From Tetracentron sinense (Eukaryota > Streptophyta > Magnoliopsida > Trochodendrales > Trochodendraceae): a DNA stretch of 64,000 nucleotides. Positions 1 to 64,000 of this stretch are shown here, one piece after another. The DNA lies in NCBI GenBank assembly GCA_015143295.1, contig CM026565.1, forward strand, positions 11,530,041-11,594,040, in the 5' to 3' direction. How positions within the stretch are numbered: the stretch's first letter is position 1; every line of letters starts with the position of its first letter. Below the pieces are notes generated by a model, which was not told the DNA's origin, made no database searches, and saw only the letters and a list, made by a program, of their open reading frames with translations. Position numbers and translations under genes: made by a program.

Positions 1-519
1 TCGAACCTTGCTCAAGGTTGATGAATTCTCTCTCTTTATTTTTTCGTGCTCCAATCGGGAAATACTTCTTATAAAAGGTATCCTTGAACTCCCCCAAGTC
101 TAGGGTTGACCTTACATGGTCAAATCTCGAGTTCTCGAGGCAGACAACCACCAATGGTGTGCCTCACCCTCTAGCATGAAAACTGCCCATGCTACTCTAT
201 CCTCCTCAGTGGGTGAGAGGACCGCAAATATCTTCTCCAACTGGAGAATCCATGCCTCCACAGTAAGAGATTCCACACTCCCATGGAATGGTGGAGGCCT
301 CAATCTCCGAAATTCCTCAACCCCAGCTGTACGATGCACTGGAGCTGCGGGCGGTGGAGTAGGTGCCGCTGATGATGGTATAGTTTCCCGAGCCACCAAT
401 ATGGTGAGTGTCTCAGCAATAGAGCCTAAGACCTGAGAGAGGTCCAGCTACTCATCCTCATCCCATGAAGAAGAGGAAGCTCTGGTGTGAGGCCCACGAC
501 CCCATGTGCCCCACCTCAT
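1..519 (-). pseudogene. gag: Element C gag fragment (Tekay/Del-type chromovirus), broken
   Basis: Reading the minus strand from an ATG at 519, the start (MRWG...) matches the position and context of the gag starts in D and E: a TTTTCAG splice-acceptor-like site lies about 10 bases upstream, at 530-531. The conserved block EEFRRLRPPPFHGSVES, then EAWILQLEKIF and a GEAHHWW motif (399-112), is the N-terminal half of a chromovirus capsid domain. The frame is broken by an in-frame TAG near 448, by a frame change near 112 (similarity resumes in another frame as DTFYKKYFP), and by a further shift near 20-50. The rest of C lies left of the window. Known of the family: this is the structural capsid protein. 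Inference: non-functional. Confidence 0.85.
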
Positions 520-858
520 GACTAACGTCCTGAAAACAATAGAACCACATGAGTTTAACTTGGAACCATAATTTATCACAGTTCTATTTCACAATAATTC
601 AATTTGTATTAGTTGTATAATACTAATATACATCGCATCATAACCATCGGTGTATTTATAATATATTACTTTGGTGTCCTAGCGTCCCTCAGACCCGTAC
701 TTGGTTGAAACAACAATTTAGACTAAGACTAAAGTTTAGTCTTACACTTGGAACATAACTTGTTTCCGGCTTACTTCCTTCCTAACTTGCTTCCCGACAT
801 GTGCTCTTGTCAAGCTGTGGTACTAGATTCTAAGTGATCCTAAAGACCTAAAGCCTAA
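520..858 (-). other. Element C leader between primer-binding site and gag
   Basis: This is untranslated leader of the minus-strand chromovirus C. It is AT-rich and shows no gene. Its only notable signal is a polypyrimidine-rich stretch ending in CAG at 530-532 (minus strand), just before the gag ATG. D and E have the same arrangement, so it is a candidate 3' splice site for a leader intron. Confidence 0.6.
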
Positions 859-870
859 GCTCTGATACCA
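859..870 (-). other. Element C primer-binding site (initiator Met tRNA)
   Basis: The minus strand reads TGGTATCAGAGC, complementary to the 3' end of plant initiator methionine tRNA. It lies four bases inside the LTR end at 875. It fixes element C as a minus-strand copy whose 5' LTR lies to the right. Confidence 0.9.
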
Positions 871-874
871 CCTC

Positions 875-928
875 TGTCGTGACCCAAAACCCACCCTAGG
901 AGTTAGAGTGAATCTTGGATGACTTATC
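875..928 (-). mobile_element. Element C 5' LTR, segment 1 (3' terminal end of the LTR)
   Basis: On the minus strand this is the terminal 54 bases of C's 5' LTR, ending in CA at 875 directly before the primer-binding site. It contains the block around CTCCTAGGG and GGGTCACGACA that also closes the LTRs of D and E. The LTR is interrupted at 928 by element B; TTATC at 924-928 recurs at 16699-16703. Without insertions the whole LTR is about 2,343 bp, in three pieces (875-928, 16704-18247, 27135-27879). Confidence 0.85.
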
Positions 929-1673
929 TGTTAGACATGTATGCCCACAAAGCCATTCTGAAATTGTATTTATCTATTTTTTAAATCAATAAATGCATAT
1001 TTTACATTCACACATTGTCTTCTACGTTGGGTAATATATATCAAAAGTATCTCATTGGATGAGACTACTTTGTCCCTTAGGTAACATTGTAGGAAAACCA
1101 TCCAATTAGTTGATAACTAATTGCTAAGGAGATATGGTTTTTCCGATTCCTTGTAGACCTAAAATTGTTCTAAGTTAATCAGAATACATTTGGACAATGT
1201 ATTCCTAATAACTTACACATTGTTAGTTCCATATGATGTAGTGATGATCTCAATCACTGAGAGGAGGGTCTCTTGACTAAGATGTGGATATAAGTAAGAA
1301 GTACTTATATTGTAACTGGATCGCTCAGTGGATACCCTTAGAAATATACTGTCTTTATATTTAGGGTAGTCCATTTGACAGATTGTCCTTAACCTGAGAG
1401 GTCGACATCTTCTCTAGTATTTGCCTATGTAGCTTTGATGTAGCCAATCGTCAATGTCCAACACACCGGACTACGGACTCGTTGGGTTACATACACTGTA
1501 CTGGAAGAAGTGTGTGTATGCTCGATAAGTATTCCACTACTCTTACAGAGTAAATAATATTGAGTTGATACTTGTCAAAACCGGACTTCAAAAACCCAGC
1601 GCTGGTATTTATCGATGAAATGGTTTTATCGAGGAATTTATTTTCTGTATAAAAGAAATGTAATAATAATTAT
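929..1673 (+). mobile_element. Element B 5' LTR, left part
   Basis: This is the start of a copia LTR with TGTTAGACATG at its tip. It reappears as reverse complement at about 14985-15712. It is interrupted after 1673 by element A, whose target duplication ATTAT is 1669-1673 and 12798-12802. No coding capacity was seen. Confidence 0.85.
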
Positions 1674-2906
1674 TGTAAATCCCTAAATAGGTGTTGGCAA
1701 ATTCCGTGATCATTAGATAGGTCAGTTGAGTCGAGTCGTCGAGTCATGTTCAACTTGTCAGAAAAGAAGAGAAGAGCTAAAGCTTAAAGAAGATAGAAGA
1801 AAGAGAAGAAAAAGGTTCTACTCCGGATCTAGACAGGTAATGGACTTAGAGACCCCTACCTAGGTTTGATTTGACTTAGATAACCCTAAAAATACCTAGG
1901 AGGATAGATTTAAGCCTACCAAAGTTATTTGATCTTAGTTGAATCAAATAAAAATAAAATGAATTAATTTTGGCAAAAATTCTGTCTCAACCGATCGCTC
2001 GGTATTGCGACCGATCGATCGGTGGCCTACCGAGCGATCGGTGGCTATCGACTGGACTAAATATTTGTATGGGGAAATTTTCCAGAGAGATGTTTTAAGA
2101 CCGAGCGATCGGTCATTAGAACCGATCGATCCGTTGTGAACCGAGCGATCGGTTGTGAGCACCGATCGATCGGTCCCCGTAAAAAGAATTTTTCTTTTTC
2201 TGGATTCTTTTTTTAACCCTATATAAACAACTTTTGAGAGACCTAATTCGTGTCTTTGATAATTTTTGAAAGAGTAGAGGTCTGAGAAACTCTTCTAGGG
2301 TTTTTCTAATTGTTTTTATTAGATCTTTGTTGATCCCTCCTCTTTCTTAGATCCTAGAGAATGCAAGTATAGATTAAAATCTTTGATCTTGCATTGTGTG
2401 ATCTCAGATCTGTATGAGATCCCTCTAGGGTTTGAAATTTACTAAATTGATTCACAACCCTACACCTTGTGTGTGTGTCCGGTGTTTGATCCGGAGCCTT
2501 CGTGGAAGGAGATCGATCGTGTGTGATCGTGGATTTGAAGTTGCTTGAAAAGATTTGGTCGGTGTGGAACCGAAGCTGCTAAGGCGGAGATCGAACCTGC
2601 TGGTTCGTGGAAATCAAGAGTAAGAGTCTATACCTAGGAACGTCGTTTCTGTTTTGGTAAGGTCTTATCTTGTACTTGATATCTTTTCATAGTGAAGTTT
2701 ATTGCTGGACAAGGTCCCGTGGTTTTTTCCCGTTAAGGTTTTCCACGTAAAAATCTTCTGTGTTTGATTTGTGTGGATTGTCTGATTGAGTTAATCATTG
2801 ATTTTTAAACATATAAATTGAAAAATTAAAATTGGTTAGAAATTATTAGATAGACCTATTCACCCCCCCTCTAGGTCTTAGAGATCATTGATCTGGATAA
2901 ATTTCA
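1674..2906 (+). mobile_element. Element A 5' LTR
   Basis: Starts TGTAAATCCC and ends TTTCA, two bases before the primer-binding site. U3 carries seven GATCGATC-core palindromes (1990-2174) followed by a TATA box at 2222-2227. A splice-donor-like sequence (TTTTG|GTAAGG, near 2655) lies in the presumed transcribed leader. The copy at 11565-12797 is almost identical. Confidence 0.93.
1990..2227 (+). promoter_or_regulatory. Palindrome array and TATA box in LTR A
   Basis: Seven 14-bp palindromes of the type ACCGATCGATCGGT lie at 1990-2003, 2010-2023, 2029-2042, 2100-2113, 2121-2134, 2140-2153 and 2161-2174. Some have CGCTC or CGAGC in the centre. A 57-bp spacer with TATGGGGAAATTTTCCAG splits them three and four. 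TATAAA follows at 2222-2227, about 50 bp after the last copy. Known: maize Sireviruses carry palindrome arrays in U3. Inference: an enhancer or silencing target region. Confidence 0.85.
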
Positions 2907-2908
2907 AT

Positions 2909-2920
2909 TGGTATCAGAGC
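2909..2920 (+). other. Element A primer-binding site (initiator Met tRNA)
   Basis: TGGTATCAGAGC, two bases after the LTR end, is the standard plant initiator-Met tRNA site that primes minus-strand cDNA synthesis. Confidence 0.92.
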
Positions 2921-2967
2921 TAGTTCACTGATAAGGCTAATCCCTTAAGTGTGATCCTGTATTATCC

Positions 2968-5958
2968 GTGATCATGAGTACTCTAAGAGAAGGAGGATCC
3001 GTCTCTCGTCCCCCACTTTTTGATGGAAATAATTATGCATACTGGAAAGCTAGAATGAGAGCCTTTCTCAAATCAATTGACGAGAGAATTTGGATGTCTA
3101 TACAGAATGGGTGGACTACGCCCGTAAAAACTGTAGGTGATTTGACTGTCGTCAAATATTCTGATGAATGGACCAGAGAAGAGCTTGATTCAAGTGGATA
3201 GAACACTAAAGGTCTCAATGCTATCTTTACTGCAGTCACTGCTGAGGAATTCAGACGAATTTCTTCATGTGAAACAGCAAAGGAGGCTTGGGACATTCTT
3301 GAAATTACCCATGAGGGTACTACCACTGTTAAAATCTCTAAACTCCAAATGTTAACCACCAAATTTGAACATTTAAACATGGACGACAATGACACTTTTG
3401 ATGAATTCTATGCAAAACTTAGTGACATTGTCAACGCTAGTTTCAATTTAGGTGAGAAAATATCTGAGTCCAAAATAGTTAGAAAAGTCCTTAGATCTCT
3501 CCCAGAGAGATTTCAACCCAAAGTCACTGCAATCGAAGAGAGTAAAAATGTTGACTCTCTGAAGATTGAGGAATTGGTTGGATCACTCCAAACCTATGAA
3601 CTCAATCTACGTCCATCCAAGAAGAATAAATCTTTAGCCTTGAAAACCATCAAGGAAACTTTGGATGAGGATGACAGTGATGGAGAAATGAATGAGGAAG
3701 AAATGGCTCTTTTCGTTAAAAAATTTCGAAAATTTTTTAGAACGAAAAAGAGGTTTAATCCCAAACAGGGAGGAAAATCTTTTGATAAGTCAAAGTCTAA
3801 GCCCTGGGAAAACAAGAAAAATTCCAAAAGTGGCGACAAGAAATCCCAAGGTGTTCAATGTTATGAATGCCATGGCTTCGGACATATTTCACCTAACTGT
3901 CCTAACAAGAAGAAGAGTAAGGGCAAGGTGATGAATGCCTGTTGGGATGACAGTGATTCCGAGAATGAAGAATCGGACAGTTCCTCTTCAAGTGAAGATA
4001 CTGGAAATCATACGGCTTTCACTGTTTCCCTATCTGGGAGTCTTGAGACTACCTCTGCGGTTGATGAAAAGGATAGAAGTGATGAAAGTATTCATACTGA
4101 GTCAAGTGATGACTTACAGAAGAGTCAAACTGACTCTGAAAGTGATGAAGATTTGAAAACAACTTATGATAAGTTGTATGCTGAAAGTTTAAAACTGACT
4201 AAAACAAAAATCTCTTTGAGCAAAAAACTCAAATTCATTCAAAATGAAAGAGATATCTATAAACTAGTAGCAGAAGAGAAGAGTGCACTAGTTAGTCAGT
4301 TGGAAAATGAAAAAGAAGCATTTGTTATAAAAGTTCAATGTCTTTTGGAAGAGAATGTCTCATTGACTAATGTGGTCAGAAAATTAGAAGATGAAAGAGA
4401 CACTTCCATGAAAGAAATTGAAGAGTTAAAAACTCTGCAAATGGAGCTGGAAACTTTTAAAGTCTCTCTTGTTGATAAGGTGAAATTTCTTGAAAAAGAA
4501 CACCAAATTACCCTTAAAGACAAGACTGACTTGATTCAGAAGGTCTATACTCTTGAAAAAGAAGTGAGAATGTTTGGTAACACCAGCTGCCTAGATGAAT
4601 TAGTCAGAAAGTATGGATCAAATTCTAGTAGATCTGGGATAGGACATGTTGACACACCAACTGGTCCTTTAGCTGTTGGAACAATGGCTAGTGCAGTGTT
4701 TGAGCCAATACATTCTGAACCCAAAGAAAATTTACCTTCTACATCAAGTACTAAGGCTTATACAAATTTTGTAAAGCCTAGATATACAGCTCCTAGAGTG
4801 AATGCTTTAAGGAATCAAATTCCAGTTAGAAGAAATCTTCCTCCTCTACCAAGATTCATACCCACATGTCACTTTTGTGGTGTGAGAGGTCACATTCGAC
4901 CTAATTGTAATGCATTTAGGAGAGCTCCCCGAAATGGTTCATGGAACCAAAATCTGAGTCAAGGGACTCTTCAAAGGCAGATTCAGGTTCTAGCTGAAAA
5001 GTCTAGAATGTTGAGCGATGATGTTAACAGAATTGCTCAAATCTCTAGGACAAGGACTGGTCAATTTATTCCAAATGATTATTCAAGAGGAAATAATTTG
5101 ACTTATCAAAAAACTAGAACTGAACAAAACAGAAAAAGGTCAAGGAGGACAAAAAAGAAAAAGGTCTCTACTACACAGATTAATGATCAAAGATCTAAAC
5201 AAAGTTTAAAGACTGTGTATGTGAGAAAGGAAGACCTTAAGTGCTTTGTCATTCATACTGCCTTGAAAGCCCAAAACACAGAAATGTGGTACTTCGATAG
5301 TGGGTGTTCTCGGCATATGACAGGTAACAAGTCCTTATTTATTCAATTTGAGGACTGTCCTGATGGGACTGTTACTTTTGGTGATGGAAGCAAGTCTTTA
5401 GTCAAAGGAAAGGGTATCATCAATTCACCAGGCATACCTAAATTGAAAGATGCCTTGTTTGTTGAAGGACTGAAAGCTAATTTAATTAGCATAAGTCAAC
5501 TATGTGATGATAATCATGCTGTGCACTTTACCCAAAATAAATGCTTAGTCATTAATGGTAAAGGTAAGTGTGTTCTAGAAGGATTGAGAACCACTGACAA
5601 TTGCTACGGCCTAACTCCCAGTACTATTCCCTCAAATGTCTGTTATAAGACTAGAATTGAGGAGGTTGATTTGTGGCACCGAAGACTAGGTCACATGAAC
5701 TTCAAAGACCTATGTAAAATCTCTAAGCAAGAGCTTGTGAGAGGTGTTCCCAAACTAGGAAAGCCTTCTACTGCTGTGTGTGGGCCATGTCAAATTGGTA
5801 AACAAATTAGGACCCCACATAAGAAGACTTCAAGTATTGCTACTTCATATCCACTGGAATTAATTCATATGGACCTTATGGGTCCTACAAGAACTGAAAG
5901 TCTAGGTGGAAAGCGATACATCCTAGTCATGGTTGATGATTTCTCTAGAATGTCTTGA
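2968..5958 (+). pseudogene. gag-pol: Element A gag, protease and N-terminal integrase (broken frame)
   Basis: One reading frame runs from the ATG region at 2968 (start of gag, with the copia signature DGNNYAYWKARM) to a TGA at 5956-5958, interrupted by one TAG at 3199-3201. Gag has two CCHC knuckles (CYECHGFGHISPNC near 3858 and CHFCGVRGHIRPNC near 4868), separated by a long acidic and coiled-coil region (about 3930-4600), making gag unusually long as in Sireviruses. The protease has FDSGCSRHMTG near 5295. The integrase HHCC finger (LWHRRLGHMN ... CGPCQ) lies at about 5670-5800, and the first catalytic Asp is in ELIHMDLMGPT near 5870. Both stops can arise by single transitions. Function of an intact copy: capsid, processing and cDNA insertion. 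Confidence 0.88.
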
Positions 5959-6486
5959 GTGGCATTTATAAGAGAGAAATCCGATGCTTTTGACAATTTC
6001 AAAAGTATTTGCCTGAAAATTCAAAATGAGAAAAGATGCCCAATCACTCGAATTCGAAGTGATCATGGAAAGGAGTTTGAAAACTCTAAGTACAACGACT
6101 TTTGTGATGAGTCTGGTATCAAACATGAATTTTCTGCACCTATTACACCTCAGCAGAATGGTGTAGTAGAGAGGAAGAACAGGGTTCTCCAAGAGATGGC
6201 TAGAGTTATGCTTCATAGCAACAATCTAGCTTCTCATTTCTGGGCTGAGGCAGTTCACACTGCTTGCTATATAGTTAATAGAGTTTTTGTAAGACCTGGA
6301 ACAAGGAAAACCCCATATGAGATGTGGAATAACAAGAAACCTAGTGTCAAGTACTTTCGAGAATTCGGAAGTAAATGCTATATCCTTAGGATAGAGAGCA
6401 ACTGGGAAAATTTGAATCCCGGAGTGATGAAGGGATATTTCTTGGGTATTCCACCAACAGTAGAGCTTATCGAGTGTATAACTTGA
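5959..6486 (+). pseudogene. pol: Element A integrase core, frameshifted at its end
   Basis: This continues the integrase in the same frame after the TGA. It carries the second catalytic Asp in RSDHGKEFENSK and the Glu in QQNGVVERKNR, followed by the copia block LASHFWAEAV. Near 6444-6446 the frame slips by one base in a run of G (GGG, one fewer than the frame needs). The sequence therefore reads out of frame to a stop at 6486, while the true downstream sequence continues in the frame of the next entry. Confidence 0.85.
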
Positions 6487-8288
6487 GAACCTCTACAATT
6501 ATGGAGTCCATAAATGTAATTGTGGATGACTCTGGTGTTGAAAATGTGCAATGTGAGGATGATGAAAGTGCTGAAAATGAAGATGTTGAAATTATTTCAA
6601 CTTCACCTATTGATAAGCAAACATCTCCATTAAAACCTACACATCCTAGGGTCATGAGTCCTCACACCTCCACTGATATTATTGGTGATGTTGAAAGTGG
6701 AGTGAGAACGAGGAAACAAATTGAAAATGAAGTTAGCTACATTTGCTATACTTCATCTTTTGAACCCAAGAATGTAGCTGAAGCTCTTGCAGATGATAAT
6801 TGGATAAATGCAATGCAAGAAGAGTTACTTCAGTTTACTAGGAATGATGTTTGGTATTTAGTACCTAGGCCTAATAATACAAATGTGATAGGTACCAAAT
6901 GGATTTTCAAGAACAAATCTGATGAAAAAGGTACTATCATAAGAAATAAGGCTAGGTTAGTTGCACAAGGATATACCCAAATTGAAGGTATTGACTTCGA
7001 TGAAACTTTTGCTCCTGTAGCCAGGCTAGAATCAATAAGAATTCTTCTAGCTGTGGCTTGTAATATGAAATTCAAACTTTTTCAAATGGATGTTAAGAGT
7101 GCCTTTCTGAATGGCATTCTACATGAAGAAGTCTATGTGGAACAACCAAAAGGGTTTGAAGATCCACATCACCTTGATCAAGTTTATCGACTAAAAAGGG
7201 CCCTCTATGGTTTAAAACAAGCTCCAAGAGCTTGGTATGAGAGGCTGACTACTTATCTCTTGGAAAACGGATTTTCGAGAGGGGGAGTAGACAGAACCCT
7301 TTTCATAAAGAAAGTGAAAGGTGATATTGTCATCGCCCAGATATATGTTAATGACATAGTATTTGGTTCCACATTAGACTTACATGCTCATTCATTTGCT
7401 GAACAAATGAAAAATGAATTTGAAATGAGCATGGTTGGTGAGCTAAGTTTCTTCCTTGGTCTTCAGATCAAGCAATTGGATTCTGGGATCTCAGTATCTC
7501 AAATCAAATATGCAAAAAATTTAGTGAAGAAATTTGGAATGAGTTTTGCTAAGCATGCTAGGACTCCTATGAGTACTACTATAAAGCTTAGTAAAGATAC
7601 TTCAGGGAAGGATGTCGATCAGACTAATTATAGAAGCATGATTGGTAGTTTGCTCTACCTAACTGCTACTAGACCCGACATAGCCTTTAGTGTTGGAGCA
7701 TGTGCCCGTTATCAAGCAAATCCCAAAGAGTCTCACTTAGTTGCTGTCAAGCGTATCATTCGCTATGTGAGTGGAACTTTGTCCTTAGGCCTCTGGTATT
7801 CTTTCGATACAAATGTCATTGTTGTGGGGTATTCTGATGCTGATTGGGCTGGAAATACTGATGATAGGAAGAGCACCTCCGGCGGGTGTTTCTATATTGG
7901 AAACTGCTTAGTTGCTTGGCTTAGCAAAAAGCAGAATTCCATTTCCTTGTCTACAGCCGAGGCTGAGTATATTGCAGCTGGTAGTTGTTGCACCCAACTT
8001 CTGTGGATGAAACAGATGTTGAAGGATTATGGAATTGATCAAAGCACTATGATTGTGTATTGTGATAACACAAGTGCAATCAATATCTCCAAAAATCCTG
8101 TGCAACACTCTCGCACAAAGCATATAGACATTAGGCATCACTTCATCCGTGATCTTGTTGAGCAAAAAGTTGTGTCTATTGAGTATGTCCAAACAGAGAA
8201 TCAATATGCGGACATTCTCACAAAACCTTTAGATTCCCTTAGGTTTGAACTCCTTAGGAAATCCATCGGTTTGTGTGGAGTTGAGTAA
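6474..8288 (+). pseudogene. pol: Element A reverse transcriptase and RNase H (active-site mutation)
   Basis: About 600 uninterrupted codons with the copia RT order: the [22 protein letters not shown] region (about 6950-7020), [23 protein letters not shown], then RNase H with GYSDADWAG and [10 protein letters not shown], ending before 8288. The catalytic YVDD box reads YVND: codon 7350-7352 is AAT where Asp (GAT or GAC) is expected. That Asp binds catalytic metal, so this copy should lack polymerase activity. The first codons belong to the integrase C-terminus, so 6474 is where the frame becomes visible after the frameshift and is not a true start. Confidence 0.9.
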
Positions 8289-9472
8289 TGGTGTACTTGT
8301 TTTATAGCCTATGTGTTTTTCATGTTCTATTTAAGTCATAGAGCTATTTTTTTTGTTATTTTCTTTAAGTAATAAAAATCCAAAAACATTCAAAAAATTG
8401 AAAAATATTGCAAAAAATAATGTGTTTGTATGACCTTATTTATCCTATCTTTTAGCTTAATGTTATTTCCTTGAAATCATATTTAACCATATAATCCAAG
8501 GATAAATATATCATAGGATTGAATAAAATAGGAAAGTTCAATTGTTGGTTCGATCTTGTGATTGAATTTGGTCATGCTAATTAACCTCAGTTAGAGTTGA
8601 GCATACAATGATGTTCTAATTTGCACAAGCACTCTGACTGATTCTTTAGATGGTTTTAGTTCCTATATAAAGGTTCTGATATATACCATATGGTTCCCTA
8701 GATTAATCAAATCTAGTATAACCAATGTCATAAAAAATTCCATAAGGTGAGCCCCCTAGATATAAAAATTATTGACATGGAGAGGACTACCTGTGAGTTT
8801 GTGTGATAGCTACTAGTGAATGCAAACAGTGAGTAATGGCTACCTAGACAAACAGTAGGTATCTATATGGATTGCTAGTGTGAAAGCCCCTACTGTCATT
8901 AGAAAGAGCTACCTTCTCACTTGAGTGAAAGTCACCAGTGTGCTAGTGTCTATATATGTGTACTCCAAAAAGAATTTACATAATGAGTACAATTTGACTG
9001 AAAAAGAAATGAAATAAATTGATTAGTCAAATATGGGGTAAAAATTGCTCATCAGATAAATATGGATGATTATTGGTTTTAACACTAGTTTTTGAAAATT
9101 TTAGAGTCCCATTTGAAATATAATGTCAAAATCTAGATTAAGGAAGGAAACCAATTCAACGAGTCAAGTAATGAATTTTGATTTCATACTCACATTACTT
9201 CTAATTGTATCTTGACTCTGATTGTGAATTTGATGCAAATACCATATTTAATCACCGGTGAAAATCAATTAATGTTTTCATAATCCTTGTTTATGCCTAT
9301 ACTTGATATATCAATTCTTGGGTGATTATTATCTATGATTTTTATGAAATCACATGTTGCAAATTTTTTTTATAAGTTGGTCATTTTGAGGTGAAAATGT
9401 ATTTTAAATGTTCCATTGGTTGAGGGGGAGAAAAGGTTTTAACCGTAAAAATTTTTGAAAAATTTTCAGACC
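8289..9472 (+). other. Element A untranslated stretch between pol and the env-like ORF
   Basis: About 1.2 kb, AT-rich, with no ORF of note. A purine run at 9421-9437 (GAGGGGGAGAAAAGG) looks like an extra polypurine tract; repeated tracts are known in Sireviruses. The stretch leads directly into the palindrome and TATA module at 9473-9530. Confidence 0.7.
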
Positions 9473-9530
9473 ACCGATCGCTCGGTGCTAAAGACCGATC
9501 GATCGGTCTTTCGTGAACAGGGTTATAAAA
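9473..9530 (+). promoter_or_regulatory. Candidate internal promoter upstream of the env-like ORF in A
   Basis: Two palindromes of the LTR type lie at 9473-9486 (ACCGATCGCTCGGT) and 9494-9507. The second extends to a perfect 20-bp palindrome at 9491-9510. TATAAAA follows at 9524-9530, then a pyrimidine-rich leader with a degenerate third copy near 9574-9589 and a donor-like AAAAG|GTAAGAG near 9656. The order (palindromes, TATA, leader, donor) mirrors the LTR promoter. Inference: the env-like ORF may have its own promoter. Confidence 0.5.
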
Positions 9531-9665
9531 CCCTCATTTCTATTTTTTTTGTTCACTTGTTCTCCGATCTCCAGAGCGATCTCTCGGTTTCCTCTCCTCC
9601 AAATCTTTCCTACGAACATTCCATTCTACTCTAAAGGTTTCCCAAGCATCTAAAAGGTAAGAGTT

Positions 9666-11018
9666 GTGCATTTTCTTTGCTTTAGATTGATTTTCTCATC
9701 TAGGGCATCATTTCTTGCATTTTCTTCAATGGCTTTCGTTTTGTCGTTAATCCTTCTTGCCTATCTCATTTCTGGCATCCCCAAACGTCGGAGGTTGGTC
9801 CTCAACAACCAAGAGGATCCTCCTCAAGATGAGGAAAACCTAGAGCCCTTTACTTTCACTCCAATAGGGCATGGTATTTCCATTGGGGACAGGCCAATTC
9901 GTAGAATGATTGATTCTACAATTGAGAATCGTCAAAAATCTCTGGCTGATAAAACTCGGAAAAATAAAGGTAAAGCTTCATCTTCCCAGTCCAGTAAGTT
10001 ATCCCAGTTTATCAGTCCTACTGCTGCTCAACTCTATAGTGAGTATTTTAGCAAGAAAGGTGTTATGGTTGAAAGGGACATACATATTTCTGATTTTGGT
10101 GATTATTATCTTCCTACTCTCATTTCAGATCGTCAATGGGAAGGTATACTTACCTTATCCGGTCCTGCTTCTGTCCAGTTAGTTAGAGAATTTTACTCTA
10201 ATTTTTCTGAAATCAACCAGAAAAAATGGTCATTCAAATCTCGAGCATTAGAACAATCTGTTGTCATAAATGCTGATTTGGTTTCTAAATTCCTTGGGTG
10301 TCCTCGAGTTCCAAATGCATATTATCCTTATATTTATAAAACTGATGAGGATAAAGACTCCATGGAACATGTTGTTACCTTTCTAAGTGGTACTCCTACG
10401 TTTTGGGTTGGGTCTCTTATTGAAGTGGCGAAACTCACTAAGGATGCTAGACTAGTAAACCTAGTTATGAGTGCAAATATCCATCCAAAGGTTCATACTG
10501 CGGACCTTAGGGAAGATAGAGCTAGATTTTTGTTTAGTCTTCTACGTGGGCGTGATATTGATCTTGCTGCTCACATCATTGACTTGATGATCCAAGCCCA
10601 TCAAACTAATACAGCAGTTGGAGCCCTACCATTTGGTTCACTCATCACTAAACTTCTTGGTTCTCAAGGGGTTATCGCTCCTCCTGGTGTTCCTACTCGA
10701 GTTCCTAAGGGTCCAATCACCAAAAAGACCCTAGCTCAGAGTTTTTCACATGCCTCAGTTCGAGATACAGAGGAGGGAGCAGAAGTTGGTGCTGGGTCAT
10801 CTCGTCCTCCTCCGACCACTATGGACGATCTTGGGAGGATGATGAGAGAGATGCAGATGGATCTCCGGACTCATATTTCTTCATACGAGGAGTTTACTAC
10901 AGAGGTTCGTGGTAGACTTGGATCTCTCGATGCAGCAGTGCTTGGAGTACAGAGAGATGTTCGAGATTTTCGAGCTTACTATGAGTCACAGCTCACTTCT
11001 GATGATGAGCAAGAGTGA
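9666..11018 (+). CDS. Env-like third ORF of element A (putative plant transposon protein family)
   Basis: Open for 450 codons, the only intact long ORF in A. Residues about 15-45 form a hydrophobic segment ending in a basic KRRR cluster, which could be a signal anchor. A second ATG (codon 22) starts inside it, and if the nearby GTAAGAG is a real splice donor this part may be untranslated. The centre (about residues 140-350), with FYSNFSEINQKKWSFKSR, INADLVSKFLG and LPFGSLITKLL, resembles the plant transposon protein domain of Athila ORF2 (PF20167, from memory). The C-terminus (about 385-450) is acidic with likely helices. Function is unknown; env-like describes position only. It follows the candidate promoter at 9473-9530. 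Confidence 0.75.
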   Translation: MHFLCFRLIFSSRASFLAFSSMAFVLSLILLAYLISGIPKRRRLVLNNQEDPPQDEENLEPFTFTPIGHGISIGDRPIRRMIDSTIENRQKSLADKTRKNKGKASSSQSSKLSQFISPTAAQLYSEYFSKKGVMVERDIHISDFGDYYLPTLISDRQWEGILTLSGPASVQLVREFYSNFSEINQKKWSFKSRALEQSVVINADLVSKFLGCPRVPNAYYPYIYKTDEDKDSMEHVVTFLSGTPTFWVGSLIEVAKLTKDARLVNLVMSANIHPKVHTADLREDRARFLFSLLRGRDIDLAAHIIDLMIQAHQTNTAVGALPFGSLITKLLGSQGVIAPPGVPTRVPKGPITKKTLAQSFSHASVRDTEEGAEVGAGSSRPPPTTMDDLGRMMREMQMDLRTHISSYEEFTTEVRGRLGSLDAAVLGVQRDVRDFRAYYESQLTSDDEQE

Positions 11019-11551
11019 TGGTTCGTGATAGAAGTCGTTTTTTAGTCGAGTGACAGACTTTGTTTACCATTTTGATGTATTTTGTCTTGGTTGTACTTAG
11101 TACAAACCTTCTTGGTTATTATTGACTTGTTATGGATATATACATTTGCATGGTTTATGCTCATTACTTTCTATCTCATCTCCTTTCAATGGTTTATGCT
11201 TTTCTTTTCTAATCCACCTTTGGCATTTCGAGCCAAAAAGGGGGAGAATGGTATTATAGATGTTATGGATTGTGTTATGGATGATGGATGAGCTTTTGGA
11301 ATACTAACCTGTTATGGATTGTGAATGGTTATACATATTTTCATCTTATATGTTATTTCCCATGCTTCACAGGTTTTTGATTTAGCATGTGCAGGCAAAC
11401 AGGTTCTAAGTTTGGTAAATCATGACAAGTTAACATGTCAAAAGTCATGTAATTATTTTTGAGTCATGTAAAGGTCAATTTTCCATTTTTGAATCAATTG
11501 GGAAAATTTGAACCTAGTATATGAATTAGTTTTGTTTTGTCCCGGAATTGC
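11019..11551 (+). other. Element A 3' untranslated region
   Basis: No ORF was credited. A second polypurine-like run (AAAAAGGGGGAGAA, about 11236-11249) lies 300 bp ahead of the true tract at 11552-11564. It is followed by a degenerate ATGGATTGTG/ATGGATGATG repeat (about 11262-11330). Confidence 0.65.
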
Positions 11552-11564
11552 CAAAGGGGGAGAT
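11552..11564 (+). other. Element A polypurine tract
   Basis: CAAAGGGGGAGAT directly abuts the TG of the 3' LTR at 11565. It is the primer for plus-strand cDNA synthesis. Confidence 0.9.
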
Positions 11565-12797
11565 TGTAAATCCCTAAATAGGTGTTGGCAAATTCCGTGA
11601 TCATTAGATAGGTCAGTTGAGTCGAGTCGTCGAGTCATGTTCAACTTGTCAGAAAAGAAGAGAAGAGCTAAAGCTTAAAGAAGATAGAAGAAAGAGAAGA
11701 AAAAGGTTCTACTCCGGATCTAGACAGGTAATGGACTTAGAGACCCCTACCTAGGTTTGATTTGACTTAGATAACCCTAAAAATACCTAGGAGGATAGAT
11801 TTAAGCCTACCAAAGTTATTTGATCTTAGTTGAATCAAATAAAAATAAAATGAATTAATTTTGGCAAAAATTCTGTCTCAACCGATCGCTCGGTATTGCG
11901 ACCGATCGATCGGTGGCCTACCGAGCGATCGGTGGCTATCGACTGGACTAAATATTTGTATGGGGAAATTTTCCAGAGAGATGTTTTAAGACCGAGCGAT
12001 CGGTCATTAGAACCGATCGATCCGTTGTGAACCGAGCGATCGGTTGTGAGCACCGATCGATCGGTCCCCGTAAAAAGAATTTTTCTTTTTCTGGATTCTT
12101 TTTTTAACCCTATATAAACAACTTTTGAGAGACCTAATTCGTGTCTTTGATAATTTTTGAAAGAGTAGAGGTCTGAGAAACTCTTCTAGGGTTTTTCTAA
12201 TTGTTTTTATTAGATCTTTGTTGATCCCTCCTCTTTCTTAGATCCTAGAGAATGCAAGTATAGATTAAAATCTTTGATCTTGCATTGTGTGATCTCAGAT
12301 CTGTATGAGATCCCTCTAGGGTTTGAAATTTACTAAATTGATTCACAACCCTACACCTTGTGTGTGTGTCCGGTGTTTGATCCGGAGCCTTCGTGGAAGG
12401 AGATCGATCGTGTGTGATCGTGGATTTGAAGTTGCTTGAAAAGATTTGGTCGGTGTGGAACCGAAGCTACTAAGGCGGAGATCGAACCTGCTGGTTCGTG
12501 GAAATCAAGAGTAAGAGTCTATACCTAGGAACGTCGTTTCTGTTTTGGTAAGGTCTTATCTTGTACTTGATATCTTTTCATAGTGAAGTTTATTGCTGGA
12601 CAAGGTCCCGTGGTTTTTTCCCGTTAGGGTTTTCCACGTAAAAATCTTCTGTGTTTGATTTGTGTGGATTGTCTGATTGAGTTAATCATTGATTTTTAAA
12701 CATATTAATTGAAAAATTAAAATTGGTTAGAAATTATTAGATAGACCTATTCACCCCCCCTCTAGGTCTTAGAGATCATTGATCTGGATAAATTTCA
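11565..12797 (+). mobile_element. Element A 3' LTR
   Basis: Same length as the 5' LTR with a constant offset of 9,891. The palindrome array recurs at 11881-12065 and TATAAA at about 12113. It ends in CA at 12797 and is followed by the target duplication ATTAT (12798-12802). Confidence 0.93.
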
Positions 12798-14096
12798 ATT
12801 ATTATTTCTTTTAAAGAATTTTTAAAATGTTTTACAAGTCCAAGTTTGACTAAAAGTATCAAAGAGAATGGGTTCTCAATATAAGCCAGGGATTAAAGAC
12901 AGTATTAGATATTGTCCCGTAAGCTTATAACAATATTGGAAGTGGAGGGATTGATCTGTAAACAAATCTTGAGATAGAAATACCTGCAAGTAATTTTCTA
13001 TTTTCTGGAGGTTAATCACATTGTGTTAATGGACATTAATTGTGATTGGTGGAAGTCTAGGGATATAGATAAAATTATATAATCCTAATGGAGTGTAGGA
13101 AAGGTGTTTCCTACTAACAATACTTTAACTAAAAGGTTGAGTACTTAGTCCCACAACCGGAAATAAGAGATCCCTTTAGATCCCACACACAAGGACTTTC
13201 TTAAAGTATTTAATTTAATGATTTATTAAATTAATTAATTTCTCTAAGAAATCACTATATGGTATAGTGAAGCTCTAAAATGTGGAATCACATTAAATGT
13301 GAAAAACCAAATGGGTAGGACCCATTGGGGAATAGTTTAAAAGAATAATAAAGTGACCAAAATGGGTTTGGAACCCATGGGGACGTGTGGGAGTGGGACC
13401 CACCTAAGGTGGGACGCCCACTCCATGGAGATTGCTTTATTGTTTGTCTTTTAATTAGTTTCTAATTAATAAACACCTTAATAGATAAGGTTTGTTAGTT
13501 AGTTAGTTAGTTACTAATTAAAGATTCCCTATTTGTTAGGGATTCTATTAATTTCTTGCTAATCAAGGAATCTAATTGGATTAGGATAAGGATAGGATTA
13601 GTTGGACATTAATGGATAAGATTAGTTTCTATTTTGATTAATCCGAATTAATTATAGAGAAACCAAATAGGAAACTAATTGAGGGAATCATAATTGGATT
13701 ATGATAAGGATAAGATCCATTTTGGATCTATTTAAAGGGTGGACGTCCAACATGGAACTACACTTCAAAAATTCCAGATTTTTGGAAACTTCCCTCTCCC
13801 CTCAATCTCACGCCCTCCCCTCTCCTTTCTAGGGTGTACGGTCAGCCCTCTTCCCCCTTTATTCTTGTTGTCTTGTGTTCTTGCTTTGAGTATCAAGAAG
13901 AGATCAAGAACCCATCTTGAAGGATAAAGATTGGATCTTTTATTCAAGATTTCTAGAGATGGATTTTTGGAAGGGCCATTAGCTTCCATTAGAGAAAGCT
14001 TTAAAGAAAAAGAAGGTATGTGTCAATTGTGAAGGAGACTTGACGCTTGTGAAGTTTTGCCGGTCTAGCATTCTATCATGGAATTGCCGGTCTACA
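12798..14096 (+). mobile_element. Element B 5' LTR, right part
   Basis: Resumes the LTR interrupted at 1673. It includes a possible TATA-like TATTTAAA near 13730 and a polypyrimidine leader (13780-13870). The end is damaged: the sequence follows the 3' LTR (16173 onward) up to GGAATT and then changes to GCCGGTCTACA. The nonamer GCCGGTCTA is an extra copy of 14059-14067, placed at 14086-14094, like filler DNA at a repair junction. The last 140 or so LTR bases seen at 16560-16698 are missing here. Confidence 0.8.
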
Positions 14097-14097
14097 A

Positions 14098-15712
14098 TTT
14101 CCTATTTGGTTTCTCCATAATTAATTAGGATTAATCAAAATAGAAACTAATCTTATCCATTAATGTCCAACTAATCCTATCCTTATCATAATCCAATTAA
14201 GATTCCTTGATTAGCAAGAAATTAATAGAATCCCTAACAAATAGGGAATCTTTAATTAGTAACTAACTAACAAACCTTATCTAATAAGGTGTTTATTAAT
14301 TAGAAACTAATTAAAAGACAAACAATAAAGCAATCTCCATGGAGTGGGCGTCCCACCCTAGGTGGGTCCCACTCCCACACGTCCCCATGGGTTCCAAACC
14401 CATTTTGGTCACTTTATTATTCTTTTAAACTATTCCCCAATGGGTCCTACCCATTTGGTTTTTCACATTTAATGTGATTCCACATTTTAGAGCTTCACTA
14501 TACCATATAGTGATTTCTTAGAGAAATTAATTAATTTGATAAATCATTAAATTAAATACTTTAAGAAAGTCCTTGTGTGTGGGATCTAAAGAGATCTCTT
14601 ATTTCCGGTTGTGGGACCAAGTACTCAACCTTTTAGTTAAAGTATTGTTACTAGGAAACACATTTCCTACACTCCATTAGGATTATAGAATTTTATCTAT
14701 ATCCCTGGACTTCCACCAATCACAATTAATGTCCATTAACACAATGTGATTAACCTCCAGAAAATAGAGAATTACTTGCAGGTATTTCTATCACAAGATT
14801 TGTTTACAGATCAATCCCTCCACTTCCAATATTGTTATAAGCTTACGGGACAATATCTACTACTATTTTTAATCCCTGGCTTATATTGAGAACCCATTCT
14901 CTTTGATACTTTTAGTCAAACTTGGACTTGCAAAACATTTTAAAAATTCTTTAAAAGAAATAATAATTATTATTACATTTCTTTTATACAGAAACTAAAT
15001 TCCTCGATAAAACCATTTCATCGATAAATACCAGCGCTGCGTTTTTCAAGTCCGGTTTTGACAAGTATCAACTCAATATTATTTACTCTGTAAGAGTAGT
15101 GGAATCCTAATCAAGCGTACACACACTTCTTCCAGTACACCGTATATAACCCAACGAGTCCGTATTTAGTCCGGTGTGTTGGACATTGACGATTGGCTAC
15201 ATCAAAGCTACATAGGCAAATACTAGAGAAGATGTCGACCTCTCAGGTTAAGGACAATCTGTCAAATGGACTACCCAAAAGATAAAGACAGTATATTTCT
15301 AAGGGTATCCACTGAGTGATCCAGTTACAATATAAGTACTTCTTACTAATATCCACATCTTAGTCAAGAGACCCTTCTCTCAGTGATTGAGATTCATCAC
15401 TCCATCATATGGAACTAACAATGTGTAAGTTATTAGGAATACATTGTCCAAATGTATCCTGATTAACTTAGAACAATTTTAGGTCTACAAAGAACCTGAA
15501 AAACCATATCTCCTTAGCAATTAGTTATCAACTAATTGGATGGTTTTCCTACAATGTTACCTAAGGGACAAAGTAGTCTCATCCAATGAGATACTTTCGA
15601 TATATATTACCCAATGTTGAAGACAATGTGTGATTGTAAAATATGCATTTATTGATTTAAAAAATAGATAAATACAATTTCGGAATGGCTTTGTGGGCAT
15701 ACATGTCTAACA
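14098..15712 (-). mobile_element. Element B 3' LTR, inverted part
   Basis: Reverse complement of 929-1673 plus 12798-13675, starting with TGTTAGACATG on the minus strand at 15712. It stops at the AGGAAA corresponding to 13675, about 420 bp short of the LTR end; that end lies in direct orientation at 16173-16698. With the 5' LTR it forms an inverted repeat of about 1.6 kb per arm, with a loop of about 420 bp once A is removed. Confidence 0.88.
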
Positions 15713-15727
15713 ATCTCCCACTTGCAC
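15713..15727 (-). other. Element B polypurine tract
   Basis: The minus strand reads GTGCAAGTGGGAGAT and abuts the TG of the inverted 3' LTR at 15712. This confirms that the flanking RNase H fragment and the LTR belong to one element. Confidence 0.85.
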
Positions 15728-16172
15728 TCAAAGCCAATCTCCTATGTATCTAACACCCATCGACTCTAGATGTTTCTCAAACACCTTCTGAGGTAGTGCT
15801 TTAGTAAATGGGTCCGCCATGTTGTCCGCTGATGCAATCTTGGATAACACAATGTCTCCTCTCTTGACAATGTCTCGAATCAAATGGAATCTCCTTTCAA
15901 TGTGCTTAGTCTTCTGATGTGCTCTAGGCTCTATGACTTGAGCTACAGCACCACTATTATTGCAATAAAGTGTGATAGGAGATTCAATCAAGGAGACAAC
16001 ACCAAGTTCATGAATGATCTTCTTTATCCACACTGCTTCCTTTGCAACATCACATGCAGCAACATATTCAACTTCAGTTGTTGAGTCAGCAGTTGTTGAT
16101 TGCTTGCAACTCCTCCGACTAAATGCTCCTTTCCCAAGAGTAAAGACAAATCCTGAGGTGGACTTTCTATAG
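15728..16172 (-). pseudogene. pol: Element B copia RNase H, C-terminal fragment
   Basis: The minus-strand frame contains TADSTTEVEYVAAC, LYCNNSGAVAQ, HQKTKHIERRFHLIR and DPFTKALP, the C-terminal RNase H of Ty1/copia pol. It ends at a stop near 15728, just before the polypurine tract. The fragment starts abruptly at about 16172, where direct-orientation LTR sequence begins: this is the inversion breakpoint. Everything upstream in pol is lost. Confidence 0.88.
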
Positions 16173-16698
16173 AATGATAAGGATAAGATCCATTATGGAT
16201 CTATTTAAAGGGTGGACGTCCAACATGGAACTACATTTCAAAAATTCCAGATTTTTGGAAACTTCCCTCTCCCCTAAATCTCATGCCCTCCCCTCTCCTT
16301 TCTAGGGTGTACGGTCAGCCCCCTTCCCCCTTTATTCTTGTTATCTTGTGTTCTTGCTTTGAGTATCAAGAAGAGATCAAGAACCCATCTTGAAGGATAA
16401 AGATTGGATCTTTTATTCAAGATTTCTAGAGCTGGATTTTTGGAAGGGCCATTAGCTTCCATTAGAGAAAGCTTTAAAGAAAAAGAAGGTCTGTGTCGAT
16501 TGCGAAGGAGACTTGACCTATGTGAAGTTTTGCCGGTCTAGCATTCTATCGTGGAATTGACTTAACAATTTCAAAGTTGCAAAGGTGATTGTGATTTTTA
16601 CTCTCATTGAATTAAAATCAATTAGAATCATCTTAGTCAGATCTTGGGATTCGATCCCCAGAACTGTTTTTCTAAAATTAAAAAGAGGCATACTTTCA
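16173..16698 (+). mobile_element. Element B 3' LTR, terminal part in direct orientation
   Basis: 16173-16556 matches 13704-14085 closely. The last part, to CA at 16698, is the true LTR end. Compared with the 5' LTR, about 26 bp are missing between the inverted part (ends at 14098) and this part, consistent with loss at an inversion breakpoint. TTATC at 16699-16703 closes element B. Confidence 0.83.
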
Positions 16699-18247
16699 TT
16701 ATCATGACTTACATGACTTGCTTGACCAACAAACCTACAAAATACATGGAGCATATACAAAGAGGACAAAATAGTGGAAGCATTAACTTAACATAGCACA
16801 GCGGAAGACTGACCAAACCTCTAAGTATATATAGATATACATGATCCAAGTTGTGTGAAATCACAAAAGAAAAGGCGGACATGCCTGCCAAAATACATGA
16901 CTATAATCTCTCAAGCTCACCCATGGATCACTCACTCATAATCTACCACCTAATAGCAACCCTCTACCGGAGGTTCCTCCACAGGTTCCTCAACGTACTC
17001 CTCTTCTACCCAAGGGACAGGAACACAGATATCAAAAGGAGCAGCTGCCCCGCTCTCGCCTGCCGACATGAGAAGTACAGCTGAGCATGGAATACTCAAT
17101 GGGTACCAAATACTAGCCAACAGTCATAGTATAACAATAGCAATATCTAAAGCAGGAAGCAATTCATATGATAACAGGAAAGTAAAGAAGTTTATAGTCA
17201 TGCTTGCATCACATAAAAGCTGATAAAACTCTTGAGATCATCGTGCACTTGACTTGACTTAAAATACTCGTTTTGTGCTTGAAAACTTGTCATGTTTGTC
17301 TTGCTTGATCTTGTCGAGCGTGTCATGTCATGCGTGTCATGTCATGCGTGTCATGCATGCTTGCTTGGAATTTAATCATGCTCATGTACTTGTAAGATGC
17401 ACTTGAGAGGGAAGGGAGACCCTTCTTTAATGAGATGCACTTGAGAGGGAAGGGAGACCCTTCTTTCATGAGATGTACTTGTGAGTGAGGGGAGACCCCT
17501 CATGGAAGGGAGGAAAGTGTAAACTCCCTCCTATGCGATGCTTGTTCTTGTTCTCTTGTCAAAAAAGAGGTAAAACATATCGTAAGATATGTCCCACCTC
17601 TAACATTCTCATTCTTGAAAAAATCTGTAAACCATGTCAAGCATGCCGTGCTCGTGGAATCGTGTGCATACTTTCATTTGAAATTAAATATGACATTTGG
17701 GGATTTCAACAATACATAGAACATCATTAATTGAGCAAGTAATTATTCATGCAATTTGGGGAAAGCAAGTGATCAAACTATCATAAGCCCTAGCAATTTC
17801 ATAAGCATTTAAACATGCATTTCTTGATCTACAACTCGTTTTCTTCACCTTGGCATTTCATCAACCACATGGTGTGTACATTATTCGTTAAAGCCTACAT
17901 CATACTTTTCTAGGTGGGTTTGTGTTCACAACACACACGTATGTTTATGATTGGTACAATGCGCTTCCCATTCCATTCATCACATCATCCACTTGGCATC
18001 CATCGCCCAACATCCATTCTCACACCACATCCATTCATCTCTCATTAGCTTCCTAATTAGGAAAACAAAGAAGAAGGAAAGGAAAGAGTTACGAACTAAG
18101 AGGATAGCATAAGTTACCGACCTTGAATAGGATAAGAAAACACTTGTTCTTGCCGAGGAAGACGCTACCCTAGCTTGGAGGACGTGTTCCTCACGAGCTT
18201 TGCCTTGGATTTGAAGAATCCAAGCCTTTTGAACGATCTAGGGTAGC
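16699..18247 (-). mobile_element. Element C 5' LTR, segment 2
   Basis: This continues the minus-strand LTR of C after the B insertion. It holds the conserved TATTCCATG-loop hairpin at 17080-17100, short tandem repeats (TCATGCGTG-type, about 17320-17365; a 46-bp unit with GAGGGAAGGGAGACCCTTC, 17394-17520) and a donor-like AAG|GTCGGT on the minus strand near 18133. No protein gene is credible here. GTAGC at 18243-18247 is the target duplication of element D. Confidence 0.85.
17394..17520 (-). repeat. 46-bp tandem repeat in LTR C, about 2.5 copies
   Basis: The unit GAGATGCACTTGAGAGGGAA plus GGGAGACCCTTCTTT recurs twice almost exactly (about 17394 and 17440), and a third, diverged copy with TGAGGGGAGACCCCTC follows. 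Each unit contains a GGGA...CCCTT inverted pair. Confidence 0.7.
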
Positions 18248-18469
18248 TGTAGCACCCCGGACTTTTTCATCCTTAATGAATAGCACCTTCATAGCTAATT
18301 GGCCGTTTTCATAGTTTTCGTAGTCTAATTAATAAATAAGGGAGAAATTGGAAATTCCGAAACGTCAGAAATGTTCGTTTTCGAAAGACGGATCCAACGC
18401 AAGTTGAATCGTCGAAATCCGACGAGCGAGTAAAAAGATATGGTCAAAACAGTCCAGACATAACAGAGC

Positions 18470-18718
18470 ACCGATCGCTCGGTCGTTACCTGCGATCGAT
18501 CGGTCCACTACCGATCGCTCGATGGCTGTCGCACGGTTAACTTTTTTGTATGGGGAAAAATTCCAGAGAGTGTGTTTTTGACCGATCTCTCGGTCATAAC
18601 ACCGATCGACCGGTAAGCCACCGATCGCTCGGTCCATACCACCGATCGATCGGTCATACGCAATTTTTCTTCATTAAGGGTGTTTAAGACTTTAAACACA
18701 ACCCCTTGCCTATAAATA
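18470..18718 (+). promoter_or_regulatory. Palindrome array and TATA box in LTR D
   Basis: Seven copies of the ACCGATCGATCGGT type lie at 18470-18483, 18491-18504, 18510-18523, 18581-18594, 18601-18614, 18620-18633 and 18641-18654. They are split three and four by a spacer with TATGGGGAAAAATTCCAG, the same layout as in copia A. TATAAATA is at 18711-18718. The 3' LTR repeats this at 25488-25672. Confidence 0.85.
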
Positions 18719-19631
18719 GGCTGAGTTCGTGCCTTAGGGTTTCAGAAACCCTCTGTGCCCTATCTTAGGAGATTTTGAGAGAGAGAAGAAGGAGAGGAAC
18801 TACTTGTTGATCAAGCTTGTGGAAGATCAAGGTTCTTCCACTTCCCTTGGTGATTTCCAACCAAGAACTCACTGTTCTTGCTTGTTCCAGCCATTGGGAG
18901 TCAAATCCATTGATTTCTCTAAGGTAGATACACTCTACTACAATCTTGCAATCCTACTAGTTACTAAGTATGATTCTTCTTATCTATGCCCTATCTATGT
19001 GTATTGATTTTATGTATGAAAAAGGTGTGATTATATACTTGGATGAAGGTTACTATTATGATGCACTCTAAGTGTTTGATGAAATACCTCTAAGGGCTTC
19101 TATGTTTAAATACGATGATTTCTCTTATTAAGTGCATATGCTCGCATGTCTCGCATGAACCGATGGTTTCCATGGATTTCTCAAAGTACAAATAAAGGTT
19201 TTTCACGAAAAGACGAATAATGAATGATTCTAAGTAACTCTATGATTTCTCTAAGATCGTTTCACAAGCTCTAAGGATCATACCGTGCTCACAAGGAAAC
19301 TCTATGATAATGTTCTAAGATCGTCTCACAAGCTCCACGGATCACAATGAAATGCTCTAAGATCTCTAAGGTTATGCTCTATGGAAATGCTCTACGGTAT
19401 TGCTCTATGCTCTATGTCTCTACGGATCATAATGACTCTAAGTAACTCCATGAACTCACAAGAACTCATAAGGCTATGATTATCGATTGACTCACACGGT
19501 TACAGTTTTGGGTTCGAATATTATCTCACATATGTTTTCACGGTTTCCATGCTTTAAGGATTGTTCGGATTTCATTCTCCATGTCTTGTATGCTCCATGC
19601 CTAACCGCTTTATTGTTCTTAGTTTGTATAC

Positions 19632-19652
19632 ACTGAGTATTCCATGCTCAGT
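19632..19652 (+). promoter_or_regulatory. Conserved LTR hairpin, loop TATTCCATG
   Basis: Stem ACTGAG/CTCAGT around loop TATTCCATG, in the presumed transcribed part of LTR D. The same loop with other, matching stems occurs in C (17080-17100), I (37724-37744) and E (44351-44371). The function is unknown. Confidence 0.55.
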
Positions 19653-20115
19653 CGATATTGTTATGATCGGCAGGTGCTCGGGTTCCATTCGATTTGTGTG
19701 GCGACGAACCTTGGGTCGAGGAAGAGTACCGTGACCCGGAGCCTTCCATGGATCACTATCATGACGATGGTGCTCTAGATAGGAGTCGTGACTTCGATTT
19801 CTGTTGATCGACCGACTTAGAACTTGTGTCATTTTGTTATGTGAGTGTGGGGTTTGTCCACTCCACTTTTGGGTTTCTCACACATGTATACTTGTTGGTT
19901 CTTACTTGAGCCAAGCTATAGGAGTATTCATTTTGCTTCCGCTATGTTTAGTATTTTATTTTCCGCTGTGCATTGTATTTCGTTTCCGCTATGTATATGC
20001 AGGTACTCTGACAGGTTTCCACGTGTGCCTTACGTATCATACTGGAGGTATGATACGGCGGTCACGAGTCAAAGTATCCTTAACTCCTAGGGGGTATTTT
20101 GGGTCGCGACAGACT

Positions 20116-20127
20116 TGGTATCAGAGC
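20116..20127 (+). other. Element D primer-binding site
   Basis: TGGTATCAGAGC (initiator Met tRNA), four bases after the LTR end at 20111. Confidence 0.92.
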
Positions 20128-20488
20128 TAGTTATGTCTAACGACAGACTTAGTTAGGTCACTCAGGCTTGGCCTAAGCGGAAGTAATTCCTATAAGTTGA
20201 ACTTAGAACTCAGAAGGACTCAGTTGTCTTAGGCTTGTTACCACGACATAACCGGTATCAAGTGAATCTTTAGGTTAGTGTAGGATCCTAGAAAGGATAG
20301 ATGCCCAATGCAAGTGTCTTAGCTACGCTAGGGTACTCTAAGTTGTGATGGTATTCTTACGTGTATACCTTGATGTATACTAAATGCGGTGTTAGCATTT
20401 CATGATTATTGAATTGCTATATGATATGTGAGGTTTGGTATCCAAGTTAGACTCATGTTTTGCCAAATTGATCTCAGGATTTGATATC

Positions 20489-21704
20489 ATGAGACGTGTC
20501 AATCGGGGTCGAGGTTACCATACTCGGAGGGCTGAGAGTGAAGTTCCAAGAGAAGAGGAACCGTTGTATTTCACGAATGCTATGGACTCCATAGCCGAGA
20601 CTTTGGCATTGTTGGCAGCAAGGCCTATGCCTACCCCACCGTCCACGCCTGTGCCTACACCGGTGCATCACACCGCGGGGCTCGAAGCTTTTAGGAGACT
20701 GCGGCCTCCTACATTCTATGGCACTCTGGACCCCATGGTGGCCGAGTCTTGGATTATGCAGCTGGAGAAGACCTTCCGGGCTCTCCGTTGTACCGATGAG
20801 CAAAGGGTAGAATGGGCTTCCTTCGTGATGGAGGGTGAAGCCGAACACTGGTGGAGAGCTGCCCAAAGGCAGAGAGATGTTGCTAAAGCAGGTGTGCCCT
20901 GGACTTGGGCGGAGTTCTTAGAGACTTTCAGGGAACAGTACTTTCCCAGGTTTATTCGGGAACAAAAGGCGAGAGAGTTTATGCTTTTGGAGCAAGGGTC
21001 GATGAGCGTAGCCGAGTATGAGGCTAAGTTCACCGAGTTGTCTAGGTTTTCTCCGCACTTGGTGGCTACTGAAGACCTACAGGTCAGGAAGTTTGAGATG
21101 GGCTTGAAGGCTTTCATCCGAGATCGGGTGTCCATTCTCCAGGTAGAGTCTTGGAGAGAGATAGTAGGGAAGGCAAAGATCGCCGAAAAGAATGCGGAAG
21201 ACTTCGTGAGAAGAAGAGACAGTGGCTTCGGGAAGAACATGTCTCGGGGTCAGACGAGTAGTTCTTCAGAGAAGAGGACTAGGACTGCACCGTACCAGTT
21301 CTCCCAGCCGATTTCGGCTCAGAGACCTTCTTTTGCGCCTCAGGCACCGCGTCCTACAGCATCGCAAGCTACGAGGGTTATGCCTCCGGCTTCCTCCGCA
21401 TCGCAGACATTTGAGGAGTGCGCCGCATGTGGTCGTCGGCATAAGACTGGAGATTGCCGAAGAATGTCAGGTGGATGCTTCCATTGTGGCGAGATGGGCC
21501 ATATGATTCGAGATTGCCCGCGCAAGCAGTCACAGTCTGGATCACAGGGAGTTCGGCCTCCAGGCAGGCAGAATTCACTTCAGGGGTCTTCATCTCAGGC
21601 CTCTAGATCCTTGCAGCCTACCCAGCAGCCTCGTCAGGCAAACCAGGGCAGAGTCTTTGCCATGACTGATAGAGACGCACAGGCATCTGATGATGTTGTG
21701 CAAG
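20489..21704 (+). CDS. gag: Element D gag (capsid-nucleocapsid), intact
   Basis: The start at 20489 (MRRVNRGRG) matches E's start and follows an acceptor-like CTCAG at 20473-20477. Residues about 60-250 form the retrotransposon gag domain (EAFRRLRPPTFYG, GEAEHWWRAAQ, LEQGSMSVAEYEAKF). Then comes a low-complexity Ser/Gln/Pro-rich stretch, a C-x2-C-x3-H-x4-C finger (CAACGRRHKTGDC, from about residue 311) and a classic CCHC knuckle (CFHCGEMGHMIRDC, from about 330). Unspliced, the frame runs on to a stop at 21748. A donor-like CAAG|GTACGC at 21704/21705 would join it in frame to pol. Role: virus-like particle shell and RNA packaging in the cytoplasm. Confidence 0.9.
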
Positions 21705-21842
21705 GTACGCGCGAACTAGTCTTTGTTGAAGTTCTAATGTTGCCATGATATGTTCGTATCTATATATATCCTATGTGGTGTTTTGCGATGTTTGTATCTA
21801 TATGTACAGTTGTGTTATAACTGGGATGATTCAAATTCTCAG
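21705..21842 (+). other. Candidate gag-pol intron in D (138 bp)
   Basis: Starts GTACGC after CAAG and ends in TTCTCAG, with an in-frame stop inside. Removing it joins gag to protease in one frame. E has a matching GTACGC...CACACAG segment at 46391-46524. No splicing data are available here. Confidence 0.55.
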
Positions 21843-24800
21843 GTTCGTTGCTCGTAAATGAATGTTTGGCAAGAGTGTTAATAGACACAGGATCCACTCA
21901 CTCGTTCGTTTCACCAAGCTTTGCCAAAGGCTTTACGTCCGAGCCAAGCAAGCTACCTAGGGAGTTGTCCATTTCAACTCCATTGGGAAAATCTATTGAG
22001 ACAGATAAAGTGTATCCGGATAGTGTTGTACAAGTCATGCAGCACGAGTTGCCAGTCGACTTGATCCTTCTGGGAATTCAGGATTGGGATTTCGATGTCA
22101 TCCTAGGTATGGATTGGCTCTCAACTCACCATGGACACGTGGCGTGTTTCGAGAAGGTGGTGCATTTTAAACCCGTGGGGTTAAAGCCGTTTCATTTCAG
22201 GGGACTTCAGAGAAGAGACATTGCCCGCTTTGCAACTCTTAGTCTCGAGGGTGTAGAAGTGCGAGACTCCACACCCATTCCAGTGGTATGTGAGTATATG
22301 GATGTTTTTCCGGAAACCTTGCCGGGATTGCCTCCCGATCGTGCAATCGAGTTTGCGATTGAGCTAGCTCCAGGCACAGTTCCGATTTCGAGAGCTCCGT
22401 ATAGGATGGCCCCTATTGAGCTTAAGGAGTTAAAAGAGCAGTTAGAAGAATTGCAAGGCCTTGGTTTTATCCGGCCAAGTGTTTCACCTTGGGGAGCTCC
22501 GGTTCTCTTCGTGAAGAAGAAGGATGGATCAATGCGTATGTGTATTGATTACAGGTAATTGAACAAGGTCACGATCAAGAATCGTTATCCATTGCCTCGG
22601 ATAGACGACTTGTTTGACCAATTAAAGGGTGCGCAGTTTTTCTCCAAGATTGACCTTCGATCTGGTTATCATCAGTTGAAGATCAAGAAAGAGGACATCC
22701 CGAAGACAGCATTCCGAACTCGATACGGTCATTACGAGTTTTTGGTCATGTCTTTTGGACTGACTAACGCACCGGCAGCATTCATGGATTTGATGAATCG
22801 GGTGTTCAGATCATCTCTCGATCAATGTGTGATCGTGTTCGTAGATGATATCCTTGTGTATTCACAGTCACAGGAGGATCACACGAGAGATCTCTGTCTG
22901 GTGTTGCAGACACTTCGAGAGCATAGTCTGTATGCTAAGTTGAGCAAGTGTGAGTTCTGGCTGAACAAGGTGTCTTTTCTTGGACACGTGGTATCTGCTG
23001 AAGGTATTTCAGTTGATCCTGCAAAGATTGAAGCGGTGATGAATTGGGAAAGACCGAAGAGTGTCACCGAGATCCGTAGTTTCCTTGGGTTGGCAGGATA
23101 TTACAGAAGGTTTGTGGAAGGATTTTCAAGTTTAGCAGCTCCACTTACCTATCTCACACGGAAGAACACGAGGTTCACTTGGAGTGATAAGTGCGAGGCT
23201 AGTTTCTTGGAGTTGAGAAAGAAGCTTACTTCGGCTCCTGTTCTTACAGTTCCATCTGGGAGCGGTGGTTTCGAAGTCTATAGTGATGCTTCACTAGTGG
23301 GACTTGGATGTGTTTTAATGCAGCATAAAAAGGTGGTCGCCTATGCTTCTCGTCAGCTGAAGGAGCATGAGCAAAACTACCCCACACATGACTTAGAGCT
23401 CGCTGCAGTCATCTTTGCACTGAAACTTTGGCGTCACTACCTCTACGGAGAAGAGTTCGTGGTGTTCACAGACCACAAGAGCTTGAAGTATCTTTTCCTC
23501 CAGAAGGAGTTGAATATGAGGCAGCGTCGTTGGATGGAGTTCATGAAGGACTACGACTGTTCCATCCAGTACCACCCGGGTAAGGCTAACGTGGTAGCCG
23601 ATGCTCTTAGCAGAAAACCTTACGGAGTTATGGCTCAATTGAGAGTGCAAGAGTGGAAGTTATTATATGATATGTGTCATTTGGACACTACTCTCAGGCA
23701 TGTCACCTATGGGCCGATAATGTCCAACGTGGTGGTTAGGCCACAGATCCTGAGCCAGATCAAGGAGTTACAGAATTCCGATGTTGAGTTGCTTGCTTAC
23801 CGAGACAAGTCGGTGAGTAACGGCAATCAGGAGTTCGCTTTAAATGATGATGGTGCTATCACATTTAAAGGCAGGTTGTGTGTCCCCGCCGACACAGTTT
23901 TGAGGGATGAAATTTTGAATGAAGCTCACCGATCAAAGTACACGGTACATCCGGGAGGTACTAAGATGTACCAGAATCTCAAGAAGCACTACTGGTGGCG
24001 AAACATGAAGAGGGAAGTCGCTGAGTACGTCGCCAGATGTTTGATTTGCCAGCAGGTAAAAGCCGAACATCAAAGGCCGGCAGGTCTTTTGCAGTCCCTT
24101 CCTATTCCGGAGTGGAAATGGGAGAACATCTCGATGGATTTCATTGTGGGTTTGCCGCGAACGGCGAAGGGCTCCGATGCTATTTGGGTGATAGTGGACA
24201 GGTTGACTAAGTCTGCACATTTTATTCCGTACCGAACTACTTTCAATGCAAATCAGTTGGTAGCCCTATATGTTAAGGAGGTGGTTCGACTGCACGGTGT
24301 GCCAGTTTCTATCGTGTCTGATCGAGATCCTCGGTTTACTTCCAGGTTTTGGAAAACTTTCCAGGATGCTATGGGTTCTCGTTTAGAATTCAGTACCGCC
24401 TTCCATCCTCAGACCGATGGACAAACGGAGAGGGTGAATCAAGTAGTGGAGGATATGCTCCGAGCTTGTATGCTGGATTTTCAGGGTAGTTGGGAGGAAC
24501 AGTTGCCGTTGGTTGAGTTTGCCTACAACAATAGCTATCAGGCGAGCATCCAGATGGCACCTTTTGAAGCTCTGTATGGTCGGAGTTGTCGATCACCGCT
24601 ATACTGGGATGAAGTTGGTGAGAGGAAAATTCTTGGTCCTGAGTTGATAGAGCGGACCGCAGAAAGGGTCAAAATTATCCGGGAGCGATTGAAAAGTGCT
24701 CAGGATAGGCAGAAGAGCTATGCGGATATACGCCGCAGAGATTTAGAGTTCCGAGTTGGGGATCGGGTCTTTGTGAAGATTTCGCCGAGTCGGGGAATCA

Positions 24801-25174
24801 TGCGATTCGGGAAGAAGGGAAAGCTCAGTCCTAGGTACGTGGGACCATTTGAGATCGTCACAAGGGTTGGTGAGGTTGCTTACAGGGTAGCACTACCGCC
24901 TCACATGGCAGCGGTCCATAATGTATTTCACGTCTCTATGCTTAGAAAATACATTTCGGATCCGTCTCACGTCATCGCTCTTGATCCTGTTGAGATTCGA
25001 GAGGATCTTACGTTGGTTGAACAACCAGTTCAGATTCTAGATCGTCGAGATCAAGTGTTGCGAACCAAGACTATCCCTTTAGTCCTAGTGAAGTGGCAGC
25101 ATCATTCCAAGGAAGAGGCTACATGGGAGCGAGAAGCCGAAGTACGAGAAAAGTACCCCCATTTATTTGTTTAA
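21843..25174 (+). pseudogene. pol: Element D pol (protease, RT, RNase H, integrase, chromodomain) with one stop
   Basis: About 1,110 codons, broken only by TAA at 22556-22558, where E has CAG (Gln). Protease: [11 protein letters not shown] at about 21881. RT: MCIDYR just before the stop, and FVDDILVYS with both catalytic Asp at 22844-22849. RNase [12 protein letters not shown] near 23280. Integrase: an HHCC finger ([12 protein letters not shown] ... CLICQQ, about 23925-24055), then D in [10 protein letters not shown] in SDRDPRF and E in GQTERVN. The C-terminus ([10 protein letters not shown] ... [15 protein letters not shown]) is the chromodomain-like tail that marks Tekay/Del chromoviruses and is thought to target heterochromatin. 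Apart from the stop it looks complete. Confidence 0.93.
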
Positions 25175-25251
25175 GGCCATGGCATTCCCTTGTATTTTGC
25201 TATAGTTTTACGCATGTATGTATCGTCCAAATTTCGGGGACGAAATTTTTG

Positions 25252-25265
25252 TAAGGGGGGGAGAA
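25252..25265 (+). other. Element D polypurine tract
   Basis: TAAGGGGGGGAGAA abuts the TG of the 3' LTR at 25266. E has nearly the same tract at 49922-49935. Confidence 0.9.
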
Positions 25266-27129
25266 TGTAGCACCCCGGACTTTTTCATCCTTAATGAATA
25301 GCACCTTCATAGCTAATTGGCCGTTTTCATAGTTTTCGTAGTCTAATTAATAAATAAGGGAGAAATTGGAAATTCCGAAATGTCAGAAATGTTCGTTTTC
25401 GAAAGACGGATCCAACGCAAGTTGAATCGTCGAAATCCGACGAGCGAGTAAAAAGATATGGTCAAAACAGTCCAGACATAACAGAGCACCGATCGCTCGG
25501 TCGTTACCTGCGATCGATCGGTCCACTACCGATCGCTCGATGGCTGTCGCACGGTTAACTTTTTTGTATGGGGAAAAATTCCAGAGAGTGTGTTTTTGAC
25601 CGATCTCTCGGTCATAACACCGATCGACCGGTAAGCCACCGATCGCTCGGTCCATACCACCGATCGATCGGTCATACGCAATTTTTCTTCATTAAGGGTG
25701 TTTAAGACTTTAAACACAACCCCTTGCCTATAAATAGGCTGAGTTCGTGCCTTAGGGTTTCAGAAACCCTCTGTGCCCTATCTTAGGAGATTTTGAGAGA
25801 GAGAAGAAGGAGAGGAACTACTTGTTGATCAAGCTTGTGGAAGATCAAGGTTCTTCCACTTCCCTTGGTGATTTCCAACCAAGAACTCACTGTTCTTGCT
25901 TGTTCCAGCCATTGGGAGTCAAATCCATTGATTTCTCTAAGGTAGATACACTCTACTACAATCTTGCAATCCTACTAGTTACTAAGTATGATTCTTCTTA
26001 TCTATGCCCTATCTATGTGTATTGATTTTATGTATGAAAAAGGTGTGATTATATACTTGGATGAAGGTTACTATTATGATGCACTCTAAGTGTTTGATGA
26101 AATACCTCTAAGGGCTTCTATGTTTAAATACGATGATTTCTCTTATTAAGTGCATATGCTCGCATGTCTCGCATGAACCGATGGTTTCCATGGATTTCTC
26201 AAAGTACAAATAAAGGTTTTTCACGAAAAGACGAATAATGAATGATTCTAAGTAACTCTATGATTTCTCTAAGATCGTTTCACAAGCTCTAAGGATCATA
26301 CCGTGCTCACAAGGAAACTCTATGATAATGTTCTAAGATCGTCTCACAAGCTCCACGGATCACAATGAAATGCTCTAAGATCTCTAAGGTTATGCTCTAT
26401 GGAAATGCTCTACGGTATTGCTCTATGCTCTATGTCTCTACGGATCATAATGACTCTAAGTAACTCCATGAACTCACAAGAACTCATAAGGCTATGATTA
26501 TCGATTGACTCACACGGTTACAGTTTTGGGTTCGAATATTATCTCACATATGTTTTCACGGTTTCCATGCTTTAAGGATTGTTCGGATTTCATTCTCCAT
26601 GTCTTGTATGCTCCATGCCTAACCGCTTTATTGTTCTTAGTTTGTATACACTGAGTATTCCATGCTCAGTCGATATTGTTATGATCGGCAGGTGCTCGGG
26701 TTCCATTCGATTTGTGTGGCGACGAACCTTGGGTCGAGGAAGAGTACCGTGACCCGGAGCCTTCCATGGATCACTATCATGACGATGGTGCTCTAGATAG
26801 GAGTCGTGACTTCGATTTCTGTTGATCGACCGACTTAGAACTTGTGTCATTTTGTTATGTGAGTGTGGGGTTTGTCCACTCCACTTTTGGGTTTCTCACA
26901 CATGTATACTTGTTGGTTCTTACTTGAGCCAAGCTATAGGAGTATTCATTTTGCTTCCGCTATGTTTAGTATTTTATTTTCCGCTGTGCATTGTATTTCG
27001 TTTCCGCTATGTATATGCAGGTACTCTGACAGGTTTCCACGTGTGCCTTATGTATCATACTGGAGGTATGATACGGCGGTCACGAGTCAAAGTATCCTTA
27101 ACTCCTAGGGGGTATTTTGGGTCGCGACA
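25266..27129 (+). mobile_element. Element D 3' LTR
   Basis: Copy of 18248-20111 at offset 7,018, with the palindrome array at 25488-25672, the hairpin at 26650-26670 and CA at 27128-27129. GTAGC (27130-27134) is the target duplication, after which LTR C resumes. Confidence 0.94.
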
Positions 27130-27879
27130 GTAGCCAAACCCTTGATTTCCCCCTTCAAGTTGAAACTCTAGGTTAGAAAACCTTCTCCTCCTCTCACTCT
27201 CTCTCAAAATGCAAGTTTGAGGGTTTATGAAACCCTCAACCCATGAACTTAGGTTTATATAGAAAAGGGGATAGTCAAAGACCATCATACCCTTAATGAT
27301 CTACTTGAAAAGACCAACCCAAGCAAATTCATAGAGGAGCGGTTGATCGGTCCAAAAGACCCTCTGTGGAAAATAACCCCATACATAATTAGTGCGATAG
27401 CGGTCGACCGGTGGTTAGAGGGGTCGACCGGTAGGTGAGCAGTCAATCGGTCATCTTAGCGGTCGAGCGGTAGGCTACCGGTCGATCAATCCTTGGAGTG
27501 GTCGACCGGTTGGTCTATGGTTTGCCTATTTTGCTGATTTTCCTCATTTTTTGTACTTCAATGTTTTGGCCATAACCTTTGACTCGTTTGTCGGATTTTG
27601 GCGATTCAACTTGCGTTGGATTTGCCTTTCGAATAGAAACATTCCTGGCATTTTAGAAATTCTAATTTCTACTTTATTTATAGACTCAATTGTCTCCAAA
27701 GTTGACTGATCCGCAAATGGAGTTCAACAAACCGGATCTTTAATATATCTGACTTAAGAATCCCACTTCTTAACACTTAAGTTCTTTAAAACTTCTCATT
27801 TCATAGAAATTGGAGATTACAATGGCATAAAGCCTTGGCACAAGCTCCAACACATGGACAAAAGTTCTGGGGCTCTACA
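27130..27879 (-). mobile_element. Element C 5' LTR, segment 3 (U3 end)
   Basis: Final piece of LTR C, ending on the plus strand in GGGGCTCTACA, i.e. a minus-strand start TGTAGAGCCCC. On the minus strand it shows U3 features in order: a block CGCAAGTTGAATCG (27568-27622), a palindrome array (27338-27510) and a TATA-like TATATAAA near 27253-27265. Seven palindromes of a diverged type (core GGTCGACCGG) are arranged as six, then a spacer with the GTATGGGG remnant, then one. Confidence 0.85.
27338..27510 (-). promoter_or_regulatory. Palindrome array in LTR C (diverged, GTCGAC core)
   Basis: Copies lie at 27338-27351, 27399-27412, 27419-27432, 27438-27451, 27458-27471, 27477-27490 and 27497-27510, e.g. 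AGCGGTCGACCGGT. The spacer 27352-27398 keeps CCCCATAC, the complement of GTATGGGG. The spacing and place in the LTR match A and D while the core has shifted to GTCGAC. Confidence 0.7.
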
Positions 27880-29309
27880 GTGATGACAGCTACAAACATC
27901 TATACTACCCTGTCATTGTGCAATATATTCAACTAAAACATGCAAATCTCAAAAGTGATTGAATTATATTCCAAATTTTTGAGACTCACAATACATACAA
28001 GATAATCCACAAATTATTAACAAGATTGAATTTTCAACTCTCTACATTCTCAATTTCATACCATTCTTAACTATTTTTGAAAAATTTAGCTTCTAAGAGA
28101 TTTGTCAGAATTTTCTTTGATGTGTAATGTGACAAACAATGGAATATGTGATATCAAACTTACTTTTCAACAGTTTTTCTGTCTTCACATTTATCATTGA
28201 ATTTTCTTTCAATTTAAACTACCAACTCCAAGGCTTTCATTTAACACTTTTTTTTTTATAAGTGTGACTGTGCAAAATCTAAGTCCATTAAGCATTCTAG
28301 ACAACCCATGTAACAAGTGTTATGCCGGTGACTCCCAAACCAGATGGCTTTAGGGCACCAGGTGTCAAGACACCTCTAAGTGCTTAGTAACTCAAGTTAA
28401 CTAGGCTACGAACTCAAACTAGTCACACTAGGTTATTTTATCCATTTCAAAAATCACACGTTTTGACACGAACTCTCTTTGCTTAGTGAGGCAAGAGCCC
28501 CAGTTACTAAATGTAAAACCTAGTTAGGTAACCCATTCTTTTATCAATTTTTCTTTTTAGCTAAAGTTGATGTTCAATTTCTAGATTATCCATTTCTTAT
28601 GAGTTAACAAAATCACTAATCACTTAGCTTGGTTTCAAACCCACTAGACAATTAATTAGAGTGCTCGTGCAAATTTCAAAGTGTATTCATGACTTAAAAA
28701 ATATTCAACTTTTGAAAGGTTAAAAACTGTTACAAACAGTGTGTATTTGGGATTATGTGTTCTCAAATTCAACCCTATCAATAATATTTGGATTATCCTA
28801 TATACATTACAATCTTTAAAATTTAGAATAAAACAATCTAAAAAAATTTCAGTGTTTTTGCATGTTCTATCCTATTCATGGTTGCACAGTGATCAAAAAT
28901 AAAATAATAGTATAGCCTATTATTTCTCAACCCCAAACTTAAACCTTACATTGTCCTCAATGTAAAAATAGAAATAAAGTACAGAAGGGATTAGAACAAT
29001 AATAACCTGAATCGTGAAAAGCAAACCATGATGAGAAAGGTGAAGGGGGATAAAATAGATCAAGAATGAAGACAAACCACCCCAAACTTTGTCCAAACAA
29101 TACCTACAGGGTTAATTCAAACCAAGAAATATCCACAAAAAATAATAGATGCAAAAATATATAACATAAAATATGGAGCATCTCAAGTTTAAACAGTGGA
29201 TAAAACAAGTAACAGACTGACTAAAAAATATCGAAAAAGTAGAGCGAAACTCCAGACAACTGACTCAAGAAAATATAAAAATCCTAACTAAAGACTGGAA
29301 TGACAACCT
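27880..29309 (-). other. Element H 3' untranslated region
   Basis: AT-rich, with no credible ORF. It includes a block around GCCGGTGACTCCCAAACC (about 28324-28341) followed by AGGGCACCAGGTGTCAAG, and a CCCCAAACTTAAACC block near 28931. I recall both as typical of the region between ORF2 and the 3' LTR in Athila elements. No 3' LTR boundary is visible before LTR C begins. Confidence 0.55.
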
Positions 29310-30610
29310 ACTAAGGAGGAGGAGGAGGTGGTGGAAAATGACCTGGTGGAAACTGTGTCTCGAGTGCAGCCCTCATCATCTGTTGAAAATCAAAAGAACT
29401 CTGGGTCTACTACTGATAAAACTAATCAGCCATATCCCATCGCTGAGCAGCCTACTCTCTGAAATCATAAAAATATGCCTGATGCTGCTGAGGAGCTGTC
29501 TAGACTCCTGCTGAAACTGCCGATCACTCTCCCAGTGTTACTGCTGAATCTCTCATCTCTGCTACTGTGTCTCCCATCTATGATCCTGAATACTCTGGTA
29601 TTCTAAAAATTCCTGATGAGTGAAGGACACAGGTGCCTCTGACTGAACACTAGGCTGAGGAGTTGGCCTTCTAGGTCTAGGCCGGGGAGGTGGGGGAGGT
29701 GCATGAACCTCATCATCAGAAGTATCATCATCTAGCATTTTCTTCTTGGTATTTTTAATGAGAGCACGATATGATTTACTCCAAGAAGACTCTCCAAAAT
29801 ATACAGGAGGTATACTAGGCTCACTCTCATCAAGGACATACCCATGGTCAAGTAATAATTGGGTAATTAAATTACCAAAATAAAGACCCCTTGTATTTTA
29901 CCCAGGAGCCGGCACAACAATGGCCTTATCATAAAATTTCTCCATAGTGCGCCAAATATATTCAGCAACATCAACCCACTAGCCACTCCAAAACTCATAC
30001 AAGGTTCTCAAAAGAAGATCCCTTCTCTCGATTTTATGCCCTATGGGAAACAAATTCAATTTAAAAATGGAGTCTATGAACCATAACTCTAGAGGGAGAG
30101 AGCCCTTCTGGTACAATTTTTCTTCCCATTATCGTGGTACTAACCATTACACATTACCTCTATGATTTCATGAGTGTCAGGGCTCTTAAGTGGGGAAGGT
30201 GCAAAATCTACCCCATCTGGTGAAGTAACAGGGCATCTCATAGCCAAAGCAATAAACTCTACAGTGACATCAAAACTGACCCCATCCACGGAGACTAAGA
30301 GAACTGACCACCCATCTCGATTATTCTTAACCATACTTTGATAAAATAATCTCACTAATCGAGGATGGGCCCTAGTGGAGGGCCCTAGCAAACACAAAAG
30401 TTCTCTCATTTCCAACTCTGCAATGGTAGATGCAATTGGCCTATTATTTCGAAAAAAATCAATATCAAAAGTGGTAATAGGCTCTACTTGCCTCTCCAAA
30501 AAGTTGGCATTTGGCTCTTCACTTGACTCAATGGGTCGTTTTCCAGTTTTTTTCCTATTTCTAGGGGCCATTTTATACACAAAATCTCGTTGAGGCTTTT
30601 TCACAAACAT
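29310..30610 (-). pseudogene. Element H ORF2 (Athila env-like, plant transposon protein family), broken
   Basis: It starts with an Athila-like MAPRNRKKTGKRP near 30571, within an open frame from 30610 to 30140. It continues in the same area to a proline-rich tail (APPPPPRPRPRRP, about 29690) and glutamine-rich repeats near 29310-29600. Several stops (at about 30140, 29980 and 29905, then a cluster near 29560-29590) mostly fit TGG to TAG/TGA or CAA/CAG to TAA/TAG transitions. The domain with LVRLFYQSMV resembles that of the env-like ORF in copia A. Function unknown. Confidence 0.7.
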
Positions 30611-31700
30611 GTGGTGTGCACAAAATGAAACAACCCAAATCTACCTTCCAAAACACTTCACAAGCGATCAACCCGACTTCCCACAACAAGTAGAAACTTT
30701 AATCCAATCAATATATCATTCATTTGGCCCACCGGGCCTCCCACAATCACAATAGAAACCAAATCCAACTCAAATCATCCAATTAAAGTAAATTAAATTG
30801 AAAGGGATGAGATCTAGAGTGTTACCTTTGATGAAAGATCCACAATCTTCCTTGAAGATTTCACTCAAAAGAGAATGAAGAATGCTTAAGAGAGGATTTT
30901 GATAAAGAAAAGTGGAAGAGATTGAGAGAGAATGGGAAAGAATGAGGAGGAAGGAGTGAAAAGAGGGCTCTCACGGGTTCTTAAAAAGTGGTATGAAGTT
31001 TGGGCCAAAAAATAAAATAAAGGCATTGTGTTGTCCGTAAGTGGACGATTGATCACCAAAAACGCCGGCTCCCCACTTTTTTTTTTTCTTTCGAGTTAGA
31101 TGGGTGATTGATCCCCCCTAGGGGCGATCGATCGCCAAAAACGCCGGTTGGCCATCAAACCTCTTTTTTTTTTTTCTTTTTTTTTTTTTGATAAAAGACT
31201 CAAAAAAGGTAGGGGAACCCCTAACTAACTCTCTAAAAGAGTAGGGGGATATAAAATCCACCCTACTGACTCAAAAAAAATATTTTGGTGGACACTATTC
31301 CACCCTAAACTAACTCTAAAAAAAATTGGTGGATATAAATCCACCCCAAACTTAGAATCTAACTCTAAAAATAATAAAAGACACTACAAAATTAATGGGT
31401 TGCCTCCCACAAGCGCTAAGTTTTACGTCTTCAGCCAGACATCCTCAAATTAATCAACCGTCTTGATAGACGGGATGATCTAAAACTGAGGTTTCAATTA
31501 ATTCACCTGAAACAATTCTCTCTACATAGGGTTTCAACCTTTGCCCATTTTCCTTAAAAATATTTCCATCTTTTAGGTCTTTGAGCTCAACTGCTTCATG
31601 TTGGAATATAGTGGTCACAATGTAGGGCCCATCCCATTTAGAATGAAGCTTACCAGGGAAGAGACAAAATCTAGAATTAAAAAGCCAAACTTTTTGATTA
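30611..31700 (-). promoter_or_regulatory. Element H region between integrase and ORF2, with GATCGATC palindromes
   Basis: No ORF. On the minus strand three GATC-centred palindromes (31123-31136, a perfect GGCGATCGATCGCC; about 31102-31117; 31043-31057) are followed by TTTATTTTATTTTT near 31005-31020 and then a long pyrimidine-rich leader (about 30830-30960) up to ORF2. The first and last copies share a flanking AAAAACGCCGG. The layout resembles the candidate internal promoter of copia A. Poly-A/T runs at 31070-31090 and 31163-31190 are low complexity. Confidence 0.5.
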
Positions 31701-31714
31701 ATTGTAAAGGACCT

Positions 31715-32930
31715 TCATAAGATGGTTTTATCATGAAAAGTTTTAGTTTTGGCCTTATAAATTTTAGCACTCTCATATGCGTCATTACTCATCTCTTCCA
31801 ATTCGGAGAGTTGGAGTTTCCGATTTGATCCCGCTAAAGCCATATCAAAGTTTAACTTTTTAATAGCCCATAGAGCTTTGTGTTCCAACTCCACCGGAAG
31901 GTGGCATGCTTTACCAAAAATGAGGCGGTAGGGAGACATTCCAATTGTGGTCTTAAAAGTCGTACGATAAGCCCAAAGGGCATCGTTAAGCCTTATAGAC
32001 CAATCTTTTCGATCCAGTCTCACAGTTTTCATGAGAATGTTCTTAATCTCCCTATTAGAAACCTCAACTTAGCCACTCGTTTGGGGGTGATAAGGAGTAG
32101 CTACCTTATGAGTGATGGAATATTTGAGGAGTAAAGCCTCAAAATGCTGATTTATAAAATGGTTTCCTCCATCACTTATAATTGCTCTCGGTGTGCCAAA
32201 ACGACTAAAAATATTTTCTTGAAGAAATTTGATCACAACCTTGTGATCATTAGTCTTAGTGACAACCGCTTCCACCCACTTCGAGGCATAGTCCACTACC
32301 ACCAAAATGTATTCAAATCTGAAAGATGGTGGGAATAGACCCATGAAATCAATACCCCATACATCGAAAAGTTCAATAACTAGAATCGAGGATAAAGGCA
32401 TCATCTTTCTCCGGGATATTGCACCTAATTATTGGCACCTTAAAACACCTGACAAAAGTCATGGGCATCTTTAAAGATTGAGGGCCAATAGAAACCACTT
32501 TGCAAGACTTTAGCTGCAGTCTTTTTCCCTCCAAAGTGGCCTCCGCATGCAAGAGAGTGGCAAAAGATAAGGATACTTTGAAATTCACTCTCAGGCACAC
32601 ATCTTCGAACCACTTGATCGGAACAATACTTAAACAATTCCGGATCTTCCCAAAAATAAAACTTGATTTGGGAAAAGAATCGGGATTTGTCTTGCTTAGA
32701 CCATGATGATGGAATTTTTCCAATTGCTAGGTGATTGACAATATAGGCAAAGCATGGAGGTTGAACTTGATTTACCTGAAGCAGTTGTTCATCTGGAAAG
32801 GTATCCTCAACAGGATAAGGCTTTAGAGAAGAGTCGACTAGGATTCTAGATAGATGGTCAGCGACCACATTGTCAGAACCTTTGTTGTCCCAGATCTCTA
32901 AATCGAACTCTGAAGGAGGAGGATCCATCT
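31715..32930 (-). pseudogene. pol: Element H integrase, broken
   Basis: Minus-strand pieces in several frames. The end of RNase H and the finger region (GSDNVVADHLSR, GGHFGGKKTAAKVLQSGFYWP) lie at 32928-32440. The catalytic core ([11 protein letters not shown] with Asp, IISDGGNHF with Asp) is at 32404-32069. The downstream part ([21 protein letters not shown]) is at 32032-31715. A TAA near 32066 follows HPQTSG where Gln is usual, and the finger region is frameshifted near 32440-32700. Non-functional. Confidence 0.85.
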
Positions 32931-34183
32931 AATCAACCGAGGTGTAGTGTCCTTCTTGGCAAGTAGATACCGCAAAGCGGCATGATCAGTATACACTAAA
33001 ATTTTGGAACCTAGGAGGTAGGATCGAAATTTTTCAAGGGCAAATACTATAGCTAGTAATTCCTTCTCGGTAGTGGTGTAATGTAACTGAGCATCCGAGT
33101 GGGTTTTACTTGCATAGTAGATAGCATGTGGGGTTCTATTCACCCTTTGCCCTAAAACAGCCCCGACTACATAGTCTGAGGCATCACACATGAGCTCGAA
33201 TGGGAGTGAAAAATCTGGAGGCTGAATGATAGGAGCAACGAAAAGTAGAGTGTAGAGCTTATCAAAAGCTTCATGACAGGCTTCATCAAAGGAGAATGGG
33301 ACATCCTTGCACAATAAATTGCTTAAGGGTGCTGAAATTTTACTAAAATCCTTAATGAAGCGATGGTAAAACCCCGCATGGCCTAGAAAAGATCGAATCT
33401 GTCTCACCGTGGATGGTGGAGGAAGACTCGCTATAAGGTCAATCTTGGCTTTATCTACCTCTATCCCTCTTTTGGACACAATGTGTCCCAAAACTATCCC
33501 CTCTTAAACCATAAAATGGCTCTTCTCCCAACTCAATATAAAATTTGTTTCCTCGCATCGTTGCAAGACTAAAGATAAATTATGGAGACAATCTTCGAAG
33601 GAGGTTCCAAAAATAGAAAAATCATCTATGAAGAATTCAAGAAATTTTTCAACCATATCGGAGAAAATAGAAATCATACACCTTTGAAAAATCGCCAATG
33701 CATTACATAGTCCGAATGGCATGCGCTATAGGCAAAAGTGCCAAAAGGGCATATGAAGGTAGTTTTCTCTTGATCTTCAGGATAGACAGGTATTTGATTG
33801 TATCCGGAATAACCATCCAGAAAACAGTAATGACTCTTACCTACTAGCCTTTCTAGGATTTGATCAATGAATAGGAGTAGAAAATGATATTTCCTAGTCA
33901 TGGAATTCAGCTTCCTATAATCAATACACACACGCCAACCCGTGGCCACACATGTAAGAACATCTTCTTCTTCTGGATTAGTAATCACAGTGATACCGGA
34001 CTTTTTTGGTACCACTTGAATGGGACTCACCCATTTACTATCCGAGATGGGGTATATGATACCCGCATCTAATAATTTTACTACTTCCTTCATCACTACC
34101 TCTTTCATGTTGGGATTCAACCTCTGTTGTGCCTCTCTTGAAGTTTTAGCATCTTCTTCAAGATGGATGCGATGCGTGCACAC
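32898..34183 (-). pseudogene. pol: Element H reverse transcriptase and RNase H, broken
   Basis: The RT start (GWRVCIDYRKLNSMTRK) lies at 34183-33674. The palm with MPFGLCNA and the catalytic FIDDFS is at 33722-33507, and then [16 protein letters not shown] and the RNase H ([15 protein letters not shown]) are at 33491-32898. The frame changes near 33700, a TAA is at 33504-33506 where Gln is expected, and a shift near 32910 leads into the integrase pieces. The motif order is that of Ty3/gypsy Athila. Confidence 0.87.
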
Positions 34184-34990
34184 GGAAGGGTTGATTCCCT
34201 TCAGATCTGCTATGGTCCACCCTATTGCTCATTTGTTCTTTTTGAGCACAACCATCAATTGACTCTCTTGTTCATCAGTTAAATTAGATGCTATGATGAT
34301 TGGGAGAGTATCTTTTGGTCCTAAGAAGGCGTGTAGGTGCGGCCTCTAAGGATGGGATGGGAGGAGTTCTAAAAGTGGGAGGTAATGGCTCTTTCTTGGC
34401 TTTCCAAGGTGGGAAATTCATTTGAGAAGTCGAATTCAGCAAATTGTTGACTTCTTCAATGGATCCCTCTACATTGAATTCATCTGCATTAAAGTGAGAC
34501 AGACAAACTTTATATGGATCATTGGATAAGATATAAGGAAGTGAATCCTCAACCATCTCTTCGAGAGAATCGATCATAAAGCATGCCTCATCATCATCAT
34601 AAGGGGGTTGTTGGAATGTACTAAAAATATTTAACCGGACTTTCATATTCCCAAAAGACACATCCATCACCCCGGTTCGACAATTTATACATGCATTGGT
34701 TGTAGCCAAGGATCACAGGAATTTGTTAGTGGGATTCTGAACCATTTCCATATCAAGCACAAGAAAGTCGACCGGAAAATAGAATTTTTCGACCTTAATA
34801 AGGACATCCTCAACTATCCCTCTAGGAATTCTAACTGATCTGTCAGCTAGTTGCAAAATCACTGATGTAAGGCGAAGTTCGCCCAAGCCTAATTTCTCAT
34901 AAACCGAGTAAAGAAGCAAATTTACACTTGCTCCTAAATCAAGGAGGGCCCGGTCAATGGTATAATCTCCAATGATACAAGAGTTGGTAG
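34184..34990 (-). pseudogene. pol: Element H protease and protease-RT linker
   Basis: 34919-34713 holds a protease C-terminal half (LLLYSVYEKLGLGEL, LADRSVRIPRGIVEDVLIKV, FYFPVDFLVLDME). 34709-34284 is an acidic linker typical of Athila between protease and RT (CFMIDSLEEMVEDSLP). Stops separate them, and the protease active-site Asp region (about 34930-34990) is poorly preserved. Confidence 0.72.
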
Positions 34991-36458
34991 GAGCACCTTG
35001 GTCTTTGAATTAAGGAGGACTGGAATGTTGAATTAAAAAGCTCACTTGCTCGGTTAGAAGGATTTTCTTGGACACATGAGTCCTTGATCTACGCTTTTGA
35101 GTGCATAAATCCTTCAAAAATTTAGAATAAGCCAGAATTTGCTTGATTGCATCAACCAGAGGAAGATTTATCTTGACTTGTTTGAAAACCTCAATCATGT
35201 CTTCCATTTTTGCTCCCTTTTTACGAAAGGGTGAGGAATCATTCAAACAAGTAGGATAAGGGTCTTTAGGCATGTAGGATGCCTCCGGAATGGAATCTAG
35301 AGTGGAAGAAGGACCTTGATCCTTTTCATTGGTATCCTTTCCCTCACCTTCAATTTCAGAAGGTCCTACAATGGGCTGATTTTTCTTACCCTGATTTTCC
35401 CTAACATTATCTTCAACTACCTTCCTACTCCTTAAGGTTGTCACAGCCTGAACTTGTTCATGATTTATTTCATTGACTTGATTGACACCCTTAGGATTAC
35501 TCACAGGTTGACTTGGAAGTATTCCATCAACTCTCCTATTTATAACATTAGCAAGTTGTCCCATTTGGGACTCAAGCTTTTGAATAGATTGAGAGTGTGA
35601 GTGAAGCAATTGTGTATTGCTTTCCAAGCCTTTTAAAGCATTCAACACCTCCTCAAAAGATGGATTTCTTTGGTTAAAATTGGGAGGAGCTGGTTGTTGA
35701 AATTATTGGGGTTGGTAGTTGGATTAACCTTGAAAAGGCTGACTGAATGGCCTTTGCGATGCCATGAAAAATTAGAATGATTCCTCCAGCCCGGGTTATA
35801 GGTATTTGAGTAAGGATCATTACCCGGACGGATATAAGCAGCATTAACAAACTCTTGGACAAGATCCAGGAATTGGGCAGCTGATAGACACTCTTGAACA
35901 TAATGTTCAGGGCTAGAACAAATAGGACACACCTCCGTCTGATTGGGATTTGGTTGAGAAGGTGTGTAGGAAGGTGGCCCTGAAGTCATTAGTTTATCCA
36001 ATTTCCGAGACAATTCATCTACTTTAGATGAAACATCTATTAAAGTATCAATTTCATAGATGCCTCTCTTAGGATTTGAGGAAGATGAAGGTCTCTTAGA
36101 ACGACTATTCGAAGCATAATGGAGAGAGTTTTCACTCAGATTTTCAAAAAGCTCCCATGCCTAATTCTCATTTTTTATTATAAATGTTCATCCACAAGAA
36201 ACATCAATCAATTAACGGTTGAGTGCAGGCAGTCCATCATAGAAAGATTGGACTAACTGCCACTTTGGAATTTGGTGATGGAGACACTTACGAAGAAGAT
36301 CTTTGAATCTCTCCCAGGTTTCATGAAATAGCTCACCATCAACTGGAGCAAAGCTTGTGATGGTTCGCCTCATTAAGTTTGTTTTTCCTATGGAAAAGAA
36401 TTTCATAAGAAATTCTTGCTGCATTTGACCCCAAGCAGTAATAGAATTGGCCTCTAAA
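34991..36458 (-). pseudogene. gag: Element H gag, C-terminal two thirds
   Basis: 36424-36212 carries FFSIGKTNLMRR and ETWERFKDLLRKC, the Athila gag core. 36013-35642 carries a zinc knuckle CPICSSPEHYVQEC and a PNPNQTE stretch. 35648-35010 is a charged, helical linker with LESQMGQLANVINRR and a KQVKINLPLVDAIKQ block. Frames change near 36030 and 35645. The N-terminal part continues on the far side of insertion G at 40984-41129. Confidence 0.8.
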
Positions 36459-37723
36459 TGTTAGACATGATGCCCAGACTAGTCATTTAGATTGTTAGAT
36501 TCTTATTAATTTGATTAATAAAGACTTCTTCTTAATCTATTGTGTATTCATTATGGATAATTGACCATGATCATGAGATGATCTATACGATATGAGATAT
36601 CGATAAAGGTCCATAGGATATATTGTAGGAAAGTTATGTGATTAGATTATCACAGGCAGATATAACTTTCCAGATCCTTATACCTTATATAGTCACAATT
36701 GTGGGTAAAGCTGGGCACTTCACTTATATGGCTGTCAGAATGCTAAGATGTTCTCAATAGTTGAGATGTAGTTCTATCTCGAACTATTGTAGTGGAGACT
36801 ACACATCAACATATGGGTGCTTAAATGTACACTGACTGATTGCATTCAATGAGAGACCTCTTGCATAAACATACTATCAGATAGTTGGTCTCTCATTCAC
36901 ATTGAACAATTTCGATGATCCTTAGATCTGATGAGTTCATCTATGACTGAGCAGTGATCTGACTGTTTTCATTCCACGAACGTATTTTCTAACTTAGGGA
37001 ATACAATACAGTGACAGTCGGATAGTCAGAAAGCTGTTCGAGTCATGATGAATTTCAAACAAGAAATCAATGCTCATTAATTTGAGAGATTATCCAAATT
37101 CCGGGTAAGACAGTTAATTAAGTTGAAATCCTGCGCAGGTGATTTTGAAAACAAAATAAGTTTTGAAATATTCTTTTATTAAAAGGTATTATACTTATAA
37201 AAGGATTTTCTCAAAATGTTTTTCATGAGAAATTGTTTCTCATGACTTAATCATAAGTCTTAGAAACCTGGATGATTTGCAATGGGCTATGGGTTAGATA
37301 GTATGTCAATCTCGAAGACCCATTAGGGATGTCGCGCCCCAAAACCCACCCTACGAGTTAGAGTGAATCTTGGACGACTTATCATGACTTACATGACATG
37401 CTTGACAAACCATATTCCAAAATACCTAGAGCATATACAATAGAGGACAATAATAGCGGAAACATAACTAACATGGCACAACGGAAGACTAACCAAACCT
37501 CTAAGTATATACATGATCCAAGTTGTACAAAACAAGAAAACAAAAGAAGGTGCGAACAAGCCCGCCAAAATACAGGAATACAATCTCTCACACCTTACCC
37601 ACACTCACTCAGAATCTACCACCTATAGTACTCGTCTACATGAGGCTCCTCCATAGGTTCCTCAATGTACTCCTTCTCTACCCAAGGACTAGGAGCACAG
37701 ATGCCAAAAGAGCTGCCGCTCCG

Positions 37724-37744
37724 GCTAAGCATGGAATACTTAGC
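37724..37744 (-). promoter_or_regulatory. Conserved LTR hairpin in I
   Basis: On the minus strand, stem GCTAAG/CTTAGC around loop TATTCCATG. Compared with E (GCTGAG/CTCAGC) both sides of one base pair are changed together. Confidence 0.5.
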
Positions 37745-37956
37745 GGGTACCAAATGCTAACCAACAGTCATAGCATAATAGTAACATAGAAAGCAGGAAG
37801 CAGTTCATATCATTAACAGGAAAAGTAAACAATTTATAGTATATGCTTGCATCATATCAAAGTCGGAAAAACCCTTGAAATCATCTTGTACTTGACTTGA
37901 CTTGAAATACTCATTTCATGCATGAAAACTTGTCATGTCTGACTTGCTTGACTTAT

Positions 37957-38127
37957 GCTCGACTGGGTATGCCTAGATGCCGTTCATATACCATTGCAAC
38001 TAGTATCCCCTATGCTGAACTGGGTATGCCTAGATGCCGTTCATAGACCGTCACAACTAGTATCCCCTATGCTGAACTGGGTATGCCTAGATGCCGTTCA
38101 TAGACCGTCGTAATTAGTATCCCCTAT
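37957..38127 (-). repeat. 57-bp tandem repeat in LTR I, three copies
   Basis: Units at 37957-38013, 38014-38070 and 38071-38127, e.g. CTGGGTATGCCTAGATGCCG followed by TTCATAGACCGTC and CTAGTATCCCCTATG. It lies in the part of the LTR where E has its 66-78 bp repeats and C its 46-bp repeats, but the sequences are unrelated. Confidence 0.85.
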
Positions 38128-39044
38128 GCTGGACTTGTGATATCGGAGCAAAACATATCTTAGGATATGCCCTACCCCTATTACCAACTCTTACATTTGG
38201 CCTTGTCATGGTGTTCGTGAATCGAGAATAAAACCCTTGCTTTTCTTTAAAAAAAACGCGGTGTTTAATGCTTGAAAACCCTACTCATGGACTACATGCC
38301 GTGCTCATGACTTCGTCTACAGTTAAGGATGGCAATAGTATAGAAACATTGCATTTGATAATCAATTCATAAGCATTTAATCTGCCAACATGCCATTTTA
38401 GGAAAATAGAGGAGTTCACACATGCATTTTCTAAGAAAGATTGTCGTTTTCTTCATAGTGGCATTTCATCGAACACTTGGTATGTGTATTATGGTTAAAA
38501 CCTAAATCTTGTATTTCTAGTTGGGTTAATGCTCACAGCATTGCGTGTATGTTCGTTATTGGTACAATGTCCTTCCCATTTTATTCATCACAACAACCAC
38601 ACGGCATCCATCGCCCATACACGACCATCCATCTCCATCCATTCATTCCATCTCATTTTTATACTTAGAATATAAGGAAAAACCAAGAAAAGAAGAAGAA
38701 TATGAACTAGGAGGGTAGCATATGGCACCAACCTTGAAAAGGGAAAGAAAACCCTTGCAAAACATGCGTAGAGTCGCTGCCCTAGCTTGGACAACATGTC
38801 CCTCACTTGCTTGAAGTTGGATTTGAAGAATCCAAGTCTTGAGGTGAGATCTAGGGTCCTTGAACTCTTGATTTCTCTCAAGATGCAACCTAGGTGAAAA
38901 CCCCTCTTGCTCTCCTCTACTCTCTCTCAAAATGCTGCCCTAAGGGTTTATGAAACCCTTAGGCTCGAGCAAGCCTTTATAGGCAAGGTGAAAATGTCCT
39001 AAAGACGAAAAATCCCTTAATGAAATTTATGCAAAACACGATAG

Positions 39045-39209
39045 ACCGAGCGATCAGTGGTCAATACCGAGCGATCGGTCAAAAACATGCTCTCTGGAAT
39101 TTTTTCCCATACAAAAAAGTGCACCATTCGATATCTACCAATCGATCGGTTGTGGACCGATTGATCGCTAATATGGACCGAGCGATTGGTTGTGGACCGA
39201 TCGATCCCT
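39045..39209 (-). promoter_or_regulatory. Palindrome array in LTR I
   Basis: Six recognisable copies: 39045-39058, 39066-39079, then a spacer with TTTTTTCCCATAC, then 39137-39150, 39156-39169, 39177-39190 and 39196-39209, with a decayed seventh near 39211-39221. Changes such as CGATTGATC are C to T type. In the copy at 55705-55880 the seventh has GATCGG. Confidence 0.8.
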
Positions 39210-40983
39210 AGTGATAGGTGCTCTGTGGATTTGAGTCCATTTTACTGTTTCGGCCATAACTCTTGACTCGTTCGTCAGATTTTGACAATTCAACTTGCGT
39301 TGGATTCGTTATTTGAAAAGCAACATTTCTGACATTTTAGAATTTTTAATTTCCTCTTTATTCATTGACCAAATTACCCCTAAAGTTGACTGATCTACAA
39401 ATGGAGTTCAGTAAACCGGATTTTAACATATCCGACTTAGGAATCCCACTTCTCAACACTTAAAGTTCTTTAAAATTTCTCCTTTCATAGAAATGGAAGA
39501 TTACAAAGGCATCATGCCTTGACATGCATTCTAAGACATGTGCAAAAGTTCCGGGGTTCTACAAGGGATAATGTATTTGGAAGGATGAATCAAATTTAAA
39601 AGTTCATATGGCGGGATCCGTAATGGTTAATGTTCATACACTGGGATTCAATTGCAACATGGATATCTCACGTCACTTGCAATTCCGATGTATTTCCTGT
39701 TTAGGGTCAATGGGATAACATTGGGTAAGGCAAGGTAAGAATGTCCTAGAGCAATCTATGGAGGTGCTCACATAAGAAATACAAGCTCAATAATTGATTA
39801 AAGTTATTCAGTTATTTAAGTGATTAAAAGTTAATCAAATAGATTAAAAGTTAATCTATGGTTTAAATTAATTGTTAATTTAAATCTAGGGATTATTTTA
39901 ATAATTATTTAATTAACATAATTAAAGGGGAAATGAGTTTGACCCATATCCATAAACCCGGGCCAAAGCCCATGGGTTTAAACCCTAGGGTGGGGCACCC
40001 ACTTTGGTAATCCTAATTGGATTAGGATTTGTTTAATTGAATAATTGTTGAAATATAATTCCTATAATTATGGAATTAAAATCCAATTGTTGGATTATAA
40101 TAAGTATGAGGATAAGTTGTAATTGGATGACAACTTGGAGTGTTTAACTCCTCAAACTCCATGCCCCCCTGAAGCTCACCCCCCCCCCCCCCCCCTGGAG
40201 TTGGTCTCCTAGTTTGACTAGGTTTCCTTCTTTTTGTTGGATGTTGACTTATCCCTCTTAATTAAGGAATCCTCTTGCAATAAGGACTCTTTAATTAGTA
40301 GGATTACTATAACTAAAGTAATTATAGTGGTAGGGGTCCACCAAACCCCCCTCTCCTTCTGAGAGGTTTTTTTTTTTTTTTTTTTTTTATAAAAAAAAAA
40401 AAGTAATTATAGAATAAGTAGGAGTTTAATTAATTAATAGTAAGAGTTATTATTAATTAATAAATCCTACTAGATAAGATCAAGTTGGAGTAGGATTAGG
40501 ATAGGATCCTAGTCTATAAATACCCCAACACCCTAGACCATTAAGAATTTTTTTCCAGAATTTTTTTCTCTCCTCTCCTCTCTCTCTCCAAACCGTGAGC
40601 CCAAGGGGATACCCCTAGGGATTTTCGTGAGCTTCATTGGTGGTGCAAGTTGGGTTTTGTTTATTCTACGTTTTTGAACCTTAGTACCTTTGGTGATAGA
40701 AGGTCTACACCATTACTCCATCTTTTTCTTCTTGCTTCTATAATTCCAAAAAAGATTCTAAAGCTTCGTGGGGATAGCGAAGAACAAGGATCGAGCTTCT
40801 AGTATTTTTTCGGGAAAATTTCTACAAAGAGTTCTGACGTTTCGAGTGGATTAAGCTTCACCAGTGAAAATCATTCACCGAAATGATATGACTAAAACTC
40901 TTAGATATTTTTGATGCTTTCTATGGTGTTAAGATCTAGGGGATTCATTTTTCGCATAAATTTTTATCCGGATCCCCCCTACA

Positions 40984-41129
40984 CTAAAGAGTTAAGCCAA
41001 TATTTGGCTTTGTCTTTCAAAGAAAATGGAAAGAGATGCAATCTAAGGGCATATCAGAAAATCCCTGCGACTTAAAAGTTGTACAAATCTCGTGAAATTC
41101 ATGAAGATGTTTGTAGGGATCTTCATTAT
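40984..41129 (-). pseudogene. gag: Element H gag, segment beyond insertion G
   Basis: The minus strand carries NNEDPYKHLHEFHEICTTFK and then an in-frame stop near 41020, the N-proximal Athila gag domain. It is continuous with 36458 once G is removed. ATTAT at 41125-41129 is the base block just before LTR J. Confidence 0.8.
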
Positions 41130-42011
41130 TGTAGAACCCTGAAACTCTTTGTATATGCCTTGGAATATGTGTCAAGACATGAGGCATTTGTAATCTCTAA
41201 TTCCATTAAATGAAAATTTGGAAACTTTGAGAAGTTTGCAAGAATGCTATAATTAATTAAATAAATTATTTAATACTGTCTATAAGCCCTAAAAAGGTCC
41301 TAGTCATGTTTAGAAAAGGTTGGAATAGAAGAGGAATGAGTCCAAGTAGTAGGAATGGGTGAAAAATGGACTTAGTGTCAAAACCTGTAGAGAACCAATC
41401 GCTCGGTCACGAGAGCAATCGATCGGTCCATAACCGATCACTCGGTCCATATTAGTGATCGATCGGTCCACAACCAATCCATCGGTAGCTATCCGCTGGT
41501 GCACTTTTTTATATGGGGAAAATTTCCAGGGAGCATGTTTTTGACCGATCGCCCGGTCATGACACCGGTCGCTCGGTAGGCAACCGATCGCTCGGTATTA
41601 ACCACCGATTGATCGGTCTATCGCATTTTGCAGAATTTCATTAAGGGCTTTTTCGTCTTTGGGGCTTTATACCCTTACCTTTTAAGGCTTGCCCGAGCCT
41701 TGAGGGTCTCATTCACCACACTTAGAGTATTTGAGAGAAAGGAAGAGAGGAGAAGAGGGGACTCTAACCTAGGGTTTTCACTTGAGAAAGAATCAAGGGT
41801 TTGAGGACCCTATATCATCACAAGCTCGGATTTCATCAAGTACAAGATTCAAGCTTGTGATGAGCACGTTCTCCAAAGCTAGGGCAGGGTTCGTCCTCGG
41901 TAAGAACAAGGGTTTTCTTCCTCTATTCAAGGTCGGTACCTTATGCTACCCTCCTAGTTCACATTCTTCTTTCTTTTCTTCTTTTTTTTATTTTCCCCTA
42001 TTATCTAAGTA
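41130..42011 (+). mobile_element. Element J: chromovirus LTR, U3 to leader part
   Basis: Starts TGTAGAACCCTG at 41130, similar to the start of LTR I. It holds nine palindromes (41394-41617), a weak TATA-like TTTATAC near 41667 and the donor-like AAG|GTCGGT at 41931/41932. It is cut by E at 42012; AAGTA at 42007-42011 would be E's target duplication. The remainder of J would lie after E's 3' LTR, which is lost in the gap. Confidence 0.8.
41394..41617 (+). promoter_or_regulatory. Palindrome array in LTR J (nine copies)
   Basis: Five copies (41394, 41414, 41433, 41454 and 41473, 14 bp each), a spacer with ATATGGGGAAAATTTCCAG, then four (41544-41557, 41564-41577, 41583-41596, 41604-41617). This is the largest array of the ACC...GGT type in the window. 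The second copy of this locus has it at about 58019-58242. Confidence 0.82.
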
Positions 42012-42546
42012 TGTAGAACCCCGGATCTTGATGGCCATGTACGACGAATGATATCATATACTAAAGCATGTAAGAATGTATTTATGGTGTATGGGTGTTT
42101 GGAATAAAATAGGTAAGAGTATAGAATACTCTTGAGTATTGACAAGGGTTATGCCTTGGCATACCCTCGACTCTAAATAGCCCTAACGTTCACACCGCTT
42201 GTCGGAATCAAGAGATTCTTGGATTTTTGGAAAGGTAATTGAAACCTCTTTGGGGTTCATGTTGATCACTTGTCTTGGTTTTGAGTTGGTGTTAGGTCAA
42301 AAGACCGATTTCTGAAGTCGGGTCGATTTAAAATCTGGATTGACGAAACCCAATTTCGGATCAGTCAGGTTTAGGGGCAAAATGGTCCAAGAAAAAGGAC
42401 GAATTGGAAGTTATGAAAAACATAAAAGTTGTTCTCCTTCGAAATATGAATCCAACGCAAGTTGAATCGTTAATATCGGACAAGCGAGTCAAACGTTATG
42501 GCCGAGATACGAAAATGCAAAAATGCTGAAGCTTTCTGCAAAAGTT

Positions 42547-42796
42547 GCGATCGCTCGTAGGGACCCTACGAACGATCGTAGCGGAGTTACGAACGATCGT
42601 AGAGTTGCTACGATCGATCGTAAAGCCCTAGATATGCTGGAAACTCTCGGTTGAAACTACGATTGATCGTAGGAAGCTACGATCGATCGTAGAAGGCTAC
42701 GATCAATCGTAAATCGCTACGAACGATCGTAGATACGCGATTTTACTTTCTTGGATGCGATTTTTTAGGGGTTTTTCACCCCTTACAGTATAAATA
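42547..42796 (+). promoter_or_regulatory. Palindrome array (CTAC...GTAG type) and TATA box in LTR E
   Basis: Copies lie at 42547-42560, 42566-42581, 42587-42602 and 42608-42623, then a spacer, then 42657-42672, 42677-42692, 42697-42712 and 42717-42732. The best copy is a perfect 16-bp palindrome CTACGATCGATCGTAG (42677-42692). The GATCGATC core equals that of A and D but the outer bases differ, and the spacer has TGCTGGAAACTCTCG in place of the TATGGGG block. TATAAATA is at 42789-42796. Confidence 0.82.
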
Positions 42797-43559
42797 GAAG
42801 ACTTTAGGAGGGTTTTTGGGTTACCCTAAACCAAGGAGAGTTCCTAGAAAGAGAAGGAAATGATCTTGAGCATTCCAAAGAGGGTTTTGCTTGAAACCAA
42901 GAAGAGCTTCAATCAAGGGTTTTAGAACCCTAGAACCGTTCTAAAAGGCTTGGATTCTCCAAATCCAACCTCAAGCTCGTGTGGAGTACCTCTTCCAAGC
43001 TAGGGCAGCGTTTCTACATCATCCTCAAGGATTTTTCTTTCCCTTTTCAAGGTTAGTACACTCTTCCTAGTTACTTTGGTAATAACCTAGGATTTTTCTA
43101 AGTAAATATGTGTTGGATCTTCCCCATTACTCCCTTGTGTTGGTATATGCTAAATCCCTAAAACATAAACAAGATACTACAAACAAATGGTGGAATGTAT
43201 GAATGGATGAGGAGTGGAGGCGATTGGATGCCATGTTGTGATGTGTTGAATGATGGGAAAAATGGTGGAAGGGCATATTACGCATAATGAACACACCCCA
43301 AGTGTTTGATGAAATGTTCGAATGAGAAAATATGAAATAACTAAAGGTAAAAAGATTGAATACCACATGTTTGATAGAATGCATGAATAAACTAAGATTT
43401 GAAAGCATGAGTCACATAAATGTTCCCCATTTGGCAAGTTGTGTGCATGTGTTTATTTCGCTTCTTAAATTCTCATGTGAGTTGAGAATTGTTAAAATGC
43501 TATATGTCATCATGATTTCACGATTGCTATGCACGAGCACATATGTAGATGGAGGATAT

Positions 43560-44166
43560 TATCAAGGAGGTTGGTAGTCCCGGTTAAGGGTGCTAACCTC
43601 TGGCTCATAAGAAAGAAAATGGTATTGTCAAGGAGGTTAGTAGCCCAGGATTATGCGGGTGCTAGCCTCTGGCTCATAAGAAACGTATTGCATTGTCAAG
43701 GGGGTTGGTAGCCCAGGGATCATGCGGGTACTAACCCCTGGCTCATAAGAAATGACTCGGAAATGTTGCACTGTCAAGGAGGTTGGTAGTCCTGGTTAAG
43801 GGTGCTAACCTCTGGCTCATAAGAAAGGAAATGGTATTGTCAAGGAGGTTAGTAGCCCAGGATTATACGGGTGCTAACCTCTAGCTCATAAGAAAGGTAT
43901 TGTACTGTCAAGGGGGTTGGTAGCCCAGGGATGTGCTGGTGCTAACCTCTGGCTCATAAGTAAGGTATCGTACTGTCAAGGAGGCTAGTAGCCCAGGGAT
44001 GTGAGGGTGCTAGCCTCTGGCTCATAAGAAGTGTATTGTACTGTCAAGGGGGTTGGTAGCCCAGGGATGTGCGGGTGCTAACCCCTGGCTCATAAGAAAG
44101 GTATTGTACTGTCAAGGAGGTTGGTAGCCCAGGGATATGCGGGTGCTAACCTCTGGCTCATAAGAA
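43560..44166 (+). repeat. Nine tandem 66-78 bp hairpin repeats in LTR E
   Basis: Units start (TCAAGG) at 43562, 43628, 43696, 43774, 43840, 43908, 43976, 44044 and 44112. Each has GAGGTT(A/G)GTAGCCC ... GGGTGCTAACCTC, able to form about 13 bp with a 6-10 base loop and a small bulge, followed by TGGCTCATAAGAA. Stem variants change in pairs (GGGGTT/AACCCC, GAGGCT/AGCCTC). Present in F at 60180-60790 and, noisy, in the 3' LTR at 51436-52045. Confidence 0.88.
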
Positions 44167-44350
44167 ATATTGAAAGGACAACTCAAAGAGGAATTGTATG
44201 ATGCATAGACATGTTTTAGTTTCATAATAATTATGACTTGATAAAATGTTTATGTATGAGGTTGCTAGAAATGATTATGAACTATACTCCTCCCATTACT
44301 TGTATATGATGTTGTTCGTTATTACCATTGTTAGTTAGGGGCTTGTACTC

Positions 44351-44371
44351 GCTGAGTATTCCATGCTCAGC
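44351..44371 (+). promoter_or_regulatory. Conserved LTR hairpin in E
   Basis: Stem GCTGAG/CTCAGC with loop TATTCCATG, followed 26 bp later by GGCAGGTACCCGAG. It corresponds to 19632-19652 in D. F has GTTGAG/CTCAGC (60976-60996), which still pairs through G-U. Confidence 0.55.
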
Positions 44372-44824
44372 CGTACTTTCATGTCGGCAGGTACCCGAGT
44401 CCCTCTCGACATTTGTGATCCGGGTCTTTGGCTAGAGGAGGGACTATGGCGAGGAGGAACCTTATGAGGATCTAGTAGTCGAGCCTCAGGCGAAGGCGAG
44501 AAACTTAGACCATTGGCCCCACGGGGGTGACTATTGAGCGAGGCAGAGTTGTATTTTATCTTTTGTGTTTTGTTAGGTGGGCCTGTCCCCCTTAGGCTTA
44601 GACGTGTTGTACATATGTTAAACTTGGAATACTGTTTTGGAACTTTAGAAGAAAAAAAAAGAGTTGGTTGCGCTTCCGCATTTTATGTTTAGCTTCCGCG
44701 CTCTGATTTTCATTGTATTAGTATTATATTTTGCCTTGTTCATTACAGGATGGTTTGGCAGGTTTGTATAGTCCACCTAAAGTATCCCTAAACTCCTAGG
44801 GGGTATTTTGGGGCGTGACAGAGG

Positions 44825-44837
44825 TGGTATCAAAGCC
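44825..44837 (+). other. Element E primer-binding site (variant)
   Basis: TGGTATCAAAGCC, four bases after the LTR end. Against the usual TGGTATCAGAGC it has A for G at position 9. F (61450-61462) has the same variant, so it may be a family trait or a shared mutation. Confidence 0.8.
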
Positions 44838-45162
44838 TAGGCGTTAGAGTCTTTCGGGTCACTAGAACTGATACTATGATTGAACAAGGTCTTAGGCCAC
44901 TAAGAGGAGTCGTATTCCAAGTATAGACTAATAACTTAGTCTTAGTCCATAACCGGTTGGAAAGCCAAACCGCACTTAGTAACCTACGCTAGAACACGAA
45001 CGTATGCTTGTTGTTGCTGTGTATACCTTGAATGAATTGTCATATGCTCAATAAATGATAGGGATGCTAAAATTGTTATTAAATATTGTGCAATTATTGA
45101 ATTGTTGCTAAACACGTATCCAAGTTAGACTCATGTGGTACTGTCGTTCTCAGGATCACATC

Positions 45163-46389
45163 ATGAGACGCGGTGCTCGGGGTCGCGGATACAATACGAG
45201 GGGAAATGGAAGTGATGCCCCTTCCGGTGACGAGCAACCCGATTTTGCCCAAGCTTTTGCATCTATAGCCAAGACTTTGGCTATGTTAGCAGCAAGGCCG
45301 GTTGCTGTTACTCCTTCTACACCTCCGGCACACCATGCTTCAGGATTGGAGGCATTTAGGAGATTACGTCCTCCTACCTTTTTTGGTACTACTGACCCCA
45401 TGGTCGCCGAGGCATGGGTGATGCAATTGCAAAAGATTTTTAGAGCGCTCCACTGCACGGATGAACAGAGAGTGGACTGGGCCACCTTCGTGATGGAAGG
45501 TGCGGCTGAGCATTGGTGGAGAGCCGCACAGAGACAGAGGGAGTCCACCAGGGCGGGGGAGCCGTGGACATGGACGGAATTTTTGGATGTCTTCTATAAG
45601 CAATATTTTCCAGCAGCTGTCAAAGAACAGAAGGAGATTGAATTCATGACTCTTGAACAAGGACAGTTGAGTGTGGCTGATTATGAGGCTACCTTCGTGG
45701 AGTTATCGAGATTCGCACCTTACCTAATTGCATCAGAGCATATGCAAGTCAGGAAATTTGAGCGGGGATTGAAACCCTCCATTAGAGACAGGGTCTCGAT
45801 GTTCCAAGTGGCTACCTGGGGAGAGGTTGTGAGCAAGGCGAAGCTTGCCGAGAAGAATTCGGAAGAATTCTTCAAGAGAAGGGATATGACTCGAGGCCAG
45901 TCGAGTAGTTCGGGGTCGGCAGAGAAGAGGGTTAGGACAGCCCCATATCAGGCATCCAGGCTGATACGGTCACCGAGGCCTCCCTTGACATCACAGGTAT
46001 CTCGGCCTACCACTACACCAGTACCTCGTCCCACACTTTCACAGGCCACCCGATATGTTCCACCTTCATCCTCATCAGCATTTGAGGAGTGCTCCTATTG
46101 TGGTCGGAGTCACCGGATTGGTGAATGTCGGAGGATTTCGGGTGGGTGCTTTCACTGTGGAGATGTGAATCACATGGTCAGGGATTGCCCACGGAGGCAG
46201 CTGCAGCCTATCCAACCCCAGGGGAGTAGGCCCCCAGTTCGACAGGATTCCCAGCCGGGATCCTCACAGGCTTCTGCGTCTAGGCCTTCACGACCCACGT
46301 TATCCACTCCACCGCCTCGTAGGGCAAACCAGGGTCAGGTTTTTGCCTTATCGGAAATGGATGCACGTGCATCTGACGATGTCGTGTAA
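45163..46389 (+). CDS. gag: Element E gag, intact
   Basis: The start is taken at 45163 (MRRGARGRGYNTRG), aligned with D. The frame is open 30 bases further upstream (ATG at 45133), but CTCAG at 45149-45153 looks like a splice acceptor between the two. 408 codons: gag domain (EAFRRLRPPTFFG, GAAEHWWRAAQ, LEQGQLSVADYEATF), a Ser/Pro/Thr-rich stretch, a C-x2-C-x3-H-x4-C finger (CSYCGRSHRIGEC) and a CCHC knuckle ([14 protein letters not shown], near codon 329). It stops at TAA 46387-46389, exactly where D has CAA before its splice donor. Capsid-nucleocapsid protein. Confidence 0.9.
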   Translation: MRRGARGRGYNTRGNGSDAPSGDEQPDFAQAFASIAKTLAMLAARPVAVTPSTPPAHHASGLEAFRRLRPPTFFGTTDPMVAEAWVMQLQKIFRALHCTDEQRVDWATFVMEGAAEHWWRAAQRQRESTRAGEPWTWTEFLDVFYKQYFPAAVKEQKEIEFMTLEQGQLSVADYEATFVELSRFAPYLIASEHMQVRKFERGLKPSIRDRVSMFQVATWGEVVSKAKLAEKNSEEFFKRRDMTRGQSSSSGSAEKRVRTAPYQASRLIRSPRPPLTSQVSRPTTTPVPRPTLSQATRYVPPSSSSAFEECSYCGRSHRIGECRRISGGCFHCGDVNHMVRDCPRRQLQPIQPQGSRPPVRQDSQPGSSQASASRPSRPTLSTPPPRRANQGQVFALSEMDARASDDVV

Positions 46390-46390
46390 G

Positions 46391-46524
46391 GTACGCTATC
46401 ATGCTAAAGTTTCGAGTTGTAATTGGCTGTTATTATGTAATGTGATTGCTTATATGTATGACATGCTACCTGTACTTGTGTTATTACGTGAAATCTATTA
46501 ACGTGAATTTAATTAATCACACAG
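46391..46524 (+). other. Candidate gag-pol intron in E (134 bp)
   Basis: GTACGC ... CACACAG, matching D's segment in place and ends. In E the base block before the donor contains the stop TAA, so splicing here would leave one stop between gag and pol, unlike D. F has the same at 63026-63161. Confidence 0.5.
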
Positions 46525-49500
46525 GCGCGTTATTAGTGAATGAATGCCTAGCCCGAGTGTTGATCGACACAGGATCCACTCATTCCTTTGTATCGCCTAG
46601 CTTTGCGAAAGGATTTCCAACCAAGTCCAGTCAGTTGAAGCATGAATTAACCATCTCCACACCGCTCGGCAAGTCAGTGGACACGGACCGTATATACAGG
46701 GACTGTGTAGTCCAAGTGGGACAGAATGAGTTGTTAGCCGACCTCATCATCCTGGACTTCCAAGACTTAGATTTCGATGTCATACTTGGTATGGATTGGC
46801 TATCGGCTCACCACAGACATGTGGCATGTTTCGAGAAGATGGTGAACATTGAGCCGATGGGAGTTAAGCCATTTCACTTTCGAGGGTTGAGGGAAAGAGA
46901 CATTGCTCGCCTCGCAGCTTTGAGCTTAGCAAACCCAGCAGCACAAAACTCCTCGGTCATTCCGATCGTGAGTGAGTTCTTGGATGTGTTTCCGGAGGAA
47001 CTTCCCGGATCGCCTCCGGATCGGGAGATTGAGTTCGCTATAGAGCTTACTCCAGGCACCGCTCCGATTTCAAGGGCACCATATAGAATGGCCCCAATAG
47101 AGCTTGAGGAATTAAAGAAGCAAATTGAGGAGTTACAACAACTTGGTTTCATCCAACCAAGTGTGTCACCATGGGGAGCTCCGGTCCTCTTTGTGAAAAA
47201 GAAAGACGGGTCAATGAGAATGTGCATAGATTACCGGCAGTTGAACAAGATAACTATTAAGAATCGTTATCCTTTGCCTCGGATAGACGACTTGTTTGAC
47301 CAACTGAAGGGAGCGAGATTTTTCTCCAAGATTGATCTTAGATCGGGGTATCATCAGTTAAAGATCAAGGCGGCAGATGTTCCGAAGTCGGCTTTCAGGA
47401 CTCGGTATAGGCACTACGAGTTCCTTGTCATGCCTTTTGGGCTGACGAATGCACCGGCGGCGTTCATGGATTTGATGAACCGGGTGTTCCGATCGTACTT
47501 GGATCGATGTGTGATTGTGTTCATACATGACATTTTGGTGTATTCCCAGACACGGGAAGATCACGCACGAGACCTTCGTCTTGCTCTGGAGATATTGAGA
47601 GAGCATAGGCTATACGCTAAGTTAAGCAAGTGTGAATTTTGGTTGGAGAAGGTGGCGTTCCTAGGCCACGTAGTGTCGGCCGAGGGTATTTCTGTTGACC
47701 CGGCAAAGATAGAGGCAGTTATGATATGGGAGAGACCCAAGAGCGTCACGGAGATACGTAGTTTTCTCGGGTTGGCAGGCTATTATCGGAGATTCGTGGA
47801 GGGATTCTCCAGTTTGGCTGCACCTCTCACTTACCTGACGAGAAAGAATGCTCAGTTTAGTTGGAGCGACAGATGCGAAGCGAGCTTCCAAGAGTTGAAG
47901 AAACGCCTCACCACGGCCCCCGTCCTTACTGTGCCATCCGGGAGTGGTGGTTTTGTGGTTTACAGTGACGCCTCGCATGTGGGGTTGGGATGTGTACTTA
48001 TGCAGCACGGCAAAGTCATTGCTTACGCCTCCAGGCAATTGAAAGAGCATGAGAAGAATTATCCCACTCACGATTTAGAGCTCGCCGCGGTTGTGTTTGC
48101 CTTGAAGATTTGGCGACATTATCTCTATGGGGAACAGTTCGACGTATTTACGGACCATAAAAGCTTAAAGTACCTGTTCTCCCAAAAGGAATTGAATTTA
48201 AGGCAGAGGAGATGGGTAGAGTTTTTGAAAGACTACGAATGTTCCATTCAATATCATCCGGGCAAGGCGAACGTTGTAGCCGATGCTCTTAGCCGGAAGC
48301 CCACTAGACTTTTGGCGCACATGATGCTGAGGGAATGGAGGTTGTTAGAAGATGCATCTAACCTCGACGTCAGTTTTAGTCTCCCTACTTTTGGGCCAGT
48401 AATGGCTAATATCACAGTTAGGCCATATATCCTAAGCATGACGAGGGAGTTGCAGGGAATGGATGCCGAGCTACTGTCTTGCCGAGACCAGTCAGTTAAA
48501 AGTGTCAGCAAGGATTTTGCGGTGAGGGATGATGGAATTATCACTTTCAAGGAAAGAGTATGTGTCCCAGCCGATGAGAAGCTTAAACGAGAAATCTTGT
48601 ATGAGGCTCACCGGTCCAAGTACACCGTTCACCCCGGGGGTACCAAGATGTATAGGGACTTGAAGAAGCACTTTTGGTGGCGGAACATGAAGCGAGAAAT
48701 AGCGGAGTACGTGTCCCGATGCTTGGTGTGCCAACAAGTCAAGGCCGAGCACAGGAGACCGGCGGGTCTGTTGCAGTCTCTCCCTATTTTCGAGTGGAAA
48801 TGGGAACATATCTCTATGGACTTCATTGTGGGGTTGCCAAAGACAGTTAGAAAGACTGATGCGATATGGGTTGTTGTTGACAGACTCACGAAGTCCGCCC
48901 ATTTCTTACCGTATTGGACTACATTCAACTCAAATCAGTTAGCTGCCTTGTACATCAAAGAGATAGTCCGATTGCATGGAGTACCAGTGAGCATTGTCTC
49001 AGACCGGGATCCAAGATTCACATCCAGGTTTTGGAAAAGTTTTCAGGATGCCATGGGTTCCCGACTAGACTTTAGCACCGCCTTTCATCCTCAGACAGAT
49101 GGACAGACCGAGAGGGTGAACCAGGTTATAGAGGACATGCTCCGAGCTTGCATGTTGGACTTCAAAGGCAGTTGGGAGGATCACTTGCCATTGGTGGAAT
49201 TCGCCTACAATAACAGCTATCAGGCGAGCATCCAAATGGATCCTTTTGAGGCCTTGTATGGTCGAAGTTGTAGATCTCCCCTATACTGGGATGAAGTTGG
49301 AGAGAGAAAGATATTGGGCCCGGAATTGATTGAACAAACCGCGAATAAAGTCAAGATCATCAGAGAGAGATTAAAGACGGCTCAGGACAGGCAAAAGAGC
49401 TATGCCGACACCCGTAGACGAGATCTTGAGTTCCGTATTGGCGATATGGTATTTGTGAAGGTTTCACCGACAAAGGGTGTTATGAGGTTTGGCAAAAGAG

Positions 49501-49856
49501 GAAAGCTCAACCCGAGGTATGTTGGTCCATTTGAAATTATCACCCGAATTGGTGAAGTTGCATACCGGGTTGCTCTACCCACTCACATGGCGGCGGTTCA
49601 CAACGTATTCCATGTATCTATTCTTCGGAAATATATTCCGGATCCTTCTCATGTGATCGACCTTGATACGTTAGAAGTCCGAGAGGATCTCACTTTGGTG
49701 GAAGAGCCGGTTCAAATTTTGGACCGTAGGGATCAAGTCTTGCGCAATAAGGTCATCCCCTTGGTTCTTGTTCGATGGCAACACCATTCACGAGAAGAAG
49801 CTACATGGGAGCGCGAAGCGGAAGTGAGGGAAAAATATCCTAATTTGTTTGAGTGA
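46525..49856 (+). CDS. pol: Element E pol: open frame, RT active site changed
   Basis: 3,332 nt after the acceptor, the same length as D's pol, with no stop. The open frame extends upstream to 46446 but similarity begins at [10 protein letters not shown]. Protease [11 protein letters not shown] near 46562. RT palm: [12 protein letters not shown], then FIHDILVYS where FVDDILVYS is expected; His is codon 47526-47528 (CAT), replacing a metal-binding Asp. RNase [12 protein letters not shown]; integrase finger [11 protein letters not shown] ... CLVCQQ, catalytic D (SMDFIVGLP), D (SDRDPRF) and E (GQTERVN). The C-terminal chromodomain-like tail ends [11 protein letters not shown]. Protease and integrase look intact; polymerase activity is doubtful. 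No own start codon is evident, so expression would need fusion, readthrough or splicing. Confidence 0.92.
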
Positions 49857-49921
49857 TGTTTATGTAATTTTGTTCTTTATAATCTCTATGTATCGTTCCA
49901 ATTTCGAGGACGAAATTTCTG

Positions 49922-49935
49922 TAAGGGGGGGAGGA
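49922..49935 (+). other. Element E polypurine tract
   Basis: TAAGGGGGGGAGGA, directly before the 3' LTR at 49936. Confidence 0.9.
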
Positions 49936-52334
49936 TGTAGAACCCCGGATCTTGATGGCCATGTACGACGAATGATATCATATACTAAAGCATGTAAGAA
50001 TGTATTTATGGTGTACGGGTGTTTGGAATGAAATAGCCAAGAGTATAGAATACTCTTGAGTATTGACAAGGGTTATGCCTTGGCATACCCTCGACTCTAA
50101 ATAGCCCTAGCGTTCACACCGCTCGTCGGAATCAAGCGATTCTTGGATTTTTGGAAAGGTAATTGAAACCTCTTCAGGGTTCATGTTGATCACTTGTCTT
50201 GGTTTTGAGTTGGTGTTAGGTCAAAAGACCGATTTCTGAAGTCGGGTCGGTTTAAAATCTGGATTGACGAAACCCAATTTCGGATCAGTCAGGATTAGGG
50301 GCACAATGGTCCACGAAAAAGGAAGAATTGGAAGTTGTGAAAAACATAAAAGTTGTTCTCCTTCGAAAGAAGAATCCAACGCAAGTTGAATCGTCAAAAT
50401 CGGACAAGTGAGTCAAAAGTTATGGCCGAGATACAAAAATGCAAAAATGCTGAAGCTTTCTGCAAAAGTTGCGATCGCTCGTAGGCACCCTACGAACGAT
50501 CGTAGCGGAGCTACGAACGATCGTAGAGTTGCTACGATCGATCGTAAAGCCCCAAAAATGCTGGAAACTCTTGGGTGAAACTATGATTGATCGTAGGAAG
50601 CTACGATCGATCGTAGATACGCGATTTTACTTTCTTGGATGCGATTTTTTAGGGGTTTTTCACCCCTTACACTATAAATAGAAGACTTTAGGAGGGTTTT
50701 TGGGTTACCCTAAACCAAGGAGAGTTCCTAGAAAGAGAAGGAAAGGATCTTGAGCATTCCAAAGAGGGTTTTGCTTGAAACCAAGAAGAGCTTCAATCAA
50801 GGGTTTTAGAACCCTAGAACCGTTCTAAAAGGCTTGGATTCTCCAAATCCAACCTCAAGCTCGTGTGGAGTACCTCTTCCAAGCTAGGGCAGCGTTTCTA
50901 CATCATCCTCAAGGATTTTTCTTTCCCTTTTCAAGGTTAGTACACTCTTCCTAGTTACTTTGGTAATAACCTAGGATTTTTCTAAGTAATATTGGTTGGA
51001 TCTTCCCCATTGCTCCCTTGTGTTGGTATATGCTAATCCCTAAAACATAAACAAGATACTACAAACAAATGATGGAATGTATGAATGGATGAGGAGTGGA
51101 GGCGATTGGATGCCATGTTGTGATGTGTTGAATGATGGGAAAAATGGTGGAAGGGCATATTACGCATAATGAACACACCCCAAGTGTTTGATGAAATGTT
51201 CGAATGAGAAAATATGAAATAACTAAAGGTAAAAAGTTGAATACCACATGTTTGATAGATGCATGAATAAACTAAGATTTGAAAGCATGAGTCACATAAA
51301 TGTTCCCCATTTGGAAAGTTGTGTGCAGTGTTTTATTTCGCTTATTAAAATTCTCATGTGAGTTGGGAATTGTTAAAAAGCTATATGTCATCATGATTTT
51401 CACGATTGCTGCCAGCACATATGTAGATGGATGTTATTGTCAAGGAGGTTGGTAGTCCCGGTTAAGGGTGCTAACCTCTGTCTCATAAGAAAGGAATGGT
51501 ATGTCAAGGAGGTTAGTAGCCCAGGATTTGCGGGTGCTAGCAGCTGGCATCATAAGAAAGAGAAAAACGTATTGCATGCAAGGGGGTTGGGAGCCAGGGG
51601 ATCCGCGGGGTACTAACCCTTGGATCATAAGAAAGACTCGAAATGTTGCATGTCAAGGAGGTGGTTAAGCCCCGGTAAGGGTGCTAACCTAGGCCTCATA
51701 AGAAAGGAAATGGTAGTGTCAAGGGGGGAGTTAGCCAGGATGATGCGGGTGCAACCTCTGTCATAAGGAAATGGATTGTACTGTCAAGGGGGGGTAGCCC
51801 GGGAGTGCTGGTGCTAACCTCTGGCTCATAAGTAAGGATCGTACTGTCAAGGAGGCGTAGCCCCGGGGATTGTGAGCGGTGCTAGCCTATCTGGCTTAAG
51901 AAGTGTTTGTACTGTCAAGGGGGTTGGTTAGCCCAGGGATGTGCGGGTGCTACCCCTGGGCGCATAAGAAAGGGATTGTATGCAAGGAGGTTAGTAGACC
52001 AGGGATATGCGGGAGCGGTGACTAACTCGGCTCAGAAGAAATAATGTGATAAGGACAACTCAAAGAGGGAATTGTATGATGCATAGACATGTTTTAGTTC
52101 ATAATAATTAGATTGTTTAAAATGTTTATGGTATGAGGTTGCTAGAAAGGATTATGAACATACTACCCCTAATTGTATATGAGGTGGTAGTTATTACCAG
52201 TGTTAGTTAGGGGATCGACTCGCGAGTATTCCATGCTCAGCGTAATTTCATGTCGGCAGGTACCGAGTCTTTCTCGACATTTGTGATCCGGGTTCCTTGG
52301 ATAGAGGAGGACTATGGCGAGGAGGAACCTATGA
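49936..52334 (+). mobile_element. Element E 3' LTR, truncated by the gap
   Basis: It follows the 5' LTR closely to about 51400, then shows many single-base gains and losses to 52334. The palindrome array (50471-50616) has six copies, not eight: about 40 bp with the last two is missing. The hairpin repeat block (51436-52045) is recognisable but garbled. By comparison with the 5' LTR, about 350 bp of the end is lost in the gap. Confidence 0.88.
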
Positions 52335-52434
52335 NNNNNNNNNNNNNNNNNNNNNNNNNNNNNNNNNNNNNNNNNNNNNNNNNNNNNNNNNNNNNNNNNN
52401 NNNNNNNNNNNNNNNNNNNNNNNNNNNNNNNNNN
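52335..52434. other. Assembly gap of 100 N
   Basis: Exactly 100 N, the usual placeholder for a gap of unknown size. It separates LTR E from a second copy of the region that begins at 35878. Confidence 0.98.
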
Positions 52435-53030
52435 GGGGGCAGCTGATAGACACTCTTTACATAATGGTCAAGGGCTAGACAAATATGACCCACCTCCGTC
52501 TGATTTGGGATTTGGGTTTGAGAGGGTGTAGTGAAGGTGGCCCTGAGTCATTATTTCGTATCCCATTCCTGAGACAAATTCATCTATTTAGATGAAACTC
52601 TATTAAAGTTCACATTCTTATCATGCGTCTCTTAGGATTTGAGGACGCTCAAGGTCTCTTAGAACGCGATTTCGACTGCATAATTGAAGAGTTGTTCACT
52701 CCATGTTTCACAAGCTCCCTGCCTATTCTCATTTTTCTTATAAATGTTCCTTACCACCCAAAGAAACATCATCAATTCACGTTGAGTGGCAGGCTGGCCA
52801 CATAGAAGATTGGACTAACTGTACGTGTTTGAATCTTGGTGTGGAGACACGTTACGGAGAAGATCCTTTGAATCCTCCCTGTTTCATGCAATCGCGCATC
52901 CATCAATCTGAGCAAGCTTGTGAGGGTGCGCCACATTAATTTTGGTGTTTCTATTGACAAGAATTTTCATAAGAAATTCGGCTGCTTTGTACCCCAACGT
53001 CATTAATTAGACTAGTGTGGCCCTCTAAAC
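52435..53030 (-). pseudogene. gag: Second copy of element H gag fragment (noisy)
   Basis: Corresponds to 35878-36458 with many small indels that break every frame. It begins inside the zinc-knuckle region. The indels are spread evenly over sequence of all kinds, unlike the transitions that mark old decay in the other copy, so they look like sequencing error. Confidence 0.8.
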
Positions 53031-56000
53031 TGTTAGACTTATGCTCATACTTAGTCCTCTTAGATTGTGAGATCATTATTTAATTTGATTATAAAGACTT
53101 CTTCTTAATCTTTGTTGGAGGCAGTATGGGAGAATGAACCATCGATCATGACTGACCGCGGGTGGCTCGATCGATGATCCTATCCGTCGAGTATGTTAGA
53201 TTCAATTCGTGCATACAGAGCCATAGGATATATTGTACGTAAGTCATTGGTGTGTTTAGATTATGCAAGCATCGATAACGACTTTTCCTGGGATGCCGCT
53301 TATTACCTTTAGATAGGTCACAGTTGTGGGGTTAATCAGCGGTTTGTGGGCGCTTCACGTTATAGGCTGTCAGAATGCTAAGATGTTTCACTTAGTTGAG
53401 ATTTAGTTTGATCTCGAACTAGTTAGTGGAGACTACACTCACATATGGGTGCTTAAATGGACACTGACTGATTGCATTTCAAGGAAAAAACCTCTGCATA
53501 AATACGATCAGATAGTTGGTCTCTCATTCACATTGACAATTTCGATGATCCGTAGATCTGATGGAGTGCATCTATTACTGAGCAGTGATCTGACTGTTTT
53601 TCATTCCCCAACTGTATTGTCGAACTAGGGAAGACAATCCAGTGCACAGGCGGATAGTCAGAAAGCTGTTCAGAGCATGAGAATTTCAAACAAGAAATCA
53701 ATGCTCATGTAATTTTGGGAGAGATTAATCCAATTCCCGGGTCAAGACGCATATAATTAAAGTTGAAATCCTGCCGCAGGGTGATTTTGAAACAAAATAA
53801 AGTTTTGAAATATTCTTTTATTAAAGGTATTATACTTAAAAAGGATTTTGGCTCAAAATGTTTTTTCATGAGAAATTGTTTCTCATGACTTAATCATAAT
53901 AAGTCTTAGAAACCTGGATGATTCTGCAATGGGGCTATGGTTCTGTGGCATAGAGATGTCAATCTCGAAACCCATTAGGGATTTCGCGCCCCAAAACCCC
54001 CCTATGAGATAGAGTGAATCTTGCGACGACTTATCATGACTTACTTACATGCTTGACAATCACATATTCCAAAATACCTAGAGCATATATATCTGTCCCA
54101 TAGAGGACATAATAGCGGCTAACATAACTACATGGCACCCGAAGACTAACCAAACCTCTAAGTATATACATGATCCAAGTTTGTACAAAACAAAAACAAA
54201 AGAAGGTGCGCACAAGACCACCAAAATACACGGACTAACAATCTCTCACACCTTACCCACACTCACTCGAAGTCTACCACTATAGTACTAGTCTACATGA
54301 GGCTCCTCCAGGACCTCAATGTACTCCTTCTTACTACCCAGGACTAGGAGCACAGATGCAAAAGAGCTTGCCGCTCACGGCTAAGCATGGAATACTTAGC
54401 GGGTACCAATGCTACCCAACAGTCATAGCATAATAGTAACATAGAAAGCAGGAAGCAGTTCATATCATTAACAGGAAAAAGTAAACAATTTATAGTTTAG
54501 CTTGCATCAGATATCAAAGTCGGAAAAACCCTTGAAATCTCTTGTACTTGACTTGACTTGAAATACTCATTTCATGCATGAAAACTTGTCATGTCTGACT
54601 TGCTTGACTTATGGATGCCTCGACTGGCGTATGCCTAGATGTCGTTCATCTACCATTGCAACTAGTATCCCCTATGCTGAACTGGGTATTGCCTAGATGC
54701 CGTTCATAGACCAGTCAAAACTATATCCCCTATGCTGAACTGGTTATGCCTAGATGTGTTCATAGACCGTCGTTAATTAGTATCCCCTATGCTGGACTTG
54801 GATATCGGAGCAAAACATATCTTAGGATATGCCCTACCCCTATTACCAACTCTTACATTTGGCCTTGTCATGGTGTTCGTGAATCGAGAATAAACCCTTG
54901 CTTTCTTTAAAAAAAACGCGGTTGTTTTAATGCTTGAAAACCTACTCATGACTACATGCCGTGCTTGTGACTTCGTCTACAGTTAAGGATGGCAATAGTA
55001 TAGAAACATTGCATTTGATAATCAATTCATAAGCATTAATCTGCCAACATGCCATTTTAGGAAAATAGAGGAGGTTCACACATGCATTTTCTAAGAAGAT
55101 TGTCGTTTTCTTCATAGTGGCATTTCATCGAACACTTGGTATGTGTATTATGGTTAAAACCTAAATCTTGTATTTCTAGTTGGGTTAATGCTCACAGCAT
55201 TGCGTGTATGTTCGTTATTGTTACAATGTCCTTCCCATTTTATTCATCACAACAACCACATGGCACCCATCGCCCATACACGACCATCCATCTCCATCCA
55301 TTCATTCCATCTCATTTTTATACTTAGAATATAAGGAAAAACCAAGAAAAGAAGAAGAATATGAACTAGGAGGGTAGCATATGGCACCAACCTTGAAAAG
55401 GGAAAGAAAACCCTTGCAAAACGTGCGTAGAGTCGCTGCCCTAGCTTGGACAACATGTCCCTCACTTGCTTGAAGTTGGATTTGAAGAATCCAAGTCTTG
55501 AGGTGAGATCTAGGGTCCTTGAACTCTTGATTTCTCTCAAGATGCAACCTAGGTGAAAACCCCTCTTGCTCTCCTCTACTCTCTCTCAAAATGCTGCCCT
55601 AAGGGTTTATGAAACCCTTAGGCTCGAGCAAGCCTTTATAGGCAAGGTGAAAATGTCCTAAAGACGAAAAAAGCCCTTAATGAAATTTATGCAAAACACG
55701 ATAGACCGAGCGATCAGTGGTCAATACCGAGCGATCGGTCAAAAACATGCTCTCTGGAATTTTTTCCCATACAAAAAAGTGCACCATTCGATATCTACCA
55801 ATCGATCGGTTGTGGACCGATTGATCGCTAATATGGACCGAGCGATTGGTTGTGGACCGATCGATCCCTAGTGATCGGTGCTCTGTGGATTTGAGTCTAT
55901 TTTACTGTTTCGGCCATAACTCTTGACTCGTTCGTCAGATTTTGACAATTCAACTTGCGTTGGATTCGTTATTTGAAAAGCAACATTTCTGACATTTTAG

Positions 56001-57608
56001 AATTTTTAATTTCCTCTTTATTCATTGACCAAATTACCCCTAAAGTTGACTGATCTGCAAATGGAGTTCAGTAAACCGGATTTTAACATATCCGACTTAG
56101 GAATCCCACTTCTCAACACTTAAAGTTCTTTAAAATTTCTCCTTTCATAGAAATGGAAGATTACAAAGGCATCATGCCTTGACATGCATTCTAAGACATG
56201 TGCAAAAGTTCCGGGGTTCTACAAGGGATAATGTATTTGGAAGGATGAATCAAATTTAAAAGTTCATATGGCGGGATCCGTAATGGTTAATGTTCATACA
56301 CTGGGATTCAATTGCAACATGATATCTCACGTCACTTGCAATTCCGATGTATTTCCTGTTAGGGTCAATGGGATAACATTGGGTAAGGCAAGGTAAGAAT
56401 GTCCTAGAGCAATCTATGGAGGTGCTCACATAAGAAATACAAGCTCAATAATTGATTAAAGTTATTCAGTTATTTAAGTGATTAAAAGTTAATCAAATAG
56501 ATTAAAAGTTAATCTATGGTTTAAATTAATTGTTAATTTAAATCTAGGGATTATTTTAATAATTATTTAATTAACATAATTAAAGGGGAAATGAGTTTGA
56601 CCCATATCCATAAACCCGGGCCAAAGCCCATGGGTTTAAACCCTAGGGTGGGGCACCCACTTTGGTAATCCTAATTGGATTAGGATTTGTTTAATTGAAT
56701 AATTGTTGAAATATAATTCCTATAATTATGGAATTAAAATCCAATTGTTGGATTGTAATAAGTATGAGGATAAGTTGTAATTGGATGACAACTTGGAGTG
56801 TTTAACTCCTCAAACTCCATGCCCCCCTGGAGTTGGTCTCCTAGTTTGACTAGGTTTCCTTCTTTTTGTTGGATGTTGACTTATCCCTCTTAATTAAGGA
56901 ATCCTCTTGCAATAAGGACTCTTTAATTAGTAGGATTACTATAACTAAAGTAATTATAGTGGTAGGGGTCCACCAAACCCCCCTCTCCTTCTGAGAGGTT
57001 TTTTTTTTTTTTTTTTTTTTTTAAAAAGTAATTATAGAATAAGTAGGAGTTTAATTAATTAATAGTAAGAGTTATTATTAATTAATAAATCCTACTAGAT
57101 AAGATCAAGTTGGAGTAGGATTAGGATAGGATCCTAGTCTATAAATACCCCAACACCCTAGACCATTAAGTAATTTTTTCCAGAATTTTTTTCTCTCCTC
57201 TCCTCTCTCTCTCCAAACCGTGAGCCCAAGGGGATACCCCTAGGGATTTTCGTGAGCTTCATTGGTGGTGCAAGTTGGGTTTTGTTTATTCTAGGTTTTT
57301 GAACCTTAGTACCTTTGGTGATAGAAGGTCTACACCATTACTCCATCTTTTTCTTCTTGCTTCTATAATTCCAAAGAAGATTCTAAAGCTTCGTGGGGAT
57401 AGCGAAGAACAAGGATCGAGCTTCTAGTATTTTTTCGGGAAAATTTCTACAAAGAGTTCTGACGTTTCGAGTGGATTAAGCTTCACCAGTGAAAATCATT
57501 CACCGAAATGATATGACTAAAACTCTTAGATATTTTTGATGCTTTCTATGGTGTTAAGATCTAGGGGATTCATTTTTCGCATAAATTTTTATCCGGATCC
57601 CCCCTACA
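53031..57608 (+). mobile_element. Second copy of element G with nested I
   Basis: Corresponds to 36459-40983, with CTAAA at 57609-57613. The nested solo LTR I' is 53982-56223 (its first bases are corrupted to TTTCGCG), followed by AGGGA. It is noisy to about 54800 and clean after that. Clean differences from the first copy include a missing poly-C stretch near 56826 and a shorter poly-T/poly-A stretch near 57000. Confidence 0.85.
53982..56223 (-). mobile_element. Second copy of solo LTR I
   Basis: Counterpart of 37330-39563. The palindrome array is at 55705-55880, and the 57-bp repeats near 54613-54790 are indel-ridden. It keeps the same insertion point and duplication AGGGA (right copy 56224-56228). 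Confidence 0.85.
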
Positions 57609-57754
57609 CTAAAGAGTTAAGCCAATATTTGGCTTTGTCTTTCAAAGAAAATGGAAAGAGATGCAATCTAAGGGCATATCAAAAAATCCCTGCGACTTAA
57701 AAGTTGTACAAATCTCATGAAATTCATGAAGATGTTTGTAGGGATCTTCGTTAT
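57609..57754 (-). pseudogene. gag: Second copy of element H gag segment
   Basis: Counterpart of 40984-41129, clean sequence with only a few substitutions. Confidence 0.8.
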
Positions 57755-58636
57755 TGTAGAACCCTGAAACTCTTTGTATATGCCTTGGAATGTGTGTCAA
57801 GACATGAGGCATTTGTAATCTCTAATTCCATTAAATGAAAATTTGGAAACTTTGAGAAGTTTGCAAGAATGCTATAATTAATTAAATAAATTATTTAATA
57901 CTGTCTATAAGCCCTAAAAAGGTCCTAGTCATGTTTAGAAAAGGTTGGAATAGAAGAGGAATGAGTCCAAGTAGTAGGAATGGGTGAAAAATGGACTCAG
58001 TGTCAAAACCTGTAGAGAACCAATCGCTCGGTCACGAGAGCAATCGATCGGTCCATAACCGATCACTCGGTCCATATTAGCGATCGATCGGTCCACAACC
58101 AATCCATCGGTAGCAATCCGCTGGTGCACTTTTTTATATGGGAAAAATTTCCAGGGAGCATGTTTTTGACCGATCGCCCGGTCATGACACCGGTCGCTCG
58201 GTAGGCAACCGATCGCTCGGTATTAACCACCGATTGATCGGTCTATCGCATTTTGCAGAATTTCATTAAGGGCTTTTTCGTCTTTGGGGCTTTATACCCT
58301 TACCTTTTAAGGCTTGCCCGAGCCTTGAGGGTCTCATTTACCACACTTAGAGTATTTGAGAGAAAGGAAGAGAGGAGAAGAGGGGATTCTAACCTAGGGT
58401 TTTCACTTGAGAAAGAATCAAGGGTTTGAGGACCCTATATCATCACAAGCTCGGATTTCATAAAGTACAAGATTCAAGCTTGTGATGAGCACGTTCTCCA
58501 AAGCTAGGGCAGCGTTCGTCCTTGGTAAGAACAAGGGTTTTCTTCCTCTATTCAAGGTCGGTACCTTATGCTACCCTCCCAGTTCACATTCTTCTTTCTT
58601 TTCTTCTTTTTTTTATTTTCCCCTATTATCTAAGTA
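57755..58636 (+). mobile_element. Second copy of LTR J fragment
   Basis: Counterpart of 41130-42011, with nine palindromes at about 58019-58242, ending in AAGTA (58632-58636) before LTR F. One palindrome reads GCGATCGATCGG where the first copy has GTGATCGATCGG. Confidence 0.82.
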
Positions 58637-60179
58637 TGTAGAACCCCGGATCTTGATGGCCATGTACGACGAATGATATCATATACTAAAGCATGTAAGA
58701 ATGTATTTATGGTGTATGGGTGTTTGGAATGAAATAGGCAAGAGTATAGAATACTCTTGAGTATTGACAAGGGTTATGCCTTGGCATACCCTCGACTCAA
58801 AATAGCCCTAACGTTCACACCGCTCGTCGGAATCAAGCGATTCTTGGATTTTTGGAAAGGTAATTGAAACCTCTTTGGGGTTCATGTTGATCACTTGTCT
58901 TGGTTTTGAGTTGGTGTTAGGTCAAAAGACCGATTTCTGAAGTCGGGTCGGTTTAAAATCTGGATTGACGAAACCCAATTTCGGATCAGTCAGGTTTAGG
59001 GGCAAAATGGTCCAAGAAAAAGGAAGAATTGGAAGTTATGAAAAACATGAAAGTTGTTCTCCTTCGAAATACAAATCCAACTCAATTTGAATCGTCAAAA
59101 TCGGACAAGTGAGTCAAAATTTATGGCCGAGATACGAAAATGCAAAAATGCTGAAGCTTTCTGCAAAAGTTGCGATCGCTCGTAGGGACCCTACGAACGA
59201 TCGTAGCGGAGCTACGAACGATCGTAGAGTTGCTACGATCGATCGTAAAGCCCTAGATATGCTGGAAACTCTCGGGTGAAACTACGATTGATCGTAGGAA
59301 GCTACGATCGATCGTAGAAGGCTACAATCAATCGTAAATCGCTACGAACGGTCGTAGATACGCGATTTTACTTTCTTGGATGCGATTTTTTAGGGGTTTT
59401 TCACCCCTTACACTATAAATAGAAGACTTTAGGAGGGTTTTTGGGTTACCCTAAACCAAGGAGAGTTCATAGAAAGAGAAGGAAATGATCTTGAGCATTC
59501 CAAAGAGGGTTTTGCTTGAAACCAAGAAGAGCTTCAATCAAGGGTTTTAGAACCCTAGAACCGTTCTAAAAGGCTTGGATTCTCCAAATCCAACCTCAAG
59601 CTCATGTGGAGTACCTCTTCCAAGCTAGGGAAGCATTTTTACATCATCCTCAAGGATTTTTCTTTCCCTTTTCAAGGTTAGTACACTCTTCCTAGTTACT
59701 TTGGTAATAACCTAGGATTTTTCTAAGTAAATATGTGTTGGATCTTCCCCATTACTCCCTTGTGTTGGTATATGCTAAATCCCTAAAACATAAACAAGAT
59801 ACTACAAACAAATGGTGGAATGTATGAATGGATGAGGAGTGGAGGCGATTAGATGCCATGTTGTGATGTGTTGAATGATGGGAAAAATGGTGGAAGGGCA
59901 TATTACGCATAATGAACACACCCCAAGTGTTTGATGAAATGTTCGAATGAGAAAATATGAAATAACTAAAGGTAAAAAGGTTGAATACCACATGTTTGAT
60001 AGAATGCATGAATAAACTAAGATTTGAAAGCATGAGTCACATAAATGTTCCCCATTTGGCAAGTTGTGTGCATGTGTTTATTTCACTTCTTAAATTCTCA
60101 TGTGAGTTGAGATTTGTTAAAATGTTATATGTCATCATGATTTCACGATTGCTATGCACGAGCACATATGTAGATGGAG

Positions 60180-60790
60180 GATATTATCAAGGAGGTTGGT
60201 AGTCCCGGTTAAGGGTGCTAACCTCTGGCTCATAAGAAAGAAAATGGTATTGTCAAGGAGGTTAGTAGCCCGGGATTATGCGGGTGCTAGCCTCTGGCTC
60301 ATAAGAAACGTATTGCATTGTCAAAGGGGTTGGTAGCCCAGCGATCATTCGGGTACTAACCCCTGGCTCATAAGAAAGGACTCGGAAATGTTGCAATGTC
60401 AAGGAGGTTGGTAGTCCTGGTTAAGGGTGCTAACCTCTGGCTCATAAGAAAGGAAATGGTATTGTCAAGGAGGTTAGTAGCCCAGGATTATGCGGGTGCT
60501 AACCTCTGGCTCATAAGAAAGGTATTGTACTGTCAAGGGGGTTGGTAGCCCAGGGATGTGCGGGTGCTAACCTCTGGCTCATAAGTAAGGTATCGTACTA
60601 TCAAGGAGGCTGGTAGCCCAGGGATGTGAGGGTGCTAGCCTCTGGCTCATAAGAAGTGTATTGTACTGTCAAGGGGGTTGGTAGCCCAGGGATGTGCGGG
60701 TGCTAACCCCTGGCTCATAAGAAAGGTATTGTACTGTCAAGGAGGTTGGTAGCCCAGGGATATGCGGGTGCTAACCTCTGGCTCATAAGA
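60180..60790 (+). repeat. Nine hairpin repeats in LTR F
   Basis: Same number and order of units as 43560-44166 in E. Differences such as GGCTGG for GGCTAG in unit seven and AAAGGGG for AAGGGGG in unit three are single changes in the stems. Confidence 0.85.
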
Positions 60791-61788
60791 AATATTGAAA
60801 GGACAACTCAAAGAGAAATTGTATGATGCATAGACATGTTTTAGTTTCATAATAATTATGACTTGATAAAATGTTTATGTATGAGGTTGCTAGAAATGAT
60901 TATGAACTATACTCCTCCCATTACTTGTATATGATGTTGTTCGTTATTACCATTGTTAGTTAGGGGCTTGTACTCGTTGAGTATTCCATGCTCAGCCGTA
61001 CTTTCATGTCGGCAGGTACCCGAGTCCCTCTCGACATTTGTGATCCGGGTCCTTGGCTAGAGGAGGGACTATGGCGAGGAGGAACCTTATGAGGATCTAG
61101 TAGTCGAGCCTCAGGCGAAGGCGAGAGACTTAGACCATTGGCCCCATGGGGGTGACTATTGAGCGAGGCAGAGTTGTATTTTATCTTTTGTATTTTGTTA
61201 GGTGGGCCTGTCCACCTTAGGCTTAGACGTGTTGTACATATGTTAAACTTGGAATACTGTTTTGGAACTTTAGAAGAAAAATAAAAGAGTTGTTTGCGCT
61301 TCCGCATTTTATGTTTAGCTTCCGCGCTCTGATTTTCATTGTATTAGTATTATATTTTGCCTTGTTCATTACAGGATGGTTTGGCAGGTTTGTATAGTCC
61401 ACCTAAAGTATCCCTAAACTCCTAGGGGGTATTTTGGGGCGTGACAGAGGTGGTATCAAAGCCTAGGCGTTAGAGTCCTTAGGGTCACTAGAACTGATAC
61501 TATGATTGAACAAGGTCTTAGGCCACTAAGAGGAGTCGTATTCCAAGTATAGACTAATAACTTAGTCTTAGTCCATAACCGGTTGGAAAGCCAAACCGCA
61601 CTTAGTAACCTACGCTAGAACACGAACGTATGCTTGTTGTTGCTGTGTATACCTTGAATGAATTGTCATATGCTCAATAAATGATAGGGATGCTAAAATT
61701 GTTATTAAATATTGTGCAATTATTGAATTGTTGCTAAACACGTATCCAAGTTAGACTCATGTGGTACTGTCGTTCTCAGGATCACATC

Positions 61789-63024
61789 ATGAGACGCGGT
61801 GCTCGGGGTCGCGGATACAATACGAGGGGAAATGGAAATGATGCCCCTTCCTGTGACGAGCAACCCGATTTTGCCCAAGCTTTTGCATCTATAGCCGAGA
61901 CTTTGGCTATGTTAGCAGCAAGGCCGGTTGCTGTTACTCCTTCTACACCTCCGCCACCTCCGGCACACCATGCTTCAGGATTGGAGGCATTTAGGAGATT
62001 ACGTCCTCCTACCTTTTTTGGTACTACTGACCCCATGGTCGCCGAGGCATGGGTGATGCAATTGGAAAATATTTTTAGAGCGCTCCACTGCATGGATGAA
62101 CAGAGAGTGGACTGGGCCACCTTCGTGATGGAAGGTGCGACCGAGCATTGGTGGAGAGCCGCACAGAGACAGAGGGAGTCCACCAGGGCGGGGGAGCCGT
62201 GGACATGGCCGGAATTTTTGGATGTCTTCTATAAGTAATATTTTCCAGCAGCTGTCAAAGAACAGAAGGAGATTGAATTCATGACTCTTGAACAAGGAGA
62301 GTTGAGTGTGGCTGATTATGAGGCTACCTTCGTGGAGTTATCGAGATTCGCACCTTACCTAATTGCATCAGAGCATATGCAAGTCAGGAAATTTGAGCGG
62401 GGATTGAAACCCTCCATTAGAGACAGGGTCTCGATGTTCCAGGTGGCTACCTGGGGAGAGGTTGTGAGCAAGGCGAAGCTTGCCGAGAAGAATTCGGAAG
62501 AATTCTTCAAGAGAAGGGATATGACTCGAGGCCAGTCGAGTAGTTCGGGGTCGGCAGAGAAGAGGGTTAGGACAGCCCCATATCAGGCATCCAGGCTGAT
62601 ACGGTCACCGAGGCCTCCCTTGACATCACAGGTATCTCGGCCTACCTCTACACCAGTACCTCGTCCCACACTTTCACAGGCCACCCGATATGTTCCACCT
62701 TCATCCTCATCAGCATTTGAGGAGTGCTCCTATTGTAGTCGGAGTCACTGGATTGGTGAATGTCGGAGGATTTCGGGTGGGTGCTTTCACTGTGGAGATG
62801 TGAATCACATGGTCAGGGATTACCCACGCAGGCAGCTGCTGCCTATCCAACCCCAGGGGAGTAGGCCCCCAGTTCGACAGGATTCCCAGCCGGGATCCTC
62901 ACAGGCTTCTGCATCTAGGCCTTCACGACCCACATTATCCACTCCACCGCCTCGTAGGGCAAACCAGGGTCAGGTTTTTGCCTTATCGGAACGGGATGCA
63001 CGTGCATCTGACGATGTCGTGTAA
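61789..63024 (+). pseudogene. gag: Element F gag with nonsense codon
   Basis: Like E's gag with a few extra codons (proline-rich PPPPPAHHASG near 61950). TAA at 62236-62238 replaces the CAA of E (codon 150). Further changes hit the zinc fingers: CSYCSRSHW for CSYCGRSHR, and the last Cys of the CCHC knuckle is Tyr (TAC at 62821-62823). All are transitions. Non-functional as read. Confidence 0.9.
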
Positions 63025-63161
63025 GGTACGCTATCATGCTAAAGTTTCGAGTTGTAATTGGCTGTTATTATGTAATGTGATTGCTTATATGTATGACATG
63101 CTACCTGTACTTATGTGTTATTACGTGAAATCTATTAACGTGAATTTAATTAATCACACAG

Positions 63162-64000
63162 GCGCGTTATTAGTGAATGAATGCCTAGCCCGAGTGTTGA
63201 TCGACACAGGATCCACTCATTCCTTTGTATCGCCTAGCTTTGCGAAAGGATTTCCAACCAAGTCTAGTCAGTTGAAGCATGAATTAACCATCTCCACACC
63301 GCTCGGTAAGTCAGTGGACACGGACCGTATATACAGGGACTGTGTAGTCCAAGTGGGACAGAATGAGTTGTTAGCCGACCTCATCATCCTGGACTTCCAA
63401 GACTTAGATTTCGATGTCATACTTGGTATGGATTGGCTATCGGCTCACCATAGACATGTGGCATGTTTCGAGAAGATGGTGAACATTGAGCCGATGGGAG
63501 TTAAGCCATTTCACTTTCGAGGGTTGAGGGAAAGAGACATTGCTCGCCTCGCAGCTTTGAGCTTAGCAAACCCAGAAGCACAAAACTCCTCGGTCATTCC
63601 GGTCGTGAGTGAGTTCTTGGATGTGTTTCCAGAGGAACTTCCCGGATCGCCTCCGGATCGGGAGATTGAGTTCGCTATAGAGCTTACTCCAGGCACCGCT
63701 CCGATTTCAAGGGCACCATATAGAATGGCCCCAATAGAGCTTGAGGAATTAAAGAAACAAATTGAGGAGTTACAACAACTTGGTTTCATCCAACCAAGTG
63801 TGTCACCATGGGGAGCTCCGGTCCTCTTTGTGAAAAAGAAAGACGGGTCAATGAGAATGTGCATAGATTACCGGCAGTTGAACAAGATAACTATTAAGAA
63901 TCGTTATCCTTTGCCTCGGATAGACGACTTGTTTGACCAACTGAAGGGAGCGATATTTTTCTCCAAGATTGATCTTAGATCGGGGTATCATCAGTTAAAG
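63162..64000 (+). CDS. pol: Element F pol, N-terminal part, cut by the window edge
   Basis: Open from the acceptor-like CACACAG (AG at 63160-63161) to the window end. It holds protease ([11 protein letters not shown] near 63199), [15 protein letters not shown], the RT entry ([33 protein letters not shown]) and the block ending RSGYHQLK at 64000. The RT catalytic box is beyond the edge. One visible change from [10 protein letters not shown] for GARFFSKID near 63950. Confidence 0.85.

Follow-up and report, generated by a model that had tools for sequence, protein, structure and literature searches.

Retrotransposons of the window

The window (the whole stretch of DNA analysed, 64,000 nt) is a nest of plant LTR retrotransposons. 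The features of a copia element (A) and a gypsy element (D) are listed below.

1674..2906, plus strand: copia A 5' LTR (TG...CA, 1233 bp; 3 mismatches to the 3' LTR)
3202..8288, plus strand: copia A gag/pol in three open frames (Retrotran_gag_2, RVT_2)
9654..11018, plus strand: copia A env-position open frame (Pfam Transposase_32, PF20167; first in-frame ATG at 9729)
11565..12797, plus strand: copia A 3' LTR (TSD ATTAT flanks both sides of the element)
18248..20111, plus strand: chromovirus D 5' LTR (TSD GTAGC)
20432..25174, plus strand: chromovirus D gag, protease, RT, RNase H, integrase and chromodomain (PF00385), in three frames
25266..27129, plus strand: chromovirus D 3' LTR (2 mismatches in 1864 between the LTR pair)

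The frames of copia A match Retrotran_gag_2 (4.8e-22) and RVT_2 (7.9e-72). All 7990 of 7990 scored candidates match its RT and, among the matches listed, none exceeds 74% identity and all with an organism name are from flowering plants, so that the DNA probably comes from a flowering plant. A protein search with the env-position frame returned no homologues among 7995 scored candidates. Sequence of the host element around copia A recurs nearby in inverted form with 96-97% identity (929-1673, 12797-13674 and 14098-15712).

Element D has the gypsy coding order with a C-terminal PF00385 chromodomain at residues 825-869 of 871 (25.9 bits; cut-off, 25.1), and a protein search with its gag gave 56 matches (best, 61% identity across 67% of the query). 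Element E starts at 42012 and has a 3' LTR from 49936; its pol is 74% identical to that of D (3461 columns), and its PF00385 match lies under the cut-off of 25.1 (22.8 bits; E-value, 8.6e-5). Compared with known chromoviruses (Ty3/gypsy elements with a chromodomain), D is alike in coding order and domains and E by relatedness, and on these marks D is classed as a chromovirus and E as its relative. Three further LTRs, C, I and J, are placed as chromovirus-type by LTR similarity (C-I, 82.6% over 321; D-C and D-I, about 80% over about 120; I-J, 77% over 418). Gypsy RT pieces are present on the minus strand at 32-34 kb, with no tie made to LTRs C, I or J. No purine tract directly precedes these three LTRs, and hence each may be a 5' LTR or a solo LTR. 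On the left of D, the flanking sequence (17836-18244) resembles the downstream part of LTR I, with 27131-27879 on the other side, and D may have inserted into LTR C. Two blocks (36712-47363 and 53347-64000), 95-98% identical, flank a gap of 100 N (52335-52434) and may represent two haplotypes in tandem instead of a true duplication, so that the duplicate arrays of I, J and E described below are not independent of their counterparts.

Palindromic arrays in six LTR families

Arrays of palindromic units, consisting of 14-bp dyads (16-bp in E), were identified in 12 copies distributed among six LTR families (A, D, C, I, J and E).

1990..2174, plus strand: A 5' LTR array (3 units, 57-nt gap, 4 units)
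2043..2099, plus strand: 57-nt gap within the A array (non-palindromic; homologous gap sequence in D, I, J and C)
9473..9507, plus strand: pair of additional units in the A linker (TATAAA at 9524, 16 nt on)
9575..9588, plus strand: weaker third unit in the A linker (2 mismatches)
11881..12065, plus strand: A 3' LTR array
18470..18654, plus strand: D 5' LTR array
25488..25672, plus strand: D 3' LTR array
27338..27510, minus strand: LTR C array (motif nearer ACCGGTCGACCGCT)
39045..39209, minus strand: LTR I array (6 units)
41394..41617, plus strand: LTR J array (9 units; no TATA match downstream)
42545..42732, plus strand: E 5' LTR array (8 units of the CTACGATCGATCGTAG type)
50469..50616, plus strand: E 3' LTR array (6 units; 40 bp, two units, gone)
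55705..55869, minus strand: I duplicate array
58019..58242, plus strand: J duplicate array
59170..59357, plus strand: E duplicate LTR array (8 units)

A first-pass annotation of the window had listed arrays at seven of these places, all of which were recovered at the same coordinates (the E array starting at 42545 if the 16-bp unit is used), and five copies were added (D 3' LTR, E 3' LTR, and the duplicates of E, I and J). Its range of seven to nine palindromes per array is correct for A, D and C (7 each), E (8) and J (9), but not for I, which has 6. The core motif that it had proposed, alone or as a close variant, was borne out: ACCGAKCGMTCGGT with up to 2 mismatches has 61 matches in the window compared to 0.19 expected (shuffle mean; maximum of 3 in 100 shuffles). 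Of the 61 matches, 58 are inside the LTR arrays of A, D, I and J, and the other 3, the only ones in the window outside such arrays, are in the A linker (9473, 9494 and 9575). No match falls in C or E, whose arrays are built on shifted motifs. The exact string GATCGATC occurs 24 times in the window, 20 of them inside arrays. LTRs B and G, reported to be without arrays and taken here to lie at 929-1673 and 12803-16559, contain no unit match. Neither the unit pattern nor the gap pattern was detected in viral contigs (0 for each).

The units are arranged in a narrow phase: in each of the six families they follow one another at steps of 19, 20 or 21 bp, except for one wide step per array (71 bp in A, D, I and J; 61 in C; 49 in E). 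The differences between the wide steps are near one and two helical turns, though with three values only this was not counted as evidence. Length (185 bp) and layout are the same in the arrays of A and D.

Sirevirus-like features of copia A

Based on the structural marks given in the available text of PMC2829016, copia A appears to be Sirevirus-like. At the 3' LTR, a PPT (AGGGGGAG) at 11555 is followed by AT and then TG at 11565, corresponding to the Sirevirus attachment site, and copies of the PPT lie in the linker at 9423, 11239 and 11555 (published mean for Sirevirus linkers, four; PMC2829016), with one more in pol (7280). The 5' LTR junction fits the Sirevirus form CA/ATTGG + TATCAGAGC, being ATTGGTATCAGAGC at 2907, the sole occurrence in the window. 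A C-rich integrase signal (CACCCCCCCTCTAGG; 2861-2875), compared with the published text description alone, is located 31 nt from the LTR end.

Palindrome arrays in Sirevirus LTRs, which the first-pass annotation had given as known, are indeed on record: RM boxes are described as CpG-rich sets of several palindromic units, situated in the upper LTR half a short distance before the TATA box and present again upstream of the env-like gene, and are reported from 13 of 21 Sireviruses of both monocots and eudicots (PMC2829016). The array of A is alike in its place in the LTR (7 palindromes per LTR, from 316 nt in), in its position before a TATA-like match, and in the extra linker units before the env-position frame. 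A CGG-CCG core signature is present in 12 of the 13 published RMs (exception, Tnd-1; PMC2829016) and absent from the A unit, ACCGATCGATCGGT. The Vitis RM, CGGTCGACCG, is present in one of the seven units of the LTR C array.

Homology of gaps and flanks

The A gap aligned to the gaps of D (score, 45), J (45), I (46) and C (36) with scores that none of 2000 shuffles of the A gap equalled, while elsewhere in the window the highest score among 12128 block-by-strand comparisons was 27. Gap length is 57 nt in A, D, I and J and 47 nt in C. Between A and these four families gap identity is 0.65-0.70, a range comparable to C-D (0.66) and C-I (0.62); D-I (0.82) and I-J (0.86) are more alike. The E gap has no detectable similarity to that of A (940 of 2000 shuffles as good). 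The core pattern of the gap has exactly five occurrences in the window, two each in A and D and one in C. As a rough control only, it matched 4 stretches, taken as chance, in a prokaryote collection of 257 billion bases by description.

The flanks of the arrays give a different distribution. Over 300 bp on each side, A has no clear homology to any of the five other families (33 to 270 of 300 shuffles as good). The upstream flank of D matches C, I and E (0 of 300 shuffles each), with no match to J (25 of 300 as good), and its downstream flank matches C, I and J (0 of 300 each), with no significant similarity to E (47 of 300). E is tied to the chromoviruses by its upstream flank and by pol. From these flank and gap comparisons, the array is in the chromoviruses mostly by descent, and A carries the same block in a foreign LTR. 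The first-pass annotation had considered the array unusual for occurring in several chromovirus families; it is present in them, but largely through ordinary descent, since C, I and E share upstream LTR sequence with D, and J shares downstream sequence.

A common origin of the A, D, I, J and C arrays is favoured by the homologous gap and by the near-identical unit number and spacing in A and D; convergence among these five was rejected on gap homology. By gap identity, A lies at much the same distance from each of C, D, I and J, so that the transfer looks old. An attempt to read the direction from A being nested among the chromoviruses was rejected on the same equal distances, which are identities and not a tree. 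The RM arrays of 13 Sireviruses out of 21 (PMC2829016), together with the linker copies of A, which resemble those of env-bearing Sireviruses as described there, suggest a Sirevirus source, yet the gap of A shows nearly the same distance to C as to the other three families.

Turnover of the units

Relative to its 5' counterpart, the E 3' LTR array has lost exactly 40 bp (two units) with the phase kept. The order of symmetric (s) and asymmetric (a) units is asaasas in both A and D, an agreement expected 1 in 35 times by chance given four of seven (own arithmetic), and J and I have other orders. Units 3, 4 and 6 of A (2029, 2100 and 2140, compared to 18510, 18581 and 18620 in D) fit D better when reversed (13, 13 and 14 of 14 letters vs 11, 11 and 12). 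It seems that single A units were flipped in place or that mirrored changes arose twice. Inversion of a whole segment was rejected as the source of the flipped units, as the short spacer that follows unit 4 seems to be in direct orientation (4 of 6 letters), and from the two sequences compared single-unit flips seem likelier. The five short spacers of A and D agree in length to within 1 nt while only 9 of 29 letters are the same, vs 39 of 57 in the gap; retention of length with free letters is as expected for spaced sites.

In E the outer bases are altered on both half-sites. Left and right halves agree at 0.85 within E, compared to 0.40-0.56 for E left halves against the right halves of other families and 0.51-0.68 for the converse. 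Asymmetry is consistent among the C units, 6 of 7 having G>C at position 13, and no half-site coevolution was found in C, where the left halves fit the right halves of A (0.75) better than C's own (0.65). Within-unit compensation was not detected in any of the six arrays: halves exchanged at random between units gave symmetry as good as that of the real units. This pattern fits a single bound motif present in many copies better than hairpins that were each under selection. By LTR mismatch, A (3 of 1233) and D (2 of 1864) are the youngest elements; departures from the unit consensus number 5 in A and 9 in D with no CpG transitions, and 10, 16, 17 and 11 in I, J, C and E, with 4, 6, 5 and 2 CpG transitions, respectively.

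Promoter position and proposed function

A TATA-like match follows the array in five of the six families, at 45 nt in A, 56 in D, 63 in I, 76 in C and 56 in E (by motif match). The first-pass annotation had placed every array before a presumed TATA box, which agrees with these five and not with J, where no TATA-like match follows. Within A, two palindromic units with TATAAA 16 nt on (9473-9529) lie upstream of the env-position frame and are a possible internal promoter.

We consider it probable (roughly 0.6) that the arrays represent a single homologous promoter module of U3, which crossed between Sirevirus (Ty1/copia) and chromovirus (Ty3/gypsy) LTRs and most likely functions as a multi-site cis-regulatory element. 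Each 14-16 bp dyad would be bound by a dimeric transcription factor of the host, and units about two helical turns apart would present the same face of the DNA, permitting cooperative binding. The array may then recruit transcription at the LTR and, in A, at the internal promoter. A cooperative host factor of this kind is inferred from the TATA-like position, the narrow phase with free spacers, the turnover of whole units and the mini-array of the A linker. The exchange would have occurred long ago, in either direction, through template switching between co-packaged RNAs or through ectopic conversion.

A less likely alternative, which carries the most weight among the rivals and has real support, holds that the array is common by descent while its main role or consequence is structural, with hairpins at the 3' end of the genomic RNA giving rise to small RNAs and silencing. 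Folding of the array RNA is far stronger than that of shuffled sequence (A, z -7.45; D, z -4.33), as is folding of the first three units of A (-39.4 kcal/mol, z -7.32), and the A gap alone folds no better than shuffles (67 of 200 as good). CpG observed/expected is 1.27-2.29 in arrays vs 0.34-0.87 in the other LTR sequence measured, and the palindrome clusters of maize Sirevirus LTRs are described as hotspots of small-RNA mapping in the available parts of PMC5311732 and PMC10760457. However, hairpins need neither the 19-21 bp phase, nor whole-unit loss, nor a place before TATA-like boxes, and they are at odds with the absence of within-unit compensation in all six arrays, though pairing between units is possible. 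The promoter and hairpin/small-RNA roles may both be true.

Independent capture of the same host promoter segment by both superfamilies would account for the array boundaries being the edge of A-D homology, but it is improbable given that no unit (up to 2 mismatches) occurs in the window outside the LTR arrays and the A linker. Equally doubtful is a one-off origin of A, its LTR array having been converted from a chromovirus copy: a single A insertion is seen in the window, making a chimeric single element possible, and its flanks are unrelated to those of the chromoviruses, whereas the gap identity of 0.65-0.70 indicates that none of D, I, J or C is a recent donor, and the linker of A carries the same units too. 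Strong convergence, which the first-pass annotation had offered beside module exchange and in which unrelated LTRs are independently drawn to the same host-factor site, is highly improbable where exchange is favoured by the homologous gap (A to D, I, J and C) and the identical 185-bp layout of A and D, despite the many Sireviruses with arrays of differing palindromes (PMC2829016, Table 3) and the differing unit and undetectable gap similarity of E, for which alone convergence is possible.

Relation to known systems

Palindromic arrays in U3 are not known to be characteristic of chromoviruses. RM boxes were reported to be Sirevirus-specific, being absent from the classic copia elements compared (PMC2829016), whereas here a homologous array sits in chromovirus LTRs too. 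A further difference is the phased 185-bp layout with a conserved gap, which is not among the features described in the available text of PMC2829016. The LTR palindromes of maize Sireviruses are described as cis-regulatory and small-RNA regions, and one recurs in Helitrons, a cross-superfamily case (PMC5311732 and PMC10760457, available parts). Modular transfers between retroelements have been argued under mosaic LTR evolution, including a possible recombination that gave retroviruses their Metaviridae-derived LTRs (PMC3601003); as far as the available text of that source extends, it concerns deep ancestry and whole LTRs or pol domains, in contrast to the short promoter array of plant copia and gypsy elements described here. 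A literature search on titles and the starts of abstracts, with subscription papers mostly outside it, found no report of an array common to copia and chromovirus elements, and a search with the letters of the unit had as its sole match a paper that, from its available part, concerns a bacterial TetR regulator. Within that coverage, arrays in Sireviruses are known and the homologous array in chromovirus LTRs appears to be new.

If the homologous chromovirus array is true, regulatory modules, and not coding domains alone, pass between two LTR superfamilies, and unrelated families in one host may share an activator or be silenced jointly. The arrays suggest that control blocks can be swapped between retrotransposon superfamilies, and they define a specific unit, a dyad of 14-16 bp in 20-bp phase, with which to screen for binding and to test which families are activated together. 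More tentatively, and as a conjecture, plant LTR promoters could be transferable cassettes that cross the copia/gypsy divide, with the phased array moving as a block and changing by whole units, by inversion of single units and, in E, by family-wide shifts of both half-sites, following a host factor that both superfamilies exploit.

Tandem repeats were observed in or near LTRs of two of the array-bearing families. Downstream of the promoter, the E LTR contains 68-bp tandem repeats (43562-44169, 51431-52013 and 60187-60792) in which the arrangement of copies differs, and a tandem repeat of 57-58 bp is located near LTR I (37954-38135) and its duplicate (54623-54805).
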